Origin: Ruegeria sp. HKCCD4315
GTDB taxonomy: Bacteria; Pseudomonadota; Alphaproteobacteria; Rhodobacterales; Rhodobacteraceae
Direction: 5' to 3'
Length of the DNA: 64,000 bases
Assembly: GCF_013112245.1 (NCBI RefSeq)
Contig: NZ_WVRN01000002.1
Coordinates: 806,001-870,000 of the forward strand
The notes beneath the pieces were generated by a model, which saw only the letters and a program-made list of their open reading frames with translations, made no database searches and was not told where the DNA came from. Positions 1 to 64,000 of this stretch are shown piece after piece (the first letter of the stretch is position 1; the number at the start of each line of letters is the position of its first letter). A program made the translations under genes and the position numbers.

Positions 1-1066
1 GGCGGAAACCCATCCATTGCGTCCCACCTTCAAGGTTCAAGGCAGGCAGGAACCGCCCAGCCTTGGCCAACAGCGTATCGGCACGCTTGTAATTTGGGGC
101 CAACGTCAACCCACCCAGTTCAACCGCGCCTCCTACTCGGACACCATCGTTGATCCGCGTCACCACGAACCCGTGCCCGCCAAAGGTCAGGTGCGTGCGC
201 AGATCAAAAGCGCCTGCTGGCAGGGTGGTGTTGTACCCGCGCTCGGTCTCAAGCGGAATGTGGTCATCCAAGGTTGCAGCCAATTGGTGCGACCATGCCC
301 CGGCCGCCACAATCACCTGACCGGCCGGAACGTCACCATCTGTCGTTGAAAGAGTCACGCCCGCATCGGACCGGGTCAACGCCTCAACACCCGCGCGTTC
401 AACACGACCTCCGCGCGCGGTGAATTGCGCGGCCAGATGGCTGGTCCAGCGGGCCGGGTCAACCGTGTTCATCCAAGTTGGTGTAAAGCCCGCATGGGTA
501 AATCGGCGGTTCAAACCGGGCTGAACCTCGGCAATCTGTTCTGGGCTATCCAACAGATCAAATGGAATGCCATGCTCCCTGCGCAAGTCCCAAGTGGGCA
601 GGCTGGCACGAAACTCAGCTTCGCTTTCGAACAGCTGTAACTGGCCCTCGCGCCGTATCAGCGTCTCGCCATCCACCTCTTTGATTTGACGTTCCAGCGC
701 GGCGCGGCAGTGGTTCATCAAAACGGCCTGCGCTGACAGCGATGCCACATAGCGATCACGCCAACTGGCTCGCCAGAACCGCAGCATCCAAGGCGCAATG
801 TTCAACGCATATGCGGGAGGAATCGACAACGGGCCCAACGGATCAAGCAGCCACCCCGGCGCTTTGCGCATGATCCCGGGCGTAGCAAGCGGCACAATGT
901 CGGTAAAGGCAAACGCACCGGCATTGCCTTTCGAAGCCCCTGCCCCAATACCTTCACGGTCAAGAACCAGAACCTGCTTGCCGCGCTTTTGCAACTCTAA
1001 CGCCGCGCTGATACCAACGACACCAGCGCCGATCACAACGATTTCTGTTGGGTTGCTTTGCTGCAT
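1..1066 (-). CDS. FAD-dependent D-amino-acid (cis-4-hydroxy-D-proline) oxidase/dehydrogenase, 3' end outside window
   Basis: The reading frame starts at the ATG ending at 1066 and is still open at the window edge, so about 355 N-terminal residues are seen. Residues 9-20 form a Rossmann FAD motif (IVVIGAGVVGIS) followed by a DadA/glycine-oxidase type FAD domain. It lies 65 bases downstream of the 4-hydroxyproline epimerase gene on the same strand. From that context I infer oxidation of cis-4-hydroxy-D-proline to pyrroline-4-hydroxy-2-carboxylate, the step between the epimerase and the DapA-like deaminase. The family also contains general D-amino-acid dehydrogenases, so the substrate rests on neighbours, not on residues. 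The C-terminal part cannot be judged here. Confidence 0.85.
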   Translation of the reverse strand, partial: MQQSNPTEIVVIGAGVVGISAALELQKRGKQVLVLDREGIGAGASKGNAGAFAFTDIVPLATPGIMRKAPGWLLDPLGPLSIPPAYALNIAPWMLRFWRASWRDRYVASLSAQAVLMNHCRAALERQIKEVDGETLIRREGQLQLFESEAEFRASLPTWDLRREHGIPFDLLDSPEQIAEVQPGLNRRFTHAGFTPTWMNTVDPARWTSHLAAQFTARGGRVERAGVEALTRSDAGVTLSTTDGDVPAGQVIVAAGAWSHQLAATLDDHIPLETERGYNTTLPAGAFDLRTHLTFGGHGFVVTRINDGVRVGGAVELGGLTLAPNYKRADTLLAKAGRFLPALNLEGGTQWMGFR

Positions 1067-1131
1067 CGCTGGAAAATCTCAATCTGTAGTTCAAGCTCAG
1101 AGGCCGATCACGCCGCACCCTGAAATCTAAG

Positions 1132-2064
1132 TCAAAGGAAGATCCCGTCGCGAAAAGGGTCGTTTTGCGCGAAAACCAATTTGCCTTCCCCCATGATATA
1201 CGCCCGGCCGGTCAGCGTTGGGATCACGCCCCCGTTCGGCCCGGCTTGAAAACTCAGGCGATACGAGCTGCCGATCACACTTTCCTGAGTGATTTCTTCA
1301 CCGGGGGCCAGCACTCCATCCGCAGCCAAACACGCCAGTCGCGCCGAACTGCCCGTGCCGCAAGGGGACCTGTCATATTGATCATCTGGGCACAGCACGA
1401 AATTGCGGCTGTGAATGCCCTTTGTGGGCGACGAGCCCTGCAGGATCACATGGTCGACCGGTTGTCCGTTTTCACCACATACCTTCTGAGAGATACAAGC
1501 TTCGCGGATGGCAATGGATAAGTCAGTCAAAGCGCGAATGTTCACTGGTTCCACAGCAATTGGGCTGGGGTCGACAATAAAGAACCAGTTACCGCCATAC
1601 GCCAAGTCACCTTTCACCTGACCATGGCCTGCGACCTCAATCACAACCGACGTCTTTACCCGGCGGCTTTCGATATTGGTGACACGCACGGTATTTGCGT
1701 CCAGCAGATCGACCGTGATCTGACCGGCTGGCGTTTCAATCTTATGCGTGCCCGGCGCGATCCGGCCCAGATGCGCCAACGTCACCGCCAGACCAATAGT
1801 GCCATGCCCGCACATTCCCAGAACCGCGTCGGCATCGAAATAGATCACACCTGTTTCACAACTCGGGTCTTCTGGCGGTACAAGAAGCGCGGCCACCATG
1901 CCGGGCTGCCCGCGCGGTTCCAGCAAAACAGACTTGTAAAATGCCTCATGCTCTGTGGCCAGAAGGCGGGCCCTTTCAGCCAATGAGCCTGATCCCAAAT
2001 CGGGTGCCCCATCCAGAATCACCCGCGTGGGCATCCCGCCCGTATGGCTGTCGATCACATGCAT
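1132..2064 (-). CDS. 4-hydroxyproline 2-epimerase (proline racemase family)
   Basis: A 310-residue proline-racemase-fold protein. The two catalytic cysteines are both present: Cys85 in MCGHGTIG and Cys235 in SPCGTGSS. The paired cysteines point to an epimerase/racemase rather than trans-3-hydroxyproline dehydratase, which carries Thr at the second site. The expected reaction is trans-4-hydroxy-L-proline to cis-4-hydroxy-D-proline in the cytoplasm. The N-terminal motif reads HTGGMPTR where the family often has Glu at the Met position. The start overlaps the last 10 bases of the upstream deaminase gene, so the two are translationally coupled. The downstream FAD oxidase completes a hydroxyproline operon. 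Proline racemase activity itself is the main alternative. Confidence 0.85.
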   Translation of the reverse strand: MHVIDSHTGGMPTRVILDGAPDLGSGSLAERARLLATEHEAFYKSVLLEPRGQPGMVAALLVPPEDPSCETGVIYFDADAVLGMCGHGTIGLAVTLAHLGRIAPGTHKIETPAGQITVDLLDANTVRVTNIESRRVKTSVVIEVAGHGQVKGDLAYGGNWFFIVDPSPIAVEPVNIRALTDLSIAIREACISQKVCGENGQPVDHVILQGSSPTKGIHSRNFVLCPDDQYDRSPCGTGSSARLACLAADGVLAPGEEITQESVIGSSYRLSFQAGPNGGVIPTLTGRAYIMGEGKLVFAQNDPFRDGIFL

Positions 2065-3014
2065 TCAGCTATCACTCCGCCCTGCTTCGACCAGTCGGCA
2101 AACCACGCGCAGAACAGGGTGTATTGCTGTTCGCAATACTTGCGTTGCGCATCCGTCAATTCGTCGGTCTCTACAAAATGCAGTCGGTATTCCGTTTCAC
2201 CGTTCAGAACCAACAGATGCTTGTAATACAGCACCAGATCGGTGCCTTCGTCAAAGCTTGCCAACACACCAAAGGCTTCCTCCAGTTCACGCGCGCGCAA
2301 GCGCGCTTCGGCATGACCGGTCGCCGCCTTTTGGCACAAGGCCGCAAGCAGCAAAGCCTCTTTCGGCAGCGCCGTTCCAATCCCGGTGATCGCGCCAGTT
2401 GCTCCGCAATTGACAAAACCATGATAAACTTCGGTGTCTACGCCCACCATCAGCGTAACCTGATCGTCTTGTGAGGTAATATGCTCTGCCGCATAGCGCA
2501 GATCGTCCTTGCCGCCGAATTCCTTGAACCCCACCAGATTTGGGTGCTCGGCCCGCAAGGCAAAGAACAACTCGGCCCGGGTCGCAAAGCCATAGACCGG
2601 GCTGTTGTAAATAATGGCCGGAACGTCAGGAGCGGCGGACAGGATTGCTTTGAAATGGTTGCGCTGTGCTGCGACCGAGGACCCGCGAGACAAAACGCGC
2701 GGGATAACCATAAGCCCTGCTGCGCCCACCTTTTGCGCATGCGCCGCCAGCGCGACCGCTGATTTCGAGTTGATTGCACCTGTACCGACGACAACAGGCA
2801 AACCTGCTGAAACCAAACGCTCGACACCTTCCATCCGTTCGGCATCCGACAGCAGCGGCCAGTCACCCATCGAACCACAATACACAACGGCAGACATACC
2901 GGCCGCGATCATTTCCTTGCCCTTTTTGACCAGGGCATCGAAATCGGGTGTCCGATCGTCTTTGCAGGGGGTCATTAGGGCGGGCATGATGCCGGTAAAG
3001 ACATTCTTGGACAT
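2055..3014 (-). CDS. DapA-family 1-pyrroline-4-hydroxy-2-carboxylate deaminase candidate
   Basis: A 319-residue dihydrodipicolinate-synthase-family TIM barrel. The Schiff-base lysine is Lys164 in VGFKEFGG and the family tyrosine is Tyr136 in YNSPVYG. The ATG ending at 3014 is preferred over an earlier in-frame start because a GAGGAAGG ribosome site sits just upstream of it. In the hydroxyproline pathway this family deaminates pyrroline-4-hydroxy-2-carboxylate to 2-oxoglutarate semialdehyde; the adjacent epimerase and D-amino-acid oxidase make this role more likely than lysine biosynthesis. The dehydrogenase that would oxidise the semialdehyde is not adjacent. It is the first gene of the operon, behind the palindrome at 3174-3193. 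Confidence 0.8.
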   Translation of the reverse strand: MSKNVFTGIMPALMTPCKDDRTPDFDALVKKGKEMIAAGMSAVVYCGSMGDWPLLSDAERMEGVERLVSAGLPVVVGTGAINSKSAVALAAHAQKVGAAGLMVIPRVLSRGSSVAAQRNHFKAILSAAPDVPAIIYNSPVYGFATRAELFFALRAEHPNLVGFKEFGGKDDLRYAAEHITSQDDQVTLMVGVDTEVYHGFVNCGATGAITGIGTALPKEALLLAALCQKAATGHAEARLRARELEEAFGVLASFDEGTDLVLYYKHLLVLNGETEYRLHFVETDELTDAQRKYCEQQYTLFCAWFADWSKQGGVIAECM

Positions 3015-3173
3015 GAAGGTATCCTTCCTCAATGCGTCAGCGGCCAAAGTGCTTTGGGCACGTTGGCCGAAACTTTACAGTCGCCCAGTCGTTCTCCGGA
3101 CGTTTCAGTGGCTAAAACGAACCGCGATACGTGACACTGGCCTCTGTGAATCACCTACTATCGCCTCAATATG

Positions 3174-3193
3174 GGATTTTGGATCCAAAATCC
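3174..3193. promoter_or_regulatory. Perfect 20-base palindrome, candidate operator of the hydroxyproline operon
   Basis: GGATTTTGGATCCAAAATCC is a perfect 20-base palindrome centred between 3183 and 3184. It lies about 160 bases before the first hydroxyproline gene, in the 290-base non-coding stretch 3015-3304. The TTTTGGATCCAAAA core has the size and symmetry of operators of GntR-family repressors, but no GntR gene is in the window, so the cognate regulator is unknown. The rest of the stretch shows no convincing ORF. Confidence 0.5.
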
Positions 3194-3304
3194 ATAATTG
3201 ATTGATACGTCCTCATAGACCTAGTTGGCAATGACCAGTGAGCCATGCGCAGCAATGTGTTTTCTCGGTAACGAATGTAACCTAAGAGACCAGATCCGAG
3301 AGCC

Positions 3305-3838
3305 CTAGATAGATGCAAGATCAAAAGACTGCAGAATGTTCCAGTCTTCGACAGGCACGTTCTGACTCGACCTTACCAAATGTAAGCGCCGGAAACTGAT
3401 CTGCGTTCCAATCATGTCTTCATAAACATGGGCTTCCGCAGATTTGATTTCCGGGGCAATCGGACCGTAAGCCACACTTACATGAGGCAGAAAGTCCCTG
3501 GGACGCTGGGATGCCGGCAAGGCACTGGCCAACTTTTCCTGCTCGCGCACCAAATCCGCCGTAGGTGCAAGATCCAGATAAAGCGATTTAAAAAACACGT
3601 TTTCAGCACCAATCCCGGTCACGGTCAGGTTGCAGCTGGAAAGACCCGCTGAGAATTTGCCCAGAGTCGCCTTCAGTTCTGCCTCTTCCCCCGCGATGTC
3701 ACCCACCAGAGTTACATGTGGGATAAACGAGGGCGTGCCGTTTGCATCAGCAAATCGCTTGATCCTTTTACTCAAGTCAGTCAGCAGAGGTTCTTCTGGC
3801 AGCATCCAGATTGAAAAACTTGCAACATTAGCCTTCAT
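3305..3838 (-). CDS. 2H phosphoesterase superfamily protein (cyclic phosphodiesterase / 2'-5' RNA ligase-like)
   Basis: A small protein of about 177 residues with both halves of the 2H signature: HVTLVG in the N-terminal half and HVSVAYG in the C-terminal half. Members hydrolyse or form cyclic phosphodiester bonds, for example nucleoside or ribose 1'',2''-cyclic phosphates. The gene follows the LacI regulator: a TTG ending at 3844 would overlap the LacI stop by 4 bases, while the ATG ending at 3838 gives an ordinary start; a GAGGA site suits the TTG at 5 bases or the ATG at 11. Together with the phosphatase-family gene of the facing operon it suggests phosphorylated or phosphodiester substrates, but the true substrate is unknown. 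Confidence 0.7.
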   Translation of the reverse strand: MKANVASFSIWMLPEEPLLTDLSKRIKRFADANGTPSFIPHVTLVGDIAGEEAELKATLGKFSAGLSSCNLTVTGIGAENVFFKSLYLDLAPTADLVREQEKLASALPASQRPRDFLPHVSVAYGPIAPEIKSAEAHVYEDMIGTQISFRRLHLVRSSQNVPVEDWNILQSFDLASI

Positions 3839-3840
3839 AT

Positions 3841-4854
3841 TCAATGCGTTCCTCGAGAAATAAATTCCGGTTCGATGAGAATGGTTTCGCTGGGCTTTTC
3901 AGGTTGATCCAAGCGTTCAGTGAGCAGTCGCAAAATCTGCGAAACAGTCTGATCCATATCGTTTCTGATGGTCGACAACTGAAAACTGGGCCATTGGGCA
4001 ATCGCGATGTCATCAAATCCCACAACGGACAGGTCAGAAGGGATAGACATGCCAAACTGTTGCCGGGCCGCAGCAATCGCACCCAATGCCATAGCGTCAT
4101 TTGCACAGAACAGCCCGTCCAGCTCGACCTCACTGCTCATAATTTCTGTCAGGGACTCGTATCCGCCCTCGTAACTGAAGTCAGAGTGTTTCACGGCCGC
4201 TGGTTTCAGACCTGCCTTGGTAAGAGCATTCTCAAAGCCTGCCTTCCGTTCCTGATCGGACGACAAATGCGCCAAGCCGCCTAGATAGCCCAACCGGGTT
4301 TTACCCTGGGCGATCAGCCGCGCCACCGCCAGTTCCGCCCCGCGCGCGTTGTCGCAACAGACACAATCCACTCCTTCGGCGTCCATCACACGACCAGACA
4401 CGATCAGGGGAATGTTCAACTTGGCGCAATGGATCGCAACTGATTCGTCCACACTGCCCCCTCGCAGAATCAGGGCATCCAACGGATACGCCAGCACTTC
4501 GAGAACTTCGGCTTCAGATGTTTCGGCAGAGCCTCCCAGTACAACGGGCCACTTGCCCATCGCATGTAATCCCCGCATCAGTTTTGCCAGAATTTCGCTG
4601 TCGTAGTGATTGACAAGATCACCTGTAACAATGGCGACAAGGTTAGATCGACCCCTGCTTTGCAACCCCGCCGCAAGCGCATTGGGTCGGTACCCAAGCT
4701 GTTCAGAAACCTGAAGAATTTTTTTCTTCTTGTCCTCATCCAAAGGCGATCCCGGTGTGAATGCACGGGATACTGCTGATCGCGAAACGCCTGCGGCCTC
4801 GGCGACCTGTTTTGCCGTTACACGGCGAGGCTTGATTTCTTTACCAGTATTCAT
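3841..4854 (-). CDS. LacI-family transcriptional regulator
   Basis: A 337-residue repressor with an N-terminal LacI helix-turn-helix (TAKQVAEAAGVSRSAVSRAF, about residues 13-32), hinge helix ending in LGYRPNALAAGL, and a periplasmic-binding-protein-like effector domain. It is divergent from the ABC importer operon starting at 4998 and co-directional with the 2H phosphoesterase, so it most likely represses both in the absence of the imported ligand. The perfect palindrome at 4951-4964 with central CG is its probable operator. The ligand is not predictable from sequence alone; a sugar or sugar-like phosphate is possible. Confidence 0.88.
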   Translation of the reverse strand: MNTGKEIKPRRVTAKQVAEAAGVSRSAVSRAFTPGSPLDEDKKKKILQVSEQLGYRPNALAAGLQSRGRSNLVAIVTGDLVNHYDSEILAKLMRGLHAMGKWPVVLGGSAETSEAEVLEVLAYPLDALILRGGSVDESVAIHCAKLNIPLIVSGRVMDAEGVDCVCCDNARGAELAVARLIAQGKTRLGYLGGLAHLSSDQERKAGFENALTKAGLKPAAVKHSDFSYEGGYESLTEIMSSEVELDGLFCANDAMALGAIAAARQQFGMSIPSDLSVVGFDDIAIAQWPSFQLSTIRNDMDQTVSQILRLLTERLDQPEKPSETILIEPEFISRGTH

Positions 4855-4950
4855 GTGTCAGTCGGGGCTCATCTCGAAGGACCGGAACTTCTTTTCCGAA
4901 TACCTGAAATTTAGGGTTGCGTCATAAAGGTGTCATTTCTTACCGTTACA

Positions 4951-4964
4951 TGAACACGTGTTCA
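4951..4964. promoter_or_regulatory. LacI-type operator between the regulator and the ABC importer
   Basis: TGAACACGTGTTCA is a perfect 14-base palindrome with the central CG dinucleotide typical of LacI-family operators. It sits in the 143-base divergent region between the LacI start at 4854 and the ATPase start at 4998, about 34 bases before the latter, where a bound repressor would block the importer promoter. Assignment to the adjacent LacI is an inference from position. Confidence 0.6.
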
Positions 4965-4997
4965 CTACGTTTGTAGCAGAATTATGAAAGATGCAAA

Positions 4998-6170
4998 ATG
5001 AACCTTGCTCCGGTCGACTACGAATCTTCTTCTTCCACGCTTGGGGCCGAGATCAAGCTGCGCAACCTTCGGGTGGGATACGCCGAGCAGGATGTGCTTT
5101 CCAATATCGACCTTGACGTTAAGGCCGGTGAGTTCATTGCCCTGCTCGGGGCGTCGGGCTGTGGCAAGACAACGTTGCTGCGGGCCCTCGCTGGTTTTGT
5201 TCCAGTGCGCGGCGGGTCGATTTCTGTCGATGGGCAGGACATGAGCCACACCACCCCCGAGAACCGCGGCATGGCGATGATGTTCCAATCTTATGCACTG
5301 TGGCCGCACATGAATGTGGCGCAAAACATCGGATACGGGCTGAGGCTTCGCAAGAAAAGCAAAGCTCAAGTTGCATCCCGCGTACAGGAAATGGCCGCGC
5401 TTGTCGGGTTGGGTGATCTGATCCATCGCAAGATCGGCGCGTTGTCGGGTGGTCAGCGGCAACGTGTGGCGCTTGCCCGTGCTTTGGCCATAGACCCACC
5501 GGTTTTGCTGCTGGATGAACCGTTGTCCAACCTTGATGCAGGCATCCGCGCGAATATGCGGCACGAAATCCGGAGCCTGCAACAGCGACTTGGTCTTACA
5601 ACAGTTCTGGTCACCCACGACCGCGAAGAAGCCATGTCGATGGCAGACCGCGTTGTGATCTTGAACCAAGGTCGGATCGCGCAGGTCGGCACCCCGGAAG
5701 ATGTCTTTCAAACACCCGCCAATCCATATGTCGCTCGGTTCATGGGTGCGGGAAACACACTGCATGGTGTCGCCGAGATTGGCCCTTCATCAATTGATCT
5801 GACATTGGATGGCGAAACGCATCGCCTTCCGGTGCCCGGTCAGGATCGTTCAGGCGTCCATTTCCCCGAAAGCCAAAGCGGCCCGGTGGAAATACTGTTT
5901 TACAGCGATGCTGCCCGATTGGGTGGCGCGTCTGATGATTGTTTGTCACTGCCCGGAACGGTCCTTCAGCATTCCTATCTGGGATCGGTCTATCGCCACG
6001 AAATCCAGGTCGGCGAAGCCCGGATCATGGCGGACAATCCCCACAAAATGCCCATCGGCGCAGTTGTCGATGTAAGCGTACCGGCCACGGCCTTAAGTCT
6101 GTTTCCTGCAAAGTCCCAGACAGCCGTGACCGGACATGAGGCGGCGACCCCGGCCGCACAACACCTCTGA
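4998..6170 (+). CDS. ABC transporter ATP-binding protein (iron/polyamine/AEP-type importer)
   Basis: A 390-residue ATPase. Walker A is GASGCGKTT (residues 51-59), then the signature LSGGQRQRVALARAL, Walker B VLLLDEPLSNLD and the H-loop VTHDREEAM. A C-terminal TOBE-like regulatory domain fills roughly the last 100 residues. This layout is that of importers for ferric iron, polyamines, 2-aminoethylphosphonate and some sugar phosphates. It is the first gene of the plus-strand operon, followed after 17 bases by the binding protein and then two permeases. The phosphatase-family gene at the end of the operon favours a phosphorylated ligand over iron. Confidence 0.92.
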   Translation: MNLAPVDYESSSSTLGAEIKLRNLRVGYAEQDVLSNIDLDVKAGEFIALLGASGCGKTTLLRALAGFVPVRGGSISVDGQDMSHTTPENRGMAMMFQSYALWPHMNVAQNIGYGLRLRKKSKAQVASRVQEMAALVGLGDLIHRKIGALSGGQRQRVALARALAIDPPVLLLDEPLSNLDAGIRANMRHEIRSLQQRLGLTTVLVTHDREEAMSMADRVVILNQGRIAQVGTPEDVFQTPANPYVARFMGAGNTLHGVAEIGPSSIDLTLDGETHRLPVPGQDRSGVHFPESQSGPVEILFYSDAARLGGASDDCLSLPGTVLQHSYLGSVYRHEIQVGEARIMADNPHKMPIGAVVDVSVPATALSLFPAKSQTAVTGHEAATPAAQHL

Positions 6171-6187
6171 GACCCTGGAGAAACACC

Positions 6188-7330
6188 ATGACTTCCAAAA
6201 TTGCAAACCTTTTTGCCTCAGCGGCCATAGTCGTCGCTGTCGCAGGCACGGCGCAGGCCGAAAACGTGCTCAACGTGGCCTCTGGCGGCAGTCAGAACAT
6301 GGTTGATTACGTAACCGATTATCTTGGCCCGTTGTTCGAGGAACAGAACCCGGGCTGGGAAGTGAACGTTGTCGGCACAGGCCCAGGCAACGCAGGCAGC
6401 CAGGCAATTCTTGAAAAAATCAAGGCACAGGCCGGAAACGAAGCTTGGGATACAGATGTCGTTGTCATGACCCAGCTGAAATCTGGTGAGATGGTGACAG
6501 AAGGTCTCTTGCAGAAATACGTAGGTGACATCGATACCGGTCAGCTTGCCACGCGCGACACGTCCAAGACCGCTCTGGGCACAGATGTCGAGGGCTATGT
6601 CATGCCCATGTTCCACAGCCAGACCGCGATTGCCTACAACCCCGATCTGGTCCAAAACCCACCTGCAAGCTTTGACGAACTGAAAACCTGGACAGCAGAA
6701 AACAAAGGCGCGTTCGGCTATAACGGCATCAAGAACGGAATGTCGGGCGTCGCATTCACCGCAGCGTGGATGTATGCTTATGCTGGCAACACCGATCAGT
6801 TGATGAACGGCCCCTACGATCCGGAGTTGAAAAACAGCTGGGACCAGGCCCTGAACGACCTGAAAGCTTTCAATGAAAACGTCACCTTTACCCCCGGCAA
6901 CGCGGGCACTCTGGATATGATGAACCGGGGTGAGATCGTGATGGGACCGGTTTGGGTTGACATGTTCTACACATGGCAAGCCGACGGCCGCCTGAATCCG
7001 AACCTCAAACTGTTGCTGCCCGAGCCGGGCATGCCGGGTCAGCCCTATTACTACGCGATCCCGGCCAAGGCAGAGAACGCTGAAGCGGCGCGCAAGTTCA
7101 TCGCCCTGGCCACCAGCCCCGAAGTTCAGGCCGAAGGCATCGTCAAGCGCTTCAACTGGTATCCTGGCATCGACGCTCAGCATGTCGAAAGCGCGTTGGA
7201 TCAGGAAACCTGGAACAAGCTGTTCACCGATGTCACGCCGGAAGATCTGGCTGCCAAAGGCAAACCCTTCCCGCTGGGTCCGTTCTTTGACGATATCCGC
7301 GAAGCCTACGAGCAAAAGGTTTCCAACTAA
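6188..7330 (+). CDS. ABC transporter periplasmic substrate-binding protein (family 1)
   Basis: A 380-residue secreted protein with a clear Sec signal peptide (MTSKIANLF start, hydrophobic core, cleavage after GTAQA near residue 24). The mature part is a family 1 extracellular solute-binding protein with many Trp/Tyr residues that could line a ligand cleft. A GGAG ribosome site lies 7 bases before the ATG. It is the ligand-recognising part of the importer encoded at 4998-9041. The fold class includes ferric, polyamine, phosphonate and sugar-phosphate binders; I cannot pick among them from the sequence. Confidence 0.88.
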   Translation: MTSKIANLFASAAIVVAVAGTAQAENVLNVASGGSQNMVDYVTDYLGPLFEEQNPGWEVNVVGTGPGNAGSQAILEKIKAQAGNEAWDTDVVVMTQLKSGEMVTEGLLQKYVGDIDTGQLATRDTSKTALGTDVEGYVMPMFHSQTAIAYNPDLVQNPPASFDELKTWTAENKGAFGYNGIKNGMSGVAFTAAWMYAYAGNTDQLMNGPYDPELKNSWDQALNDLKAFNENVTFTPGNAGTLDMMNRGEIVMGPVWVDMFYTWQADGRLNPNLKLLLPEPGMPGQPYYYAIPAKAENAEAARKFIALATSPEVQAEGIVKRFNWYPGIDAQHVESALDQETWNKLFTDVTPEDLAAKGKPFPLGPFFDDIREAYEQKVSN

Positions 7331-7351
7331 ATCCCTCTCATGGAAACCAAT

Positions 7352-7380
7352 GTGCGGGCCTTCCCCCATGGGGCCCGCAC
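7352..7380 (+). terminator. Intercistronic hairpin after the binding-protein gene
   Basis: GTGCGGGCC (7352-7360) pairs perfectly with GGCCCGCAC (7372-7380) around an 11-base loop, starting 22 bases after the binding-protein stop. No T run follows, so it is more likely an mRNA-stabilising or partially terminating hairpin that keeps binding-protein expression above permease expression, as known for maltose-type operons. Confidence 0.55.
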
Positions 7381-7404
7381 TCAAAATTCTTGGACTGACC
7401 CCCG

Positions 7405-8241
7405 ATGATCACCCGAAAAGCCTCATTAATCCTGATTGCTCCGGCAATCGTATTGCTTGCCTGCCTGTTTCTATACCCTCTGGGTTACTCCCTGTTGTGG
7501 GCGTTCCGGGATGAGGAGCTTGGCGGTTGGGGTCTGCAAAACTTCACAAAGGCCTTTGCCTTGTATTCCAACGATGTCCTGTTCACCCTGATCATCGTCA
7601 GTATCTCAACCGTGATTATCGGCCTGCTTTCTGTTGCCATCGGTGGCTATCTGACCTTGGGCGAAAACCGCGTGGCCCTTGCTGTGTTGCGCTGGCTCTA
7701 TCGCTGGCCATTGTTCATTCCGTTTGTTGTTGCCGCACAGCTGATGCGAACCTTCCTCGCCAAGAACGGCATGATGAATAATATCATTGTCTCAACCGGT
7801 TTGATGGAACCCTTGCAAGCCGCCAGCTATCTGGACTGGCGCGGCATCGTGATTACTTTTGTGTGGAAACAAACACCCTTCGTGGCCTTGCTGGTTGCAG
7901 GCGCGATGGCGTCTTTGGATCGTTCGACGATCGAAGCCGCGCGCAATCTGGGCGCATCCCGACTTAGAATTCTGTTTGAAATTGTGGTGCCGCAAGTGGG
8001 CACAACACTCATGGTTGGACTGATCCTGTCTTACGTCGTGATGATGTCCGTTTTGTCCGTGCCGCTAATGATCAACGCACAGACGCCCACGATGATCACG
8101 GTGGACATGGCATGGCGCATCAACGCCTATTCCGACTATGGCGTGGCAAACGCGCTGGGCTTTATTTCATATGCAATGACGGCCGTGATTGCCTGGGTCT
8201 ACCTGCGTCAAGGCGTCCGTGAAGGAGGGAAGCCCGCATGA
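7405..8241 (+). CDS. ABC transporter permease, first subunit
   Basis: A 278-residue inner-membrane protein with about six hydrophobic segments, the first near residues 7-28. The coupling-helix (EAA) motif is visible as IEAARNLGASRLRILFEIVVPQ in the C-terminal half (split here only for description: Glu-Ala-Ala, then Gly before the proline). It belongs to the CysTW/PotB-like class. Its stop overlaps the next permease start by 4 bases (ATGA), so the pair is co-translated as the two halves of the channel. Confidence 0.9.
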   Translation: MITRKASLILIAPAIVLLACLFLYPLGYSLLWAFRDEELGGWGLQNFTKAFALYSNDVLFTLIIVSISTVIIGLLSVAIGGYLTLGENRVALAVLRWLYRWPLFIPFVVAAQLMRTFLAKNGMMNNIIVSTGLMEPLQAASYLDWRGIVITFVWKQTPFVALLVAGAMASLDRSTIEAARNLGASRLRILFEIVVPQVGTTLMVGLILSYVVMMSVLSVPLMINAQTPTMITVDMAWRINAYSDYGVANALGFISYAMTAVIAWVYLRQGVREGGKPA

Positions 8242-9041
8242 CCATTCTTCGCACAACCCTCACGGCAGTGCTGTTGGCCCTGCTGGCCTTTGCTATCTTT
8301 GGACCGATCACCAACATGCTGATCTGGTCCGTCGCCGAGACGTGGTATTTTCCGGCGAGACTCCCGCAAAGTTATGGCTTTTCCTTCTGGGAGCGTGTGT
8401 TCCGTCCTCAGGGCAACGCAATGGAATCGCTCTATAGCTCGGTTCTGATCGCTCTGTTTACTGTGCTGGCGTCTCTGGTGGTTGCTATCCCGGCGGGGCT
8501 GGCGTTGGGGCGCGGCAGCCTGCCATGGCGGACATTCTTCCTGCTGTTGTTCCTGTTGCCACAAGCCTTTCCATCCATCGCCGTACACATGAACATCGCG
8601 CGCATATTCTATGGGCTGGGCCTGAATGGCACTTATGTCGGCGTGGTTCTGGTACATACGATCCAAGGGCTGGTGTTTTCAGTTTGGATCGCCACCGCCG
8701 CGTTTGCCGCCGTGGATCGAGAGCTTGAGGAAGCCGCCGCAAATATGGGGGCGTCACCCTTCACGGTGTTCCGCACTGTCACCTTACCGCTTGCCCTTCC
8801 CGGACTGATGGCCAGTGCAATCTTCGTATTCCTGATCTCGCTGGACGAGTTCACCGGAACGTACTTTGTTGGCGTGCCGGACATTACGACGATGCCCTTG
8901 CTGTTGTTCACCGCATCAATGGAGGGGAACTATCAAATCGCCTCAATCACTGCGCTCATTCTGTTGGTCCCATCGGTTGGATTCATGTTGTTCATCGAAC
9001 GGTTTCTGAAATCGGAAGTTTTGGCCAAGGTGGGAAGCTGA
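8238..9041 (+). CDS. ABC transporter permease, second subunit
   Basis: A 267-residue inner-membrane protein with six predicted hydrophobic segments and an EAA coupling motif (LEEAAANMGASPFTVFRTVT, around residue 160). It is the PotC-like partner of the preceding permease, with which it overlaps by 4 bases. Only one base separates its stop from the next gene, the IMPase-family enzyme, so import and the next step are expressed together. Confidence 0.9.
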   Translation: MTILRTTLTAVLLALLAFAIFGPITNMLIWSVAETWYFPARLPQSYGFSFWERVFRPQGNAMESLYSSVLIALFTVLASLVVAIPAGLALGRGSLPWRTFFLLLFLLPQAFPSIAVHMNIARIFYGLGLNGTYVGVVLVHTIQGLVFSVWIATAAFAAVDRELEEAAANMGASPFTVFRTVTLPLALPGLMASAIFVFLISLDEFTGTYFVGVPDITTMPLLLFTASMEGNYQIASITALILLVPSVGFMLFIERFLKSEVLAKVGS

Positions 9042-9042
9042 C

Positions 9043-9831
9043 ATGACCGATGTCGAGAACCGGCTGGCCTTCGCCAAGTCTTTGGCCCAAGACGCCGCTG
9101 CGCTGGCTGTGCGTCTTCGCGACGAGCGCGGTGCTGAATTCATCGCCGAGAAAGGCCCACAGGATTTTGTCACCTTCGCGGATCGCGCGGTCGAAGACCT
9201 GATACGTCAACGCATCGCGGAAAGCTGGCCAGACGACGCCATATTGGGTGAAGAGGACGGCGTATCCGGGTCGGGCAATGCGTTTTGGGTTGTGGACCCG
9301 ATTGACGGGACCGCCAACTTCATGCGCGGGCATCGCGACTGGGGCGTTTGCATAGCGTTTTATGACGGCCAAAACATACCGCTTGGTGTCATTTGCGCGC
9401 CAGACCTGAACATGTTGGCCTGGGCGTCTGTCGGGGGTGGTGCGTGGCTGAACGAAAAACGCCTGAGTGTTTCCACTTGCGCTGAACCAACCCGTTCTCA
9501 ATTGATGTTGGGCTGGTCGACCCGCCGACCATTTACAGAACATACTCAGTTGATCGAGGCTTTGCTGGGTGCAGGTATAGAATACCGCCGCAACGGCTCT
9601 GCTGCGATCAGCTTGCTGGCCGTGGCCACCGGTCAGGCTGAAGGTTACTATGAGGCCCATTTGAACCCCTGGGATGCTTTTGCCGCCATTCCGATGATCC
9701 AGGAGGCCGGAGGGCAGATCGACTGCGAACCCCTGGACGAGTTTTTAACGCAAGGCAGCCAAATTTTGGCGAGCGGTAAGGGCATGCACCTTTTGTTTCG
9801 CGAAAAAGTCAGCGGGCATTGTCAAACTTAA
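9043..9831 (+). CDS. Inositol monophosphatase-family phosphatase
   Basis: A 262-residue member of the inositol monophosphatase/histidinol-phosphatase family. Metal-binding motifs are present: Glu70-Glu71 in LGEEDG, Asp85/Asp88 in DPIDGTANF, and the C-terminal WDAFAA segment that carries the third Asp. Such enzymes remove phosphate from inositol-1-phosphate, histidinol phosphate, sugar phosphates or PAP in the cytoplasm using Mg. Its place as last gene of an ABC import operon, one base after a permease, suggests it dephosphorylates the imported compound. No histidine-biosynthesis genes are near. Confidence 0.85.
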   Translation: MTDVENRLAFAKSLAQDAAALAVRLRDERGAEFIAEKGPQDFVTFADRAVEDLIRQRIAESWPDDAILGEEDGVSGSGNAFWVVDPIDGTANFMRGHRDWGVCIAFYDGQNIPLGVICAPDLNMLAWASVGGGAWLNEKRLSVSTCAEPTRSQLMLGWSTRRPFTEHTQLIEALLGAGIEYRRNGSAAISLLAVATGQAEGYYEAHLNPWDAFAAIPMIQEAGGQIDCEPLDEFLTQGSQILASGKGMHLLFREKVSGHCQT

Positions 9832-9893
9832 TCCCGACAGCTCTGTTTTGAATTCTTGAGCCGACGGCTTGTTCATCTGAAAGGTCAATTCTG

Positions 9894-9922
9894 TCGGCTT
9901 GGTGTCTCAGAGACGAAGCCGA
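9894..9922 (+). terminator. Possible terminator of the ABC-importer operon
   Basis: TCGGCTT (9894-9900) pairs with AAGCCGA (9916-9922), with an inner GTCTC/GAGAC pairing that makes a long imperfect hairpin about 60 bases after the phosphatase stop. Only a weak A/T stretch follows. The 201-base gap 9832-10032 otherwise holds the leader of the aminotransferase gene and no ORF. Confidence 0.35.
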
Positions 9923-10032
9923 GCAAAAATCTTGTGTTCCTACTTTCCATTGACCCGAGTCTGGAAGATACCATGGTGGCACGCGCCATCAATGTCGCGG
10001 CTTCGGCTTTACTGAGACGATAGGAGAGACCC

Positions 10033-11160
10033 ATGGATATCAGGCCTTTCGGTGTCGAAATGTGGATGAACGAGTTCGAAACCAAGTGCGAACTCAATCT
10101 GGCTGAAACCTGCGTCGAGTCTATTACACTGGGTGAGCTCTTTGAGATGGCGGGCCAACACAACAGCATTCTGAACGATCTGTCCGCCATGAAGATGACC
10201 TATGGCGCAATCGAAGGTTCGGACCGTTTGCGCGATGCCATCAGTGGGCTGTACGAAAACCAGACTCGTGAAAATATCCTGACAACCCATGGAACCATCG
10301 GTGCCAACTCTTTGGTGCATCAAACGCTGGTTGCGCGCGGGGATCACGTGATTTCGGTGATCCCGACCTATCAGCAGCATTACTCGATCCCCGAAAGCAT
10401 CGGAGCGGAAATAGAGCTGTTGCACCTGACCCCAGAAAACGCGTTTCTGCCCGATCTCGACAAGTTGCGCGCGATGGTTCGACCCAACACGCGGTTGATT
10501 GCGATCAACAATCCGAACAACCCGACCGGCGCTTTGATGGACCGTGCCTTGCTGGAACAAATCGTCGAAATCGCGCGCAGCATCGATGCATGGCTTTTGT
10601 GCGATGAAGTCTATCGCGGCACCGACCAGACCGGTGATGGCTTCACGGCGGCCGTGGTCGATCTTTACGAAAAAGGGATCAGCACGGCAGGTATGTCCAA
10701 GGCGTATTCATTGGCCGGGTTGCGGGTCGGCTGGATCGCGGGGCCCAAAGATATGCTTCATGATGTGATGATCCACCGTGACTACAACACCATCTCGGTC
10801 GGTCAGGTGGACGAAATGCTCGCGGCCATTGCGCTTGAAAACCGCGATAAAATTTTGGCGCGCGCACAGCGGATCACGCGAGAGAACCTGAAGATCGTCG
10901 AAGATTGGATGGCAAATGAACCACTGCTAAGCTGGGTACCGCCAAAATCAGGCACCACGGCGCTGCTAAAGTATGATTTGCCTATGTCGTCACGCGATCT
11001 TTGCGTGATGCTTTTGAAAGAAGAAGGCGTGATGCTGACACCGGGCAGCGCGATGGACATGGAGGGCTGGCTGCGCCTTGGCTACACCAATCCGACAGCG
11101 GACCTTAAGGCCGGGTTGAAAAAGCTGTCGGGCTTTTTGGCGCGCCACAGTGTAGCGTAA
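10033..11160 (+). CDS. PLP-dependent aminotransferase, class I/II
   Basis: A 375-residue fold-type I aminotransferase. Visible motifs are NNPNNPTG (about residues 157-164), the PLP-contacting Asp in CDEVYRG, the PLP lysine Lys223 in STAGMSKAYSLAG, and a following arginine in LRVGWIAG. A good AGGAGA site precedes the ATG. It stands alone between the ABC operon and the convergent 11-27 kb locus, and its substrate is not evident; the family includes capreomycidine-synthase-like and aspartate-type enzymes. The 194 bases between its stop and the next gene (11161-11354) show no clear terminator or ORF. Confidence 0.85.
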   Translation: MDIRPFGVEMWMNEFETKCELNLAETCVESITLGELFEMAGQHNSILNDLSAMKMTYGAIEGSDRLRDAISGLYENQTRENILTTHGTIGANSLVHQTLVARGDHVISVIPTYQQHYSIPESIGAEIELLHLTPENAFLPDLDKLRAMVRPNTRLIAINNPNNPTGALMDRALLEQIVEIARSIDAWLLCDEVYRGTDQTGDGFTAAVVDLYEKGISTAGMSKAYSLAGLRVGWIAGPKDMLHDVMIHRDYNTISVGQVDEMLAAIALENRDKILARAQRITRENLKIVEDWMANEPLLSWVPPKSGTTALLKYDLPMSSRDLCVMLLKEEGVMLTPGSAMDMEGWLRLGYTNPTADLKAGLKKLSGFLARHSVA

Positions 11161-11354
11161 ATTACGGATTAGAGATCGCTCGATACCCAGCGCACCCAGA
11201 CATGTTGTCCCTCTGGCGGTAAGAGACGAACCGCATTGCAGTTTTGGACTGTTCAACGAAGTTGTGACGGCCGGATTGTAATCTATCGACCGGCAACCAC
11301 AATTTTATGCTGGAACCAGAATCCGCAGGCTCGATCCAGTTGAGTCACACGTCT

Positions 11355-12050
11355 TCAGGTACGAGCTTTCTCGAACTCAGACCAAGCGACCGAGAAGGCA
11401 TCAAAATCAAATCCTGGCTGCGCAGCCGCGTCCAGGACGATACGTTCCGTGGTCAGCAGCTTTTGGATTGCGGCCTCAAGCTGGTCAACAACGTCTTCGG
11501 GAATCGCCAACGCACCGTGCCGATCCGCATGGATCAAGTCACCGGGATTGACCGTCAGGCTAAAAATCGTGACGGGCGTGTCAATCTCGCGGACATGGAC
11601 AAAGCCGTGGCTTGGGCCAACAGACCCAGCAACAACGGGGAATCCTTCGGGCACGTCCCCCAGATCCCGCATCACGCCGTTGGTCAATGCCCCCGACATG
11701 CCAAATCCCTTGTGGACCGTAGTGTTGATCTCTCCCCAATAGGCACCGATGCAATCGGGGAAATCCAAATCCTCAACCACTGCCACCGAAGGCGCGGGCC
11801 CTTCGGCCATGTACTTGTAATAGGCCATTCGGCGCGCCTTGATGACATCGGCGGGTTCGGTTGGCGGATTGACCGCTGCAATCTTGGCTGTGCGGGCATA
11901 GCCGACAATGGCTGGTTCGTCCGGAGCCGAGCACAGCATGGTGCCGCGGGTAAAGCCGTTGAACCCGCGCTTGCCTTGCGCCACCTCAATGGCGTTGCAG
12001 ACAGTGGGCGTATCCACTTTGCGGAGCAGTGACAAAAGTGACGGTGTCAT
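11355..12050 (-). CDS. RraA-like / HMG aldolase-fold protein
   Basis: A 231-residue member of the RraA family (4-hydroxy-4-methyl-2-oxoglutarate aldolase or oxaloacetate decarboxylase fold). The segment DTPTVCNAIEVA near the N-terminus and the GALTNGVMRDL loop with the catalytic Arg-Asp pair are recognisable. Many homologues cleave pyruvate from small oxo-acids; true RraA proteins inhibit RNase E and are shorter (about 160 residues). Being the last gene of a long catabolic operon, an aldolase that yields a central metabolite is the likelier role. Its start overlaps the upstream hydrolase stop by 4 bases. Confidence 0.75.
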   Translation of the reverse strand: MTPSLLSLLRKVDTPTVCNAIEVAQGKRGFNGFTRGTMLCSAPDEPAIVGYARTAKIAAVNPPTEPADVIKARRMAYYKYMAEGPAPSVAVVEDLDFPDCIGAYWGEINTTVHKGFGMSGALTNGVMRDLGDVPEGFPVVAGSVGPSHGFVHVREIDTPVTIFSLTVNPGDLIHADRHGALAIPEDVVDQLEAAIQKLLTTERIVLDAAAQPGFDFDAFSVAWSEFEKART

Positions 12051-12742
12051 GTGTCCTCCAACCAGCGGATCAACGCCGCCGTGGTTTTGTTTGGTTGTTC
12101 CAATGTGGGCAAATGCCCGGCTTCTTCGATGATCTCAAACACGCTGTTTGGCAGCAGATCATGCATCAACTGATGCCGCTCGACCGGGCAAAGACCATCT
12201 TCCCTGCCGCAGAGAACCAGAGTTTTTCCGGAATAGGCAGATAGGGTCTGGCGTTGGTCCGGGCGGTTCATCAAAGCGTGGGACTGGCGCAGAAATGCCT
12301 CGGGCCCCAGATCAGTGGCCATTGCCATGCACAGGTCAAGTATCGCCCCCTGATGAGGGCCATCTGCCAAATAATTCGGCTTCATCTCGTCCCGCATCAC
12401 GTTTCGCAGCTTACCATTCTTTACGGCCTCGATCTGAGGGGCACGGCGGGCTTTGACCTCGGACGTTTCCGCCAAGGGGTTGGTGTCCATAAGCACCAGC
12501 TTTTGGGTGCGCGCGGGCGCTTGTCGCAACACTTCCATCGCCACGATCCCGCCCATCGACAGCCCGGCAAGCGCAAAGGCGGGCGGTGCGTGGGCCAGAA
12601 TTTCAGCAGCCAGGGCCTCGACGCTGTCATGCTGATGCAGCGGAAAGGTCATGACCGGCATCTTACCCGACAACGCCTCGATCTGGGGACCAAAGAGCCG
12701 GGCATCGCACATCATGCCCGGTAAAAGGATCAATGGTGTCAT
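12047..12742 (-). CDS. Alpha/beta hydrolase
   Basis: A 231-residue alpha/beta-hydrolase-fold enzyme. The nucleophile elbow is GLSMGG (Ser near residue 72), the acid is likely in the CGREDGLCP segment, and the catalytic His is in EAGHLPTLEQP near the C-terminus. The N-terminal LLPGMMCD is an oxyanion-hole-type HG/PG stretch. No signal peptide, so cytoplasmic. It overlaps the genes on both sides by 4 bases in the 14-gene operon. It could hydrolyse an ester, lactone or thioester intermediate; nothing in the sequence fixes which. Confidence 0.8.
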   Translation of the reverse strand: MTPLILLPGMMCDARLFGPQIEALSGKMPVMTFPLHQHDSVEALAAEILAHAPPAFALAGLSMGGIVAMEVLRQAPARTQKLVLMDTNPLAETSEVKARRAPQIEAVKNGKLRNVMRDEMKPNYLADGPHQGAILDLCMAMATDLGPEAFLRQSHALMNRPDQRQTLSAYSGKTLVLCGREDGLCPVERHQLMHDLLPNSVFEIIEEAGHLPTLEQPNKTTAALIRWLEDT

Positions 12743-13866
12743 GCCGAAGCCAGCTTAGCCCCTTCGGACAGCGAAGCCAGTTTGGCATAGGCGATCTGAG
12801 GGTCTACGGCCCCAAAACCGGCAAAGGTGCCAAAGCCGCAGTCACTGCCGGCAATCACACGATCTGCCCCCACGATGTCCTTGAAACGCTCAATTCGCTG
12901 GGCCACCAATTCGGGATGCTCGACGAAATTGGTGGTGGTGTCGACGACACCGGGCACCAGAACCTTGTCGTCCGGGATCTCGGCCTTGCGGTCGCGGAAC
13001 ACGGTCCATTCGTGGGCGTGACGCGGGTTTGAGGTCTCGAACAATATATAGCGGGCTTTGGTTGCCATCAGCGTGGTGAACACCTTGTCCATTCCGATAT
13101 CGCAACAATGCGGCCCTTCGTAGTTGCCCCAGCAAATATGCACGCGCACGCGATCCTGCGGTACGTTTTGCAAGGCATGGTTCAGAGCCTCGACATGCAT
13201 ATCGGCGATCTTGAGGAACTCGTCATCGGACAGATCGGTGAACAGCATGTGGCGCGACAAGGCCAGATCGGGGCAGTCCAATTGCAGGTCCAGACCAGAG
13301 GCCACGATGGTTTCGTATTCTTCTTTCATCGCATCCGCCAGCGCCGCAAGATAAGCTTCACGCTTGGGATAGAAGTCGTTTTGAAGGAACAAGGAAATCA
13401 CACCGGGTGAGGCTGCGTTCATGAACCCGCGCTCAGCACCATGTTGAGCCATGGCAGCTTTGAGGTTGGCAATATCTTTCTCAAGCTCGCCCTGACCTTT
13501 CGAGCGGACCTCGCCCGTACACATGGGCCTCGCATATTGCGGCGTACCACCGTCATTAGCGAGGCGTTCCAAAAAACTGGGAAACATTTTCAGATCAGCT
13601 GGCGCGTTACGCGGGCTGTCACCGGAAAACCCCGTGTAGCGGTCCTTGACGTAGGTGGCATAGGAAATCTTTGAGGTTTCGCCATCACTGACAATATCGA
13701 CGCCAGCCTCAACCTGCTTACGCACGGTTTCGGAAACCGCTTCTGTCATGCAAGCGTCAAAAGCAGCGGCGTCGTAAGCCTCGTTGTTCTCGCGCGCGAA
13801 GATAAAGTCCACAACGTCCTGAGTTCGGGGCAGAGACCCCACATGTGAAGTAAGAATTTTGGTCAT
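12739..13866 (-). CDS. MetE C-terminal-domain-like zinc methyltransferase or C-S enzyme
   Basis: A 375-residue protein matching only the catalytic half of cobalamin-independent methionine synthase. The zinc ligands of that family can be placed at His243 and Cys245 (VHICWG), Glu277 (LFETSN) and Cys343 (SDCGFG). The start MTKILTSHVGSLPRT is typical of stand-alone members. Full MetE is about 750 residues, so this is not housekeeping methionine synthase. Stand-alone members include core methionine synthases, epoxyalkane-coenzyme M transferase and uncharacterised catabolic proteins. In this operon it hints at a thiol, methylthio or other heteroatom-linked intermediate. Confidence 0.75.
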   Translation of the reverse strand: MTKILTSHVGSLPRTQDVVDFIFARENNEAYDAAAFDACMTEAVSETVRKQVEAGVDIVSDGETSKISYATYVKDRYTGFSGDSPRNAPADLKMFPSFLERLANDGGTPQYARPMCTGEVRSKGQGELEKDIANLKAAMAQHGAERGFMNAASPGVISLFLQNDFYPKREAYLAALADAMKEEYETIVASGLDLQLDCPDLALSRHMLFTDLSDDEFLKIADMHVEALNHALQNVPQDRVRVHICWGNYEGPHCCDIGMDKVFTTLMATKARYILFETSNPRHAHEWTVFRDRKAEIPDDKVLVPGVVDTTTNFVEHPELVAQRIERFKDIVGADRVIAGSDCGFGTFAGFGAVDPQIAYAKLASLSEGAKLASA

Positions 13867-13884
13867 GCGGGGTCTCCGTCTGTG

Positions 13885-14847
13885 TTAGTTACCAGTCCAG
13901 GTTGCACCTGCCGGATCATCGGTTGCGGTGATACGGTAGAGCCCGGCCTGACCGGTCATCGAGGGTTGAGCGCTGTAGCTTTCGCCCGGCATTACCACTG
14001 CGGTATCGCCGTTGGACAATGTGGTCACAACATCGTTGATCTCGATCCGCCAATGGCCACTTGCGGGCATCAGAACCACCGGTTTTTCTGCTTTGACACG
14101 ATCGTTCACAGCTGAGCCACGGGTCAGGAAATCAACCTCGAAGCCCGGCTTGTCCTTGATCAGGCCGTTTTCACCGATCACAACAGCAGGCTTGTTTGCC
14201 GACAGCGCCATCAGGTCCCAATAGCGGGCAACGTATTTACCGACCACATCCTGAACCGGAACCTCGGGATAGGCTTTCAGTTCCACTTCGGTCAGCAAGG
14301 GCATGGGCTGCACATTGTGCGGCAGCTCTTCACCCTTCTTGCTGTCATAAAGCACGCCATTGTTGCCCAGCATCAGGCCATGGGCTTGAGCGTCTTCAAT
14401 AACCTGAGGTGCCCATGTCACGCCACCACCCGCGTCGTCACCACCAAGGATCGACATGATCATGCCGTAGTCCTGACCAACGTTTTCGAAGCCGCGGAAG
14501 ATGCCGGTGGGGATGTTGAAGATGTCACCCTCTTCAGCGATGAACTCACCAGCAGTACCATACCGGCCCCAGAAGAAACGCCAGCGACCTTTGGCAACAA
14601 AGAACACCTCGGCCGTGGTGTGGCTGTGCAAAGAGTTGCGGCATTTCGGCGGTTGCCCCGCCGCGCCGATGTTGAACCCGATCTTGTCGGTGATGTGAAC
14701 GTGCTGGTCCGGGCTTTCCGAGACGCCACCGCCGACGATGGTAAAGTTCTCTTTCTGGTCCGACCCGGGTGTGTGGGCATCGATGAAAGCGGTTTTGCAG
14801 GGTTGCAGCTCTCCGTAACGGACGATGCGGCTTTGAATGGTACTCAT
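13885..14847 (-). CDS. Cupin-domain protein
   Basis: A 320-residue protein with a cupin barrel. A metal-binding motif is visible as HSHTTAEVFFV (with the pattern H-x-H-x4-E) around residues 85-95 and the barrel continues to GDIFNIPTG; a second, degenerate cupin-like half with GDTAVVMPGE lies near the C-terminus. The ATG ending at 14847 has an AAGGAA site 7 bases upstream, so an earlier in-frame start is less likely. The function may be dioxygenase or isomerase on an acid intermediate. It sits between a double SnoaL protein and the MetE-like gene. Confidence 0.75.
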   Translation of the reverse strand: MSTIQSRIVRYGELQPCKTAFIDAHTPGSDQKENFTIVGGGVSESPDQHVHITDKIGFNIGAAGQPPKCRNSLHSHTTAEVFFVAKGRWRFFWGRYGTAGEFIAEEGDIFNIPTGIFRGFENVGQDYGMIMSILGGDDAGGGVTWAPQVIEDAQAHGLMLGNNGVLYDSKKGEELPHNVQPMPLLTEVELKAYPEVPVQDVVGKYVARYWDLMALSANKPAVVIGENGLIKDKPGFEVDFLTRGSAVNDRVKAEKPVVLMPASGHWRIEINDVVTTLSNGDTAVVMPGESYSAQPSMTGQAGLYRITATDDPAGATWTGN

Positions 14848-14884
14848 ATCTGTATTCCTTTGCTTGGTTTGAGGTTTGAACGGA

Positions 14885-15001
14885 TCAAACCCCAAACCCC
14901 GGCGGGCGATTATTCAGCCGCCGGGCGCGCAGGCTGGCACGATGAGCGTGGTACCGCCGCATCGCCTGCCCCGCATCCAGATTTGAGATACGGCGGGACA
15001 T
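14885..15001 (-). CDS. Possible small arginine-rich ORF (38 aa)
   Basis: Begins with ATG one base after the stop codon of the upstream double SnoaL gene (TAACATG) and ends 37 bases before the cupin start. The 38-residue product MSRRISNLDAGQ... has ten arginines and no membrane segment. The coupling to the upstream stop favours translation. An 8-base-pair inverted repeat (14898-14905 with 14918-14925) lies inside it, so the stretch may instead be an intercistronic structure. It resembles nothing I recognise. Confidence 0.25.
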   Translation of the reverse strand: MSRRISNLDAGQAMRRYHAHRASLRARRLNNRPPGFGV

Positions 15002-15002
15002 G

Positions 15003-15992
15003 TTACTTGCCGCCGGTCTGCAACAGGATCTGTTTCCAGACCGATGTTTCATCAAACAGGGTGTATTCCCGGCGCAACTGCGGCTGGCCGCTGATCAACT
15101 CGCCAAACTCACCGTGGCTGATGCCCAGCACATACACCTCGGCCCCGGTTGGAACGCCGAACACGCCCCAGCCGTCATGCTTACCATGCAGGCTCCACCG
15201 CACAGCCGCGCGCGGGGCCATGTTGGGATCGTCTCGCCCGATCTGGTGTTCGATCTTGAACTCGGCATTGGGGAAGCTGGCGCGCAGGCCCATCCAGAAC
15301 CGATCCACCGAGTCCCAGCCGTGGCCGGTGACGCCGCCCACATATTCGGCTTGTACAGCGCGGTCATATTCGGCCTCGATCACGCCCATATCGGCGCTCA
15401 TGATCCGGGTCAGGATGTCAGCATAACGCTGACCCCATTCATTGTCGTTGCCGTTGCCCTTGTAGGGGCCGGGCTGGTCCGTCGCAGGCGTCAGCGGTTT
15501 GACGCAATTTTCCGGCCCGCCCTCACGCGCGATCAGATCAGCAGCATATTCCTTGGGATCCCAGCCCATTTGGCGCACGATGGCACCCTGGTCGCGGATC
15601 AGCCATTCATCGTTGATCTGATTGTCGATGGCATGGCAGTCGGCCAGAATCCGATAGCGCAGTTGCTTTCCTGTCGCCTTGCCATAGACACCATCGGCCA
15701 GATGCGTCGCGGTCGAGATGATGCGGTGCGAGCTCAGCATCCCTTCTTCCGGAGTACCGGACCAGATCACATCCTCGCCCAGCAACTGCCGGTCGGGGAA
15801 TTCGGCCAGAGTTGCCATCGTTGCCCCTATGACGTTCTGATTGCCCAGTACCACCGAAGCGGGCGAGCGTACAACGATGTCCGGCGAGTAGTAGTGATGC
15901 AGCGTTGCAATGCCGCGATCTTCCCAGATTTCCTTGGTGATCCCGATGATATAGTCGGGGAAATCTTTGAATTTGGGATCAAATCCCTTCAT
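15003..15992 (-). CDS. Double-domain SnoaL/NTF2-like protein
   Basis: About 329 residues made of two consecutive cone-shaped SnoaL/NTF2-like domains (roughly 1-155 and 160-329); each shows the pattern of N-terminal helices, a substrate-pocket strand set and a terminal stretch rich in Trp and Asp. The ATG ending at 15992 overlaps the LacI stop by 4 bases and has AAGGA 8 bases upstream; an ATG 9 bases earlier is possible. SnoaL-type proteins act as cyclases, isomerases, hydratases or small-molecule binders in the cytoplasm. One of four such proteins in this locus. No specific reaction can be assigned. Confidence 0.75.
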   Translation of the reverse strand: MKGFDPKFKDFPDYIIGITKEIWEDRGIATLHHYYSPDIVVRSPASVVLGNQNVIGATMATLAEFPDRQLLGEDVIWSGTPEEGMLSSHRIISTATHLADGVYGKATGKQLRYRILADCHAIDNQINDEWLIRDQGAIVRQMGWDPKEYAADLIAREGGPENCVKPLTPATDQPGPYKGNGNDNEWGQRYADILTRIMSADMGVIEAEYDRAVQAEYVGGVTGHGWDSVDRFWMGLRASFPNAEFKIEHQIGRDDPNMAPRAAVRWSLHGKHDGWGVFGVPTGAEVYVLGISHGEFGELISGQPQLRREYTLFDETSVWKQILLQTGGK

Positions 15993-17008
15993 GTCTTCCA
16001 TCCTTCAGGTATGCGGGCCGAGCCGCGAACAATCAAAGGCCCATCAATCTCTAACCGGCGCGGATCAACATCCGGGTCATCGATTTTGCTGAGCAGAATT
16101 TCCACCGTTTCGCTCACCATACGATTGGCTGGCTGGCGTACGGTTGTCAGGTTGTAAGTTGGCCAAGCGGCCACCGAGACATCGTCATATCCAACGACAG
16201 ATACGTCGTCTGGCACCTTGACGCCCAATTCAAAGCGCAGCGTATCCATCACCGCAATCGCCATGTGATCATTGGCCACAAACAGCGCATCGGGCGGATC
16301 CGAGGCGAACATGCGCCGCGTCGCTTCCTGCGCCTGTTCGGTTACAAAGTTACCAATCTCGCGCGCATGCAGTTCGACACCTGCGTCACGCAACGCCCGG
16401 ACAAAACCTGCCTCGCGGTCACGTTGGGTCGAAGTACCTTCCCAACCTGCGATGTAGCCGATTTTCTTATGGCCCGCAGCCAGCAGGAACTCGGCCACCT
16501 TACGCCCGCCTGCAATGTTATCTGACGTGACCGCAGACATGGCCGGGTCGTCCTGCGCCCGGTTGAACAGCACCATTGGCACCCCCGCCGCGCGGCACCG
16601 ATCTGATAATTCAGAGGACAGAGTGACCGAGGCCGCAATGATACCATCAACCTGAAAGTCCAGTATCTCAGACACCACCTTGTCGACGTTGACTGTCGCT
16701 TGCGGTGCCATGAAGATCATCACGTGATAGCCACGTTCCTGCAGTAGATTGGTCAGCTTTTCCAAAGCTTCGGGATAAAACTGGTTGTCCAGATACGAGA
16801 CCACAAGGCCGATGATCCGGCTTTTGCCAGAGACCACCGCACGCGCCAGAACATTCGGACGATACCCAAGCTCATCCGCGGCCTTGCGCACCTTGGCGAT
16901 GGTCTTTTCCGAGGCCGACGCACCGGGCGTAAACACACGGCTGACAGCGGATTGGCTTACCCCTGCCCGCCGTGCCACGTCCAATGATGTGACCTTCTGA
17001 GTTCCCAT
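15989..17008 (-). CDS. LacI-family transcriptional regulator of the SnoaL-rich locus
   Basis: A 339-residue repressor: helix-turn-helix SLDVARRAGVSQSAVSRVF (residues 7-25), hinge LGYRPNVLARAV, then a periplasmic-binding-like effector domain. It is embedded in the operon it presumably controls, overlapping the SDR stop by one base (TGATG) and the following SnoaL gene by four. The operators in the divergent promoter at 25243-25260 and 25298-25315 fit a LacI protein. It resembles the LacI at 3841-4854 in its DNA-binding helix, so I kept cross-binding in mind, but the 4951 palindrome differs in sequence. Confidence 0.87.
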   Translation of the reverse strand: MGTQKVTSLDVARRAGVSQSAVSRVFTPGASASEKTIAKVRKAADELGYRPNVLARAVVSGKSRIIGLVVSYLDNQFYPEALEKLTNLLQERGYHVMIFMAPQATVNVDKVVSEILDFQVDGIIAASVTLSSELSDRCRAAGVPMVLFNRAQDDPAMSAVTSDNIAGGRKVAEFLLAAGHKKIGYIAGWEGTSTQRDREAGFVRALRDAGVELHAREIGNFVTEQAQEATRRMFASDPPDALFVANDHMAIAVMDTLRFELGVKVPDDVSVVGYDDVSVAAWPTYNLTTVRQPANRMVSETVEILLSKIDDPDVDPRRLEIDGPLIVRGSARIPEGWKT

Positions 17009-17775
17009 CAGTCCGCTGTCCAGCCTCCATCCACCAACATCGAAGTACCTGTTACCAGTGCTGAAGCATCCGAGGCCAGATAGACCACCGCGCCCATGAT
17101 ATCTTCGATCTCACCGGGGCGGCCTAACTTGATCTTGTCCAGAATCCAAGCGCGCTTATCCGGGTCGTCGAAGGTCGAACGTGTCAGATCAGTCAGAATA
17201 AATGTCGGGCATATAGTGTTGACCCGGATTTTTGCAGAACCGAATTCAAGCGCCATGGCTTTGGTGAAGCCTTCAACTGCAAATTTTGAGGCACAATAGA
17301 CAGCGCGTTCGCGCCCGCCCACATGCCCCATCTGACTTGAGATATTGATCAACGAGCCAGGGTGCCCTGCGTCGAGCAACCCCTTTGCCACGGCCTGAGT
17401 CAGGAAATACGCACCGCGTACATTGACATTCATCACCGCATCGAAATCCGGCGCTGACGTGTCAATCGCCTTGCCATGACGGGCCAACCCGGCCGAGTTT
17501 AAAAGGATCTCGAACGGACCGTTTTCCGCCACGGCCGCAGCGGTGGCATCAACATCGGATACATCCAGTTCCAGCACCTTGGCCGACCAGCCGCGCGCAG
17601 ACATCTCGGACGCGATCTCTTGCAGCGCGCCCGTCCGACGCGCTGCAAGAGTAACCTCAGCCCCATGTTCCGCCAGCGCCACGGCACAGGCCATGCCGAT
17701 ACCGGAGGATGCCCCCGCAACCAAAGCGCGCTTGCCACTGAGGTTGAAGCTGGGCGTACTGGGGAGTTGCGCCAT
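17008..17775 (-). CDS. Short-chain dehydrogenase/reductase
   Basis: A 255-residue classical SDR. Seen are the cofactor glycine motif GASSGIG (about residues 19-25), NSAG in place of the usual NNAG, the catalytic Ser in NISSQMG and Tyr/Lys in YCASK. The ATG ending at 17775 is chosen because GGGGA lies 8 bases upstream; an ATG at 17784 would overlap the upstream stop by 8 bases. It probably oxidises or reduces a hydroxyl/keto group of a pathway intermediate with NAD(P). Located between a SnoaL gene and the LacI gene, tightly coupled on both sides. Confidence 0.85.
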   Translation of the reverse strand: MAQLPSTPSFNLSGKRALVAGASSGIGMACAVALAEHGAEVTLAARRTGALQEIASEMSARGWSAKVLELDVSDVDATAAAVAENGPFEILLNSAGLARHGKAIDTSAPDFDAVMNVNVRGAYFLTQAVAKGLLDAGHPGSLINISSQMGHVGGRERAVYCASKFAVEGFTKAMALEFGSAKIRVNTICPTFILTDLTRSTFDDPDKRAWILDKIKLGRPGEIEDIMGAVVYLASDASALVTGTSMLVDGGWTAD

Positions 17776-17776
17776 A

Positions 17777-18829
17777 TCAGACATCCCCGACCGGGAACGA
17801 GATCGACCCAGGAACCCGCGCTTTGTTGAACTCGCGCAGACGGGCAAACACGTCGACACCCAGTTGCCTGTAGGCATCCAGAATATCGACGGTGACCCAG
17901 TTTTCGCGGATCTTGCCGTTCTCAAGACGCCAGAAGTCCAAGCTGCGCATGGAGATCCGTTGGCCTGACGGCGCAATGCCCATCCAACCATCATGCGTCA
18001 CAGTCTGGATCATATCGGGCCAACCGGTCACAGCGGCATATTCACCGTCACCGAAGAAGTGATACTGAATCTCGTCGAGATACTGACCACGATCCGGCAT
18101 TCCGTTCAGAAACGGAATTTGGTGCCAGTTGCGGAACCCGGAAATTCCCCGCCCCGTACCGATTGCGGCAGGTCCGTACCAATTCATGCGCTCGTGCCAG
18201 AACTTTGGCATCTCCATCACTTCCGGACCACCCTGAGTGGGGTGCTTCTTGAGATGTGCCAGCATTGTCACGATGTGCTCACAGGACGCCTGCGACTTCG
18301 CCTCATCCCAGGGCCCCGGCACAAGGCCGTCATGTGTCGCAGGGCCTGGAATGCAGAATTCAAGCCCAAGCGACGGTGTCATCGGCCAGGCTTTGGCCTG
18401 AATCATGACTTCTGGAATATCCCAGATCGTCTGGATCTCGACCACCTTGCCATCTTCAAATCGGTAGAATTCGTGGTACCGCATATGAGTCAGATGGCCT
18501 GTTGGCGGAATATCCAGCCAAGGTGCGACGAAGGTGCCATAGTAATGGCCGCCGCAACCGATCCAGTCACCGCCATGCTCGGTACGCCCTCCCATGACGA
18601 TCCAGTCACGCCGCTCCAAATCCGGCATCGAGGCCAGCAGCGGTGCGTAGCATTGATCATACAACTCGACCGGGCCAGTCAGGTCACCAAAGGGGTGGCA
18701 CATATGCACCACCGCATCCGGGGAAATCAGCGCTTCCAGCGCTGCGCGTACCCCGGTTTCTTCAAAGTCATACATCGCCGCCCGAAGCGGCGCGATCAGC
18801 GCTTTGTTTGCTGAATGTACGTCGCTCAT
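17777..18829 (-). CDS. Double-domain SnoaL/NTF2-like protein (ester cyclase-like)
   Basis: A 350-residue protein of two SnoaL-like domains. It shares the linker signature PGPATHDGL with the paralogue at 25329-26333, which shows that the two arose by duplication. Each domain ends in a GK(V/I)xExW-type strand: [12 protein letters not shown] in the first, [12 protein letters not shown] in the second. Its start overlaps the HpsN-like stop by 4 bases. Candidate activities are ring opening/closure, dehydration or isomerisation; nothing fixes it. Confidence 0.78.
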
Positions 18830-20157
18830 TCCGCGGCCTCCCGGTACGGCGCACCCTCACCGTAAGGAACATTGATGCCGCCATAGCGACGCACACGGAT
18901 ATTGCATTGCTCGGCATGGCCGACAAAGCCTTCAAGCATGCACAGACGCGAGCCATATTCGCCGATCATCGTTGCGGCCTCATCCGTCAGAACTTTCTGA
19001 TAGCTGTGTGTTTTCAGGAACTTGCCAACCCACAGACCGCCGGTATAGCGACCGGCCTTTTTGGTGGGCAACGTGTGGTTGGTCCCGATCACCTTGTCGC
19101 CATTGGCCACATTTGTGCGCGGACCCAGGAACAGCGCTCCATAACAGGTCATGTTTTCAAGGAACCAGTCGTCTCGGTCGGTCATGACCTGAACGTGTTC
19201 CGAGGCGATATCGTCAGCAACCTGCAGCATCTCGTCATAGGTGTCGCAGACTATCACTTCGCCGTATTCATCCCAGCTGACCCGCGCGGTGCCCGAAGTC
19301 GGCAGAATGCCCAAAATGCGCTCGATCTCGACCAGGGTATCCTCGGCCAGTTTGCGCGAGTTGGTCAGCAAAACGCAGGGGCTGTTATAACCGTGCTCGG
19401 CCTGACCCAGCAGGTCGGTGGCGCACAGTTCAGCGTCAGCCGCGGATTCATCTGCAATGACCATGGTCTCGGTCGGACCAGCGAACAGATCGATACCAAC
19501 ACGGCCAAACAACTGGCGTTTGGCTTCAGCAACAAATGCATTGCCGGGACCGACCAGCATATGAACCGGGTCGATGGTTTCGGTGCCGATGGCCATAGCG
19601 CCCACGGCCTGAATACCGCCCATCACATAAATCTCATGCGCGCCACCCAAATGCATCGCCGCGATCACAGCAGCGTTGGGCGCGCCATTGAACGGAGGCG
19701 TGCAGGCGATGATGCGCGGTACACCCGCCACTTTCGCTGTTGCCACCGACATATGCGCCGAGGCCACCATCGGGAACTTGCCGCCGGGCACATAGCAACC
19801 CACCGACTGAACCGGTATGTTCTTGTGGCCCAGGATCACGCCAGGCATCGTCTCGACCTCGATGTCCAGCATCGAGTCGCGTTGCGCTTGGGCGAAATTT
19901 GTCACTTGTTCCTGTGCGAACTTGATATCGGCCAGCTCGCGATCCGACAGCGAAGCAATCAGATCATCGATCTGCTGCTGGCTCAGCCGATAGCTTTCGG
20001 GTGAGTAATTGTCGAACTTCTCAGAAAGTTCACGCACGGCCGCATCGCCGCGCGCTTCGATGTCCTTCAAGGTCGCCTCAACGACAGCGCGGGTCTTGGC
20101 GTCATCCTCGGCCCTGTCAGCCTCGGGCTTGCCACGTTTCAGGTATTCGATAGCCAT
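18826..20157 (-). CDS. Histidinol-dehydrogenase-family NAD dehydrogenase, close to sulfopropanediol dehydrogenase (HpsN)
   Basis: A 443-residue member of the HisD family. The stretches [34 protein letters not shown] and [11 protein letters not shown] are the NAD- and zinc-site segments of the family. It begins and ends like the catabolic HpsN branch (2,3-dihydroxypropane-1-sulfonate 3-dehydrogenase, known from Cupriavidus and Ruegeria) rather than biosynthetic histidinol dehydrogenase, and no his genes are nearby. HpsN makes two successive oxidations, alcohol to acid. Here no other sulfonate genes are seen, so the real substrate may be another 1,2-diol or hydroxymethyl compound. It overlaps its downstream neighbour by 4 bases. 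Confidence 0.8.
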
Positions 20158-20168
20158 TGTCCTAATCC

Positions 20169-20699
20169 TCAGTTTGCGGGCCGAGGCGGAGTTTTCTCGC
20201 CCCGGTCATATGCTTCCCATCCGTTCCCCTGGAACAGATCAACGCCCAATTGGGCTGCCACATGGGCAAAATCGACATTCACCCAGTTGTCGACAATCTT
20301 GCCGTCAACCACTTTCCAGAAATCCATGTACCGAATTTCGACACGCTTGCCCGTGGCGGGAATGCCCAGAAACTCGCCCGAATGGGTGGCTTCTTGACGA
20401 CCAAAGGCCGCAGCCCATTCACCCATGTAAAGGCGCGCCTCATCAATGCAGGTCTTGTCGGAAAACGCCGCCTGAAAAGGGCGTTGCCAATTGTCCTGGA
20501 ATTCATTCAACCCGGTCTTGGTGCCGCAGCCCTGGTTGCCCATCCAGCGGAAACCCTGCGCGAAAAATTCACCGATGTCATCGATGCGGTGGTCATTCAG
20601 CCCGTCAACCATCCCTTCGATGACGGCGCGCGTTTCTTCGGTTTTGCTCATATCCGTGTCTTTGGTCAGCACGGCTTGTTCGGGGCGTGAACCCTTCAT
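20169..20699 (-). CDS. Single-domain SnoaL/NTF2-like protein
   Basis: A 176-residue single SnoaL domain. Its C-terminal half aligns by eye with the second domain of the 17777-18829 protein ([19 protein letters not shown] against [19 protein letters not shown], both followed by QLGVD). AAAGGA lies 8 bases before the ATG ending at 20699; an internal ATG at 20651 (MSKTEE) is a weaker alternative. It is the first enzyme gene after the transporter genes in the operon. Function unknown: cyclase, isomerase or binder. Confidence 0.75.
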
Positions 20700-20710
20700 G
20701 TTTTCAGTCC

Positions 20711-20726
20711 TTTAATCGTATTCAAA
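20711..20726. promoter_or_regulatory. Weak operator-like palindrome upstream of a SnoaL gene
   Basis: TTTAATCGTATTCAAA, an imperfect palindrome with central CG and the same AATCGTAT core as the operator at 25298-25315. It lies 12 bases before the SnoaL start at 20699 in the 137-base gap after the permease gene (20700-20836), where an internal promoter could exist. One core match is weak evidence. Confidence 0.3.
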
Positions 20727-20836
20727 TGAGATGATCTGTTTGGCAGAGGGACGTCAGCCGCGTGTCAGAAAATCTCTTGGCATCCGGTTGAGCGCCGGAT
20801 GGCGCGCAACCGCGTTATGTCTTGCAGATGCACTCA

Positions 20837-21718
20837 TCAGCCTTTGACCGCACCGGCTGTCAGACCACTGACAATCTGGCGCTGGAAGAACAGGATCAGG
20901 ACGAACAGCGGGGCAGTGGTCGAGACCACAGCAGCAACCGCGTACATGATCTTGCCTTCAACTTGCGTGGTGCCCATGAAGCTGTTGATGGCAGGAATGA
21001 TGGTCTCATTCTCTTCACTCAACAGCATCGCCGTGACGGCAAAGTCGTTATAGGCCAGCAGGAAGCTGAACAGACCTGTGGTGATCACGCCGGGCCACAT
21101 GACCGGTACGATCACATGCCAGAAGGCCTGGAACCGCGTACAACCATCGACCATGGCGCTTTCGTCCATGTCCTTGGGGATGTTCTTGAAGAAAGAATGC
21201 AGCATCCACAGCGTGAACGGCTGGTTGATCGCCACAAGCACGATGATCGTTGTGGGCAGAATACCCCAGACATTCCACTCGAAAAACGGCAACAGATAGC
21301 CCGAGACTAGCGTGATATGCGGCATGGCACGGAACACCAGCGCAGCCATCAGGATCCAGAAGGCATAGCGAAAACCGGACCGGGCCAGAGCATAGCCGCC
21401 CAAGGTGCCGAAGGTCAGCGAGATGACCACGGTAAAGAACACAACGATGCCGGTGTTCCTGAAATTGAACCAGAAATCCTCGAGCACCCAGGCGCCGTAA
21501 TAGCCCGCACCGGTAAAGGCGCTTCCGGTCTGTTCGATTGTGTTGGTACCTGTCAGGGCGTTCATCCAGTCGGCCTTTGACAAGAAGTCGGCCTGCACCT
21601 TGAAACTGCCCCAGAAGGTCCAGAAGAACGGGAACGCCGCAATGATCAGCCACACCGCCACAAAGGCGTATGAGAACAGCTTGAGCGGGGTCATGCGAGA
21701 TTGTGCTTTGGTCGCCAT
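20837..21718 (-). CDS. Sugar-type ABC transporter permease (MalG class)
   Basis: A 293-residue inner-membrane protein with six hydrophobic segments and the EAA-loop motif MDESAMVDGCTRFQAFWHVIVP around residues 187-208 (described in parts: Asp-Glu-Ser-Ala start, Gly, then Ile-Val-Pro end). It belongs to the carbohydrate-uptake class MalG/UgpE. It follows the MalF-type gene after 10 bases. Despite the sugar-transporter class, related systems import glycerophosphodiesters, polyols and other polyhydroxylated molecules. Confidence 0.9.
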   Translation of the reverse strand: MATKAQSRMTPLKLFSYAFVAVWLIIAAFPFFWTFWGSFKVQADFLSKADWMNALTGTNTIEQTGSAFTGAGYYGAWVLEDFWFNFRNTGIVVFFTVVISLTFGTLGGYALARSGFRYAFWILMAALVFRAMPHITLVSGYLLPFFEWNVWGILPTTIIVLVAINQPFTLWMLHSFFKNIPKDMDESAMVDGCTRFQAFWHVIVPVMWPGVITTGLFSFLLAYNDFAVTAMLLSEENETIIPAINSFMGTTQVEGKIMYAVAAVVSTTAPLFVLILFFQRQIVSGLTAGAVKG

Positions 21719-21728
21719 GTCGTGTCCT

Positions 21729-22760
21729 CTAGTGAGATTTGCGGGTGAAGTCGCGCCAGGTGCGGATCAGCACAGGCGTCATCAGGATGACCACCAGAAT
21801 AATGGTAATCAGCGAAGTCGCACCGGCCGAACCGTAAAGCGGATTGCCGCTTTCGCGCAGGTCATTGTAGATGATCCAGCTGAGCGACTGAGCGTGCGCT
21901 TCAGCCTTGAAGCTGACGATCGGTTCAAAGACGCGGAAGTTATCCATGATCATCATCAGCGTCACAAAGGATACCAGCGGGGCAAGGTGCGGTACGATCA
22001 CATGGATCATACGCTGCCATTTGGTGGCACCATCGATCTGTGCGGCCTCCATCGTGTCCTCGGGGACCGTTTGCAAACCCGCGTAGAATGTGATGAAGCT
22101 GAAGGGTAAGGTGTGCCACACCCCGTAAAACATCAGCATGATCCATGTCAGCGCGGTCGATGCTTTCAAACTCAGAGTTGGATCGTTGAAGATGTTTTGA
22201 ATCGTGGCCCCAATCACACCATCACTGTCGACCATCCAGAACAGGATCAAAGAACCCACAAGCGGTGTAACGAGGAAGGGCAACAGCGAGATGAAAATCG
22301 CCAACCCCTTGAGCATATTGGGCAAGTTGTTCACGCCAACTGCGATGGCCATACCAAGGACTAGCACCAGTGGGGTTACGATCGCCGTGTAGGCCAGTGT
22401 AAAGGTCAGCGCGCTATAGAACGGAAGGTTGTAGACCTTCGAAAAGAACTCACCCATCGAAGCCGAGCTTGCCCAAGCCTCGCCTACTTCTGCAAAAGCC
22501 AGATGCGAGCGGTTGGTGTAAGTTCCTAAACCATTGAACTGACCCAGCGGCCGTTCCTCTTGCAGCTTGGCCGTTGCTTCAAGGTCTACCGACGTTGTCG
22601 GCGTACAACCGAACGGGCCGCAGCTTTCAGACACGACCAGAACTTGTTCGTGCGCAACAAACAGCGACTGAATAAAGACCGAGACGATAGGCAGGGCGAT
22701 GAACAAAATCATCGCGGAAAGCGTCGGCAGAATGAACCAGAAAAAGGTGCGGTGCTTCAT
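21729..22760 (-). CDS. Sugar-type ABC transporter permease (MalF class)
   Basis: A 343-residue inner-membrane protein with an N-terminal hydrophobic segment, a periplasmic loop after it, and six further membrane segments. The EAA motif is MEAAQIDGATKWQRMIHVIV (around residues 227-246). An unusual periplasmic insert between the first and second segments contains two cysteines (SESCGPFGCTP) that could form a disulfide. It heads the permease pair downstream of the binding-protein gene. Confidence 0.9.
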   Translation of the reverse strand: MKHRTFFWFILPTLSAMILFIALPIVSVFIQSLFVAHEQVLVVSESCGPFGCTPTTSVDLEATAKLQEERPLGQFNGLGTYTNRSHLAFAEVGEAWASSASMGEFFSKVYNLPFYSALTFTLAYTAIVTPLVLVLGMAIAVGVNNLPNMLKGLAIFISLLPFLVTPLVGSLILFWMVDSDGVIGATIQNIFNDPTLSLKASTALTWIMLMFYGVWHTLPFSFITFYAGLQTVPEDTMEAAQIDGATKWQRMIHVIVPHLAPLVSFVTLMMIMDNFRVFEPIVSFKAEAHAQSLSWIIYNDLRESGNPLYGSAGATSLITIILVVILMTPVLIRTWRDFTRKSH

Positions 22761-22793
22761 GGCGTTCGTCCCGATCTGAAGTCCGAGTTGTGT

Positions 22794-22816
22794 GAGGGGG
22801 CCTGAACAGCCCCCTC
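22794..22816 (-). terminator. Intercistronic hairpin after the sugar-type binding-protein gene
   Basis: GAGGGGGC (22794-22801) and GCCCCCTC (22809-22816) form a perfect 8-base-pair stem with a 7-base loop in the 69-base gap between binding protein and permease. There is no T run on the transcribed strand, so it likely shapes relative expression, as does the equivalent hairpin at 7352-7380. Confidence 0.55.
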
Positions 22817-22829
22817 GGTTCCGGCAGAA

Positions 22830-24074
22830 TTACTGGAGGAAACCAGCTTCTTTAGCGGATGTTCTGTAGGCGGCCTCGACATCGGCCAGCGCTTGTTCAG
22901 CGCTTTCGTCACCCTTCAGGAAGTCCGCCAGTTCCGCGCCCAGCGCTGCGTGCAGCAGGCCCATCTGCGGGATCATCGGATAAGGCTTGGCACCACCCTG
23001 AGCGGTTTGCGCTACACCCGCCGCAGCCGGTCCGGGCTGGAAGCCGTCCAGCAGCCAAACGGCGTCGTCATTGTTGGCTGCAACCATGTCCGGTGTCAGA
23101 GCACTGACCAGAGCCGCAAAGGTGGCTTCAGCCTCTTCATCCGATACGTTGGACGAGATCGCGATGCCATCCCACCACAGTGTGGCCGAAGGGATCGAGC
23201 CACCACCAACGGTCGGCGCCGCAGACAGAACCGTGTTCGATGTCACTTCTTCGGTCGAACCTTCATCGTCCAGGATTGGCGAACCGCGCGAACCCCACAT
23301 GACACCCAGTGCCGCCTGACCGGATTCCCACAGGCCCTGCGTCTCGTTCGAGGCGTGGGTCAGGTGGTCAGGATGGGCATACTCGGCCAGCGATTTCATG
23401 ACTTCCAGAGCAGCAAGGCCCTTTTCGTTGTTGACCGCTGGTTCCGCCGAACCGGGCTCGAAGAACTCACCGCCATGACCCAGATAGATCATGTTGAACA
23501 CCTCACCGACGTTCCAGCCGGTTTGCAGGTTCATCACAATCGGGTGCTCCATGATACCCGCTTCGCGGATCATGGCTGCGGCTTCCAGAACCTCTTCGTA
23601 CGTGGCAGGGATGCCTTCGAAACCTGCCTGCTCAAGAATGTCCTTGCGCGAGAACAGGTGCTGCGAGTTGGCCATGAACGCTACGGCCATGACGTTGCCG
23701 TCGATGGTGATCAGCAGGTTGGGCGAGATGTTTTCGCCGTACTTCTCAACCAGATCGTTCAGCGGGCGGACCAGACCGTCATTCATCAGCTGAGTCAGCG
23801 TCGCGTTTGCCAAAATCACCGAGGAATACTCAGCCGGATTCGGCGTCAGGGCCGCGTTCATGATCTGACGGGCTTCGGTCGTGTGGTTGGTGGAAAACTC
23901 AGACGCACCGGCGGCACAGTTGCTCTCAGCAGTACCTGCGACAGCGTGGATGGCCGGGAAGTCACTGGCCAGAATGCGAATGGATTGACCTTCGGGACCA
24001 CAGTTGGCCGCATAGGCAGCCGTACCCATCAGACCCACAAAGGCGGTTGCGGTAGCTAGATTTTTCAGAAACAT
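22830..24074 (-). CDS. Sugar-type ABC transporter periplasmic binding protein
   Basis: A 414-residue secreted family 1 solute-binding protein. The signal peptide MFLKNLATATAFVGLMGTAAYA is cut about residue 22 (the text is split by the cleavage Ala-Ala). The ATG ending at 24074 has a GGGAG site upstream and is preferred over a longer in-frame start. It supplies the ligand to the MalF/MalG permease pair at 20837-22760 and the ATPase at 24169. Ligand unknown; its enzymes downstream suggest a multifunctional cyclic or lactone-forming compound. Confidence 0.88.
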   Translation of the reverse strand: MFLKNLATATAFVGLMGTAAYAANCGPEGQSIRILASDFPAIHAVAGTAESNCAAGASEFSTNHTTEARQIMNAALTPNPAEYSSVILANATLTQLMNDGLVRPLNDLVEKYGENISPNLLITIDGNVMAVAFMANSQHLFSRKDILEQAGFEGIPATYEEVLEAAAMIREAGIMEHPIVMNLQTGWNVGEVFNMIYLGHGGEFFEPGSAEPAVNNEKGLAALEVMKSLAEYAHPDHLTHASNETQGLWESGQAALGVMWGSRGSPILDDEGSTEEVTSNTVLSAAPTVGGGSIPSATLWWDGIAISSNVSDEEAEATFAALVSALTPDMVAANNDDAVWLLDGFQPGPAAAGVAQTAQGGAKPYPMIPQMGLLHAALGAELADFLKGDESAEQALADVEAAYRTSAKEAGFLQ

Positions 24075-24101
24075 CTCATCTCCCTGTTTCTTTGAAAAGT
24101 G

Positions 24102-24122
24102 ATGCGCGCCCCTTACGCGCAT
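24102..24122 (-). other. Short hairpin between ATPase and binding-protein genes
   Basis: ATGCGCG (24102-24108) pairs with CGCGCAT (24116-24122) around a 7-base loop in the 94-base gap. It lies in the leader of the binding-protein gene, about 28 bases before its start, and may affect translation or mRNA processing. Confidence 0.35.
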
Positions 24123-24168
24123 GGGTTAGATTCCCGGGGTTGCTCCCGGTGGTTTGGCGGGGCTTTCT

Positions 24169-25215
24169 TCAGATCCGTTGTCCAGACGTGCCATCAAACA
24201 GGTGGCAAATTTCGGTGGGAACCGAAATGGAAACCATATCGTCGATCTCTGCCCGGAAGTTCTTGTCTGCCTTCACGGATACCAATGCGCCTCCGACACG
24301 AACCGAAATCATCGTCGCATCGCCCAGCAGTTCCTGCGTGTAGATCGGAGCGTTGATCTGCCCCTGCCCTTCCGCCGCCAGCGTCGCATCTTCAGCGCGG
24401 AACCCAAGTGTCAGGGGACCATCAGGCGCAGTGATATTCGGAATCTCCACGTGGTCGGCGACAAACGTGCCGTTGCGGACTTGGCCTTCCATCAGGTTCA
24501 TGGCCGGGTTGCCGATAAAGCTGGCCACAAATGTATTGGCCGGGGTGTCGTAGATTTCGGTCGGGCTGCCGACCTGCTGAACGACACCGCTTTTCATCAC
24601 CACAACGCGATCTGCCAGCGTCATTGCCTCGATCTGGTCGTGTGTCACGTAGATGGTTGTCACTGCCAGTTCATGGCTGAGGTTCTTGATCTGCGCCCGA
24701 GTTGAAACCCGCAGTTTCGCGTCAAGGTTGGACAGTGGTTCGTCCATCAAAAAGACGTTCGGCTCACGCACAATGGCGCGCGCCAAAGCAACGCGCTGGC
24801 GCTGCCCGCCCGACAGTTCCGCTGGTTTGCGATGCAGGAAGTCGTCCAGTTCGACCATTGCCGAGGCACGGCGCACCTTATCATCATGCGTTGCAGGATC
24901 GATACCGCGTACCCGTAGCGGGAAGCGGATGTTCTCGTACACGTTCATGTTCGGATAGAGCGCGTAAGACTGGAACACCATCGCCACATCGCGGTCTTTC
25001 GGCTCCATTTCGTTGACGCGCACGCCGTCGATCATGATGTCGCCTTCACTGGCATCTTCCAGGCCCGCGATCATCCGCATCGTTGTGGTTTTGCCGCAGC
25101 CTGAGGGACCCAGCAGAACCAGGAACTCCTTGTCAGCTATGGTCAGATCGAAATTGTCGACGCCGACAAACGAACCCCATCGCTTGCCAACATTGCGCAA
25201 TTGAATCTCGGCCAT
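24169..25215 (-). CDS. Sugar-type ABC transporter ATP-binding protein (MalK/UgpC class)
   Basis: A 348-residue ATPase with Walker A GPSGCGKTT (residues 33-41), signature LSGGQRQRVALARAI, Walker B VFLMDEPLSNLDAKLR, H-loop VTHDQIEAM and C-terminal MalK-type OB/TOBE domains. It is the promoter-proximal gene of the 14-gene minus-strand operon; in most such loci the ATPase is placed last, so this order is slightly unusual. It starts 113 bases from the divergent SnoaL gene, with two operators between. Confidence 0.92.
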   Translation of the reverse strand: MAEIQLRNVGKRWGSFVGVDNFDLTIADKEFLVLLGPSGCGKTTTMRMIAGLEDASEGDIMIDGVRVNEMEPKDRDVAMVFQSYALYPNMNVYENIRFPLRVRGIDPATHDDKVRRASAMVELDDFLHRKPAELSGGQRQRVALARAIVREPNVFLMDEPLSNLDAKLRVSTRAQIKNLSHELAVTTIYVTHDQIEAMTLADRVVVMKSGVVQQVGSPTEIYDTPANTFVASFIGNPAMNLMEGQVRNGTFVADHVEIPNITAPDGPLTLGFRAEDATLAAEGQGQINAPIYTQELLGDATMISVRVGGALVSVKADKNFRAEIDDMVSISVPTEICHLFDGTSGQRI

Positions 25216-25242
25216 CCGCTTCTCCCGTTGGATTGGAAATTT

Positions 25243-25260
25243 TTTGCATACGCTTGCAAA
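25243..25260. promoter_or_regulatory. LacI-type operator 1 of the SnoaL-rich locus
   Basis: TTTGCATACGCTTGCAAA: half-sites TTTGCA and TGCAAA around a central CG. Read on the other strand it is nearly identical to operator 2 (TTTGCAAGCGTATGCAAA against TTTGCAATCGTATGCAGA). It lies 28 bases from the ATPase start, where it could block that promoter. Confidence 0.6.
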
Positions 25261-25297
25261 TACGGTAGACTTAACTGCGTCATTTTGGCAAGGTTTT

Positions 25298-25315
25298 TTT
25301 GCAATCGTATGCAGA
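25298..25315. promoter_or_regulatory. LacI-type operator 2 of the SnoaL-rich locus
   Basis: TTTGCAATCGTATGCAGA, in inverted orientation to operator 1 and 55 bases from it centre to centre (about five helical turns). It ends 13 bases before the plus-strand SnoaL start at 25329. The pair could support a repression loop by the LacI encoded at 15989-17008. Confidence 0.6.
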
Positions 25316-25328
25316 AAGGCGTTACTCG

Positions 25329-26333
25329 ATGTCCGGGTTCTCGGCAGAAAAGCAAGTAATCAAAGAGTTTTATGAGCAACTGGACCGCTCCGAAACAGGA
25401 GCGGAACACAAGGTTCTGTCAGAGTACTACAGCTCGAATCACATCTGGCGCGGGTTTCATCCGTTTGACGAGATACGCGGACCTCAGGCCGTTGCAGATA
25501 CCTTCTGGACGCCCCTGCGCGCATCGCTGACGCAATTACAAAGGCGGCAGGATGTCTTCATGGCAGGCGCCAACGAAATGGACGATTTCTCGTCTGTCTG
25601 GGTGGTGTCGATGGGACATCTGATGGGCTTGTTCGATACGCCCTGGTTGGGTATCGCGCCAACCGGTAAGTTGGCTTTTTTACGCTATTGCGAATTCAAC
25701 CGTGTGGAAGATGGCAAGATCACCGAAACAGCGATGTATTTCGATGTTCCACATCTAATGTTGCAAGCCGGGCTGCAACCCTTCCCGCCGCAAACCGCTG
25801 CCCAACTGGTACAGCCCGGACCAATGACCCATGACGGGCTGATGTTTGACCCCCAACCCCCAGAGGAAGGTGAACAGACTCTGGCGGCGATCAACGCGAT
25901 GATCTCGGATCTGGGTCAATGGAACAGCGGGCTGAACCTTGAGGATGAACTGCGCCGCACATGGCACGAAGACATGTTGTGGTGGGGACCCACAGGGATC
26001 GGCGCGACCTACACGATTGAGCGCTACGCCAAGCAACATGCAGGGCCGTTCCGCGCAGGTTTCACCGACCGGTCAAAGACCAAACATCTCTGCCGCATGG
26101 CCGAGGGGCATTATGGTGGCTTCTTCGGCTGGCCCAACTTCACCGCCCGCCCTACCGGAGGCTTCATGGGCATGCCCGCCACAGACAAGGCCGGAGAATT
26201 CCGAGTGATCGACATTTACCGTCGCGCGGGTGACAAGCTGGCTGAAAACTGGATTTTCATTGACTTGCTGCATTTCTGGAAACAGCAAGGCGTAGACATT
26301 CTGGGACGTATGCAACAGGTGCCGCGCACATGA
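25329..26333 (+). CDS. Double-domain SnoaL/NTF2-like protein, divergent copy
   Basis: A 334-residue protein of two SnoaL-like domains, paralogous to the protein at 17777-18829 (shared PGPMTHDGL linker, PTGKLAFLRYCEF against [13 protein letters not shown]). The ATG at 25329 follows an AAAGG site by 9 bases; an upstream TTG at 25299 would fall inside operator 2 and is unlikely. It heads a two-gene plus-strand unit with the amidohydrolase, overlapping it by 4 bases (ATGA). Function unknown; the linkage to a lactonase-like enzyme suggests cyclisation or ring-opening chemistry. Confidence 0.78.
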   Translation: MSGFSAEKQVIKEFYEQLDRSETGAEHKVLSEYYSSNHIWRGFHPFDEIRGPQAVADTFWTPLRASLTQLQRRQDVFMAGANEMDDFSSVWVVSMGHLMGLFDTPWLGIAPTGKLAFLRYCEFNRVEDGKITETAMYFDVPHLMLQAGLQPFPPQTAAQLVQPGPMTHDGLMFDPQPPEEGEQTLAAINAMISDLGQWNSGLNLEDELRRTWHEDMLWWGPTGIGATYTIERYAKQHAGPFRAGFTDRSKTKHLCRMAEGHYGGFFGWPNFTARPTGGFMGMPATDKAGEFRVIDIYRRAGDKLAENWIFIDLLHFWKQQGVDILGRMQQVPRT

Positions 26334-27205
26334 CTGGCTGGATAGACGCGCATCATCACCTTTGGGATCTAAAGGCCGTTCACTACCCGTGGCTGATGGC
26401 CAAAGGCGTTGAGCGGTTTTTTGGAGACCCGTCTACCATTCAGCGGAACTACCTTTTGGGCGAATTCAACGCAGATGCCCAAGCTCAGGGCATCCGCGCC
26501 TCGGTCCATATTCAGGTGGGGGCCGAAGATGGGATGGCCGAAGCCCGGTGGGTTCAATCGGTGGCGGACGCCAACCCCAACTGGCCCATGGCACAAGTGG
26601 TCTTTTGCGACCTGACCGCACCGGATCTGACGGACCAATTGGATGCGTTCCAGCACCTCAGCACCGTACGTGGCGTGCGCCAGATCGTTGGCCGCGCGCC
26701 CGGAGAGGATGCGCAAACCGGCACCAACGCCCTGTTGGACGACCCCCGCTTTCTGACCGGTTTGCAAGAGGCCGGGCGACGAGGGTTAAGCTTTGATTTG
26801 CAACTGATCCCCGAACTCTACGAGAAAACCGCTCGTGTGTTGGCCAAAGCGCCAGACACGCAAGTTGCGCTTTGCCACGCTGGATCACCCCATGACCGCA
26901 GCACTGCGGGGTTGAATGAATGGGCCAAAAATCTGCGAACGCTGTCAGATTTGCCGCACGTGACCTGTAAACTCTCGGGTCTGGGCATGTTTGACCATCA
27001 CTGGTCGACCCAAAGCATCCGCCCGATTGTCGAGACAGGCCTTGACCAATTCGGCGCGCACCGAACCATGTATGGTTCGAATTTTCCGGTCGACAGCCTG
27101 TACAGCGACTACGCAACCCTCATGAGGGCCTATGCGGAATTAATCCCGGAAGAGGCCAAGTCGGCAGTGTTTCGTGAAACAGCAAAGCGGTTTTATAAGC
27201 TCTGA
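26330..27205 (+). CDS. Amidohydrolase-family (COG3618) lactonase-like hydrolase
   Basis: A 291-residue TIM-barrel metal hydrolase of the amidohydrolase 2 type. Motifs seen: DAHHHLWD at residues 6-13, a mid-protein ALCHAGSP, VTCKLSGLG and the C-terminal MYGSNFPVD with the metal Asp. Characterised relatives open lactones such as 2-pyrone-4,6-dicarboxylate or fuconolactone. It is coupled to the divergent SnoaL gene, and so probably acts in the same pathway as the 14-gene operon. Its end is 20 bases from the convergent CoA-ester lyase. Confidence 0.82.
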   Translation: MTGWIDAHHHLWDLKAVHYPWLMAKGVERFFGDPSTIQRNYLLGEFNADAQAQGIRASVHIQVGAEDGMAEARWVQSVADANPNWPMAQVVFCDLTAPDLTDQLDAFQHLSTVRGVRQIVGRAPGEDAQTGTNALLDDPRFLTGLQEAGRRGLSFDLQLIPELYEKTARVLAKAPDTQVALCHAGSPHDRSTAGLNEWAKNLRTLSDLPHVTCKLSGLGMFDHHWSTQSIRPIVETGLDQFGAHRTMYGSNFPVDSLYSDYATLMRAYAELIPEEAKSAVFRETAKRFYKL

Positions 27206-27225
27206 CGCCGAAGAACTGTGTAGGT

Positions 27226-28089
27226 TCATGCGAAACGGTCAGAAAACCGAGATCCCGCCTCAAGGACGCGCCGCGCTTTTTCGACGATCGGCAAGTCGAT
27301 CATCTTGTTGTCGAGCGAAACGGCACCACGACCTTCAGCCAGGGATTTTTCGTATGCAGCCACAATCCTCTGCGCCTGAGCAACTGCGTTTTTCGACGGG
27401 GTAAACGCAGTATTCAACGGCGACACTTGTGAAGGGTGGATTGCAAAACCGCCCTCAAACCCCAATTTGGCAGATCTTTCCACTGTCGTGCTGAAGGCGG
27501 GAATGTCGTGATACTGCGCGATGCTGCCGGCATAGCCCAAAGGGATTTTGCCGGCCGCCCGTGCTGCTGTCACGATCTGTTGGCTCGGATAAAGCAGACC
27601 GCCCCATTCGGGCTCCATGCCCATCTCCAGGCAAAAGTCTTCCGTCCCGAGATTCAACGCGATCAATCGCTCTTGTGCTGCAGCAATCATCGGCGCATTA
27701 AGCAACCCCACCGGGCTTTCGATCAAACCAATCAGGGACACGTCATCGCATCCCTTGGCATGAACGAAATCGGCAACTTTCTGAATAAATTCACGGTTTT
27801 CGACTTTTGGCAGGATCAAGTAATCGATCCCTGCCGCAGTCGCTGCAGACAGGTCATCCTCTAGAAGCGCGTCGTCGTTGTTTATCCTGACCGCTACCGA
27901 TTTGCCTTTATTCCGCAATACGGTCGTCGCACCGCGAAGCCTTTGCCGCCCATTCTCCTTTTCGGACTGCGGCACTGCATCTTCAAGATCAAGGATTATA
28001 ACATCAGCTTCCGTCCTTGCAGCTTTGGGGACGAGGGCTTCAACGTGCCCGGGGATATAGAGAAGCGACCTGAGAGATCTGTTTTTCAT
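27226..28089 (-). CDS. CitE-like CoA-ester lyase, probably (S)-citramalyl-CoA lyase
   Basis: A 287-residue member of the HpcH/HpaI–CitE family. Metal and substrate motifs: LLYIPGH near residues 9-15, IILDLEDAV, and IHPSQV in the C-terminal third. It is the last gene of a minus-strand set with MmgE/PrpD, hydratase and CoA-transferase genes; the same gene types make up the Pseudomonas itaconate operon, whose CitE-like member cleaves citramalyl-CoA to acetyl-CoA and pyruvate. Beta-methylmalyl-CoA cleavage is an alternative. It overlaps the MmgE/PrpD stop by 4 bases. Confidence 0.82.
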   Translation of the reverse strand: MKNRSLRSLLYIPGHVEALVPKAARTEADVIILDLEDAVPQSEKENGRQRLRGATTVLRNKGKSVAVRINNDDALLEDDLSAATAAGIDYLILPKVENREFIQKVADFVHAKGCDDVSLIGLIESPVGLLNAPMIAAAQERLIALNLGTEDFCLEMGMEPEWGGLLYPSQQIVTAARAAGKIPLGYAGSIAQYHDIPAFSTTVERSAKLGFEGGFAIHPSQVSPLNTAFTPSKNAVAQAQRIVAAYEKSLAEGRGAVSLDNKMIDLPIVEKARRVLEAGSRFSDRFA

Positions 28090-29504
28090 CCCGCGCGCGC
28101 CATCATTGGGGGCGACACCTGACCAAGCAATCCGGTGTCCAACAAAGGCGTATCGCCATGTGCCGCCAGATATGCCTGTGCCAATTCGACCGAGCAGCCG
28201 CAGGCGCGCACCTTTTGCATTAAGTCGGCTTTGGTCATGGGCATGGACGCACCGCCAGGAACAAAAGTCATTTCATGGCTGATCACTTGACCGTCTTTGA
28301 GTTCGACTGTGATCGTTTCCGGGGTTGTCGGACCGATGTCACCAGTGTCACCTTTCGGCAGATCGTACAGATCCAGCTCGATCGAAGCTGTCAGTTCGCG
28401 ACGCTGAGGATCGTTGAATCCGTCTGGCTCAAAGTCGCCGGGGACGACGCGGCCTTCCAGTAAACCAACGGCGATACAGTACCGCACCGAAAAGCGGGCC
28501 TCGGCGTCGTTGTCCGGTACACCAAAGCCTGCAACGCGATGGAACGGCGCGGGCATGCGGATTTTGACAGAAGCGATATCGCTTGGGTGTTTGATCTGTT
28601 GGCTCAACTCAATCGCACCGTAAATTGGGCGTTGTGTGTAGGCGCAGCTCGGCCACAGCTTTCGGATAACCGGGTACTGTTGAACAGCCTGGCCCAGTTC
28701 CATCGTCTTCATCATTTCACGAAAACCAATGGATTCCGGTGTGCCGTAAACCTTTGTAAACCCAAACTCGGAATCCCACAGATTACAGTTTCCAGTTGCG
28801 TCCGCGCGACCCAAAAGCGCCGCCCTCAGCCCAGCTTCCGCCGCCAATCCGGTATGAAGCGCTTTGGCGTCATAGCCGATCTGTGTCAGCAACCCGGAAG
28901 AAGACGACACCGCAAGCGCCATAGCATTGGACATTTGCCGCGCCGACAGCCCAAGTGCCTTGGACACTGCGGCAGCTGTCCCAATCGGACCCAATGTGGA
29001 TGTCGAGTGCCACCCGATGTCGTAGTGACCGTATCCCAGCGCTTTGCCCATCCAGATGATGGTCTCATACCCTACGATCCAGGCGTCATTCATTTCGTCA
29101 ATTGTCATCGGCACCTTGTGAGCAAGGCTCAGCAAAGCACTCAGAACCGGCGCGCTTGCGTGACTGGACCCGGACAGTTCGTAATCGTCGAAGTCCAGCG
29201 CCGCTGCACGCGCGCCATTGGCCAGCGCTGCACCGGTTATCGACAGCATCTCACCGCCACCAACCGGCGGAACTGACCCCTGTCTCAGGCCAAAAAGCAT
29301 TGCATCCGATGCCGCAGTGGCCTGACGCTCTGTCGCGCCCAAAACCATACAGGACAATGTGTCGATCAGCGTGAAACGCGCCTGTTCTCTCACTTCGGCG
29401 TCAACGCCAAGGTCCGACTGCGTTGCCCATTCCGCAAGACGCTCCGAGAAGTTCAGCACATTTGGTTTTGCCACGGTTTGCTCTGCGTCGAGTTTCGATT
29501 GCAT
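28086..29504 (-). CDS. MmgE/PrpD-family protein
   Basis: A 472-residue MmgE/PrpD-fold protein. Segments such as DTLSCMVLGA near residue 50, ALDFDDYELSGSSHASAPV and GYDAKALHTGLAAEAGL are family hallmarks. Relatives dehydrate 2-methylcitrate or isomerise/decarboxylate itaconate-related acids (mammalian IRG1). A member also lies in the Pseudomonas itaconate operon, where its role is not settled to my knowledge. The gene is 11 bases after the hydratase gene and overlaps the CitE-like gene by 4. Confidence 0.82.
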   Translation of the reverse strand: MQSKLDAEQTVAKPNVLNFSERLAEWATQSDLGVDAEVREQARFTLIDTLSCMVLGATERQATAASDAMLFGLRQGSVPPVGGGEMLSITGAALANGARAAALDFDDYELSGSSHASAPVLSALLSLAHKVPMTIDEMNDAWIVGYETIIWMGKALGYGHYDIGWHSTSTLGPIGTAAAVSKALGLSARQMSNAMALAVSSSSGLLTQIGYDAKALHTGLAAEAGLRAALLGRADATGNCNLWDSEFGFTKVYGTPESIGFREMMKTMELGQAVQQYPVIRKLWPSCAYTQRPIYGAIELSQQIKHPSDIASVKIRMPAPFHRVAGFGVPDNDAEARFSVRYCIAVGLLEGRVVPGDFEPDGFNDPQRRELTASIELDLYDLPKGDTGDIGPTTPETITVELKDGQVISHEMTFVPGGASMPMTKADLMQKVRACGCSVELAQAYLAAHGDTPLLDTGLLGQVSPPMMARAG

Positions 29505-29515
29505 AGGCCTGAACC

Positions 29516-30352
29516 TTAGAAAGTGGCTGTTGCTTGCATGGCTTTGGCCCCGTCATGGCGGCGCGCCCACAGCTGCATCGTGTTGTTTTCGCGAACACCT
29601 TCGATATGGAAGGGATTCATCCCTGCCAGAGGTGCAGTCCCGCGAAACTCAAAGGTCTTCGGGGCTTTTCCCATGGTGCGCTGGGCAAGGTCGACCAACA
29701 AGGTTGCCGTGAGCGGCCCATGAAAGACCAGACCGTCATACCCTTCAACCGAACGGGCATAATCCACGTCATAGTGAACCCGGTGCCCGTTAAAGGTCAG
29801 CGCCGAATAGCGGAACAGCATAACCTGTGTGGGCGAGATCACCTCGGACACTTCAGCTTGGTCAGGCGCTTGGGCTGGCATAGGTTTTGGGGCGTCAGGA
29901 TGCGGATCTTCGCGGTACACGATGTCATGCTCTTCGGTCAGAGCAAGCGTACCGTCGCCCAGGAAAACCTCATGCAGAACGGTCACGAAACATAATGAGC
30001 CGCTGCGCCCGTTCTTTTCCGCAATATGCTTGATCGTAGACCGCTTTTTGACCTGATCGCCAATCGGAACGGGTGCCAGAAATTCAAACCTGCCACCGGC
30101 CCACATCCGACGGGGCAGCGCGACAGGAGGGAGAAACCCCCCTTTTTTTGGATGGCCGTCCCTGCCCAACTCATCAGCTGGTTTCGCTTCAAGAAAGTAC
30201 AGCCAATGCCACAGGGGCGGCAAAACATCGCCGTTTTCCAACGTCGGTTCGCGACCAATCGTGGCCTGCATGAACTGGGCGGGCTCGGCGCGCAAACTGT
30301 CTTCGTGCGTCTGCGAACGTCCGATCCAGGAGTCTACGGCTTGCAACATCAT
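29516..30352 (-). CDS. MaoC/HTD2-type hydratase, probably itaconyl- or mesaconyl-CoA hydratase
   Basis: A 278-residue double-hot-dog protein with an N-terminal FAS1-type dehydratase region and a C-terminal MaoC-like half. The start MMLQAVDSW at 30352 follows GAGAGG and replaces a longer in-frame extension that has no support. In the Pseudomonas itaconate operon a protein of this size and type hydrates itaconyl-CoA to citramalyl-CoA. Mesaconyl-C4-CoA hydratase is the close alternative. It lies 19 bases after the CoA-transferase gene. Confidence 0.78.
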   Translation of the reverse strand: MMLQAVDSWIGRSQTHEDSLRAEPAQFMQATIGREPTLENGDVLPPLWHWLYFLEAKPADELGRDGHPKKGGFLPPVALPRRMWAGGRFEFLAPVPIGDQVKKRSTIKHIAEKNGRSGSLCFVTVLHEVFLGDGTLALTEEHDIVYREDPHPDAPKPMPAQAPDQAEVSEVISPTQVMLFRYSALTFNGHRVHYDVDYARSVEGYDGLVFHGPLTATLLVDLAQRTMGKAPKTFEFRGTAPLAGMNPFHIEGVRENNTMQLWARRHDGAKAMQATATF

Positions 30353-30371
30353 GTTGACCTCTCTGCTTTGG

Positions 30372-31499
30372 TCAGGCGAATTCAGCGCGCAGCGCCGGGC
30401 CATGCTGGTTGATTGCAGGAGAAGACGACAACGGGCTGACCTCTTCAACATCCACCCAACGAATTGGCGCTGCGGGTATCGCGATCGTTTCATTTCCTTC
30501 AGTTGTCACTTCGCGACGCCGCAAGGCTGGGTGGTTGCCCAGCGCTTCAACACTGTTGACTGCGCCATACGCGATGTTCGCTGCGGCCAACCGAGCCCGG
30601 AACTCTTGCAAGGTCAGCTCTCGCGACACCTTGGAAATCAGGTCCTCCAGCGCGTCGCGATTGGCAACCCGGTCATTGTTGGACGCAAATCTGGAGTCTG
30701 AGCCTGCGGTGTTCGAGCGCAAGACCTCTTGGCAAAACCGCTGCCACTCACGTTCATTTTGAATGGCGATTAACGTTAATGCGCCTTCGCTCGTTTCGAA
30801 CGCACCATAGGGGGCCATACTTGGATGGCGCAAACCCACGCGTTGCGGTGCACCTTTTCCGTATTCGCTGTGCATCAGCGGGACACTCATCCAGTCTGCT
30901 GCCACGTCGAACAACGAGACGGCCAAAGCAGCGCCTTCGCCCGTCATTTCACGACGCATCAGGGCTTCCAAAACGGCCGCGTGGGAGGTCATGCCTGCAC
31001 CAATATCACAAATCGATACGCCGATGCGTCCCATTTCGTTAACACCACCGCTGATTCCAGTGAGACCAGATTCAGCCTGAATCAGAAAGTCATAGGCCTT
31101 CAGATGCTTGACCGCGTCGCTTTCTCCATAGCCGGTGATGTCAACGGTAATGAGATGCGGATGCATTTCGCGCAACTCTGCCGAACCAAACCCGGCGCGC
31201 GCCATGGCACCCGGAGCAAGATTTTGAACAAAAACATCAGCCTGAGCGACAATCCGATGCAGCAAGGTCGCGTCTTCTTCAGTGCGGAAGTCAAGCGCCA
31301 GCGATTCCTTGCCTTGGTTGGTCCAGGCAAAATACGAACTTGTGCCTTTGGCCGCACGATCATAGCCACGCGCAAAATCCCCTTCTGCGCGTTCGATCTT
31401 GATGACACGTGCCCCGGCTTCGGCCAGTCGCGCAGTGCACAGCGGTGCCGCCAGTGCCTGTTCGATCGAGACCACGAGAATGTCTTTCAACGGCTTCAT
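30372..31499 (-). CDS. Family III CoA-transferase (CaiB/BaiF), probably itaconate or mesaconate CoA-transferase
   Basis: A 375-residue family III CoA-transferase with the catalytic Asp in VSICDIGAGM (about residue 165) and the N-terminal SIEQALAAP segment. The ATG ending at 31499 has AAGGA 7 bases upstream. It would activate the C5 dicarboxylate with succinyl-CoA, the first step of the pathway encoded by the four minus-strand genes. It is divergent from a LysR gene, with the inverted repeat 31577-31601 between. Confidence 0.83.
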   Translation of the reverse strand: MKPLKDILVVSIEQALAAPLCTARLAEAGARVIKIERAEGDFARGYDRAAKGTSSYFAWTNQGKESLALDFRTEEDATLLHRIVAQADVFVQNLAPGAMARAGFGSAELREMHPHLITVDITGYGESDAVKHLKAYDFLIQAESGLTGISGGVNEMGRIGVSICDIGAGMTSHAAVLEALMRREMTGEGAALAVSLFDVAADWMSVPLMHSEYGKGAPQRVGLRHPSMAPYGAFETSEGALTLIAIQNEREWQRFCQEVLRSNTAGSDSRFASNNDRVANRDALEDLISKVSRELTLQEFRARLAAANIAYGAVNSVEALGNHPALRRREVTTEGNETIAIPAAPIRWVDVEEVSPLSSSPAINQHGPALRAEFA

Positions 31500-31576
31500 T
31501 TCGGCATCCTTGCTGCGATCCATTTTAGGCAGGATAAAAGCGGCTAGCTTGAAAGAAAATTCATTGCTTTTGTATT

Positions 31577-31601
31577 TTTTGTTTAGTTATTTTAAACAAA
31601 A
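31577..31601. promoter_or_regulatory. LysR-type binding site abutting the regulator start codon
   Basis: TTTTGTTTA (31577-31585) and TAAACAAAA (31593-31601) are perfect inverted 9-base arms around a 7-base spacer; the core TTTA-N7-TAAA fits a LysR box. The right arm ends on the A of the LysR ATG, so binding would hinder LysR translation initiation region transcription, fitting autorepression, while acting on the divergent operon. Confidence 0.55.
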
Positions 31602-32488
31602 TGACGACTCACAAACTCCCTCCCCTTCACGCGTTACATGTGTTTGAAACCGTCGCCCGTCTGGGCGGTGTCCGGGCAGCCGCAGCCGAGTTGAACGTAA
31701 CCCCCCCAGCAGTCAGCCATCAGTTGGACAAATTGGAAGGATTTCTTGGGGCACCCTTGTTCATTCGCCGAGGGCGCAATCTGGTTCTCACCGAAGGCGC
31801 GCATGATTATCTGACAGAAGTCCGCCCCGGCCTAGAAGCGATTGGGCGTGCGACATCGGTTGCGACCCAACAATCTCAACGTGAAATTCTGACAATTGCG
31901 GCCCCGCCTACGCTGACCGCAATGTGGCTGATGCCCAAACTGCACGGGTTCTCGGAACTGTATCCCGATTTTGACATTCGTCTTCTCGATCGGATGACAT
32001 TCAACCCCGAAGAACGAGGCATTGATGTTGCCATTGAATATAGGTTCGAGGCCGACCCGGATTTGGTTTCACTGCAGTTTTTGCCAGACGAACTCGTTGC
32101 GTTGACCAGTACAGATTATGCTGAGGCGAACGCATTGCGGGCTTTGGATGACCTGAAAGGCGCGACGCTGATAGAAACTGAAAGGCGTCTGACGTCATGG
32201 AAAAAAGTGCTGGCAGGGCGATCCTGGCTGCGTCGTCAGCGTTTCTTTTCGGTCAGTTACTCATTGCACGCATTCGAGGCAGCAGCCCGAGGGATCGGCG
32301 TGGCTTTGGGCAATCGGGCCAATGCCGAGAGGATGCTGGCCGAAGGGCGACTGTGCATTCCCTTTGAACTGCCTTCCGAAACCGTGCCCCCTGCCCCGCG
32401 CTATTTCCTGAGCGCGGTTTCCCACCGCCAACGTCAGCCAAGGGTTCGCGCCTTCTGGGACTGGCTGGTCGTAGAGGCCGCGATGTAG
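31601..32488 (+). CDS. LysR-family regulator (GcvA-like)
   Basis: A 295-residue LysR protein with an N-terminal winged helix (residues 6-65; recognition segment VRAAAAELNVTPPAVSHQ) and a periplasmic-binding-type effector domain. It is divergent from the C5-dicarboxylate CoA genes, as is the LysR regulator in the Pseudomonas itaconate operon, so it probably responds to itaconate or a CoA-pathway intermediate. There is no clear Shine-Dalgarno site in the AT-rich leader. Confidence 0.87.
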   Translation: MTTHKLPPLHALHVFETVARLGGVRAAAAELNVTPPAVSHQLDKLEGFLGAPLFIRRGRNLVLTEGAHDYLTEVRPGLEAIGRATSVATQQSQREILTIAAPPTLTAMWLMPKLHGFSELYPDFDIRLLDRMTFNPEERGIDVAIEYRFEADPDLVSLQFLPDELVALTSTDYAEANALRALDDLKGATLIETERRLTSWKKVLAGRSWLRRQRFFSVSYSLHAFEAAARGIGVALGNRANAERMLAEGRLCIPFELPSETVPPAPRYFLSAVSHRQRQPRVRAFWDWLVVEAAM

Positions 32489-32525
32489 TTCGCCTTTTCG
32501 GGATCGCTTGCTACCACTTTCAGAT

Positions 32526-32545
32526 AGCCGCGCCTTTACGCGGCT
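32526..32545. terminator. Hairpin between convergent LysR and GlxA-type genes
   Basis: AGCCGCG (32526-32532) pairs with CGCGGCT (32539-32545) around CCTTTA. It overlaps the stop codon of the GlxA-type gene (TAA at 32536-32538) and is placed where both transcripts end. No T run, so only a weak terminator candidate. Confidence 0.3.
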
Positions 32546-33558
32546 GATCGGTCTGCCGTTGGACGCTCGCCAAATCTCGTTTTGTAGGCTTTCGAGAAAT
32601 TGACGATACTGGCGAACCCTGTCGCGACGGCAACATCAATGATGGACAGATCAGTACCGCGCAGCAACACCCGCGCCCGATCAAGACGCAAATTGCGATA
32701 ATATCGGGACGGGCTTGTCTTGAGGTGTTTGTTGAACAAACGTTCGATCTGCCGTCTTGAGATTTTTTCGTCTTCGATAAGTTCATCGACCGGAATTGGG
32801 TCCTGCAGCGAGTCCTCCATTTTCTTGAGGATACTCAGAAACGCGGGGTTCCGGGATCCGGCCATTTTCGACATGGCCTGGCGTTGCGACCGGTTGCTGT
32901 GGCAGTCGAAGTCGTGGACGCAATAATCCGCCACTTTCTGAGCGGTGCCGTTGTCGAAATCCGACTCGATGATGGACAGAGTCAAATCCAGGCCTGCAGT
33001 GCCCCCAGCGCTTGAGGCCACACCGTCATCAGCCACAACCCGCGACGGCAAACAGTCCAATTTTGGGAACATTTCTTCAAAGACCGGGGCCAGTGACCAG
33101 TGCAACGTCAATTGCGCTTCGTTTGCCAGCCCGGCCCGCGCCAATGTAAACGCGCCGGTTCCAATCGCAGCAACCCGACCGCCGAATCTGGCATGTCTAC
33201 GCAACCATTGCAGGGTTTCGGGACGGGCTTCCAAGTACCCGGCATTCCCCGAGCATACAATCACGTAATCTGAATGTCGCGTTGTACACAGGCCTGTCTG
33301 CGCAGGGATTTCGATTCCGTTCGAACACGTTGCATGCGCGCCGGTCTCGGTCATAATCGACCAGGTGTAACCTGTTTCCCCCGTAACGGAATTGGCGGCC
33401 CGCAGCGGTTCGATCCCAGCCGCAAAATCCAGCATGTTGGAACCGGGAAGCAGCAGAAAATAAAAATGGCGCTTCTGCGCAACGCCCGCAGAATGTCCGG
33501 CAGCGCTTGGGTGCTCGCCCTCCCGGCACCGGGTGATGGGTTTTGACTCAAGATACAT
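32536..33558 (-). CDS. GlxA-type AraC-family regulator
   Basis: A 340-residue regulator: N-terminal DJ-1/PfpI-like domain (residues 30-190, starting HFYFLLLPGSNMLDFAAG) and a C-terminal AraC helix-turn-helix pair (about 235-335; ISRRQIERLFNKHLKTSPSR, TGFASIVNFSKAYKTRFG). This architecture includes the choline/betaine/carnitine regulators GbdR and CdhR of Pseudomonas. It is the last gene of a minus-strand set that includes a ferredoxin reductase and an aminotransferase, supporting a role in quaternary-amine use. A GAGGAAAGG site lies 11 bases upstream. Confidence 0.85.
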   Translation of the reverse strand: MYLESKPITRCREGEHPSAAGHSAGVAQKRHFYFLLLPGSNMLDFAAGIEPLRAANSVTGETGYTWSIMTETGAHATCSNGIEIPAQTGLCTTRHSDYVIVCSGNAGYLEARPETLQWLRRHARFGGRVAAIGTGAFTLARAGLANEAQLTLHWSLAPVFEEMFPKLDCLPSRVVADDGVASSAGGTAGLDLTLSIIESDFDNGTAQKVADYCVHDFDCHSNRSQRQAMSKMAGSRNPAFLSILKKMEDSLQDPIPVDELIEDEKISRRQIERLFNKHLKTSPSRYYRNLRLDRARVLLRGTDLSIIDVAVATGFASIVNFSKAYKTRFGERPTADRSAA

Positions 33559-33576
33559 GCGCTGTCGTGCCTTTCC

Positions 33577-34791
33577 TCAGACTTTAAGAAGTGATTTGAG
33601 ATCAGTAGCTGTATCCGCAACCATCTGGGGATGCGGGGATTTTCCGGATTCGATCAGCCGTTTCGCAACCATGTAGGCGCGCGGGTCGTTCATCGCATCC
33701 GCGGCGATAAGCTGGGCATCGCGGTAGTACCAGACTGAAGTCGACCCATCCTCGCCTTCACGAGAAACGACCTGATCGTAGCCGGCATTCAGACCAGCAA
33801 TCTGAAGCTTCACATGGTACTGATCAGACCAAAACCAGGGTTTTGCTTCATAAGGCTTGGTTGCACCCATGATGTTCTCAGCAACCGCTTCGGCCTGATC
33901 AATGGCGTTGCCGACGCTTTCCAGGCGGATCTGTGCATCACCATGCGGAAACGTCGCACAGTCTCCTGCCGCCCAGATACAAGGATGCGAGGTGCGGCCC
34001 CATGTGTCTGTCTTGATGCCGTTTTCAACGTCTACACCGGCGGCTTCGGCAAGGGCCGTGTTTGGCGTGATGCCGATCCCGAAAACAACAAAATCGGCCG
34101 GGATCACCTCACCATTGGCAAGCTCCACCCCGTCTGCGCGCTCTACTCCGGTAACGCGTGCAATCTTGGTATCTTCAAAAATGCGTACGTTGTTGGCATC
34201 GTGCAGGTCGCGGAAGTACTGAGCGGTTTCCGGGGCAGCAACCCGCTGCAAAATGCGCGGAGCGGCTTCGATCAGTGTAACTTCAAGATCAAGCTTTGCA
34301 GCAACGGCAGCAACTTCCAGGCCAATATAGCCCCCGCCAATGATGACGATCTTTCGCCCTTGCTTGAACTCGGGCGCAATTGCATCGATGTCGGCGATGC
34401 CACGGATTGTATAGGTCCCGGGCAGAGTACCACCGATGCTCTCGGGCAGGCGGTTGGGGGTCGAGCCGGTTGCGAGGACCAGATGCTCAAACGCCAGCGT
34501 TTGGTCGCCACAAACAAGTGTCTGGTTGTCTGCCGATATCTCGGTGACTTGCTGGTTCAGGTGCAGGTCGATCTGATGCTCGTCAAAGAAGCTTTCGGGC
34601 CTCAGGAAAAGACGGTCACGCGGCAGCTCGCCCAGAAGATAAGCTTTGGAAAGAGGCGGCCGCTGATAGGGCGGGTGCGCCTCTTCACCGATCAGGGCAA
34701 TTGGCTTGTCATAACCAAGATTGCGCAGTTTGACGGCAGCGGAGCAACCAGCTTGCCCCGCCCCCACAATGATGACACCGTAATTGGTCAT
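33577..34791 (-). CDS. FAD-dependent ferredoxin/rubredoxin reductase-type oxidoreductase
   Basis: A 404-residue two-dinucleotide-binding flavoprotein: FAD motif VGAGQAGCSAA (residues 9-19), RPPLSK, NAD motif IIGGGYIGLE, the FAD-ribose motif IWAAGDCATF and a C-terminal reductase domain. The family passes electrons from NAD(P)H to ferredoxins feeding oxygenases. There is no ferredoxin gene beside it. It may serve the Rieske oxygenase at 42024-43112, which has no reductase of its own in the window. Confidence 0.87.
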   Translation of the reverse strand: MTNYGVIIVGAGQAGCSAAVKLRNLGYDKPIALIGEEAHPPYQRPPLSKAYLLGELPRDRLFLRPESFFDEHQIDLHLNQQVTEISADNQTLVCGDQTLAFEHLVLATGSTPNRLPESIGGTLPGTYTIRGIADIDAIAPEFKQGRKIVIIGGGYIGLEVAAVAAKLDLEVTLIEAAPRILQRVAAPETAQYFRDLHDANNVRIFEDTKIARVTGVERADGVELANGEVIPADFVVFGIGITPNTALAEAAGVDVENGIKTDTWGRTSHPCIWAAGDCATFPHGDAQIRLESVGNAIDQAEAVAENIMGATKPYEAKPWFWSDQYHVKLQIAGLNAGYDQVVSREGEDGSTSVWYYRDAQLIAADAMNDPRAYMVAKRLIESGKSPHPQMVADTATDLKSLLKV

Positions 34792-34815
34792 TTCATCGGC
34801 CTCTCAAAGTCACGC

Positions 34816-36177
34816 TCAAACACACTCGCAGTCAGCGATGTCGAGGGTACGATCCAGTATCTCCAGACCGGTCATCAGATCCTCTTCGCTGATGTTCAGC
34901 GGCGGTGTTAGGCGAACGACGTTTGAGTAGAACGACAGGTACAGGCCCTCGTTCATCGCAAAGCTCATCATGTCCGTCATCGGTTTGGCGTCCGGGCCTT
35001 TCGCGGCAAACGGAACCAGCGGCTCGCGCGTGTCGCGGTTCTTGACCAGCTCGATACCGTTGAACATGCCCTTTCCGCGAATGTCGCCGATGCTGGGATG
35101 CTTTTCGGCCATCTTGGCCAGTTCGGCGCGCATCTTCTCACCCATCGCAGTGGCGTTTTCCAGCGCACCTTCGTCCTGCATGGCGCGAATTGCGGCAATG
35201 CCCGACGCACAGGCCAGCGGGTGACCGGCATAGGTCAGACCGCCCGGCATCGGAGTGTCGCGCAGCCAGTTGTGCAGCTCGGTCGAGACCGACATGGTGC
35301 CCAGCGGCACATAGCCCGAGTTGATGCCCTTGGCGCTGGTGATGATGTCGGGCTGCACGCCCCAGTGATCGACGGCGAACCATTTACCGGTACGACCAAA
35401 CCCAGCCATGACCTCATCCGCGATCAGCAGGATGCCGTGTTTTTCGCAGGTTTCTTTGATCGATTGCAGGTAGCCATCGGGGGGCACGATGATGCCGTTG
35501 GTGCCCACGATCGGCTCCAAAATGACAGCCGCCACCGTGTTGGGGTTTTCGTACATCAGGATCTCTTCCAGATGCGGACCACCCTGCGCCACCGGGCATT
35601 TCGCCGGGTCGGTGTGACCAGTCGGCAGGCGATAGACATAGGGGTCCAGCATCCGCACCACGCCCGGCATATCGGCCCGGGTCAGGTGATGGCGCGGGTC
35701 GCCTGTCAGGGACAGCGTGCCACCGGTCGCCCCGTGATACGAGCGATAGCGCGCAATGATTTTGGTGCGCCCGGTATAGTGCCGTGCCAGACGGATCGCG
35801 GTTTCGTTCGCTGCCGAGCCGCCGGTTGTGAAGAAGGTCGAAGTGATGTTCGCGGGCGTGATCTCATTCATGATCGCCGCCATTTCCGAACGTACATCCG
35901 AACCCATGGCGGGGCCGATATAGCACAACTTATCGGCCTGATCCTTGATCGCCTGAACGATCTTAGGGTGCTGGTGGCCCATATTGGCGTTCACCAACTG
36001 GCTTTGGAAATCGAGATAGCGCTTGCCATCGCTGTCCCAGAACCAGCTGCCCTGCGCGCCGGTGATGACGCGCGGGCGGCTGCCTTGTTTCGACCAGCTT
36101 TGCAGATAGTGATCTGCGTGCATGTCTTTGACCCATTCAGGATCATGTGAGGGGTAGGCGTTGCTGAAATCTTCCAT
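34816..36177 (-). CDS. Class III aminotransferase
   Basis: A 453-residue PLP enzyme of the omega-amino-acid/4-aminobutyrate/taurine aminotransferase class. Seen: TTGGSAANETAIRLAR (residues about 112-127), the Asp-Glu in LIADEVMAGFGRTG, and the PLP Lys in ITSAKGINSGY. The protein ends in an odd DIADCECV tail with two cysteines. It follows the racemase/epimerase candidate by 30 bases. Substrate not evident; beta-alanine, 4-aminobutyrate or taurine are typical for the class. Confidence 0.85.
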   Translation of the reverse strand: MEDFSNAYPSHDPEWVKDMHADHYLQSWSKQGSRPRVITGAQGSWFWDSDGKRYLDFQSQLVNANMGHQHPKIVQAIKDQADKLCYIGPAMGSDVRSEMAAIMNEITPANITSTFFTTGGSAANETAIRLARHYTGRTKIIARYRSYHGATGGTLSLTGDPRHHLTRADMPGVVRMLDPYVYRLPTGHTDPAKCPVAQGGPHLEEILMYENPNTVAAVILEPIVGTNGIIVPPDGYLQSIKETCEKHGILLIADEVMAGFGRTGKWFAVDHWGVQPDIITSAKGINSGYVPLGTMSVSTELHNWLRDTPMPGGLTYAGHPLACASGIAAIRAMQDEGALENATAMGEKMRAELAKMAEKHPSIGDIRGKGMFNGIELVKNRDTREPLVPFAAKGPDAKPMTDMMSFAMNEGLYLSFYSNVVRLTPPLNISEEDLMTGLEILDRTLDIADCECV

Positions 36178-36207
36178 AACAGGTCTCTCGGCAGGCTGGG
36201 ATTGGGA

Positions 36208-37311
36208 TCAATCGATAATGGTGACAGGCTGGCCCAAAGCGTCGGCGTCGGGCGTGACGCCCAGACCGGGCCCTTCGGGCGGGGTAATGCGGCCGTTTTC
36301 ACGCACCGGACCATCGGGGGCCAGACGTGGGCCGACATAGTGGCTCAGGTCGCAGGTGTTCATGATTCCGCGCGCAGGGGTCGAAGCGGCCAGATGCAGA
36401 AGCGCGGCGGTGGTGATGTCGCTGCCCCAGGTATCCTCGATACACATCTGAGTACCCAGCGTCAGACAGACATCGCGGATTTGCCGCATGGCGGACAAGC
36501 CACTCATTTTGGACAGCTTCAATGCAACAGCCTGCATACAACCGGCCTGATGCGCTGCGATGACCGAGGCGACGTCATACGCGTTTTCGTCGATTTTCAT
36601 CGGCAGGCCAGTGACCCGCTGCACATGGGCGCATTCCTCGAGCGTCGCGCAAGGTTGCTCGAGCATGACATCCAGATGAGCGACGGCGCGACCGACACGG
36701 ATCGCGTTCAGCGCATCGCTGCCACAGTTCCAGTCGCCATAGACCAATGGGCCCGGACCAACGGTCTCGCGCACTTTCGCCAGTCGCTCAACATCCGTCT
36801 GCCACTCGCCATCAGCCCCCAGCTTGACCTGAAACTGGCGCATGCCCTTGTCAAACGCATCTTGCGCCATGCGGGCCATTTCGTCCGGGGCCACGCAGGT
36901 GATTGAGTGATAGAGCGGCATGTCCTTGACCTGCCGACCCCCCAGAAGGCGGTGAACAGGTAGACCCGCGGCTTGCCCTGTCAGATCCCAGAGCGCAGTA
37001 TCCAGCGCGGACTTCGCGTATACATGACCCTGTAGAAACCGGTTCACCTGCTCCATTACGGTTTCCGGCCCCACCGGGTCGGTGCCGATCAGAACCGGGG
37101 CCAACTCAGTGATGGCGGGGATCACGCCCTTGGCATAGGCAGGCAGGTAATGCGGGATCGGGCAGACCTCACCCCAGCCAGACAAGCCCGTATCGGTGTC
37201 GAGACGCAGCACAACCGAGGTTGTGGTGTCGCAGGTTTTCCCATCTGCCATGTAGTAGGTGTCATGGCTAGTCAGCGGAACTTCCCAAGCTGCAATGCGG
37301 ATGATCTTCAC
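36208..37311 (-). CDS. Enolase-superfamily enzyme (MLE subgroup), candidate betaine racemase/epimerase
   Basis: A 367-residue mandelate racemase/muconate-lactonising-type enzyme. Catalytic Lys163 (QVKLG) and Lys265 (LKLSK), and metal ligands Asp193 (GDWN), Glu218 (EQP) and Asp241 (DEN) are present; Trp295 in the EDTWGSD segment is at the place where the hydroxyproline-betaine epimerase HpbD has its quaternary-ammonium-binding Trp, from memory of that protein. A GTG start at 37311 with AAGGAAA upstream is chosen. The betaine genes around it support racemisation of a betaine or N-methylated amino acid; dipeptide epimerase is the general alternative. Confidence 0.75.
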   Translation of the reverse strand: MKIIRIAAWEVPLTSHDTYYMADGKTCDTTTSVVLRLDTDTGLSGWGEVCPIPHYLPAYAKGVIPAITELAPVLIGTDPVGPETVMEQVNRFLQGHVYAKSALDTALWDLTGQAAGLPVHRLLGGRQVKDMPLYHSITCVAPDEMARMAQDAFDKGMRQFQVKLGADGEWQTDVERLAKVRETVGPGPLVYGDWNCGSDALNAIRVGRAVAHLDVMLEQPCATLEECAHVQRVTGLPMKIDENAYDVASVIAAHQAGCMQAVALKLSKMSGLSAMRQIRDVCLTLGTQMCIEDTWGSDITTAALLHLAASTPARGIMNTCDLSHYVGPRLAPDGPVRENGRITPPEGPGLGVTPDADALGQPVTIID

Positions 37312-37387
37312 GTCAGTTTTCCTTAGATTGGCCCGCCAAACCAAAGACTGGTTTTGCCGTTTTTCTTAAAAAGGGGCGTGGCGCGCG

Positions 37388-38482
37388 TTAGGGTGTCACC
37401 ACGATATTTCCAACATGCGTTTTCTGAACGAACGCCTCTTGAGCCTTCGCGAGATCTTCCAGCGGATAGATCGCCGCCAACAGAGGCTTCAAAGCGCCGG
37501 TTTCGATCATGCCAACCACACGCTGCATTGTGCCCGCCGGGCAGATGGTTGCACCGGTCAGCTGCAGGTCCTTGTAGACCAGCTGACGCAGGTCGAATTC
37601 GGCCATTTGACCAGCGATGCACCCTGATGTGGAGTAACGCCCACCCTGACGCAAAGCGTTGATCAGCGCCATAAACATCGGTGATCCGACCACATCAAGC
37701 GCGATGTCGACCGGCCCGCCTGCGGCGTCGCGAATAGCGGCTTCCAGATCAACGGTGTTACGGTCGATGACATGGGCTGCGCCCAGTTCATGCAGCATTT
37801 CGGCCTTCGAGAGGCTGGCAATCGCGATCACCTTGCAACCGCGTAGGCGGCATAACTGAATAGCGGCCGAGCCCACGCCACCGGACGCGCCTGTGATCAC
37901 CACGACCTCACCCGGACGCGGAGCAGTGCGCTGAACCAGATTTTCCGCGGTCGTATAGGCGCAAGGGAAAGTGGCCAGTTCCGCATCGCTCAGGCTGCTG
38001 TTAACGGGCACCGCATTGGCCGCGCGCACCTTGGTGTATTCGGCATAGCCCCCATCCGCCTCGGACCCGAAATAGCCCGAGTTTTCAGGGTTCAGCCAAT
38101 CCCCATGGCTCAGCAACCAGGGGTCGATCATCACTCGTTCGCCGACGCGTGCGGGATCAACGCCTTCGCCAACGGCAACGATTTCACCAGCCACGTCGGC
38201 GCCCTGAATGACGGGGAAGTTCAACGACCCGCTGCCCCAGGTGCCGTCATCGCCGCTGGCTTCGTCAAAACCATCCGCCGCGCCGCTGCCCAGAACGGCA
38301 TCCACTTTCTTGGAATACCAGGCTGTGCGCGTGTTGATATCAGTATTGTTAAGACCACAGGCCCCGACCTTGATCAGCACCTCACCCTTTTCGGGCGTCG
38401 GCGTGGGCATGTCGCGGTATTCCAGCATGTCCAATCCGCCGTGACCATTCATCACAACGGCTTTCATCGTTTCCGGGATCAT
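37388..38482 (-). CDS. Quinone-oxidoreductase-like medium-chain dehydrogenase/reductase
   Basis: About 364 residues of the zinc-independent medium-chain family: the N-terminal GACGLNNTDINTR lacks the catalytic-zinc cysteine pattern, and the NAD(P) motif is ITGASGGVGSAAIQL. The start is uncertain: ATGs end at 38491, 38482 and 38467; AGGA lies 10 bases before the middle one. It belongs to the minus-strand betaine set, 76 bases upstream of the racemase gene. It may reduce an enoyl or oxo intermediate; crotonyl-CoA-reductase-like chemistry is possible. Confidence 0.78.
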   Translation of the reverse strand: MIPETMKAVVMNGHGGLDMLEYRDMPTPTPEKGEVLIKVGACGLNNTDINTRTAWYSKKVDAVLGSGAADGFDEASGDDGTWGSGSLNFPVIQGADVAGEIVAVGEGVDPARVGERVMIDPWLLSHGDWLNPENSGYFGSEADGGYAEYTKVRAANAVPVNSSLSDAELATFPCAYTTAENLVQRTAPRPGEVVVITGASGGVGSAAIQLCRLRGCKVIAIASLSKAEMLHELGAAHVIDRNTVDLEAAIRDAAGGPVDIALDVVGSPMFMALINALRQGGRYSTSGCIAGQMAEFDLRQLVYKDLQLTGATICPAGTMQRVVGMIETGALKPLLAAIYPLEDLAKAQEAFVQKTHVGNIVVTP

Positions 38483-38523
38483 CTGGTCCATGTCCTGAAT
38501 TAAGTTCTTTGGCCTAACGCGGC

Positions 38524-38543
38524 GGGCACCTGTGTTGGTGCCC
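38524..38543 (-). other. Intercistronic hairpin after the GcvT-fused demethylase
   Basis: GGGCACC (38524-38530) and GGTGCCC (38537-38543) form a perfect 7-base-pair stem with a 6-base loop in the 73-base gap between the demethylase stop and the next gene. No T run, so attenuation or mRNA stability rather than clean termination. Confidence 0.4.
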
Positions 38544-38555
38544 ACCGGTCTTGTC

Positions 38556-41033
38556 TTATGCGGGAACCGCAGCGGGCGCGTCGGTGCGCGGCAGCTTGCT
38601 TTGCGGATCATAAGCAGCTTCGCCCAGAATGCGGCCCTTGCGCGGCTCACCTGCAACGATCACCTCGATCTCCTGACCCGGTACGTTGGCGTCCGGCTTG
38701 ATATAGGCAAAGGCCAAGATCTTGCCGACCGTGTGGCCGTAAGCAACAGATGCTGTCGCACCAACAATCTCGCCGTTTACCTTGATCGCCTCGCCACCGT
38801 GTCCGTCCTCGATCCCGTCGGGCTCGATTTCCAGATAGGCGCAGACCCAGGGCATTTCGCCTTTCTCGGCCTGCTCGGCGCTGACGCGTGTGGCTTCGAC
38901 ACCCAGATACTCTTTGTCCAGCTTGAAGAAGCGACCCACATTGGCCTCGGGCAGCGTGACCTCATTGGTCAACTCGCCCGCACCGGGGAAGGCTTTCTCC
39001 ATCCGCATCGCGTTCATGGCGAATGAACCGTAGTTGACGATGCCATGCGGCTCGCCCGCGGCCCACAGCGCGGTGTAGACATCCACGCAGGCTTCATCCG
39101 GCATGTGGAATTCCCAGCCCAGCTCACCGGCATAGGACATGCGGAACGCCCAGACCTTGTGACCGGCCACGGTGATTTCCTGCGCCGACAGCCAGCGGAA
39201 ACCGGCATTGGACAGGTCCGCATCGGTGCACTGTGCCAGAACTTCGCGCGATTTCGGACCGTTCAGCGACAGGGCCGACCAGCCAGCGGACAGAGGCGTG
39301 ATGGTCACGTTCTCATCCGCGCGGTTGTGGTTCAGGTGGTCCAGCAGCCGCTGTTCGAAGAAGGCCGCGCAGACCAGATAGAAGCGGTCATCCGCCATCC
39401 GCACCAACGTGGTCTCCAACTCGATCCGACCGCGGCGGTTCAACATATGGGTCAGTGTGATCGAGCCGGTCTTCTGCGGCATCTTGTTTGCGGTCAGACG
39501 GTCCAGCAGCGCATAAGCGTCCGGGCCCGAAACTTCGACCTTGGTAAAGGCGGTCACATCCATGATGCCGACGCTTTCGCGGACGGCTTTGACCTCGGCC
39601 CCGACCACATCATGCACCACGTTGCGGCGGAAGCTGTAGTGATCGCGCTGCTCGACACCTTCGGTTGCAAACCAACGGGGACGTTCAAAACCATAGACTT
39701 CTTCGTAAACCGCGCCCTTGTCCTTGAGGATTTCATACAGCGGCGACGGCTTGATCGGGCGGCCTTCTAGACGGTTGAAGTGCGGGAAGGGGATTTCGTG
39801 GCGCAATTTGTAGTCTTCGTGCGCTTTGATGACCTGCCAGTCTTTCTTGGCATAGGCGCCAAAGCGGCGCGGGTCGTAGTCGCGCATCGAGATGTCCGCA
39901 GCGCCGCGGACCATCCACTTGGCCAGTTCGCGGGTCAGACCGGGGCCCCAACCGATACCGATCTGGGTACCGCAGCAGCACCAGTAGTTCTTTACGCCCG
40001 GAGCGGGGCCAACCATCGGGTTGCCATCCGGCGGATGGCTGATCGCGCCATGCACTTCGCGGGTGATGCCCAATTCGGCGAATATCGGCATCCGCTCTAG
40101 CGAGTTTTCCAGCCAGGGCATCACGCGGTCATAATCGGCCTCGAACAGCCAGTTCTCGTATTCCCATGGGCATTCGTCATGCCAGACCGAGTTCGAGTTT
40201 TCTTTTTCGTAAATCCCGATCAGGCCCTTTTTCTGCTCCATCCGGATATAGCCCGAGACCTGTTTGTCGTCGCGGATCACAGGCAGCTCAACGTCCAGAT
40301 CCTGAAACTCGGGCACATTCTCGGTGACGAAATAGTGGTGCGTCATCGAGGTCATGGGCAATTGCAGACCCGACCATTCACCCATCTGGCGGGCATACGT
40401 GCCGCCCGCGTTCACCACGTGTTCGCAGACAATCGTGCCTTTTTCGGTCTCGACAACCCATTCGCCCGCATCGTTCTGCGTGATGTTGGTGGCTCGGCAG
40501 TGGCGGAAGATTTTCACGCCTTTTTGGCGGGCACCAGTGGCCATCGCCATGGTTACGTTCGACGGATCCACATGACCGTCATCCGGGGTGTAAAGCGCGC
40601 CCAGAACGCCATCCAGATTGTAGAACGGGTGCTTCTCGGCGATGAAATCAGGGCCTACCAGTTCGATATTAAAGCCCAGCGAACGACCCACAGACAGGGT
40701 GTGGCGCAGCCAGTCCATTTCGTCTTCGGTATACGCCAGACGGAACGAGCCACAACCATGCCAGGTGACGGCCTGCCCGGTCTCTTCTTCCAGAGTCTTC
40801 GAATACAGGCCAATGTTGTAGTCCACCATGCGACCCAACCCGTATGAGCTGGTTGAATGGGTGATCTGACCCGCCGCGTGCCAGGTCGATCCGCTGGTCA
40901 ATTCGGCCTTTTCCAGCAAGACGGTTTCTTCGCCCCAGCCTTCATGGCCAAGGTGGTAAGCAAGGCCGCACCCCATGACACCGCCACCGACGATGACAAC
41001 CTTGGCGCGTTCGGGCAGTTCTTTTTTGGACAT
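38556..41033 (-). CDS. FAD-dependent N-methyl demethylase with GcvT domain (dimethylglycine/sarcosine dehydrogenase family)
   Basis: An 825-residue fusion. The N-terminal DAO-type FAD domain has VIVGGGVMGCG (residues 13-23) and His52 in GSTWHAAG, the position of covalent FAD attachment in the family. The C-terminal half is a GcvT/aminomethyltransferase fold that binds tetrahydrofolate. Relatives oxidise N-methyl groups of dimethylglycine or sarcosine to methylene-tetrahydrofolate. Divergent from the RpiR/Rieske operon, and the likely second demethylation step after the Rieske enzyme. The folate-bound carbon could feed the serine-cycle genes at 49672-56365. Confidence 0.87.
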   Translation of the reverse strand: MSKKELPERAKVVIVGGGVMGCGLAYHLGHEGWGEETVLLEKAELTSGSTWHAAGQITHSTSSYGLGRMVDYNIGLYSKTLEEETGQAVTWHGCGSFRLAYTEDEMDWLRHTLSVGRSLGFNIELVGPDFIAEKHPFYNLDGVLGALYTPDDGHVDPSNVTMAMATGARQKGVKIFRHCRATNITQNDAGEWVVETEKGTIVCEHVVNAGGTYARQMGEWSGLQLPMTSMTHHYFVTENVPEFQDLDVELPVIRDDKQVSGYIRMEQKKGLIGIYEKENSNSVWHDECPWEYENWLFEADYDRVMPWLENSLERMPIFAELGITREVHGAISHPPDGNPMVGPAPGVKNYWCCCGTQIGIGWGPGLTRELAKWMVRGAADISMRDYDPRRFGAYAKKDWQVIKAHEDYKLRHEIPFPHFNRLEGRPIKPSPLYEILKDKGAVYEEVYGFERPRWFATEGVEQRDHYSFRRNVVHDVVGAEVKAVRESVGIMDVTAFTKVEVSGPDAYALLDRLTANKMPQKTGSITLTHMLNRRGRIELETTLVRMADDRFYLVCAAFFEQRLLDHLNHNRADENVTITPLSAGWSALSLNGPKSREVLAQCTDADLSNAGFRWLSAQEITVAGHKVWAFRMSYAGELGWEFHMPDEACVDVYTALWAAGEPHGIVNYGSFAMNAMRMEKAFPGAGELTNEVTLPEANVGRFFKLDKEYLGVEATRVSAEQAEKGEMPWVCAYLEIEPDGIEDGHGGEAIKVNGEIVGATASVAYGHTVGKILAFAYIKPDANVPGQEIEVIVAGEPRKGRILGEAAYDPQSKLPRTDAPAAVPA

Positions 41034-41087
41034 CGCAAAAATTCCTGTTCGAGAGTCGCATATTTCTGTGGACTTCCTATTGCCACA

Positions 41088-41150
41088 TATGTACCAGTGT
41101 CAACGTAAAACGGCACAAATGTACATACCGAGATACGCAATGAATGGTAC
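41088..41150. promoter_or_regulatory. Repeated GTAC elements in the RpiR/demethylase divergent promoter
   Basis: TATGTAC (41088-41094) and GTACATA (41121-41127) are inverted; a third copy, TGGTAC (41145-41150), falls within the first codons of the RpiR gene, and mirrors the GTACCA at 41091. The GTAC-centred elements in a 106-base divergent region are candidate RpiR sites. The motif is short, so chance cannot be excluded. Confidence 0.35.
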
Positions 41151-42027
41151 AGATGTTTCAAGCGAGGTTCTGGGACGCCTGTCACAAGAATTGTCGCTCT
41201 TGACCCCCGAAGCACAGAAAGCCGCGCGGTATGTTCTGGAAAACCCCAGAGAAGTTGGCGTCTCCACCGTCCGTGAGATTGCCGAAGCCGCCAGTGTCAA
41301 ACCAAACACCGTGGTGCGAATGGCCAGACAAATCGGCTTTGAGGGCTATGGAGATTTTCGGGAACCATTTCGTGATGAGATTCGCCGAAGCGACGTCTCA
41401 TTCCCCGACCGCGCACGTTGGTTGCAGGGAATCAGCCGTTCTGGCGACCTGGGTGAGCTTTATGCAGACTTGCTGGGCTCAGCCATTCGAAACATCGAAG
41501 AGACCTTTGCGGACATTGATGCCAGTCGGCTACAATCTGCTGCGGAAACGATTTGGTCGGCGCGATCCATCTATACTCTGGGCGTTGGAATAAACAATTC
41601 GAACGCGTCCAACTTCACGTATCTCGCCCGCACCGGTATGACAGATTTCCATGCGATCCCCCGGCCCGGATCAACAGCGATTGATGATCTGGCATGGGCG
41701 GACGAGCAGGATGTCCTGATCGCCATCACGTGCCACCCATATCGCACAGAAGTCGTCGAGGCGGTACAGACCGCGCGAAAGCAAGGTGTAACCGTAATCG
41801 GAATATCCGACTCGCCAGCCAGCCCCGTAATCTTGTCTGCTGAACACGGTTTTGTTGTGTCAGTAGATACCCCTCAATTCTTCCCTTCCTCCGTGTCTAC
41901 AATTGCTCTGTTAGAAACACTGCTCAGTTTTGTGATAGCAGTGTCCAGCGATGAGATCGTCGAGCGGGTCGAAAAGTTTCATATACGCCGTCATCAGCTT
42001 GGCCTTTACCAGGAGGAACACACATGA
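41140..42027 (+). CDS. RpiR/MurR-family regulator with SIS domain
   Basis: About 295 residues: N-terminal RpiR helix-turn-helix (STVREIAEAASVKPNTVVRM around residues 45-64) and a C-terminal SIS phosphosugar-type domain. The start ATG at 41140 (MNGTDV) gives the usual family length; an ATG at 41119 is possible. It heads the plus-strand betaine operon, overlapping the Rieske gene by 4 bases, and is divergent from the demethylase. RpiR proteins beside BCCT/Rieske/demethylase genes are a recurring arrangement. It probably controls both units. Confidence 0.85.
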   Translation: MNGTDVSSEVLGRLSQELSLLTPEAQKAARYVLENPREVGVSTVREIAEAASVKPNTVVRMARQIGFEGYGDFREPFRDEIRRSDVSFPDRARWLQGISRSGDLGELYADLLGSAIRNIEETFADIDASRLQSAAETIWSARSIYTLGVGINNSNASNFTYLARTGMTDFHAIPRPGSTAIDDLAWADEQDVLIAITCHPYRTEVVEAVQTARKQGVTVIGISDSPASPVILSAEHGFVVSVDTPQFFPSSVSTIALLETLLSFVIAVSSDEIVERVEKFHIRRHQLGLYQEEHT

Positions 42028-43112
42028 ATGCCCCGCTGACCCATTCGCTGGACGCCAGCTATTACACCGACCCGGCAGTCTTTGAAAAAGAGATGAATGG
42101 TCTTCTGATGCGCACCTGGCAGTATGCTGGCCACGCTAACGACATCCCTAATGTCGGCGACTATTTCGCGTTTGAAATTGCTGGTCAGAATCTGTTTGCC
42201 ATCCGCGGGCGTGACAACGTCATCCGCACTTTCTACAACGTGTGCCAGCACCGCGCGCATGAGATGGTCACTGGAACCGGCAACACGCGGGTTGTGGTTT
42301 GCCCCTACCACCAATGGTCCTACGAGCTGACCGGCGGATTGCGCGCGGGGCCCAACGTCAAGAACGTTCCCGGATTCCAGCGCGAAAAGATTTGCCTGAC
42401 CGAGGTTCGAACCGAGGACTTCCTGGGCTTTATCTTCGTCAACCTCGACAAAGATGCCGCGCCCATGGACGAATGGTATCCGGGTGTGCGCGAAGAGATT
42501 GCGGAATACGTGCCTGGCATAAACGACCTGGCACCGCTGGAATGGGTCGAGATTCCGGAAAACTGCAATTGGAAAGTTTCTATCGAAAACTACTCCGAAT
42601 GCTATCACTGCCCCTCGAACCACCCCACTTTTGCGGAAGGTGTTGTAAAGCCTGAAACTTACGACATTCAACCCGATGCGGGCGGCGGTTACGTGTTGCG
42701 TCACACCACGGAATGTCAGGCGTTGGATAAGATGACCTATCCAATCGATATGTCAGTTCCGCATGCAGGCGACTATCAGTCGTGGTTCCTGTGGCCCATG
42801 TTCTCGTTCCAGTGCTATCCGGGCAACGTGCTGAACACCTATCACTGGCGTGCCAACACTGTGGACACCTGTACGGTATGGCGCGGCTGGTATACCGAAG
42901 GCGGTCATGAAAGCGACGTAATCCGGGGGCTTGCCGTACAAGACCGCCAGACCACAGTCGAAGAAGACATCCGCCTTGTTGAATCCGTTCACCGCGGGCT
43001 GAAATCCAAAGGGTATGTTCCCGGCCCGCTGGTTCTTGACCCCGCCTGTGGTGTCATGAGTGAACATTCCATCGCCAAGCTCCAGCAATGGATGCGTGAG
43101 GCGGTGGAATAA
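42024..43112 (+). CDS. Rieske-type oxygenase of the quaternary-amine demethylating group
   Basis: A 362-residue oxygenase alpha subunit. Rieske [2Fe-2S] ligands are Cys74, His76, Cys93 and His96 (CQH, CPYH); mononuclear iron ligands include His195 and His200 (ECYHCPSNHP). Glu192 occupies the bridging-acid place where most Rieske oxygenases have Asp, as in carnitine oxygenase CntA, a mark I associate with quaternary amines. It follows the RpiR gene with a 4-base overlap and strong AGGAGG site. Glycine betaine, proline betaine and carnitine are candidate substrates. No reductase gene is adjacent. Confidence 0.88.
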   Translation: MNAPLTHSLDASYYTDPAVFEKEMNGLLMRTWQYAGHANDIPNVGDYFAFEIAGQNLFAIRGRDNVIRTFYNVCQHRAHEMVTGTGNTRVVVCPYHQWSYELTGGLRAGPNVKNVPGFQREKICLTEVRTEDFLGFIFVNLDKDAAPMDEWYPGVREEIAEYVPGINDLAPLEWVEIPENCNWKVSIENYSECYHCPSNHPTFAEGVVKPETYDIQPDAGGGYVLRHTTECQALDKMTYPIDMSVPHAGDYQSWFLWPMFSFQCYPGNVLNTYHWRANTVDTCTVWRGWYTEGGHESDVIRGLAVQDRQTTVEEDIRLVESVHRGLKSKGYVPGPLVLDPACGVMSEHSIAKLQQWMREAVE

Positions 43113-43139
43113 AACCAAACAAAGTCAAAGAAACTTGCG

Positions 43140-43169
43140 CTTCGGAGGGTAATTCATTGCCCTCCGAAG
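43140..43169 (+). terminator. Perfect 10-base-pair hairpin with T run before the aldehyde dehydrogenase gene
   Basis: CTTCGGAGGG (43140-43149) pairs perfectly with CCCTCCGAAG (43160-43169) around a 10-base loop and is followed at once by TTTT (43170-43173). It begins 28 bases after the Rieske stop. It is a good intrinsic terminator or attenuator. The ribosome site of the next gene (GGAG at 43174-43177) begins directly after the T run. Confidence 0.7.
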
Positions 43170-43186
43170 TTTTGGAGATGCGCGAC

Positions 43187-44641
43187 ATGCAAGACGTTAA
43201 GCCATATTGGCAGAGTTATGTGGACGGCACCTGGATCGATGGTGGTGCGGGTCGGATCGATGTTTTCAACCCGGGAACCGGCGGAAAACTAACTGAACAG
43301 GCGCTGGCCGATGCCGGTGACGTGGATCGTGCGGTCATGGCGGCCCGCCGCGTGCATCTTTCAGGTGCGCTCAGCGATCTGCGACCTGTGGAACGTGGCC
43401 GCATGGTACAGGCTATGGGCCGCTACCTGCTGGACAACACTGACGAGATTGCTCGGGTTCTGACCCTTGAGCAGGGCAAACCGCTTTGGGAAGCACGCGT
43501 CGAAATCGAAGGAGCGGCACGCTATTTCGAATACTATGGCAATCAGGCTGAAACCGTCGAAGGCCGGTCCATTCCACTAGGAGCGAGCTACTTCGATTTC
43601 ACCACGTACGAGCCGTTTGGTGTTTCCGCACAAATCATCCCATGGAACTATCCTGTCGAGATGACCGCGCGGTCGCTGTCGGCGGCTTTGGCCACAGGCA
43701 ATACTGTTGTCATCAAAACCCCGGAATTGACACCTTTGACCAATGCCTGGTTTGCGCATGCTGCCGAGGCGGTTGGCCTACCGAAAGGCGCTGTAAACAT
43801 CCTTTGCGGTTTGGGTCACGAGGCAGGAGCCGCGCTTTCGGCGCATCCACATGTCAATCAGATCGTCTTTACCGGCTCGGTGCCAACCGGCATCGCAATT
43901 GCCAGTGCAGCCGCACGCAACGTTGTGCCCTGCGTCCTGGAGCTTGGCGGGAAATCTGCAGCCATCGTGCATGATGACGCGGACCTGGAAGCCTTCGAAA
44001 ACGACGTACGCTGGGGGATCTTTTTCAACGCCGGTCAGGTGTGTTCAGCGATGAGCCGCGTGATCGTGCATGAAAGCCGCCACGACGAACTGATCGAACG
44101 CATCTCGAACGTAGCAAGCAACCTGTCCGTCGGTCCGGGTATCGAACGGGGTGAGTTTGGCCCGAATATGGGGCCGATGGTCAGTGAAGCGCAGCGTGAC
44201 CGCGCGGCTGGCATGGTGTCTGGCGCAATCGCAGCTGGCGCGACTGCAGCCACCGGCGGACGTAAGATGAACATTCCCGGTGCATTTCTGGAACCAACCA
44301 TTCTGACCAACGTCACTCCTGACATGAACATTGCGAACGAAGAAGCTTTTGCACCGGTTCTTTCGGTTCTGAAGTTCCGTGACGACGCTCAAGCAATCGA
44401 GATTGCAAACGGAACACCCTACGGGCTGGTCGGCGGAGTCTTCACGCGCGACATCGACCGCGCCACGCAGGCGGCCCGGCAGATCCGCGCCGGTCAGGTC
44501 TTTGTCAACGAATGGTACGCCGGCGGCGTAGAGACGCCATTCGGTGGATATGGAAAATCCGGTTACGGGCGGGAAAAGGGGCGCGAAGCACTGTGGAATT
44601 ACGTCCAGACCAAGAACGTGGCTATTCGGCTGCGCAGCTAA
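43187..44641 (+). CDS. Aldehyde dehydrogenase (betaine-aldehyde-type, NAD-dependent)
   Basis: A 484-residue aldehyde dehydrogenase. Visible: PWNYPVEMTARSLSAALATG, the ELGGKSA segment with catalytic Glu, and NAGQVCSAMSR with the catalytic Cys; PFGGYGKSGYGRE closes the C-terminal side. The start at 43187 (MQDVKPYW) lies 9 bases after GGAG; an upstream ATG at 43178 has no room for one. It probably oxidises an aldehyde of the betaine pathway, for instance trimethylaminobutyraldehyde or betaine aldehyde, or the formaldehyde-linked semialdehyde left by demethylation. Confidence 0.85.
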   Translation: MQDVKPYWQSYVDGTWIDGGAGRIDVFNPGTGGKLTEQALADAGDVDRAVMAARRVHLSGALSDLRPVERGRMVQAMGRYLLDNTDEIARVLTLEQGKPLWEARVEIEGAARYFEYYGNQAETVEGRSIPLGASYFDFTTYEPFGVSAQIIPWNYPVEMTARSLSAALATGNTVVIKTPELTPLTNAWFAHAAEAVGLPKGAVNILCGLGHEAGAALSAHPHVNQIVFTGSVPTGIAIASAAARNVVPCVLELGGKSAAIVHDDADLEAFENDVRWGIFFNAGQVCSAMSRVIVHESRHDELIERISNVASNLSVGPGIERGEFGPNMGPMVSEAQRDRAAGMVSGAIAAGATAATGGRKMNIPGAFLEPTILTNVTPDMNIANEEAFAPVLSVLKFRDDAQAIEIANGTPYGLVGGVFTRDIDRATQAARQIRAGQVFVNEWYAGGVETPFGGYGKSGYGREKGREALWNYVQTKNVAIRLRS

Positions 44642-44675
44642 TCCACCAACTCAAGAACAATAGGGAGGACACCCA

Positions 44676-46349
44676 ATGCCAATAAAACCACCCGTCACCG
44701 ACCTACCCATCAAAACCGCCGACAGCGGGTTCTACCGTGGTTTCACAAAAGACGTGACCATCACTGCCAAGCTGCTGATTGGTGCCCTCGTCATTTGGGC
44801 CGTGGCCTTTCCTGACAATGCCGCTTCGGTTCTGTCCGGATTGAATTCGTTGATCCTGGCGTCGTTCAACTTCTGGTACGTCTATGTGATGGCCTTCTTC
44901 TTCCTGACCTGCATCGTTCTTGCGATCCTGCCGGTGTCGGGGCGCATGAAACTTGGCCGCCCGGAAGACCAACCTGAATTCTCGCGCTTTTCATGGTTTT
45001 CGATGATGTTCGGGGCGGGCATCGGTATCGGGATGCTGACCTATGCAACCGGTGAGCCGATCTATCACTTCCAAACCAATCCAGACATCATCCAAGGCCT
45101 TGCAGAAGGATCCACGCAAGAGGCCGTGCGTTCGGCCTATAAATGGTCGTTCTCACATTGGGGCCTGCACGCGTGGGCCAGCTATGCCATCGTTGGCCTT
45201 GCGCTGGCCTATTTTTCGTTCCGGCGCGGCCTGCCGCTGACCATCCGGTCGGCGCTGACACCGATCTTCGGAAAATCGCTGTCCGGCCCGTTGGGTCACG
45301 TCATCGACGTAGTTGCCGTTGTCGCCACCGTTCTGGGTGTTGCGCAGACGCTTGGCTTTGGCGTCAACCAGTTCATTGCGGGGCTGCATCGGATCGGTTT
45401 CGGGGACTGGCTTCTGACCGACGCGGGTGATCCGACCAAAGTGGCGATCGCCGTCGCGCTGTTGATCATTGTCGGTGCGTCCACACTGTCGGCGTTGTCC
45501 GGAGTAGGAAAAGGCATCAAATGGCTCTCTAACATCAATATGGCGCTCAGCTTTGCATTGCTTGCCTTCTTCTTGTTCTTCGGCTCGACCTTTTTTGGCC
45601 TGCAGGCGCTGTTTGTCGGCATCTACGACTACCTGATCGCAACACCAGCCCTCTTGTTTACCGTCTGGAACAGCGACGGGGTGGATGGATCGGTCGCAAG
45701 TCAACTGGCCGGATGGCAGGGCGGCTGGACCGTGTTCTATTGGGCTTGGTGGATTGCATTTGCACCCTTTGTCGGCGTCTTCCTGGCGCGCATTTCCAAG
45801 GGCCGAACCATTCGCGAATATGTGCTTGGCGCGGCAATCGTACCGTCCGTCATGTGCTTTGTCTGGTTCGCCCTGGTTGGCGGTACAGCGATCGAGCTTG
45901 AGCTTTCGGGCGTCGCGGACAATGCAATCATTGGCACCGGGCTTTCGGATCAGCTTTTCGCGACCCTTTCGGTCATGCTGAGCGAAACCATGGCCTGGGT
46001 GTTTGCGATCATGGTCGTCGTGCTGTTGCTCACCTACCTGGTAACCTCGGCGGACTCGGCGGTGCTGATCATCAACACCATCAATGCCGCTGGCGACGAA
46101 GGCCCCAAGGCGCGGCCGCACATTCTGTTCTGGGGTGCTGCCCTGGCGCTGGTCGTGGGCGCATTGCTGATGATTGGTGGCCTCGGGGCGATCCAGACAG
46201 CCATGATCATCGGCGCATTGCCATTCAGCGTGGTCATGGTTCTGATGGGAATTTCGGTCCTCAAAGCAATCTGGCGGGACAGCCAGCGCGAAAAGCTGGG
46301 CCTGTCGGTCTTTGACGAAGAAGAGGCCGAAGCGACCCCGGCAGAATAA
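44676..46349 (+). CDS. BCCT-family betaine/carnitine/choline transporter
   Basis: A 557-residue inner-membrane protein with about 12 membrane segments. The glycine stretch GAGIGIGMLTYATGEP (residues 113-128) and the Trp-rich substrate-site helix WTVFYWAWWIAFAPFVGVF (about 351-369) are BCCT signatures. A strong GGGAGGA site precedes the start. Transport of a quaternary amine fits the Rieske, demethylase and regulator genes in the operon. The first two Gly motif positions match Na+-coupled members. Ligand identity is not deducible. Confidence 0.92.
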   Translation: MPIKPPVTDLPIKTADSGFYRGFTKDVTITAKLLIGALVIWAVAFPDNAASVLSGLNSLILASFNFWYVYVMAFFFLTCIVLAILPVSGRMKLGRPEDQPEFSRFSWFSMMFGAGIGIGMLTYATGEPIYHFQTNPDIIQGLAEGSTQEAVRSAYKWSFSHWGLHAWASYAIVGLALAYFSFRRGLPLTIRSALTPIFGKSLSGPLGHVIDVVAVVATVLGVAQTLGFGVNQFIAGLHRIGFGDWLLTDAGDPTKVAIAVALLIIVGASTLSALSGVGKGIKWLSNINMALSFALLAFFLFFGSTFFGLQALFVGIYDYLIATPALLFTVWNSDGVDGSVASQLAGWQGGWTVFYWAWWIAFAPFVGVFLARISKGRTIREYVLGAAIVPSVMCFVWFALVGGTAIELELSGVADNAIIGTGLSDQLFATLSVMLSETMAWVFAIMVVVLLLTYLVTSADSAVLIINTINAAGDEGPKARPHILFWGAALALVVGALLMIGGLGAIQTAMIIGALPFSVVMVLMGISVLKAIWRDSQREKLGLSVFDEEEAEATPAE

Positions 46350-46360
46350 TCAAACCCATC

Positions 46361-46388
46361 CGGGCCGGTCATAGTACAGGCCGGCCCG
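46361..46388 (+). other. Intercistronic hairpin between BCCT and the last operon gene
   Basis: CGGGCCGG (46361-46368) and CCGGCCCG (46381-46388) form a perfect 8-base-pair stem, loop 12 bases, 12 bases after the BCCT stop. Short T stretch only. A strong AAAGGAG site for the next gene follows. Confidence 0.4.
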
Positions 46389-46407
46389 TTCACCAAAGGA
46401 GAACGAA

Positions 46408-46791
46408 ATGGACGACAACTTGTTCGAACACGGCCTGAAACAGCGCAAATCCACGCTGGGTGCCGAATATGTTGAAAAGAACCTTGCAGCCGCGGATGAC
46501 TTCACCCGCCCCTTCCAAGAGGCCATGACAGCATGGTGCTGGGGTTTTGGCTGGGGCGACGACACGATTGACCACAAGACACGGTCGATGCTGAACCTCA
46601 CCATGATCGGCGCGCTGGGCAAGATGCATGAATGGGAAATTCACTGCAACGGCGCTCTGAACAACGGCGTGACCAAAGAAGAAATCCGCTCGATCATTCA
46701 CGTGATCGGCATCTATTGCGGTGTCCCGCAATCGCTGGAGTGTTTCCGTGTCGCTCGCAAGGTGCTGACCGAACGCGGGTTGCTGGACTAA
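46408..46791 (+). CDS. Carboxymuconolactone decarboxylase-like protein
   Basis: A 127-residue AhpD/CMD-fold protein; RSMLNLTMIGALGKMHEWEIH and NGALNNGVTKEEIRSIIHVI are the family core. The AhpD CxxC redox pair is absent; the conserved His and Glu of the decarboxylase branch appear to be kept. It closes the plus-strand betaine operon. Its role there is unknown: it may decarboxylate a lactone intermediate, or act as a small accessory protein. AAAGGAG lies 6 bases before the ATG. Confidence 0.82.
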   Translation: MDDNLFEHGLKQRKSTLGAEYVEKNLAAADDFTRPFQEAMTAWCWGFGWGDDTIDHKTRSMLNLTMIGALGKMHEWEIHCNGALNNGVTKEEIRSIIHVIGIYCGVPQSLECFRVARKVLTERGLLD

Positions 46792-46821
46792 GCTCGCGTC
46801 ACAATTTCCTTCACTTCAGTT

Positions 46822-46860
46822 AAGGGGTCCTCGCACACAGTCGGGACCCTTTTCCTTTTT
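46822..46860 (+). terminator. Rho-independent terminator of the betaine operon, probably bidirectional
   Basis: AAGGGGTCC (46822-46830) pairs with GGACCCTTT (46844-46852, one G-U) followed by TTCCTTTTT. On the other strand TCCTTTT (46853-46859) and AAAAGGA (46862-46868) plus a T run make a second hairpin for the convergent M20 gene. It is placed 31 bases after the plus-strand stop and 35 before the minus-strand stop. Confidence 0.7.
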
Positions 46861-46894
46861 GAAAAGGATCACCAGAGCGGCAACCGCGCCAGAC

Positions 46895-48019
46895 TCAAAA
46901 ACCGCGCTGCGCAAGGCTGGTCCAGAACGCAATTCCGTATCTGATCGCTTCATCGTTGAAATCATAGGACGGGTTGTGAAGCGGCATTGCATTGTTCCCT
47001 TCCAACCCGTTTCCCATGAGAATAAACGCGCCAGGGCGATGCATGAGAAACTCGGCAAAATCCTCCGAGAAGCCAACTCGGCCAAATTCAGCATCAAGCG
47101 TCCCAACTTTGCCAGCTGCGTCCGAGATCGCATCAGTGGCTCTGGCATCGTTTATTAAAGGACGAAACGATGTGGAGTAATCGACCTCTGACACCGCACC
47201 CTGTGCCGCACTAACCCCGTCGACAATGGCGCGCATTCTGCGCTCGATGCATTCCGACACATCTTTGGAAAACCCCCTGCAATCCCCGCGTATGGTGACA
47301 TTGCTCGGCAGGATGTTGCGTGCACCGTCTGTCAGGAATTCTGTAATTGAAACCACGCCATGTTCCCGGGGCGGTAGGGAACGCGAAACGATAGATTGCA
47401 ATTGCATGACAATCGCCGCCCCGGTCACGATCGGATCGACGCCCTTCTCTGGCATGGAAGCATGACCCCCCTGCCCCTGAATGCGGATTTCAAAATTGTC
47501 CTCGAATGCGCAGAAAGGCCCCGCCTGGGTCGCGAAATACCCAAGCTCCATTCCCGGCATGTTGTGAAGCCCAAAGATTGCAGACATGGGGAATCGTTCG
47601 AACAAACCGTCAGCGATCATCGCGGTGGCCCCATTTCCGTTCTCTTCATCCGGCTGGAAAATGAAGTGAACGGTCCGGTCCAACGATGTGTCCGCAGCAA
47701 GCGACAAAGCAGCACCAAGCAGCATTGTGCTATGCCCGTCATGACCGCAACCGTGGAACTTGCCCTCTGTTTTCGACCGGTAGGGCAAATTGGTCATTTC
47801 GTGAATTGGCAGCGCGTCCATGTCGGCACGAAACCCGATTGCGGTCTCACCAGGACCACGGCGCAAGGTGGCAACAATTCCGGTTCGACCCACGCCTCGG
47901 GTGACTTCGAGCCCGGCGCGGTCCAACTCGGCCGCGATCAAATCGGGGGTCCGGTCAAGGTCGAACCCGGTTTCCGGATGGGCATGAAGATCGCGACGAA
48001 ACGCAACAAGATCAAGCAT
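46895..48019 (-). CDS. M20-family amidohydrolase/deacylase
   Basis: A 374-residue M20 metallo-hydrolase (hippuricase/aminoacylase-like). The metal motif GCGHDGHSTML (about residues 78-88) and the Glu pair in FIFQPDEENGNG are visible, with a dimerisation domain in the middle. The ATG ending at 48019 overlaps the upstream stop by 8 bases, with a GGGGG site 8 bases before. An M20 hydrolase next to diaminopropionate ammonia-lyase parallels ygeX-ygeY of Escherichia coli. Possible role: release of a diaminoacid from an N-acyl or carbamoyl conjugate. Confidence 0.83.
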   Translation of the reverse strand: MLDLVAFRRDLHAHPETGFDLDRTPDLIAAELDRAGLEVTRGVGRTGIVATLRRGPGETAIGFRADMDALPIHEMTNLPYRSKTEGKFHGCGHDGHSTMLLGAALSLAADTSLDRTVHFIFQPDEENGNGATAMIADGLFERFPMSAIFGLHNMPGMELGYFATQAGPFCAFEDNFEIRIQGQGGHASMPEKGVDPIVTGAAIVMQLQSIVSRSLPPREHGVVSITEFLTDGARNILPSNVTIRGDCRGFSKDVSECIERRMRAIVDGVSAAQGAVSEVDYSTSFRPLINDARATDAISDAAGKVGTLDAEFGRVGFSEDFAEFLMHRPGAFILMGNGLEGNNAMPLHNPSYDFNDEAIRYGIAFWTSLAQRGF

Positions 48020-49022
48020 CAGAAACGCCCCCTTCGGACAAGATGACCAATGGCAAATCATCGTCGCCCTCAAGGCAGGCGGCAAGCCCGGCTGCTCCGG
48101 ATGGCGTTGTCGAGAAACCCAAATCCAAGGCGCTGTTTACAGCGTTCTGAGCCTGTTGGTCACTGATTGTAACCCAGTCATCTGCACAGCGCTTCAAGAT
48201 ATCCAAAGCCAGCATGGATGGCGTTTTGCAATCCAAACGCCCCATATTTGAAACGGGCCCTTCAACCGTAAGGATTTCTCCGGCTCGGGCGCTTTCCTTC
48301 AGACAGGGTGCAGCATCTGGTTCAACAACTATGATCTTTGGTTGCACTGGCCAGTTGGACCGGATCATATAGGCAATGCCCGCGGCCAGCCCGCCAACAC
48401 CCGCCTGCAGGTACACGTGGCTCGGCCAATTTGCGTACACTTCTAAATCGTGGCGCATTTCTTCAGCAATGACAGTATAACCCTCCATCACCAATCGCGG
48501 AGGCTCGGTATATCCCGGCCACGACCCATCGGCGAGGTGAATGGCACCGGTTGCTTCGGCGTCGGCGATGGCTGCGGCGACGCTTGCTTCATAGTCACTG
48601 CCGGATCGAACAACATCTGCGCCTTTCGCCCGAAGACGAACGGCAAACTCTTCGGGGACTGTTTCGGCAAGATGGATGCGTGCCGTTGCACCAAAGAGCT
48701 GCGCCCCAGCGGCCACGGCCATGCCGTGATTTCCTGCGCTGGCGCACACAAAAGTCATTGATCGCGCCGCGTCCTTTATGGGATCGCTCAGAAAGGCGCT
48801 GGGGGTCAAAGAACGACCAACACGCGCTTCGATCAGCTTGGCAACAGCGTAAACACCGCCCAAAGCTTTGAACGCACCCAGGCCCATCCTGTTGGTTTCA
48901 TCCTTGATCAGGATCGTTCGCCCCTTGAAACTGCGGGTTTCCAATGGGCTCGGTTTATATGCAGGACATTCCGCCAGCAGCGCCAGCGGCTTTGCCACAT
49001 CGAGTTTGTTACTGTTTTCCAT
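48012..49022 (-). CDS. PLP-dependent diaminopropionate ammonia-lyase-like enzyme
   Basis: A 336-residue fold-type II PLP enzyme. The PLP Lys52 is in LGAFKALGG, preceded by KDETNRMGL, the diaminopropionate-ammonia-lyase pattern (KDE..R.GL.AFK). The E. coli enzyme YgeX is near 398 residues, so this is shorter. Starts are unclear: ATG at 49022 (MENSNK) or GTG at 49040, neither with a good ribosome site. It would convert 2,3-diaminopropionate to pyruvate and ammonia, but other members act on D-serine or threonine. Divergent from an Lrp gene. Confidence 0.78.
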   Translation of the reverse strand: MENSNKLDVAKPLALLAECPAYKPSPLETRSFKGRTILIKDETNRMGLGAFKALGGVYAVAKLIEARVGRSLTPSAFLSDPIKDAARSMTFVCASAGNHGMAVAAGAQLFGATARIHLAETVPEEFAVRLRAKGADVVRSGSDYEASVAAAIADAEATGAIHLADGSWPGYTEPPRLVMEGYTVIAEEMRHDLEVYANWPSHVYLQAGVGGLAAGIAYMIRSNWPVQPKIIVVEPDAAPCLKESARAGEILTVEGPVSNMGRLDCKTPSMLALDILKRCADDWVTISDQQAQNAVNSALDLGFSTTPSGAAGLAACLEGDDDLPLVILSEGGVSDA

Positions 49023-49044
49023 GATCAGAGTTTTACGCACAAGC

Positions 49045-49064
49045 TGTGATCGATTATGGTCACA
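49045..49064. promoter_or_regulatory. TGTGA-N10-TCACA inverted repeat between ammonia-lyase and Lrp genes
   Basis: TGTGA (49045-49049) and TCACA (49060-49064) are perfect 5-base arms spaced 10 bases apart within the 86-base divergent gap. The spacing is unlike a CRP site (6). An Lrp dimer could use it, as Lrp sites are often degenerate. Confidence 0.3.
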
Positions 49065-49108
49065 TTTACCGATTTTTCGGGAAACTTTTTCACATCAAGG
49101 AAATCTTT

Positions 49109-49585
49109 GTGAAACTCGACCAATTTGACCTCAGCCTGCTGCACCTGATGCAACGTGATGCCAAAATGGGGCTGGAAGCGCTTGCATCCGAAACAGGCTT
49201 ATCGGTCGCATCCGTTCAAAGGCGCCTGAAGGCGCTCAGAGCTTCTGGTGCCATTCACTCGGAAGTGGCAATCGTCGACCCGAAAAAGTTGGGCTTTGCA
49301 ATGAGCTTAGTTGTCATGGTCGAGTTGGAACGCGAACGCCAGGATCAGATCGACGCTTTTTCGCGACAGGCACAGGCCGAGCCAAGGGTGCAGCAGTGCT
49401 ATTACATCACAGGTGACGCGGACTTCTGCCTGATCTGTACGGCGCGTGATATGGATGATTTTGAAGAGCTTACCAAAAAGCTGTTCTTCGACAATTCAAA
49501 CGTCCGCCGGTTTCGCACCTCTGTTGTGATGGGGCGAAAGAAAGTCGGTTTGGGCATTCCTTTAAGAGATCAGGACACAGGTTAG
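49109..49585 (+). CDS. Lrp/AsnC-family regulator
   Basis: A 158-residue regulator: Lrp helix-turn-helix (LDQFDLSLLHLMQRD, then TGLSVASVQRRLKALRASGAI) and a C-terminal RAM ligand-binding domain. A GTG start at 49109 with AAGGAA six bases before it gives the usual family length; an upstream ATG at 49046 would add 21 unsupported residues and overlap the promoter repeat. It is divergent from the diaminopropionate ammonia-lyase gene and probably senses an amino acid to control it. Its role is otherwise unassigned. Confidence 0.83.
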   Translation: MKLDQFDLSLLHLMQRDAKMGLEALASETGLSVASVQRRLKALRASGAIHSEVAIVDPKKLGFAMSLVVMVELERERQDQIDAFSRQAQAEPRVQQCYYITGDADFCLICTARDMDDFEELTKKLFFDNSNVRRFRTSVVMGRKKVGLGIPLRDQDTG

Positions 49586-49614
49586 GGCCAAATGCGTTTC
49601 CGGTATCGGTGGGA

Positions 49615-49659
49615 GGCAAAGACCAAGATCGCGCGTGCGCATTTGATTTGGTCTTTGCC
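49615..49659. terminator. Bidirectional terminator hairpin between Lrp and the serine-cycle operon
   Basis: GGCAAAGACCAA (49615-49626) and TTGGTCTTTGCC (49648-49659) are perfect 12-base inverted arms with a 21-base loop, 29 bases after the Lrp stop and 12 before the malyl-CoA lyase stop (49672). It is placed between convergent genes and can serve both. No long T run. Confidence 0.6.
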
Positions 49660-49671
49660 CTGTCACTTCAT

Positions 49672-50649
49672 TTACGCCGCCGCAATCTGGCTTGCTTTCT
49701 CAACCAGCACTTCCGCTTGGCGGATTGAGGCGTAGTCGATCAACCGGCCGTCCAAAGATACGGCTCCTTTCCCATCCGCTTCGGCCTCGGCCATGGCGAC
49801 AAGAATGCGCTGAGCCTTGGTCACTTCGGCGTCGGACGGCGACATAACTTCGTTTGCCAAGGCAATCTGGCTGGGGTGAATTGCCCATTTCCCTTCGCAC
49901 CCCAAAACAGCAGCACGTTTGGCGGCAGCTTTATAGCCGTCAGGGTCCTGGAAATCTCCGAACGGCCCGTCGATTGGGCGCAGGCCGTTGGCGCGGGCAG
50001 CGACCACCATACGCGCCAGCGCATAGTGCCACATGTCGCCCCAATGTGTCAGGCGGCCCCCATCGGCATCCGCATCGGTCAGCACTGAATAATCGGGGTT
50101 CACACCGCCGATAATGGTCGTGCGTGCACGTGTCGACGCCGCATAATCGGCAACTCCAAAATGAAGGCTTTCGTTGCGCCTAGAAGCGGCAGCAATCTCG
50201 CTTACGTTTTGCATACCCAGCGCAGTTTCGATGATGTGTTCGAACCCGATCCGCTTGTTGTAACCCTTGGCATCCTCGATTTGCGTGACCAGCATATCAA
50301 CAGCATAGACGTCAGCAGCGGTTCCAACCTTGGGGATCATGATCAGATCCAGCCGAGCGCCAGCCTGTTCAACAACATCCACCACATCGCGGTACATGTA
50401 GTGGGTGTCCAGCCCGTTGATGCGTACCGACATGGTCTTGTTGCCCCAGTCGATGTCGTTCAACGCCTGAATGATGTTCTTGCGGGCCTGTTCCTTTTCG
50501 TCCGGTGCGACGGCATCTTCCAAATCCAGGAAGATAACGTCCACATCCGATTTTGCCGCTTTTTCAAACATTCCGGGCTGGCTGCCGGGAACGGCAAGCT
50601 CGCTGCGGTTCAGACGGGCTGGGGCTTGTTCAATAGAATGAAAACTCAT
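49672..50649 (-). CDS. mcl1: L-malyl-CoA/beta-methylmalyl-CoA lyase
   Basis: A 325-residue CitE-superfamily lyase with VIFLDLEDAVAPDEKEQAR (residues about 34-52) carrying the metal Glu/Asp, and GKWAIHPSQIALANEVMSP near residue 265. Length and these segments fit the malyl-CoA lyase of Rhodobacter and methylotrophs (Mcl1). It cleaves malyl-CoA to glyoxylate and acetyl-CoA. It is the last gene of the serine-cycle operon, 17 bases after glyA, with AAGGA 8 bases upstream of its ATG. It is distinct from the citramalyl-type lyase at 27226. Confidence 0.88.
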   Translation of the reverse strand: MSFHSIEQAPARLNRSELAVPGSQPGMFEKAAKSDVDVIFLDLEDAVAPDEKEQARKNIIQALNDIDWGNKTMSVRINGLDTHYMYRDVVDVVEQAGARLDLIMIPKVGTAADVYAVDMLVTQIEDAKGYNKRIGFEHIIETALGMQNVSEIAAASRRNESLHFGVADYAASTRARTTIIGGVNPDYSVLTDADADGGRLTHWGDMWHYALARMVVAARANGLRPIDGPFGDFQDPDGYKAAAKRAAVLGCEGKWAIHPSQIALANEVMSPSDAEVTKAQRILVAMAEAEADGKGAVSLDGRLIDYASIRQAEVLVEKASQIAAA

Positions 50650-50666
50650 GTGTTGGGTCCTTGGCC

Positions 50667-51962
50667 TTACAAGTTCGGATAGATTGGGAAGCGGGCGCAG
50701 AGGTCTGCGACCTCGGCTTTGACCTTGGCTTCGACGGCGCCGTTGCCGTCTTCGCCATTGGCAGCCAGGCCGTCGACCACTTCGATGATCCAATCGGCGA
50801 TCTGGCGGAACTCGACCTCGCCAAAGCCGCGGGTGGTGCCGGCGGGTGAGCCCAGACGGATGCCCGAGGTAACGGTCGGTTTTTCGGGGTCAAACGGTAC
50901 GCCGTTCTTGTTGCAGGTGATATGCGCCCGGCCCAGAGCCTTCTCGGTCGCATTGCCCTTCACGCCTTTAGGGCGCAGGTCGACCAGCACCACATGGGTG
51001 TCGGTGCCATGGGTCACCGTGTCCAGACCGCCCTTGATCAGCTGGTCCGACAGCGCTTGCGCGTTGGTAATGACCTGCTGGATATAGGTTTTGAACTCGG
51101 GCCGCAGGGCTTCGCCAAAGGCCACGGCCTTACCGGCGATCACATGCATCAGCGGGCCACCCTGAATGCCGGGGAAGATCGCCGAATTCACTTTCTTAGC
51201 GATATCTTCATCATTGGTCAGGATCATACCCCCACGCGGTCCACGCAAGGTCTTGTGGGTCGTCGTGGTCGCCACATGCGCATGCGGGAAGGGGCTGGGG
51301 TGCTCACCCGCCGCAACCAGACCGGCGAAATGCGCCATGTCTACGTGCAGATAGGCACCCACCATGTCGGCGATCTGGCGCATGCGGGCAAAGTCGATCT
51401 GGCGCGGGATAGCCGAGCCGCCGGCGATGATCAGCTTGGGCTGGTGCTCTTTCGCCAGCGCCTCGACCTGATCATAGTCCAGCATGTTGTCTTCTTTGCG
51501 GACGCCGTATTGCACCGCGTTGAACCACTTGCCCGACTGGTTCGGGCGCGCGCCGTGGGTCAGGTGACCACCGGCATCCAGGCTCATGCCCAGAATGGTG
51601 TCACCGGGCTGGATCAGCGCCTGGAACACACCCTGGTTGGCCTGAGAGCCCGAGTTCGGCTGCACGTTGGCAAAGCCGCAGCCAAACAGTTCCTTGGCCC
51701 GGTCGATGGCCAGGTTCTCGGCAATATCGACAAACTGGCAACCGCCATAGTAGCGCCGACCGGGATAACCTTCGGCGTATTTGTTGGTCATCACCGAGCC
51801 CTGCGCTTCCATCACGGCGGCAGAGACGATGTTCTCGGACGCGATCAGCTCGATCTCGTCGCGCTGACGGCCCAGCTCGGACGTGATCGAGCCAAAAAGC
51901 TCAGGGTCACGGTCCGACAGGGACTGGGTGAAAAATCCGTCTGTACGGTGCGGCGCATTCAC
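50667..51962 (-). CDS. glyA: Serine hydroxymethyltransferase
   Basis: A 431-residue PLP enzyme with the usual N-terminus ([19 protein letters not shown]), HVDMAHFAG, and the PLP-lysine segment [14 protein letters not shown]. It makes serine from glycine and methylene-tetrahydrofolate in the cytoplasm. Here, inside a serine-cycle gene set, it supplies serine to the aminotransferase SgaA and takes up the folate-bound carbon that betaine demethylation could provide. It lies 78 bases after the hydroxypyruvate reductase gene. Confidence 0.95.
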
Positions 51963-51986
51963 GGGTCAAATCTCCTGTGTAAAGGG

Positions 51987-52015
51987 GTCGATGAGGTCCT
52001 GAGGGCCGCATCGAC
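51987..52015 (-). other. Inverted repeat upstream of glyA
   Basis: GTCGATG (51987-51993) and CATCGAC (52009-52015) are perfect 7-base arms spaced by 15 bases in the 78-base gap between the hydroxypyruvate reductase stop and the glyA start. It could separate glyA/mcl1 expression from the upstream genes. Weak on its own. Confidence 0.3.
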
Positions 52016-52040
52016 AAATTCGATTGGTACGTTGGGTGGG

Positions 52041-53012
52041 TCAGATCACCCGATCGCGCGGCTCTCGGCCTTCAAAGAAGTCACTCAGGTTATCCAAAAC
52101 CCTGAACCCCATTGCCTCGCGCGCCTCGCGGGTGGCGCTGCCAAGATGCGGCAGCATCACGAGGTTGTCGCACTGCAGCAGATCTGCACAGATACGGGGT
52201 TCACCATCGAACACATCCAGTGCTGCACCGCCGATCATGTCGAACATAAGCGATTGGACCAGCGCCCGTTCGTCGACGACTTCACCACGCGCCGTGTTGA
52301 TCAGGAATGCGTCAGGTTTCATGAGGTCCAACCTGCGCGCATTGATCATGTGGCGGTTCGCAGCCCCACCGGGGCAATGAAGTGAGACGAAATCGCATTG
52401 CGGCAACAACTCATCAATTGACGTGACCTGAGTGGCATTGCACCGCGCCAATACAGCCGGGTCCACCGGGCTGCGGTTATAGACCAGCACGTCCATGCCA
52501 AAGCCGTGATGCGCACGGCGGGCCATCTCCTGACCGATGCGCCCATAGCCGATGATGCCAAGCGTCTTACCGCTGACTTTGGTCCCCACCAGATGCGTGG
52601 GTCGCCAACCGGTCCAGTTTCCGGCGCGCAACTCGCGTTCGCCTTCGCTGGCGCGGCGGGCCGCCATCAGCAGAAGTGTCATGGCAATGTCCGCCGTGCA
52701 CTCGGACAGAACATCGGGCGTGTTCGTCACGGTCATACCCAGTTCGCGGGCAGACGGCTCACAGATATGGCTGTAGCCCACTCCATAATTCGCAAGGATT
52801 TTTGTCTGCGCGCCAGATACGTCCAGCGCCTCGGCGCTGAGCGTATCGGTTACCGTAGGCAAGACCGCGTCATAGGATTTCAACGCCTGCCGGATTTCGG
52901 ACGGGGACAAAGGTTTGTCCCCGGTGTTCAGCACGGTGTTATAGTTCTCGGCCAACTGCGCCTCGACGGCAGCAGGCCAGCGGCGGGTCACAAGAACCGA
53001 AGGTTTGACCAT
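52041..53012 (-). CDS. hprA: Hydroxypyruvate/glyoxylate reductase (D-2-hydroxyacid dehydrogenase)
   Basis: A 323-residue D-isomer-specific 2-hydroxyacid dehydrogenase with NAD(P) motif IGYGRIGQE (about residues 150-158), HCPGG in the catalytic site and LPHLGSATREARE with the catalytic His. In a serine-cycle operon it reduces hydroxypyruvate made by SgaA to glycerate. The ATG ending at 53012 shares one base with the MtkB stop (TGATG). Glyoxylate reductase activity is a common side reaction. The glycerate kinase of the cycle is not in the window. Confidence 0.88.
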   Translation of the reverse strand: MVKPSVLVTRRWPAAVEAQLAENYNTVLNTGDKPLSPSEIRQALKSYDAVLPTVTDTLSAEALDVSGAQTKILANYGVGYSHICEPSARELGMTVTNTPDVLSECTADIAMTLLLMAARRASEGERELRAGNWTGWRPTHLVGTKVSGKTLGIIGYGRIGQEMARRAHHGFGMDVLVYNRSPVDPAVLARCNATQVTSIDELLPQCDFVSLHCPGGAANRHMINARRLDLMKPDAFLINTARGEVVDERALVQSLMFDMIGGAALDVFDGEPRICADLLQCDNLVMLPHLGSATREAREAMGFRVLDNLSDFFEGREPRDRVI

Positions 53013-53899
53013 CACGCAGCCTCCATCACACGCGCAATTGTTTCACCAATCACGGCAGGGTTTTCCGCCACGGTCACTCCAGCGGCAGACAGGATTTCGA
53101 CCTTCTCGCTGGCGCTTTCGCCAAAGGCCGAGATGATCGCACCTGCATGGCCCATGGTCCGCCCTTTCGGAGCAGTCAGGCCCGCAACATAGGCGATCAC
53201 CGGTTTGGTGATGTGGTCACGAATATACTCTGCCGCCTCGGCTTCCTGCGGGCCGCCAATCTCACCAATCATGGCGATGACATGGGTGTCTTCGTCGTCT
53301 TCGAACCGTTGAAGGATGTCCTTGAACGATGACCCGTTGATGGGGTCGCCCCCGATCCCGACGCTGGTTGAAACACCAATCCCGCGCTCTTTCAGCTGCG
53401 CTGCGGCCTCATAGCCCAGCGTGCCAGAGCGACCGATGATCCCGACATGCCCCGGCAGGTAGATGTGACCCGGCATGATCCCCAGCAACGCTTTGCCCGG
53501 CGAAATGGTGCCCGCGCAGTTCGGACCGGTCAGAACCATACGTTTGTCCTTGGGGTAACGGTACATGTAACGTTTCACCCGGATCATGTCTTGCGCCGGG
53601 ATACCGTCGGTTATGCAAACGCAGTACCGGATACCGGCATCCGCTGCTTCCATGATCGAATCCGCTGCAAAAGGTGGGGGAACGAAAACAAGGCTGGCAT
53701 CTGCGCCGGTCGCCTCAACGGCTTGTTTGACGGTGTCAAAAACCGGAACGCCTTCGACGGTTTCACCTCCCTTGCCGGGAACGACGCCACCTACGACATT
53801 CGTGCCATATTTCAGCATGTCTTTGGTGTGAAACCGCGCCATCCGGCCGGTGATGCCCTGTACGATGACACGCGAGTCGCGATCGAGAAGAATGCTCAT
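53012..53899 (-). CDS. mtkB: Malate-CoA ligase small subunit
   Basis: A 295-residue succinyl-CoA synthetase alpha-like protein. The phosphohistidine is near His251 (MGHAGAIIS), with NCAGTISPG and SGTLGYEA as CoA/nucleotide segments. Start ATG ending at 53899 shares one base with the MtkA stop (TAATG). It is malate thiokinase rather than succinyl-CoA synthetase by neighbourhood: SgaA, HprA and malyl-CoA lyase surround it. Two subunits activate malate to malyl-CoA, the substrate of the lyase at 49672. Confidence 0.87.
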   Translation of the reverse strand: MSILLDRDSRVIVQGITGRMARFHTKDMLKYGTNVVGGVVPGKGGETVEGVPVFDTVKQAVEATGADASLVFVPPPFAADSIMEAADAGIRYCVCITDGIPAQDMIRVKRYMYRYPKDKRMVLTGPNCAGTISPGKALLGIMPGHIYLPGHVGIIGRSGTLGYEAAAQLKERGIGVSTSVGIGGDPINGSSFKDILQRFEDDEDTHVIAMIGEIGGPQEAEAAEYIRDHITKPVIAYVAGLTAPKGRTMGHAGAIISAFGESASEKVEILSAAGVTVAENPAVIGETIARVMEAA

Positions 53900-55095
53900 T
53901 ACACAGCCCTCATCTTGGTGCCTTGGGTAAGGTCGTTTTTCCATGCGCCCACGGCGCGTTCTGCCGCTTCCATAAGTGTTGTGGCGCGAATGATCGGAAG
54001 GCCGGACTTGGCAAGGATTTTCTGGCCTTCTTCGACATTGGTACCAGCGAGCCGGACAACGACCGGAAGGTCGATATCCAATTCTTTCAGCGCCTGAACG
54101 ACGCCCTCGGCCACCCAATCGCAGCGGTTGATGCCTGCGAAAATGTTGACGAGGATGGCCTGGACATTGGTGTCCGACAGAACGAGCCGAAACGCCTTGG
54201 CGACCCGTTCTGGCGAAGCCCCGCCCCCAATGTCGAGGAAGTTTGCAGGCTCACCCCCTGCCAGCTTGATCGTGTCCATTGTGGCCATCGCCAGACCGGC
54301 GCCATTGACGATGCAACCGATGTTTCCGTCCAAACCCACGTAAGACAGCCCCCGGTCCGCCGCACGGCTTTCGCGCGGGTCTTCCTGGCTTTTGTCGCGC
54401 AGTTCGGCGATCTGCGGGTGGCGGAACAGAGCGTTGTCGTCAAAGCTCATCTTTGCGTCCAACGCCAGAACGCGGTCGTCGCCGGTGATGACCAGCGGGT
54501 TGATCTCGACCATGGTGGCATCCAAGTCGCTGAACGCGGCATAGCAACCCTGCAGTGTGCGCACCATCTGCTGGATCAGCTTGGGTTCAAGACCAAGCTT
54601 GAACGCAATTTCACGCGCTTGGAATTCCTGAAGCCCAACTGCCGGTTCCACAATGGATCGCACGATGCTGTCCGGACGGTCGGCCGAGATATCCTCGATT
54701 TCCATACCACCCTCTGACGAGGCAACAATCATCACCCGCTGGCTGGATCGGTCCAGAACAAAGCCCAGATAAATCTCGCGATCAATCGGCACGGCGGCTT
54801 CGACGTAAACGCGGTAGATCCCTTTGCCTTCCGGCCCCGTTTGATGCGTGACCAGCTTACGACCGAACAGGTCATCGCAGGCCTGATAAATCTCGTTTTC
54901 AGTGTTGCACAGCTTGACCCCTCCGGCCTTGCCGCGCCCACCCGCATGGACCTGCGCTTTGACGATCCATTTGTCACCGCCCAGCTCGCGCGCCCGATAG
55001 GCCGCCTGTTCCGGGCTGTAGGCAAGCGCGCCCGCAGGGACGTCCACCCCGAAATTGGAAAGAAGTTCTTTCGCTTGGTACTCATGAATATCCAT
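53899..55095 (-). CDS. mtkA: Malate-CoA ligase large subunit
   Basis: A 398-residue ATP-grasp succinyl-CoA synthetase beta-like protein ([12 protein letters not shown] start, [10 protein letters not shown] phosphate-binding segment, [22 protein letters not shown]). The ATG ending at 55095 has GGGAGGA six bases upstream; a TTG six bases earlier is less likely. With MtkB it forms malyl-CoA from malate, CoA and ATP. Neighbouring serine-cycle genes separate it from the TCA-cycle enzyme SucC, to which it is paralogous. Confidence 0.87.
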
Positions 55096-55123
55096 CTGCA
55101 ATCCTCCCGTTCATGCAGTGTGG

Positions 55124-56365
55124 TTAAGCAGCGATTGAAGTGCCGTAGCGGCTTTCAAGCAAAGCCTCGATCGCATCTCGATCAACCTCTCCGCCAAGCT
55201 CGCGCAGGGCTTCGGCGAACAGACGTACGATCCGGCTGACCGCGTCGCGGTTCAACTGATTGAGGATTCCGATCCGTACCTGTACCGGAGCGCTGAGAGT
55301 CGGCCAGATGCCAAATCCCCGTGCGCGGCAGTTCTGGACCAGCTCCATCTCACGCCCCGCCAGTTCCGGCGGCAGGTTCAGAACAACAAGGCTGGGCATG
55401 TCCGATGTCACTTCGCAGCCCATTTCGATCACCGCATCGCGCAGAACCTTCTCATGAGTGCGGTAGGCCATGGCCCGCTTTGCCAGGCTTTCTTGCAGGG
55501 TCAGTCGCAGGGCTTCGTGGAACGCCGCAACGGCGTATCCCGAATGCGTCCGGTGATAAGTTCCCTTCTCTACGTCTTGCCCATCGACAATGCCCCAATG
55601 GCGCGCTTCAAAGATCGGATTGTGAACATAGGAGTATGCACCTGACGCCTTCAAACTTTCGATATAAGCATCCGTAAAGCTGACCGGCGCGTAGGTCAGC
55701 GGCAGACAGCACAGACCTTTTTGCGGGCAAGACGCCCACCCGGCGATCCCGGGGTACTCGTCAATTGAAAAATCATCCGCACCCAACGACGAAACCGCGT
55801 CGATCAGACCCATGACACCATTGCGTTCACAGGCGTCCGAAAAGCCGCGCAGATCGTTGACACGCCCGGATCCGGTTTCCCAATGCGCCATGAACGCCCA
55901 TTTGGGCTGGTGCTCAGACAATGCAGCGTCAACCAGTTCACATGTCACCGGCTGACCGTGCGGAACCTCGATCACGGTGACACTGGCGGCTTGCGGGTCA
56001 AGCGGGTTGGATGCGTGTTCTTGAGGTGTAGCTGCCTTGATCCGCAGGGTCAGAGCGTCGATACCCGAGAATGTCCCGTTGGCAAACGCCACAACCTTGT
56101 CGCCAGGCATGACGGCAGAGAACATAGCGTCCAGAGCGCTCCAACCGGTGCCTGCGACCGCAAAAGTATAGGTGTTGGACGTGCCCCAGATCTTTCGCAG
56201 CATGTGTTTGCACTCGATCATGCCCCGCAGAACGTCACCCTGCATGTGATCCGCCACGCCTGCGCTGCTGAAGGCGCGCAGGACACGGGCGTCGGTGTTG
56301 CCCGGTCCCGGGCCAGCGGCCAGAGTCTCGGGGATCTCAAGAGGAGGGAAAATCTGAAACGTCAT
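55124..56365 (-). CDS. sgaA: Serine-glyoxylate aminotransferase
   Basis: A 413-residue class V PLP aminotransferase. Seen are GPGPGNTDARVLRA at the N-terminus, DAVSSLGADD with the PLP Asp, and the PLP lysine in SCPQKGLCCLP. It swaps the amino group of serine with glyoxylate to give hydroxypyruvate and glycine, the entry step of the serine cycle. It is the first gene of the five-step operon running to mcl1 and starts 219 bases from a divergent LuxR-type regulator. Confidence 0.88.
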   Translation of the reverse strand: MTFQIFPPLEIPETLAAGPGPGNTDARVLRAFSSAGVADHMQGDVLRGMIECKHMLRKIWGTSNTYTFAVAGTGWSALDAMFSAVMPGDKVVAFANGTFSGIDALTLRIKAATPQEHASNPLDPQAASVTVIEVPHGQPVTCELVDAALSEHQPKWAFMAHWETGSGRVNDLRGFSDACERNGVMGLIDAVSSLGADDFSIDEYPGIAGWASCPQKGLCCLPLTYAPVSFTDAYIESLKASGAYSYVHNPIFEARHWGIVDGQDVEKGTYHRTHSGYAVAAFHEALRLTLQESLAKRAMAYRTHEKVLRDAVIEMGCEVTSDMPSLVVLNLPPELAGREMELVQNCRARGFGIWPTLSAPVQVRIGILNQLNRDAVSRIVRLFAEALRELGGEVDRDAIEALLESRYGTSIAA

Positions 56366-56490
56366 CGTCTGTCATCCTCGGCGTTGGTCGGGCTCTTGGA
56401 CCCGTCATGTTTCGTTGCCGGACAGAAAACGCCGCCTTGCGCAATGACGCAACGTAACTTACTACTGCTTTAGGATGGCCAAAAGGATGG

Positions 56491-56557
56491 GGAATTTCCC
56501 ACCAGAATTGGTAAAAATACCAAGGTATACTGAGTTTTCACCTACCCGTTTGGGTAG
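56491..56557. promoter_or_regulatory. Inverted-repeat array in the serine-cycle/LuxR divergent promoter
   Basis: Three inverted repeats lie in the 219-base region: GGGAATTTCCC (56491-56501), TTGGTA-AAAA-TACCAA (56509-56524) and CTACCC-GTTT-GGGTAG (56542-56557). The last two share arm length (6) and spacer (4), and their centres are 33 bases apart, about three helical turns. TTGGGTA recurs at 56550 and 56571. They are candidate sites for the LuxR-type regulator. Confidence 0.5.
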
Positions 56558-56584
56558 TAAATTGCGAAAGTTGGGTAAAAACAG

Positions 56585-57214
56585 ATGATTGGCGCGCCAG
56601 GTACCCCTATTGATGTCATGCTGGCAGACGGCAATCCGCTGGTTCTGTCTGCCATGTCTGAAATCTTTGAACGCGACCCGCGATTCTCGTTGGTGGCGAC
56701 GTCAGCCACCGCCGAAGGGTTCCTGGGAACCGTCATGCGAGTTCCGGTTCAGGTCGGGGTGGTCGACTGGAACCTCCCGGTGCTCGGAGCAGCAAAGCTG
56801 ATCGAGGTTCTCCGAGAACAGGCCAATGCTCCACGGTTTGTGGTGTATGGGGATGTCACCAGCGAAACGCCGCGGCTGGCCATGCAAGCCGGGGCTGCCG
56901 GTTTCGCAGCGCGATCCGGCGAGGTCGAAGGCTTGCTTGAAACCTGCGCCGATGTGGCGGCTGGCAAAATGGTCTTTCCATTCATCGACGTTCGGAAAAT
57001 GCAACAGGACCCAATCCAAAGCCTGTCCCGCAAAGAACGCACCATTCTTGAAGCCTTGGCCCAAGGCATGTCAAATCGGGACCTTTCAAAAGAGCTTCAG
57101 ATTTCGACGAATACGGTCAAATTTCACCTGTCCAATATCTATGACAAGCTGGCCGTGAAAAACAGAACTCAGGCCATAGCGTTTTACTATTCGTCCAGAT
57201 CCGCACTGGATTAG
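56585..57214 (+). CDS. LuxR-type response regulator-like protein with atypical receiver
   Basis: A 209-residue NarL/LuxR-type protein: receiver-like domain (residues 8-125) and a C-terminal LuxR helix-turn-helix (about 146-205; LSRKERTILEALAQG, STNTVKFHLSNIYDKL). Asp61 is at the phosphoacceptor place (VGVVDWNLP) and Asp15 is kept, but the conserved Lys of the switch is Arg110 (FAARSG), so phosphorylation-dependent signalling may be altered. No sensor kinase gene is next to it. It probably controls the divergent serine-cycle operon. Confidence 0.83.
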   Translation: MIGAPGTPIDVMLADGNPLVLSAMSEIFERDPRFSLVATSATAEGFLGTVMRVPVQVGVVDWNLPVLGAAKLIEVLREQANAPRFVVYGDVTSETPRLAMQAGAAGFAARSGEVEGLLETCADVAAGKMVFPFIDVRKMQQDPIQSLSRKERTILEALAQGMSNRDLSKELQISTNTVKFHLSNIYDKLAVKNRTQAIAFYYSSRSALD

Positions 57215-57329
57215 GACCATGGTCCGAGGTCTGCTGTCCAGAATGCCCAGCGGCGCAGTGCTCACTAATTCCGTTTCTCCAAAGCCCAATCGTCCTTTAT
57301 CCTGATCTTGAAAAAGCAGGAGCACCCCG

Positions 57330-58175
57330 ATGGACATCACACCCCTCACCGGCGGCTTGGGCGCTGAAATCGACGGCGCCGATATTCGAGACAGCGGGCA
57401 ATTCCCTGATATCCACCAAGCCTTTGCCAAGTATTCCGTTATCGTCTTAAGGGGTCAAACTGCCACCCCTGAAGACCATCTGAACTTTGCTCGCAGCTTC
57501 GGCGCGATCAACGTCAACCGTTTCTTCAAACCGGTTGATGGCCATCCCGAGATTGCGACGGTACTCAAAGAAAAAGACCAGAAAGAAGCGGTGGGTGAAG
57601 GGTGGCACACCGATCATTCCTATGACGAAGCGCCAGCCATGGGATCAATCCTGCATGCGATTGAGATGCCGCCCTATGGAGGAGACACGCTGTTTGTGTC
57701 TATGGCAGCCGCGTATGAGGCACTCTCGGCCCCAATGCGTCAGTTTCTAGACGGGCTGACTGCTGTGCATTCTTCACGTCACGTCTTTGGTGCCGCCATA
57801 CAAGACAGCGAAGCCGCCAAGAGCGGTCGATTAGGCAACGCAGACGCCGCAACACAAGATGCGCACCATCCCATTGTCATCACACATCCACTCAGCGGGC
57901 GTCGTGGTCTTTTTGTGAACCCTGTCTTCACAACGCACATCGAAGGGCTCAGCAAAGACGAGTCTGATGCAATTCTTGGGATGCTGTACGAGCACTGCAA
58001 ACAACCCGAGTTCCAATGCCGCGTGCGCTGGCGCGCGGGCGACATAACGATGTGGGACAACAGAGCCACATGGCACAAGGCAATCAACGACTATCACGGT
58101 TTTCGACGCCTGATGCACCGGGTCACGGTTGAAGGCGTCGCGTTGTCCAACCCTGCTGAAAACAAGGACAGCTAA
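57330..58175 (+). CDS. TauD/TfdA-family 2-oxoglutarate-dependent dioxygenase
   Basis: A 281-residue Fe(II)/2-oxoglutarate dioxygenase. Iron ligands His93 and Asp95 (WHTDHS) and the distal His near residue 248 (ATWHKA) are visible, with the 2-oxoglutarate-binding Arg in HRVTVEG. Substrates range over taurine, sulfonates, and quaternary amines (gamma-butyrobetaine, trimethyllysine). The gene follows the LuxR gene with AGGAG before its ATG. Its stop overlaps tail-to-tail the stop of the peroxidase gene (58172-58175). Confidence 0.85.
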   Translation: MDITPLTGGLGAEIDGADIRDSGQFPDIHQAFAKYSVIVLRGQTATPEDHLNFARSFGAINVNRFFKPVDGHPEIATVLKEKDQKEAVGEGWHTDHSYDEAPAMGSILHAIEMPPYGGDTLFVSMAAAYEALSAPMRQFLDGLTAVHSSRHVFGAAIQDSEAAKSGRLGNADAATQDAHHPIVITHPLSGRRGLFVNPVFTTHIEGLSKDESDAILGMLYEHCKQPEFQCRVRWRAGDITMWDNRATWHKAINDYHGFRRLMHRVTVEGVALSNPAENKDS

Positions 58176-59464
58176 GGAACAAATCCACTGGGCACGCCAA
58201 AAATCGGTGCATCCACACTGGAACCTGTCAAAGCGTCCATAAAAGCGATCAGATTCTGGATTTCCATGTCCGAGAGTTCAATCGGATCAATGTCAGTTTT
58301 GCTGCGTTGACGTTCCATTTCCAGTCGATCATCCCAAACCAGAAAGTCAGCGTCGTGCAACCACGAAACCTCGGGCAACCCGGCCATATCGGGCGTCCAG
58401 GCATCCAAACTTGCCTGAGGGTTAAGATGATGGCGGATGACGCTTTCAAGGTCAGGGAAAGCCCCGTTGTGACCGTAAGGGGCCGTCAAAGCAACGTTGC
58501 GCAACATGGGGGTGCGAAACCTGTAGGCATCTTCCAACCGATTGCTTTCACCCATACGACCAACGTCACGCGCATACGGATCCCATTGACGGGTTCGACC
58601 CGGACCAAAAGGAGGAATGGCCAAAGCATGGAATTCCTGATCGGACATCAACGGTCCCGCGTGGCACGCGGAACAGTTTGCCTTACCATAGAACAGATCC
58701 ATCCCGTCTTTTTGAACGGTTGATAACGCATTCATGTCCCCAGCAAGATAGCGATCAAATGGGCTGTCGGTGCTCCTCCACTCGATGGCCATGAACGCGG
58801 CCAAAGCGTTGGCGATATGGGTGATTGTGATGTCTTCCGTGGTTTCAATCTCATCAAATGCTGCGACCATTGCCGGGCCGTAATGGGGATCCGTTCTTAC
58901 GCGTTTGGCAAGGATCGGCCACCCCTTGTCGATCCGATCGTGGACGGCCCCGGTGACTTGGTTTTCGGCCACGTTACCGGCCATTTCGAATTGCGAGGTC
59001 AGCGGAAAAAGCGCTTGCGCAGCGAGTAGTGAGTTTAAGCCTTCAGGTAACCATTCCTGAGCGGGTGAGTTGAACCCGTTGCCGTAGACATCCGAGATGC
59101 TCAACCGGCCATCGTGAAACACCGTGTGGATGTCTTTTGCCCCTAGGTTCCAAAGCCCCGGCGAATTTCGGGGAATGCGTTTTCGAATCCTGTCTGCACC
59201 GATGCCGGGTGTGCGCTCTGGCCCCAACCCCTGTCCGCCTTCTCCGATGCCCAGCGACACCCCATCCGAGGTACCGAAGTCCGGGTGGTGGCAATGGGCG
59301 CAGGATATGTTTCGATTGCCCGACAGGATCGGATCGTAAAACAGTTGATGACCGATGGCGGCCTGTTCCATATCAAAAGGCAGGAAGTCATCATCTGTCA
59401 GAGGGCGCGGCACATCCTGTGCCGCAGCGCTCCCGGCCAAGAGGAAAGCAACCCCATGCGCCAG
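58172..59464 (-). CDS. Di-haem cytochrome c peroxidase/MauG-family protein, start uncertain
   Basis: About 430 residues with two haem-binding CxxCH motifs, CAHCH at 55-59 and CSACH at 264-268 (numbered from the putative CTG start at 59464). The segment from AHGVAFLLAG to SAAAQ reads as a signal peptide, so a periplasmic protein. In the right frame there is no ATG, GTG or suitable TTG near it; CTG at 59464 is the best available, and the start may overlap the divergent Sel1 gene by 9 bases or more. Function: peroxidase or protein-modifying oxidase. Confidence 0.72.
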   Translation of the reverse strand: MAHGVAFLLAGSAAAQDVPRPLTDDDFLPFDMEQAAIGHQLFYDPILSGNRNISCAHCHHPDFGTSDGVSLGIGEGGQGLGPERTPGIGADRIRKRIPRNSPGLWNLGAKDIHTVFHDGRLSISDVYGNGFNSPAQEWLPEGLNSLLAAQALFPLTSQFEMAGNVAENQVTGAVHDRIDKGWPILAKRVRTDPHYGPAMVAAFDEIETTEDITITHIANALAAFMAIEWRSTDSPFDRYLAGDMNALSTVQKDGMDLFYGKANCSACHAGPLMSDQEFHALAIPPFGPGRTRQWDPYARDVGRMGESNRLEDAYRFRTPMLRNVALTAPYGHNGAFPDLESVIRHHLNPQASLDAWTPDMAGLPEVSWLHDADFLVWDDRLEMERQRSKTDIDPIELSDMEIQNLIAFMDALTGSSVDAPIFGVPSGFVP

Positions 59465-59926
59465 TTTGTACTTGCCCTTTGTCTGCTTGCCAGCCCGGCG
59501 CTCGCCGAACTGGAACAGGCGCGCGATTTGATGGAGGCTGGCGAGTTTGAGGCCGCGCGCAAAGAACTGCTGCCCGCCGCCCGCTCGGGCAATGCCGAGG
59601 CCGAGGAATTGATCGGCGTGATGTACGGGTTGGGCCTGGGCGTCGAACGGGACTATGAGCGCGCGTTCGAATGGTATCTGCGCGCCTCGATGAAGGGGCA
59701 TCCGGGGGCCCAGTCGGGGGTTGGCTGGTATTATGAGTTGGGTCTTGGGATGCCCGCGCCTGATCTGGTCAGGGCTTACATGTGGTACACGCTCAGCGCC
59801 ATTGGGGGCGATCCCGACGCGGCGATCAGCCTTGAGGAAGTAATCAAGAAAATGTCGCCGGAGCAGATCGAAAGAGCGCATGTTCTGGTGAACGACTACA
59901 AAGGGTGGATGTACCCGTTTCGGTAA
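59456..59926 (+). CDS. Sel1-repeat secreted protein
   Basis: A 156-residue protein with a Sec signal peptide (MRQFVLALCLLASPALA cleaved before ELEQ) and about three Sel1/TPR-like repeats (AEAEELIGVMYGLGLGVERDYERAFEWY, then two more). Such repeats mediate protein-protein contacts. A GAGGA site 10 bases before the ATG at 59456 fixes the start. It is head-to-head with the peroxidase gene; whether they cooperate is unknown. The repeat string above is a description, not the whole sequence. Confidence 0.75.
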   Translation: MRQFVLALCLLASPALAELEQARDLMEAGEFEAARKELLPAARSGNAEAEELIGVMYGLGLGVERDYERAFEWYLRASMKGHPGAQSGVGWYYELGLGMPAPDLVRAYMWYTLSAIGGDPDAAISLEEVIKKMSPEQIERAHVLVNDYKGWMYPFR

Positions 59927-59927
59927 G

Positions 59928-59951
59928 GGCCGGGCCTTAGGGGCCCGACCC
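59928..59951. terminator. Hairpin between convergent Sel1 and TRAP binding-protein genes
   Basis: CGGGCC (59931-59936) and GGCCCG (59942-59947) make a GC-rich 6-base-pair stem with a 5-base loop in the 31 bases between the two stop codons. Possible bidirectional terminator; no T run. Confidence 0.35.
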
Positions 59952-59957
59952 GGAAGC

Positions 59958-61019
59958 TTAGTTCAGATCCGCATCGCGCGACGCGTTCACATCGGCCTCA
60001 GCCGCCGCCACCGCATCTGTCAACGCAACAAAGATCTCGTCTCCACGCGCGACATTGGACTGGAACCAGTCATAGACCGGCGTTGCGGCCTCTTTGAACG
60101 CAGCCTTCTGGTCAGGTGTCAGCACATAGAGATCGCCGCCACCGGCGACAAAATCCTCATAGGCTTGGATCGACTTGCGCTTGGGCGAGGCAAACGTAGC
60201 CTGTTGCAGCGCATAGAACCCGTCGACCACGACGCGGCGCATGTCCTCGGGCATTTCCTGGAACTTGGCGTTGTTCATCCACCACAGCGCGCCCATATAG
60301 GCGTGGCCGTCCAGCGTTACGTACTGCAGGCCCGCATCCGGGAATTTCATGCCCATGATGTCGGTGATGCCGTTCTTGGACCCTTCAACAACGCCGGTCT
60401 GAAAGCTGGTGAACAGTTCCGGCCACGGGATCGGGGTGGGCGATGCGCCCAGCGCTTTGACCAATTCCTGCGGCAAGTCAGCAACCACGGTGCGAATTTT
60501 CAAACCTTCCATATCCGCGGGCTCCGCGATGCGGCGCTGCGTGTTGGCGAAGTTGCGCCAGCCACCGGTGTTGCCGATGGTCATCAAACGGATCGCGCCG
60601 CCCGAGTCCTCAAGCGCCATGTCGCGCATGGTGCGGGTAAAATCGCCGGACAGAACATGTTCGGCAATCCGGTCGTCAGCCATCAAATAGGGCAGATCCA
60701 GAACCTGCACGTATGGGAAAATGCCAGACGCACCACCAGAAGTGGAGATGTAGATGTCGATGGTACCGTCTGCCACACCCTGCAAGCACTCGGCCCCGTT
60801 CGAGCACAGTTGCGTGCCAATAAACAATTCGACTTCAATCGCGCCGTTCGAGGCGGCCTCGACATAGTTCTTGAAGACGATCAGGCCGTCATAGTCCTCG
60901 TCGTTTTCGTTCGAATTGGCAGTGGCGCGCAGCGTGTAGTCGGCAGCTGTTGCCGCGATGGAAGACGCGGCCACAAGCGAAGTGGCCACCGCTGCGGTTT
61001 TGATGAAGTTTCTGAGCAT
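59958..61019 (-). CDS. TRAP transporter periplasmic binding protein (DctP family)
   Basis: A 353-residue secreted TRAP-type solute-binding protein with a signal peptide of about 26 residues (SSIAATAADYT cleavage zone). It has the family pattern of a central ligand helix and the R-containing carboxylate-binding segment (GLKIRTVVADLPQELVKALG). It is the last gene of the minus-strand TRAP operon, 24 bases after the DctM gene. The ligand is likely a carboxylate; the associated flavin reductase and aldo/keto reductase do not narrow this. Confidence 0.88.
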   Translation of the reverse strand: MLRNFIKTAAVATSLVAASSIAATAADYTLRATANSNENDEDYDGLIVFKNYVEAASNGAIEVELFIGTQLCSNGAECLQGVADGTIDIYISTSGGASGIFPYVQVLDLPYLMADDRIAEHVLSGDFTRTMRDMALEDSGGAIRLMTIGNTGGWRNFANTQRRIAEPADMEGLKIRTVVADLPQELVKALGASPTPIPWPELFTSFQTGVVEGSKNGITDIMGMKFPDAGLQYVTLDGHAYMGALWWMNNAKFQEMPEDMRRVVVDGFYALQQATFASPKRKSIQAYEDFVAGGGDLYVLTPDQKAAFKEAATPVYDWFQSNVARGDEIFVALTDAVAAAEADVNASRDADLN

Positions 61020-61043
61020 GCGTTTCCTCCCTGTGGAACTCAG

Positions 61044-62333
61044 TTAGTTGGCAAATCCCGTTATCCTCGGGATCGTCATGGATAGTGCGGGGATATAGGT
61101 AATCAGGAAAATCACGATGATTTCGACCGCCAGGAACGGCAGGATCGCTTTGGCGATGGTTTCGACCCGTTCGCGCGAGACAGCAGCAGCGACAAACAAG
61201 ACCAGGCCCATTGGCGGGGTGGCGAGGCCGACGGTCAGGTTGACGCTCATGATGATGGCGAAGTGGATCGGGTCAACACCGAGGCTGGTGAAGATCGGGC
61301 CAAGGATGGGACCAAGGATGATGATCGCAGGGCCTGCATCCAGAAACATGCCGACGATGAACAGCAGCAGATTGATCAGGAACAGCAGGATCAGCGGGTT
61401 TTCCGACAGGCTCAGGATCAGCGAGGCCAGTTGCTCCGGCGCATGGCTGAGGCTGACGACCGTCTTGAACGCCATCGCCGCGCCGACCAGCAGAAGCACA
61501 ACCGCCGATGTCATACCTGCGTTGCTGAGAACCTCGGGCACCTCTTTCCATGTCAAAGTGCGCAGAACGAAGAAACCGATGATAAAGGCATAGCCTACGG
61601 CGACGGCTGCAGCCTCGGTCGGGGTGAAAATACCGCCGAGAATACCGCCCAGAATGATGACCGGGGTCATCAGCGGGAAGAAGGCTTTAAGGCTGGCCTG
61701 ACGCCGCTCGGGCCACGTGTATTTTCGGCTGGCAACGGGGAAGTCATATTTGTCAGCCATCAGTTTGATCATCAGCATAAGGCCGACGCCCACCATCACG
61801 CCCGGCACGATACCCGCAAGGAACAGGGCGGCCACGCTTTCGCCCATCACATAGGCGTAGATGATCATGATACCCGAAGGCGGAATGATCGGTCCGATCA
61901 CCGAACTGGCCGCTGTGATCGCAGCGGCAAATTTGCGGGTATAGCCCTGTTTCTCCATCGCCGGGATCAGCATCGACCCCAAAGCGGACGTATCGGCCAC
62001 CGCAGATCCCGAGAGGCCCGCGAACAGGATCGAACTCAGCACGTTCACATGTGCCAGACCGCCACGCAGATGGCCCATAAGCGCCTGTGAAAATTCAACA
62101 AGACGGATGGTGATGCCGCCTCGGTTCATCAACTCTCCGGCCAGCATGAAGAAGGGGATTGCCATCAGTGGGAAACTGTCCATACCGTTATAGACATTGC
62201 GGTAGAGCAGCGTGATGTCGTTGGTTTGACCGTTCAGCCATAGCAGGATGCCCGGGGCGGCAAGCAGCGCGAAAAAGACCGGCAGGCCGATCAGCAAGAA
62301 AATGAGGAAGGTGGGCAGGAACCAGATCAGCAT
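61044..62333 (-). CDS. TRAP transporter large permease (DctM family)
   Basis: A 429-residue, highly hydrophobic protein with about 12 membrane segments. The stretch GLPVFFALLAAPGILLWLNGQ at the N-terminus, SAVADTSALGSMLIP and GLATPPMGLVLF are DctM hallmarks. With the DctQ and DctP partners it imports a carboxylate with Na+. It begins directly at the DctQ stop (TAAATG, no gap), so the two are coupled. Confidence 0.92.
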   Translation of the reverse strand: MLIWFLPTFLIFLLIGLPVFFALLAAPGILLWLNGQTNDITLLYRNVYNGMDSFPLMAIPFFMLAGELMNRGGITIRLVEFSQALMGHLRGGLAHVNVLSSILFAGLSGSAVADTSALGSMLIPAMEKQGYTRKFAAAITAASSVIGPIIPPSGIMIIYAYVMGESVAALFLAGIVPGVMVGVGLMLMIKLMADKYDFPVASRKYTWPERRQASLKAFFPLMTPVIILGGILGGIFTPTEAAAVAVGYAFIIGFFVLRTLTWKEVPEVLSNAGMTSAVVLLLVGAAMAFKTVVSLSHAPEQLASLILSLSENPLILLFLINLLLFIVGMFLDAGPAIIILGPILGPIFTSLGVDPIHFAIIMSVNLTVGLATPPMGLVLFVAAAVSRERVETIAKAILPFLAVEIIVIFLITYIPALSMTIPRITGFAN

Positions 62334-62921
62334 TTATTCGGCCCCCACTGCCGCATCAGGAATTTCGGGCAATAGGTGACCTCCGCCCAGCAGAGTGATG
62401 AAAGATCGCAGGATCAACTCGATATTCACCGAGATCAGCAAGATGATCCCGACCAACAGCGAGGCCATCATCCAGCTGCGCGGGATGCGGTACCATTCGT
62501 CGAACCCGAAAGATGTGGGCAGATACAGCGCGGCGGTGGCGAACCTACCGCCAAAGCCAGTCACTTCGGACCAGCCGATATTGACGGCGACCAACAGCAC
62601 GGCGAGCGATATTACCAGCAGGAACAGGTTCAGCGTTTGGCCAATAAAACGCGGTAAAAAGCGCTCTAGCATATCAATGGCAACAAAACCCCCGCGCCGA
62701 AACGCCGTTGGGGCCATCAGACCGGTCATCCACAACATGCAGAACCGCGCGGCTTCATCCGGCCAGGGCAAAGCATTGCCCAGAACGTATCGGAAGAACA
62801 CCTGAATCAGGATTGCGATTACCATGAGTGCAATCGCAACGACACCAACCGCGCGGCCCAGACGCAGCACGGTTTCGTTCACGAATGCAATCGGCGCAAG
62901 CACCGATGCCAGTCCGCCCAT
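62334..62921 (-). CDS. TRAP transporter small permease (DctQ family)
   Basis: A 195-residue protein with four hydrophobic segments and the DctQ landmark RFCMLWMTGLMA in the second third. The ATG ending at 62921 has GGGAGGA five bases upstream and is preferred over a start 36 bases earlier. It pairs with the large permease that follows without a gap. The gene is 52 bases after the flavin reductase gene. Confidence 0.88.
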   Translation of the reverse strand: MGGLASVLAPIAFVNETVLRLGRAVGVVAIALMVIAILIQVFFRYVLGNALPWPDEAARFCMLWMTGLMAPTAFRRGGFVAIDMLERFLPRFIGQTLNLFLLVISLAVLLVAVNIGWSEVTGFGGRFATAALYLPTSFGFDEWYRIPRSWMMASLLVGIILLISVNIELILRSFITLLGGGHLLPEIPDAAVGAE

Positions 62922-62973
62922 GCGGATCCTCCCTTGTTCAGCCGCGGGTATGCCCACGGTCGTCAGATCGCGC

Positions 62974-63492
62974 TTAGTGCTGCGCGAATTGGCCGAGTTT
63001 CCCGGCGTAAAAGGTCAGCGCGTCTCCATCCGCCATGCTGGCCCGTAGAACTTTTCCTACGACAATAACGTGATCGCCCGCGTCGTGATATGCATGTTGC
63101 TCGCATTCAAACCGTGCCAGACAATCCGACAGGATCGGCGTGCCGTTTTCGCAGCGCTCATGCGCGATATCGCGCAGGGCAAAAGCGTCTTTCGAACAGC
63201 CAAAGCACAGCTCGGCCTGTTCCGCCGACAGCACATGGACGCTGAAATGGCGGGCTTTGTGGAAATAGGGGAAGCGGCGTGAGTTTCGGTCGCCCGCCCA
63301 CATGATCAGCGGCGGGTCCAGCGACAGCGACGAAAAGCTGTTTGCGGTGATGCAGACCGGGCCATCTGCGCTGTCGCAGGTGACGATGGTGACGCCGGTC
63401 GCAAAGCGGCCAAAAGCGTCACGAAGGGTGCGGGTGTCGTCCTTATGCGGAACGAAAGTATGGGTCATGTCCTTTGAGATTGCGTTCATCAT
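62974..63492 (-). CDS. Flavin reductase-domain protein (FMN-binding, HpaC-type)
   Basis: A 172-residue flavin reductase: FATGVTIVTCDSADGPVCITANSFSSLSLDPPLIMW is the family core at residues 27-62 (described in the text, not written in full elsewhere). It makes reduced FMN/FAD for a two-component monooxygenase, but none is next to it. Start M1 overlaps the aldo/keto reductase stop by 4 bases. It sits between that gene and the TRAP genes, so the operon may import and oxidise an aromatic or other carboxylate. Confidence 0.85.
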   Translation of the reverse strand: MMNAISKDMTHTFVPHKDDTRTLRDAFGRFATGVTIVTCDSADGPVCITANSFSSLSLDPPLIMWAGDRNSRRFPYFHKARHFSVHVLSAEQAELCFGCSKDAFALRDIAHERCENGTPILSDCLARFECEQHAYHDAGDHVIVVGKVLRASMADGDALTFYAGKLGQFAQH

Positions 63493-64000
63493 GGTACCTC
63501 ATGCCCCAGCGCCGCCTCATAGAGGCGGTACCAGCTTTCGCGATCCAATTTGACTTTCAAAGCGTCCGAGATGGTTTTGATGCGGCCCAGATTGTTGGTG
63601 CCCATCACCGGCAGGATGTTTGCAGGATGCGCCAGCAGGAACGCCACGGCTACGGCGGCGCGATCCACGCCGCACTCGGCTGCAATCTCGTCTGCCACAA
63701 TTCCGACCGGAGGGTTTCCGGCCATCAACAGACCGCCACCCAGTGGAGACCACGCCATGATCGGGTGCCCATGCTGCTGGTGAAACGCCAGATCGCCATT
63801 GGTGAAAGGGCTGATCTCGCCCAGCGAGATCTCGATCTGGTTGGTGACCAGTTTGGTCTTCATGGCCGATTGCAGCAACGACCAGTCCCAGGGGCGGAAG
63901 TTCGATACACCCACAGCACCGACCTTTCCGCTGGCAACAACTTCGTCCAGCGCGGCACCGGTTTCATGGTGGTCCATCAATGGATCAGGGCGGTGAATCA
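63489..64000 (-). CDS. Aldo/keto reductase (YdhF-like), 5' end outside window
   Basis: The frame is open at the right edge, so only about 170 C-terminal residues are seen. HRPDPLMDHHETG, KVGAVGVSNFRPWD and LVTNQIEISL match the aldo/keto reductase barrel, and the NADPH-site helix follows. The YdhF-like branch uses NADPH. The catalytic Tyr and Lys region lies upstream and cannot be checked. It overlaps the flavin reductase gene by 4 bases at its stop. Confidence 0.85.
   Translation of the reverse strand, partial: IHRPDPLMDHHETGAALDEVVASGKVGAVGVSNFRPWDWSLLQSAMKTKLVTNQIEISLGEISPFTNGDLAFHQQHGHPIMAWSPLGGGLLMAGNPPVGIVADEIAAECGVDRAAVAVAFLLAHPANILPVMGTNNLGRIKTISDALKVKLDRESWYRLYEAALGHEVP

Follow-up and report, generated by a model that had tools for sequence, protein, structure and literature searches.

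In the window (the whole 64,000-nucleotide stretch of Ruegeria DNA that was analyzed), we have identified a locus that is, on balance, best read as a LacI-controlled catabolic operon, through which a carbohydrate-like substrate would be imported, oxidized, and degraded to pyruvate. The gene set is widely shared, and it probably serves many marine bacteria in the uptake and degradation of a sugar-like compound. The locus (positions 11355 to 27205) comprises 14 minus-strand genes and a divergent plus-strand pair, every one of which was found as claimed in a preliminary description of this DNA. The features are as follows:

11355..12050 (-), RraA-like protein, 231 aa (PF03737, E 6e-17), present in 44/80 loci
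12047..12742 (-), alpha/beta hydrolase, PcaD (3-oxoadipate enol-lactonase)-like, 231 aa (PF12697)
12739..13866 (-), MetE-like protein (cobalamin-independent methionine synthase catalytic domain), 375 aa (PF01717, E 2e-13)
13885..14847 (-), bicupin, 320 aa
15003..16001 (-), tandem SnoaL/NTF2 protein, 332 aa (PF07366 and PF12680), present in 68/80 loci
15989..17008 (-), LacI-family regulator, 339 aa (PF00356/PF13377)
17008..17778 (-), SDR dehydrogenase (PF13561, E 4e-57)
17777..18829 (-), tandem SnoaL/NTF2 protein, 350 aa (PF07366/PF12680 in two stretches)
18826..20157 (-), HisD-superfamily dehydrogenase with GKFPM motif, 443 aa (PF00815, 436 bits)
20169..20699 (-), single-domain SnoaL/NTF2 protein, 176 aa (PF07366, E 2e-21)
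20837..21718 (-), sugar-type ABC permease 2 (PF00528)
21729..22760 (-), sugar-type ABC permease 1 (PF00528)
22830..24074 (-), extracellular solute-binding protein (PF01547)
24169..25215 (-), ABC ATPase, MalK/UgpC type (PF00005; OB_MalK and TOBE_2 below cut-off)
25244..25259, predicted LacI-type operator TTGCATACGCTTGCAA, matching the pattern exactly
25299..25314, a further operator-like site with one mismatch, spaced 55 bp from the preceding one
25329..26333 (+), divergent tandem SnoaL/NTF2 protein, 334 aa from ATG (PF07366/PF12680)
26330..27205 (+), amidohydrolase_2 (PF04909), present in 22/80 loci

Start codons were placed at ATG 14847 for the cupin, ATG 24074 for the binding protein, and ATG 25329 for the divergent SnoaL gene; a TTG at 25299 forms the first three bases of the second operator-like site. 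Most of the closest solved relatives of the binding protein bind sugars (E 5e-10 or weaker), and the SDR reached no NCBIfam cut-off among the best 25 of 235 families. The neighboring block at 27226 to 31523 (HpcH, MmgE/PrpD, hydratase, and CoA transferase) was excluded from the locus because it has no match beside the 80 loci, except for a single 30% CoA-transferase match at L030.

Of 46 divergent promoter regions, 44 contain a LacI-type palindromic operator, against none of 9,200 mononucleotide shuffles; the pattern had been derived from the very regions where it was later counted. Two exact sites with a spacing of 54 to 55 bp occur in 20 of these 46 regions, and in five split loci (L017, L074, and L077 to L079) the operator lies upstream of the ATPase gene. 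The palindrome is the predicted operator of the locus LacI protein, by which the operon would be controlled. A second operator type, TTGCAACCGGTTGCAA, found among the matches listed in 41 relatives, was taken to belong to another LacI regulon.

The preliminary description had suggested a profile search for co-occurring loci in the Rhodobacteraceae; 80 loci from other genomes, that family included, were compared. The HisD gene lies inside the same locus in 58 of the 80, where it almost always has the same neighbors; therefore, the gene set reflects more than chance. Gene order is maintained in most of the Rhodobacteraceae and Roseibium loci found and is changed in Halomonas and other Proteobacteria. 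Among 385 alphaproteobacterial genomes, the tandem SnoaL protein and the cupin occur together in 26, alone in 2 and 3, respectively, and not at all in 354 (Fisher 8e-35). In one genome sample, the 332-aa SnoaL protein (E 1e-20) is present in 15 of the 26 other genomes of the same family. Gammaproteobacteria also carry the operon, in this or a rearranged form, as do soil strains of Paracoccus and Ensifer, and a haloarchaeon has a related SnoaL cluster. The view that these genes form one coherent catabolic locus is thus upheld by conserved synteny, by the common operator in the divergent promoter, and by co-occurrence across genomes.

Variant loci divide the gene set into an import and SnoaL part, which is separable from a part in which HisD and the SDR are joined by a pyruvate aldolase, either RraA or a GarL-like one. 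HisD is missing from 22 loci, and the genomes of 13 were searched, several of the other loci being short contigs; HisD was found elsewhere in 12 of the 13 and the cupin in all 13, and in 9 of the 12 at most approximately 6 kb separates the two. A minimal pathway consisting of the importer and one SnoaL protein (L017, L022, L037/L038, and L078/L079) was rejected on these 13 genomes, because HisD and the cupin are encoded elsewhere in those genomes. In split loci, the 350-aa SnoaL gene adjoins the importer; the permeases precede it in 12 of the 13 loci from the genomes searched (L023 is the exception), with one extra SnoaL gene between them in L022. Conversely, SnoaL-less variants combine TAXI-TRAP, LacI, an aldolase, HisD, and the SDR (L187, which L185 resembles) or DctP TRAP, HisD, the SDR, LacI, the cupin, MetE, and RraA (L195), and these variants suggest that the SnoaL proteins and the ABC importer act upstream in the pathway. 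Against the reading as one operon, 31 of the 385 genomes have a HisD protein of the locus subfamily but no relative of the SnoaL query, some of these HisD proteins lying in unrelated surroundings (L186 and L198). Because the MetE-like, alpha/beta hydrolase, and RraA genes are each present in only 44 to 45 of the 80 loci (39 to 40 of the 52 whose flanks are long enough), and the amidohydrolase is present in still fewer, these four genes are not obligatory.

The preliminary description had counted four SnoaL/NTF2 proteins with seven domains (2+2+1+2), and the Pfam matches (PF07366/PF12680) bear this out; the prospect, named beforehand, that these proteins would prove unrelated in fold was not borne out, since they belong to one fold family. 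Three of them are plainly homologs: BLASTP aligned the 176-aa protein with the C-terminal half of the 350-aa protein (E 1e-20) and the N-terminal halves of the 350-aa and 344-aa proteins with each other (E 4e-31). Of the four, the 332-aa protein has diverged furthest (best BLASTP E 1e-4), but both of its halves match SnoaL-type Pfam models. An AlphaFold model of the 350-aa protein (pLDDT 93.3, pTM 0.92) contains two NTF2-like domains. In the 176-aa protein, the only one that was mapped, Val140 lies opposite Asp121 of the 1sjw chain, which we take to be the catalytic residue of SnoaL. There are 5,273 relatives at E 1e-10 or better, often named "ester cyclase," a large class for which we know of no tested function. 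In one report (PMC10890935), the same name denotes a bacteriochlorophyll enzyme.

The dehydrogenase had been called HpsN-like, a name that holds for its superfamily and for its closest solved relative, HpsN from Cupriavidus (E 2e-114), but not for its substrate motif. In HpsN, a sulfopropanediol (DHPS) 3-dehydrogenase (8v35), the published account describes a GRY[A/S]H motif in which His126 reads the sulfonate (PMC11382572). Alignment to 8v35 showed that the locus enzyme shares the zinc ligands and the catalytic Glu and His residues typical of the HisD superfamily, including equivalents of HpsN Glu318, His319, Asp352, Lys353, and His411 (alignment read by eye); in contrast, GKFPM replaces the HpsN motif. 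The residue equivalent to His126 is hydrophobic in 56 of 56 locus proteins, including that of the window, and likewise hydrophobic, never histidine, in 42 of 42 further proteins (identity of at least 63%, motif covered). The same genome encodes a separate HpsN-type protein with GRYSH, which is 44% identical to the locus protein. A DHPS-type sulfonate pathway with an HpsN-like first step, which the relationship to HpsN would favor, is therefore very improbable and, on the motif, largely refuted. The locus protein passes the NCBIfam hisD cut-off (TIGR00069, 420 bits against 244), hence its automatic name, histidinol dehydrogenase; however, it was ruled out as the biosynthetic HisD of this genome by L084, a better PF00815 match (555 versus 436 bits) that is 37% identical to it. 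By these sequence characters, the enzyme is assigned to a third HisD subfamily, defined here among proteins automatically annotated as histidinol dehydrogenase.

Conserved motifs in the remaining enzymes point to several candidate reactions. The RraA-like protein is probably a pyruvate-type aldolase: GV.RDL.D, conserved in 45 sequences, presumably carries the Arg-Asp pair of the RraA-superfamily HMG/CHA aldolases, and the NCBIfam matches are weak (ligK_PcmE, 30 bits of 304, below the equivalog cut-off). In the alpha/beta hydrolase, GLSMGG, D, and GH motifs are conserved in 46 sequences (PcaD model, 81 bits, below the cut-off of 256). The MetE-like protein (best NCBIfam match 90 bits of 406, below the equivalog cut-off) conserves HVGSLPR, QLDCPD, HICWG, LFE, and SDCGFG in 45 sequences, presumably the zinc ligands His, Cys, Glu, and Cys together with homocysteine motifs. 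That the PcaD, RraA-type aldolase, and MetE cut-offs were not reached counts against the catabolic reading of the locus. The nearest solved relative of the amidohydrolase, presumably a lactonase, is 4dlf (E 2e-19). Among the matches listed, the bicupin fold resembles gentisate/salicylate dioxygenase, quercetinase, oxalate decarboxylase, and seed globulins. Across 32 sequences H74, H76, and E80 are invariant, as are H49, H51, and H156, and Arg118 occupies the place of the usual third metal histidine. Gentisate-type bicupin dioxygenases have a complete three-His metal site; an oxygenase role is therefore doubtful here.

The sequences show the gene set, the common operator, the co-occurrence, the separability of the two parts, and the HisD motif, whereas every reaction, the succession of steps in either part, and the class of substrate are inferred; we know of no activity or ligand for any locus protein. 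The sugar-type ABC importer would take up a carbohydrate-like compound, on which the tandem and single SnoaL/NTF2 proteins may act early, by ring opening, hydrolysis, dehydration, or isomerization. Next, the HisD-type Zn/NAD enzyme would oxidize a primary alcohol beside a hydroxyl to the carboxylate, and the SDR a secondary alcohol. The MetE-like zinc protein may remove or pass on a methyl group, which the substrate probably carries; the bicupin may open or isomerize an enediol or keto intermediate, and the alpha/beta hydrolase and amidohydrolase would open lactones. Finally, pyruvate would be released from a 4-hydroxy-2-oxo acid by an aldolase, which in this locus is RraA and in others a GarL-like member of the HpcH/HpaI family.

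It is possible, if tentative, that the substrates come from algal or plant polysaccharides and are O-methylated or deoxy sugars or sugar acids, degraded by the SDR, lactonase, and pyruvate aldolase in the manner of oxidative sugar pathways, with SnoaL replacing an enolase- or IlvD-type dehydratase or epimerase. No Pfam match to either dehydratase type was found among the locus genes, and the sugar-type ABC importer with its SSF, MFS, and TonB variants, the candidate replacement aldolases (7 of 7 GarL/HpaI-like, below cut-off), and the proximity of the amidohydrolase to 4dlf are consistent with this proposal. However, the core has no glycoside hydrolase or sugar kinase (Pfam), the TRAP/TAXI variants suggest an acid, and a HisD step is, to our knowledge, unusual for oxidative sugar pathways.

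Degradation of methoxylated C7 cyclitols, namely, mycosporine-like amino acids (MAAs) or gadusols, is a bolder proposal and much less likely. SnoaL would remove the amino acids or else open the enaminone, and the enol O-methyl would pass to the MetE-like protein. HisD would oxidize the CH2OH group that the ring carries next to its tertiary OH, the bicupin would cleave the reductone ring, and RraA would split the resulting 4-carboxy-4-hydroxy-2-oxoadipate into pyruvate and oxaloacetate. On paper, cleavage of 4-deoxygadusol between C2 and C3 with CH2OH oxidation would yield exactly this oxoadipate, and each recurring gene would presumably have a role. The RraA protein is distant kin of CHA aldolase (the LigK match above), the bicupin fold is near ring-cleaving dioxygenases, tied with others among the matches listed, and 4 of 80 loci contain an inserted GST that matches MaiA weakly (50 bits of 171). 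In addition, the Halobellus ester cyclases have, at a distance of approximately 9 kb, an O-demethylase of the DesA/LigM type (470 bits of 800) and a dioxygenase of the extradiol type (248 bits of 320), genes read as tdh/kbl adjoin two Halomonas loci, and L034 has a kbl-like gene. Against this, the main operon carries no MAA or amino-acid marker, the soil strains also have the locus, TRAP-fed variants need no MAA, the cupin lacks the third histidine, and we know of no precedent for C-N cleavage by SnoaL. No MAA degradation pathway was found among the matches listed in the literature on MAAs.

Two features of the surroundings, each in other operons and single lineages, were also weighed as possible hints of DMSP or N-methyl substrates: near L074 to L079, genes that by inspection are DmdA-like or encode an acyl-CoA synthetase and a dehydrogenase, and, in Vibrio pelagius, sarcosine oxidase genes.

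The occurrence of the operon in many marine Alphaproteobacteria, in Gammaproteobacteria, and, as a relative, in a haloarchaeon suggests that bacteria carrying it or its rearranged forms probably consume an abundant natural compound for which no pathway known to us accounts. In keeping with the earlier statement that no described pathway has this gene set, none was found among the literature matches listed, and no paper containing both "ester cyclase" and "histidinol dehydrogenase" was found; both searches covered papers outside subscription. MAA and gadusol sunscreens are abundant in the sunlit ocean, and if they were the substrates, the locus would represent a bacterial pathway for their degradation.

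The proposed carbohydrate-importing operon ending at pyruvate shares parts with several known systems. Each SnoaL domain has the NTF2-like fold of the polyketide cyclases SnoaL, SnoaL2, and IdmH (1sjw, 8r2b, and 6hnn); however, three of the four locus proteins are tandem, and the locus has no polyketide genes. Likewise, the polyether epoxide hydrolases Lsd19 and MonB (3rga and 9kw8), among the top Foldseek matches listed, have two NTF2-like domains per chain, like the 350-aa protein, but the two domains fail to superpose jointly (rmsd 15 to 18 Å over both) and identity is 12 to 15%. The lower pathway of protocatechuate 4,5-cleavage (LigI, LigJ, and LigK) presumably also combines an amidohydrolase_2 lactonase with an RraA-superfamily aldolase; unlike it, the locus lacks the aromatic dioxygenase pair, has a sugar-type importer, and scores below the equivalog cut-offs. 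Oxidative sugar-acid pathways ending in a GarL/HpaI aldolase have in common with the locus a dehydrogenase, a lactonase-like hydrolase, and a pyruvate aldolase, whereas the locus has no known dehydratase and carries SnoaL proteins, a HisD-type enzyme, and a MetE-like protein.

The genes of the locus and two putative operator sites, the latter located by pattern matching in the window, are as follows.

11355-27205, minus strand, first genes from the promoter, in order: ABC ATPase, binding protein, two permeases
11355-27205, minus strand, following the permeases in order: 176-aa SnoaL, HisD-type dehydrogenase, 350-aa tandem SnoaL, SDR, LacI
11355-27205, minus strand, after LacI to the operon end: 332-aa tandem SnoaL, cupin, MetE-like protein, alpha/beta hydrolase, RraA
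11355-27205, divergent to the minus-strand genes: tandem SnoaL and amidohydrolase
25244-25259: exact TTGCANNCGNNTGCAA site
25299-25314: TTGCANNCGNNTGCAA-like site with one mismatch

The seven SnoaL/NTF2 domains counted in the preliminary description were supported; three of the four SnoaL proteins are clearly homologous, the fourth, of 332 aa, being distant. In the genome (4.74 Mb in four contigs, with the window on contig 2), 16 stretches match PF07366 with an E-value of at most 0.01; by our own grouping these represent 11 proteins, 4 at the locus and 7 singly elsewhere. A separate region of the window (33577-46349) carries, judged by its families, a choline/betaine-type cluster: a BCCT transporter, a Rieske ring-hydroxylating oxygenase, an aldehyde dehydrogenase, an RpiR regulator, an FAD-GcvT fusion, an MR/MLE enolase, a class III aminotransferase and a ferredoxin-reductase-like protein.

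A scan of named species genomes, with the 350-aa protein as query, found 171 encoding stretches, the best 80 of which were retained; the HisD-type gene lay inside the same locus in 58 of the 80. Neighbors were counted in HisD-bearing loci with enough flank, 52 on the 332-aa SnoaL side and 49 on the ATPase side. On the former side, the 332-aa SnoaL was present in 52/52 loci, LacI, cupin and SDR each in 50, the hydrolase and RraA each in 40, and MetE in 39; on the latter, the ATPase was found in 49/49, the permeases and binding protein in 48, the single-domain SnoaL in 47, the divergent-type SnoaL in 47 (including paralogues down to 35% identity) and the amidohydrolase in 21. Hosts among these best 80 of 171 were predominantly Rhodobacteraceae, together with Roseibium, Halomonas, SAR116 and one Oceanospirillaceae MAG. 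Gene order is rearranged in the Halomonas loci (L010, L012 and L016) and near-identical in the MAG (L050), which has an additional SnoaL gene and carries the divergent-type gene at the opposite end. Plasmid-borne related clusters were seen in Vibrio pelagius, Phaeobacter, Paracoccus, Octadecabacter, Ensifer and the archaeon Halobellus limi, the last with five ester cyclases plus a MetE-II protein. On a Vibrio europaeus plasmid (L101:10603-15537), an MFS transporter, tandem SnoaL, porin and LacI form one unit adjoining an L-serine ammonia-lyase and a symporter. The separate minus-strand block adjoining the locus under study (27226-31523; HpcH/HpaI lyase, MmgE/PrpD, FAS1-type hydratase and CoA transferase III) is not conserved alongside it in the 80 loci compared.

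HisD was missing from 22 of the 80 loci, some of them on short contigs, and whole genomes were searched for 13. Twelve of these encode a HisD of the GKFPM subfamily (75-91% identical) outside the locus, and the one that does not is a 1.0-Mb assembly; the cupin was found in all 13, and in 9 of the 12 the two genes lay within ~6 kb of each other. Among 385 alphaproteobacterial genomes, taken as raw counts that ignore kinship, 28 carried a relative of the 350-aa SnoaL (E 1e-20 or better, counting paralogues), and 56 carried HisD (E 1e-140 or better), which accompanied SnoaL in 25 of the 28. The cupin occurred in 29, in 26 of them with a SnoaL relative, at a threshold (E 1e-45 or better) picked after inspection of the list; relaxing it to 1e-20 gave 41, with 12 additional genomes whose matches were partial and weaker (best E between 1e-22 and 1e-33).

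The 16-bp palindrome TTGCANNCGNNTGCAA was present in 44 of the 46 divergent ATPase/SnoaL regions from which the pattern was itself derived; 20 of them carry it twice, 54-55 bp apart, and none of 9,200 mononucleotide-shuffled regions contained it. It also lay upstream of the ATPase in 7 of 12 other cases, five of them split loci (those lacking HisD). The 80 loci (1.49 Mb in total) contain 78 exact sites: 71 fell within examined regions and the remaining 7 were 84-480 bp ahead of a cluster gene. Since matches with up to two mismatches over the whole window (7 versus 5.4 expected) were not above chance, our claim is restricted to the exact site and the one spaced from it. By this shared putative operator, the locus is predicted to be one regulon. 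A second LacI-type palindrome, TTGCAACCGGTTGCAA or a close variant of it, is conserved in 16 or more of 24 genus relatives (e.g., G779:C30:34593), where the matches listed show two or three sites separated by a few kb.

Variant loci suggest that the pathway has two parts. L187 (TAXI-TRAP, LacI, GarL-like aldolase, HisD and SDR), L185 (TRAP genes, two LacI, aldolase, HisD and SDR, by our own sequence reading, with the aldolase tested) and L195 (DctP TRAP, HisD, SDR, LacI, cupin, MetE and RraA) had no SnoaL match within the stretch, nor at E 1e-20 in their respective genomes (G335, G148 and G015). All seven candidate aldolases that were run against NCBIfam matched GarL/HpaI, below cut-off. Because of these SnoaL-free TRAP variants, and because the permeases precede the 350-aa SnoaL in 12 of 13 split loci (with one more SnoaL gene between them in L022), we infer that import and SnoaL would form an upstream part, followed by a downstream part of HisD, SDR and aldolase that different transporters supply in other bacteria, the compound supplied probably being an acid. 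Elsewhere, L180-L183 combine HisD relatives (64-68%), TRAP-like genes and small cupins, with PF04199 cyclases in L180 and L182 and a weak MaiA-type GST and a Rieske protein in L180; these gene sets are perhaps a sister pathway. GKFPM HisD genes (79% identical) at L186:9829-11169 and L198:5562-6905 have neither SDR nor transporter and, by our reading, neighbor ruvX and gatCAB.

The MetE-like protein, SAM methyltransferases (in 7 of the 80 loci, plus L177) and a DesA/LigM-type O-demethylase (below cut-off) encoded ~9 kb away from the ester cyclases of Halobellus suggest that the substrate carries a methyl group, and the transport partners of the clusters (sugar-type ABC, SSF, MFS, porin and TonB) fit a compound resembling a carbohydrate. 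A methoxylated C7 cyclitol, as in mycosporines and gadusols, is the boldest reading, which we consider improbable. Oxidation of the CH2OH of such a cyclitol and opening of its ring give, on paper, 4-carboxy-4-hydroxy-2-oxoadipate, which some RraA-superfamily aldolases cleave. This reading is drawn from gene roles only, and the hosts from soil, the cupin's lack of the third His and the lack of amino-acid genes in the main operon count against it.

The HisD-type protein passes the NCBIfam hisD cut-off, hence its automatic name, and the preliminary description had called it HpsN-like. The zinc and catalytic residues are retained in our reading of the alignment; the HpsN motif is not. PMC11382572 distinguishes HpsN from HisD by GRY[A/S]H, a motif in which His126 recognizes the sulfonate. 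In the locus protein this motif is replaced by GKFPM, and the His is missing from 56 of 56 locus proteins, including that of the window (47 GGKFPM, 5 AGKFPM and 4 GGGYPM), and from 42 of 42 further proteins of at least 63% identity whose alignments span the motif (in one more it was not spanned). The other six compared were three at 45-46% without the His, two with GRYSH and one true HisD. Because the His is absent from the motif, and because the same genome additionally encodes a true HisD as well as a GRYSH-bearing HpsN-type protein, the GKFPM enzyme is, as judged from sequence, a third subfamily beside HisD and HpsN, and its substrate probably differs from theirs.
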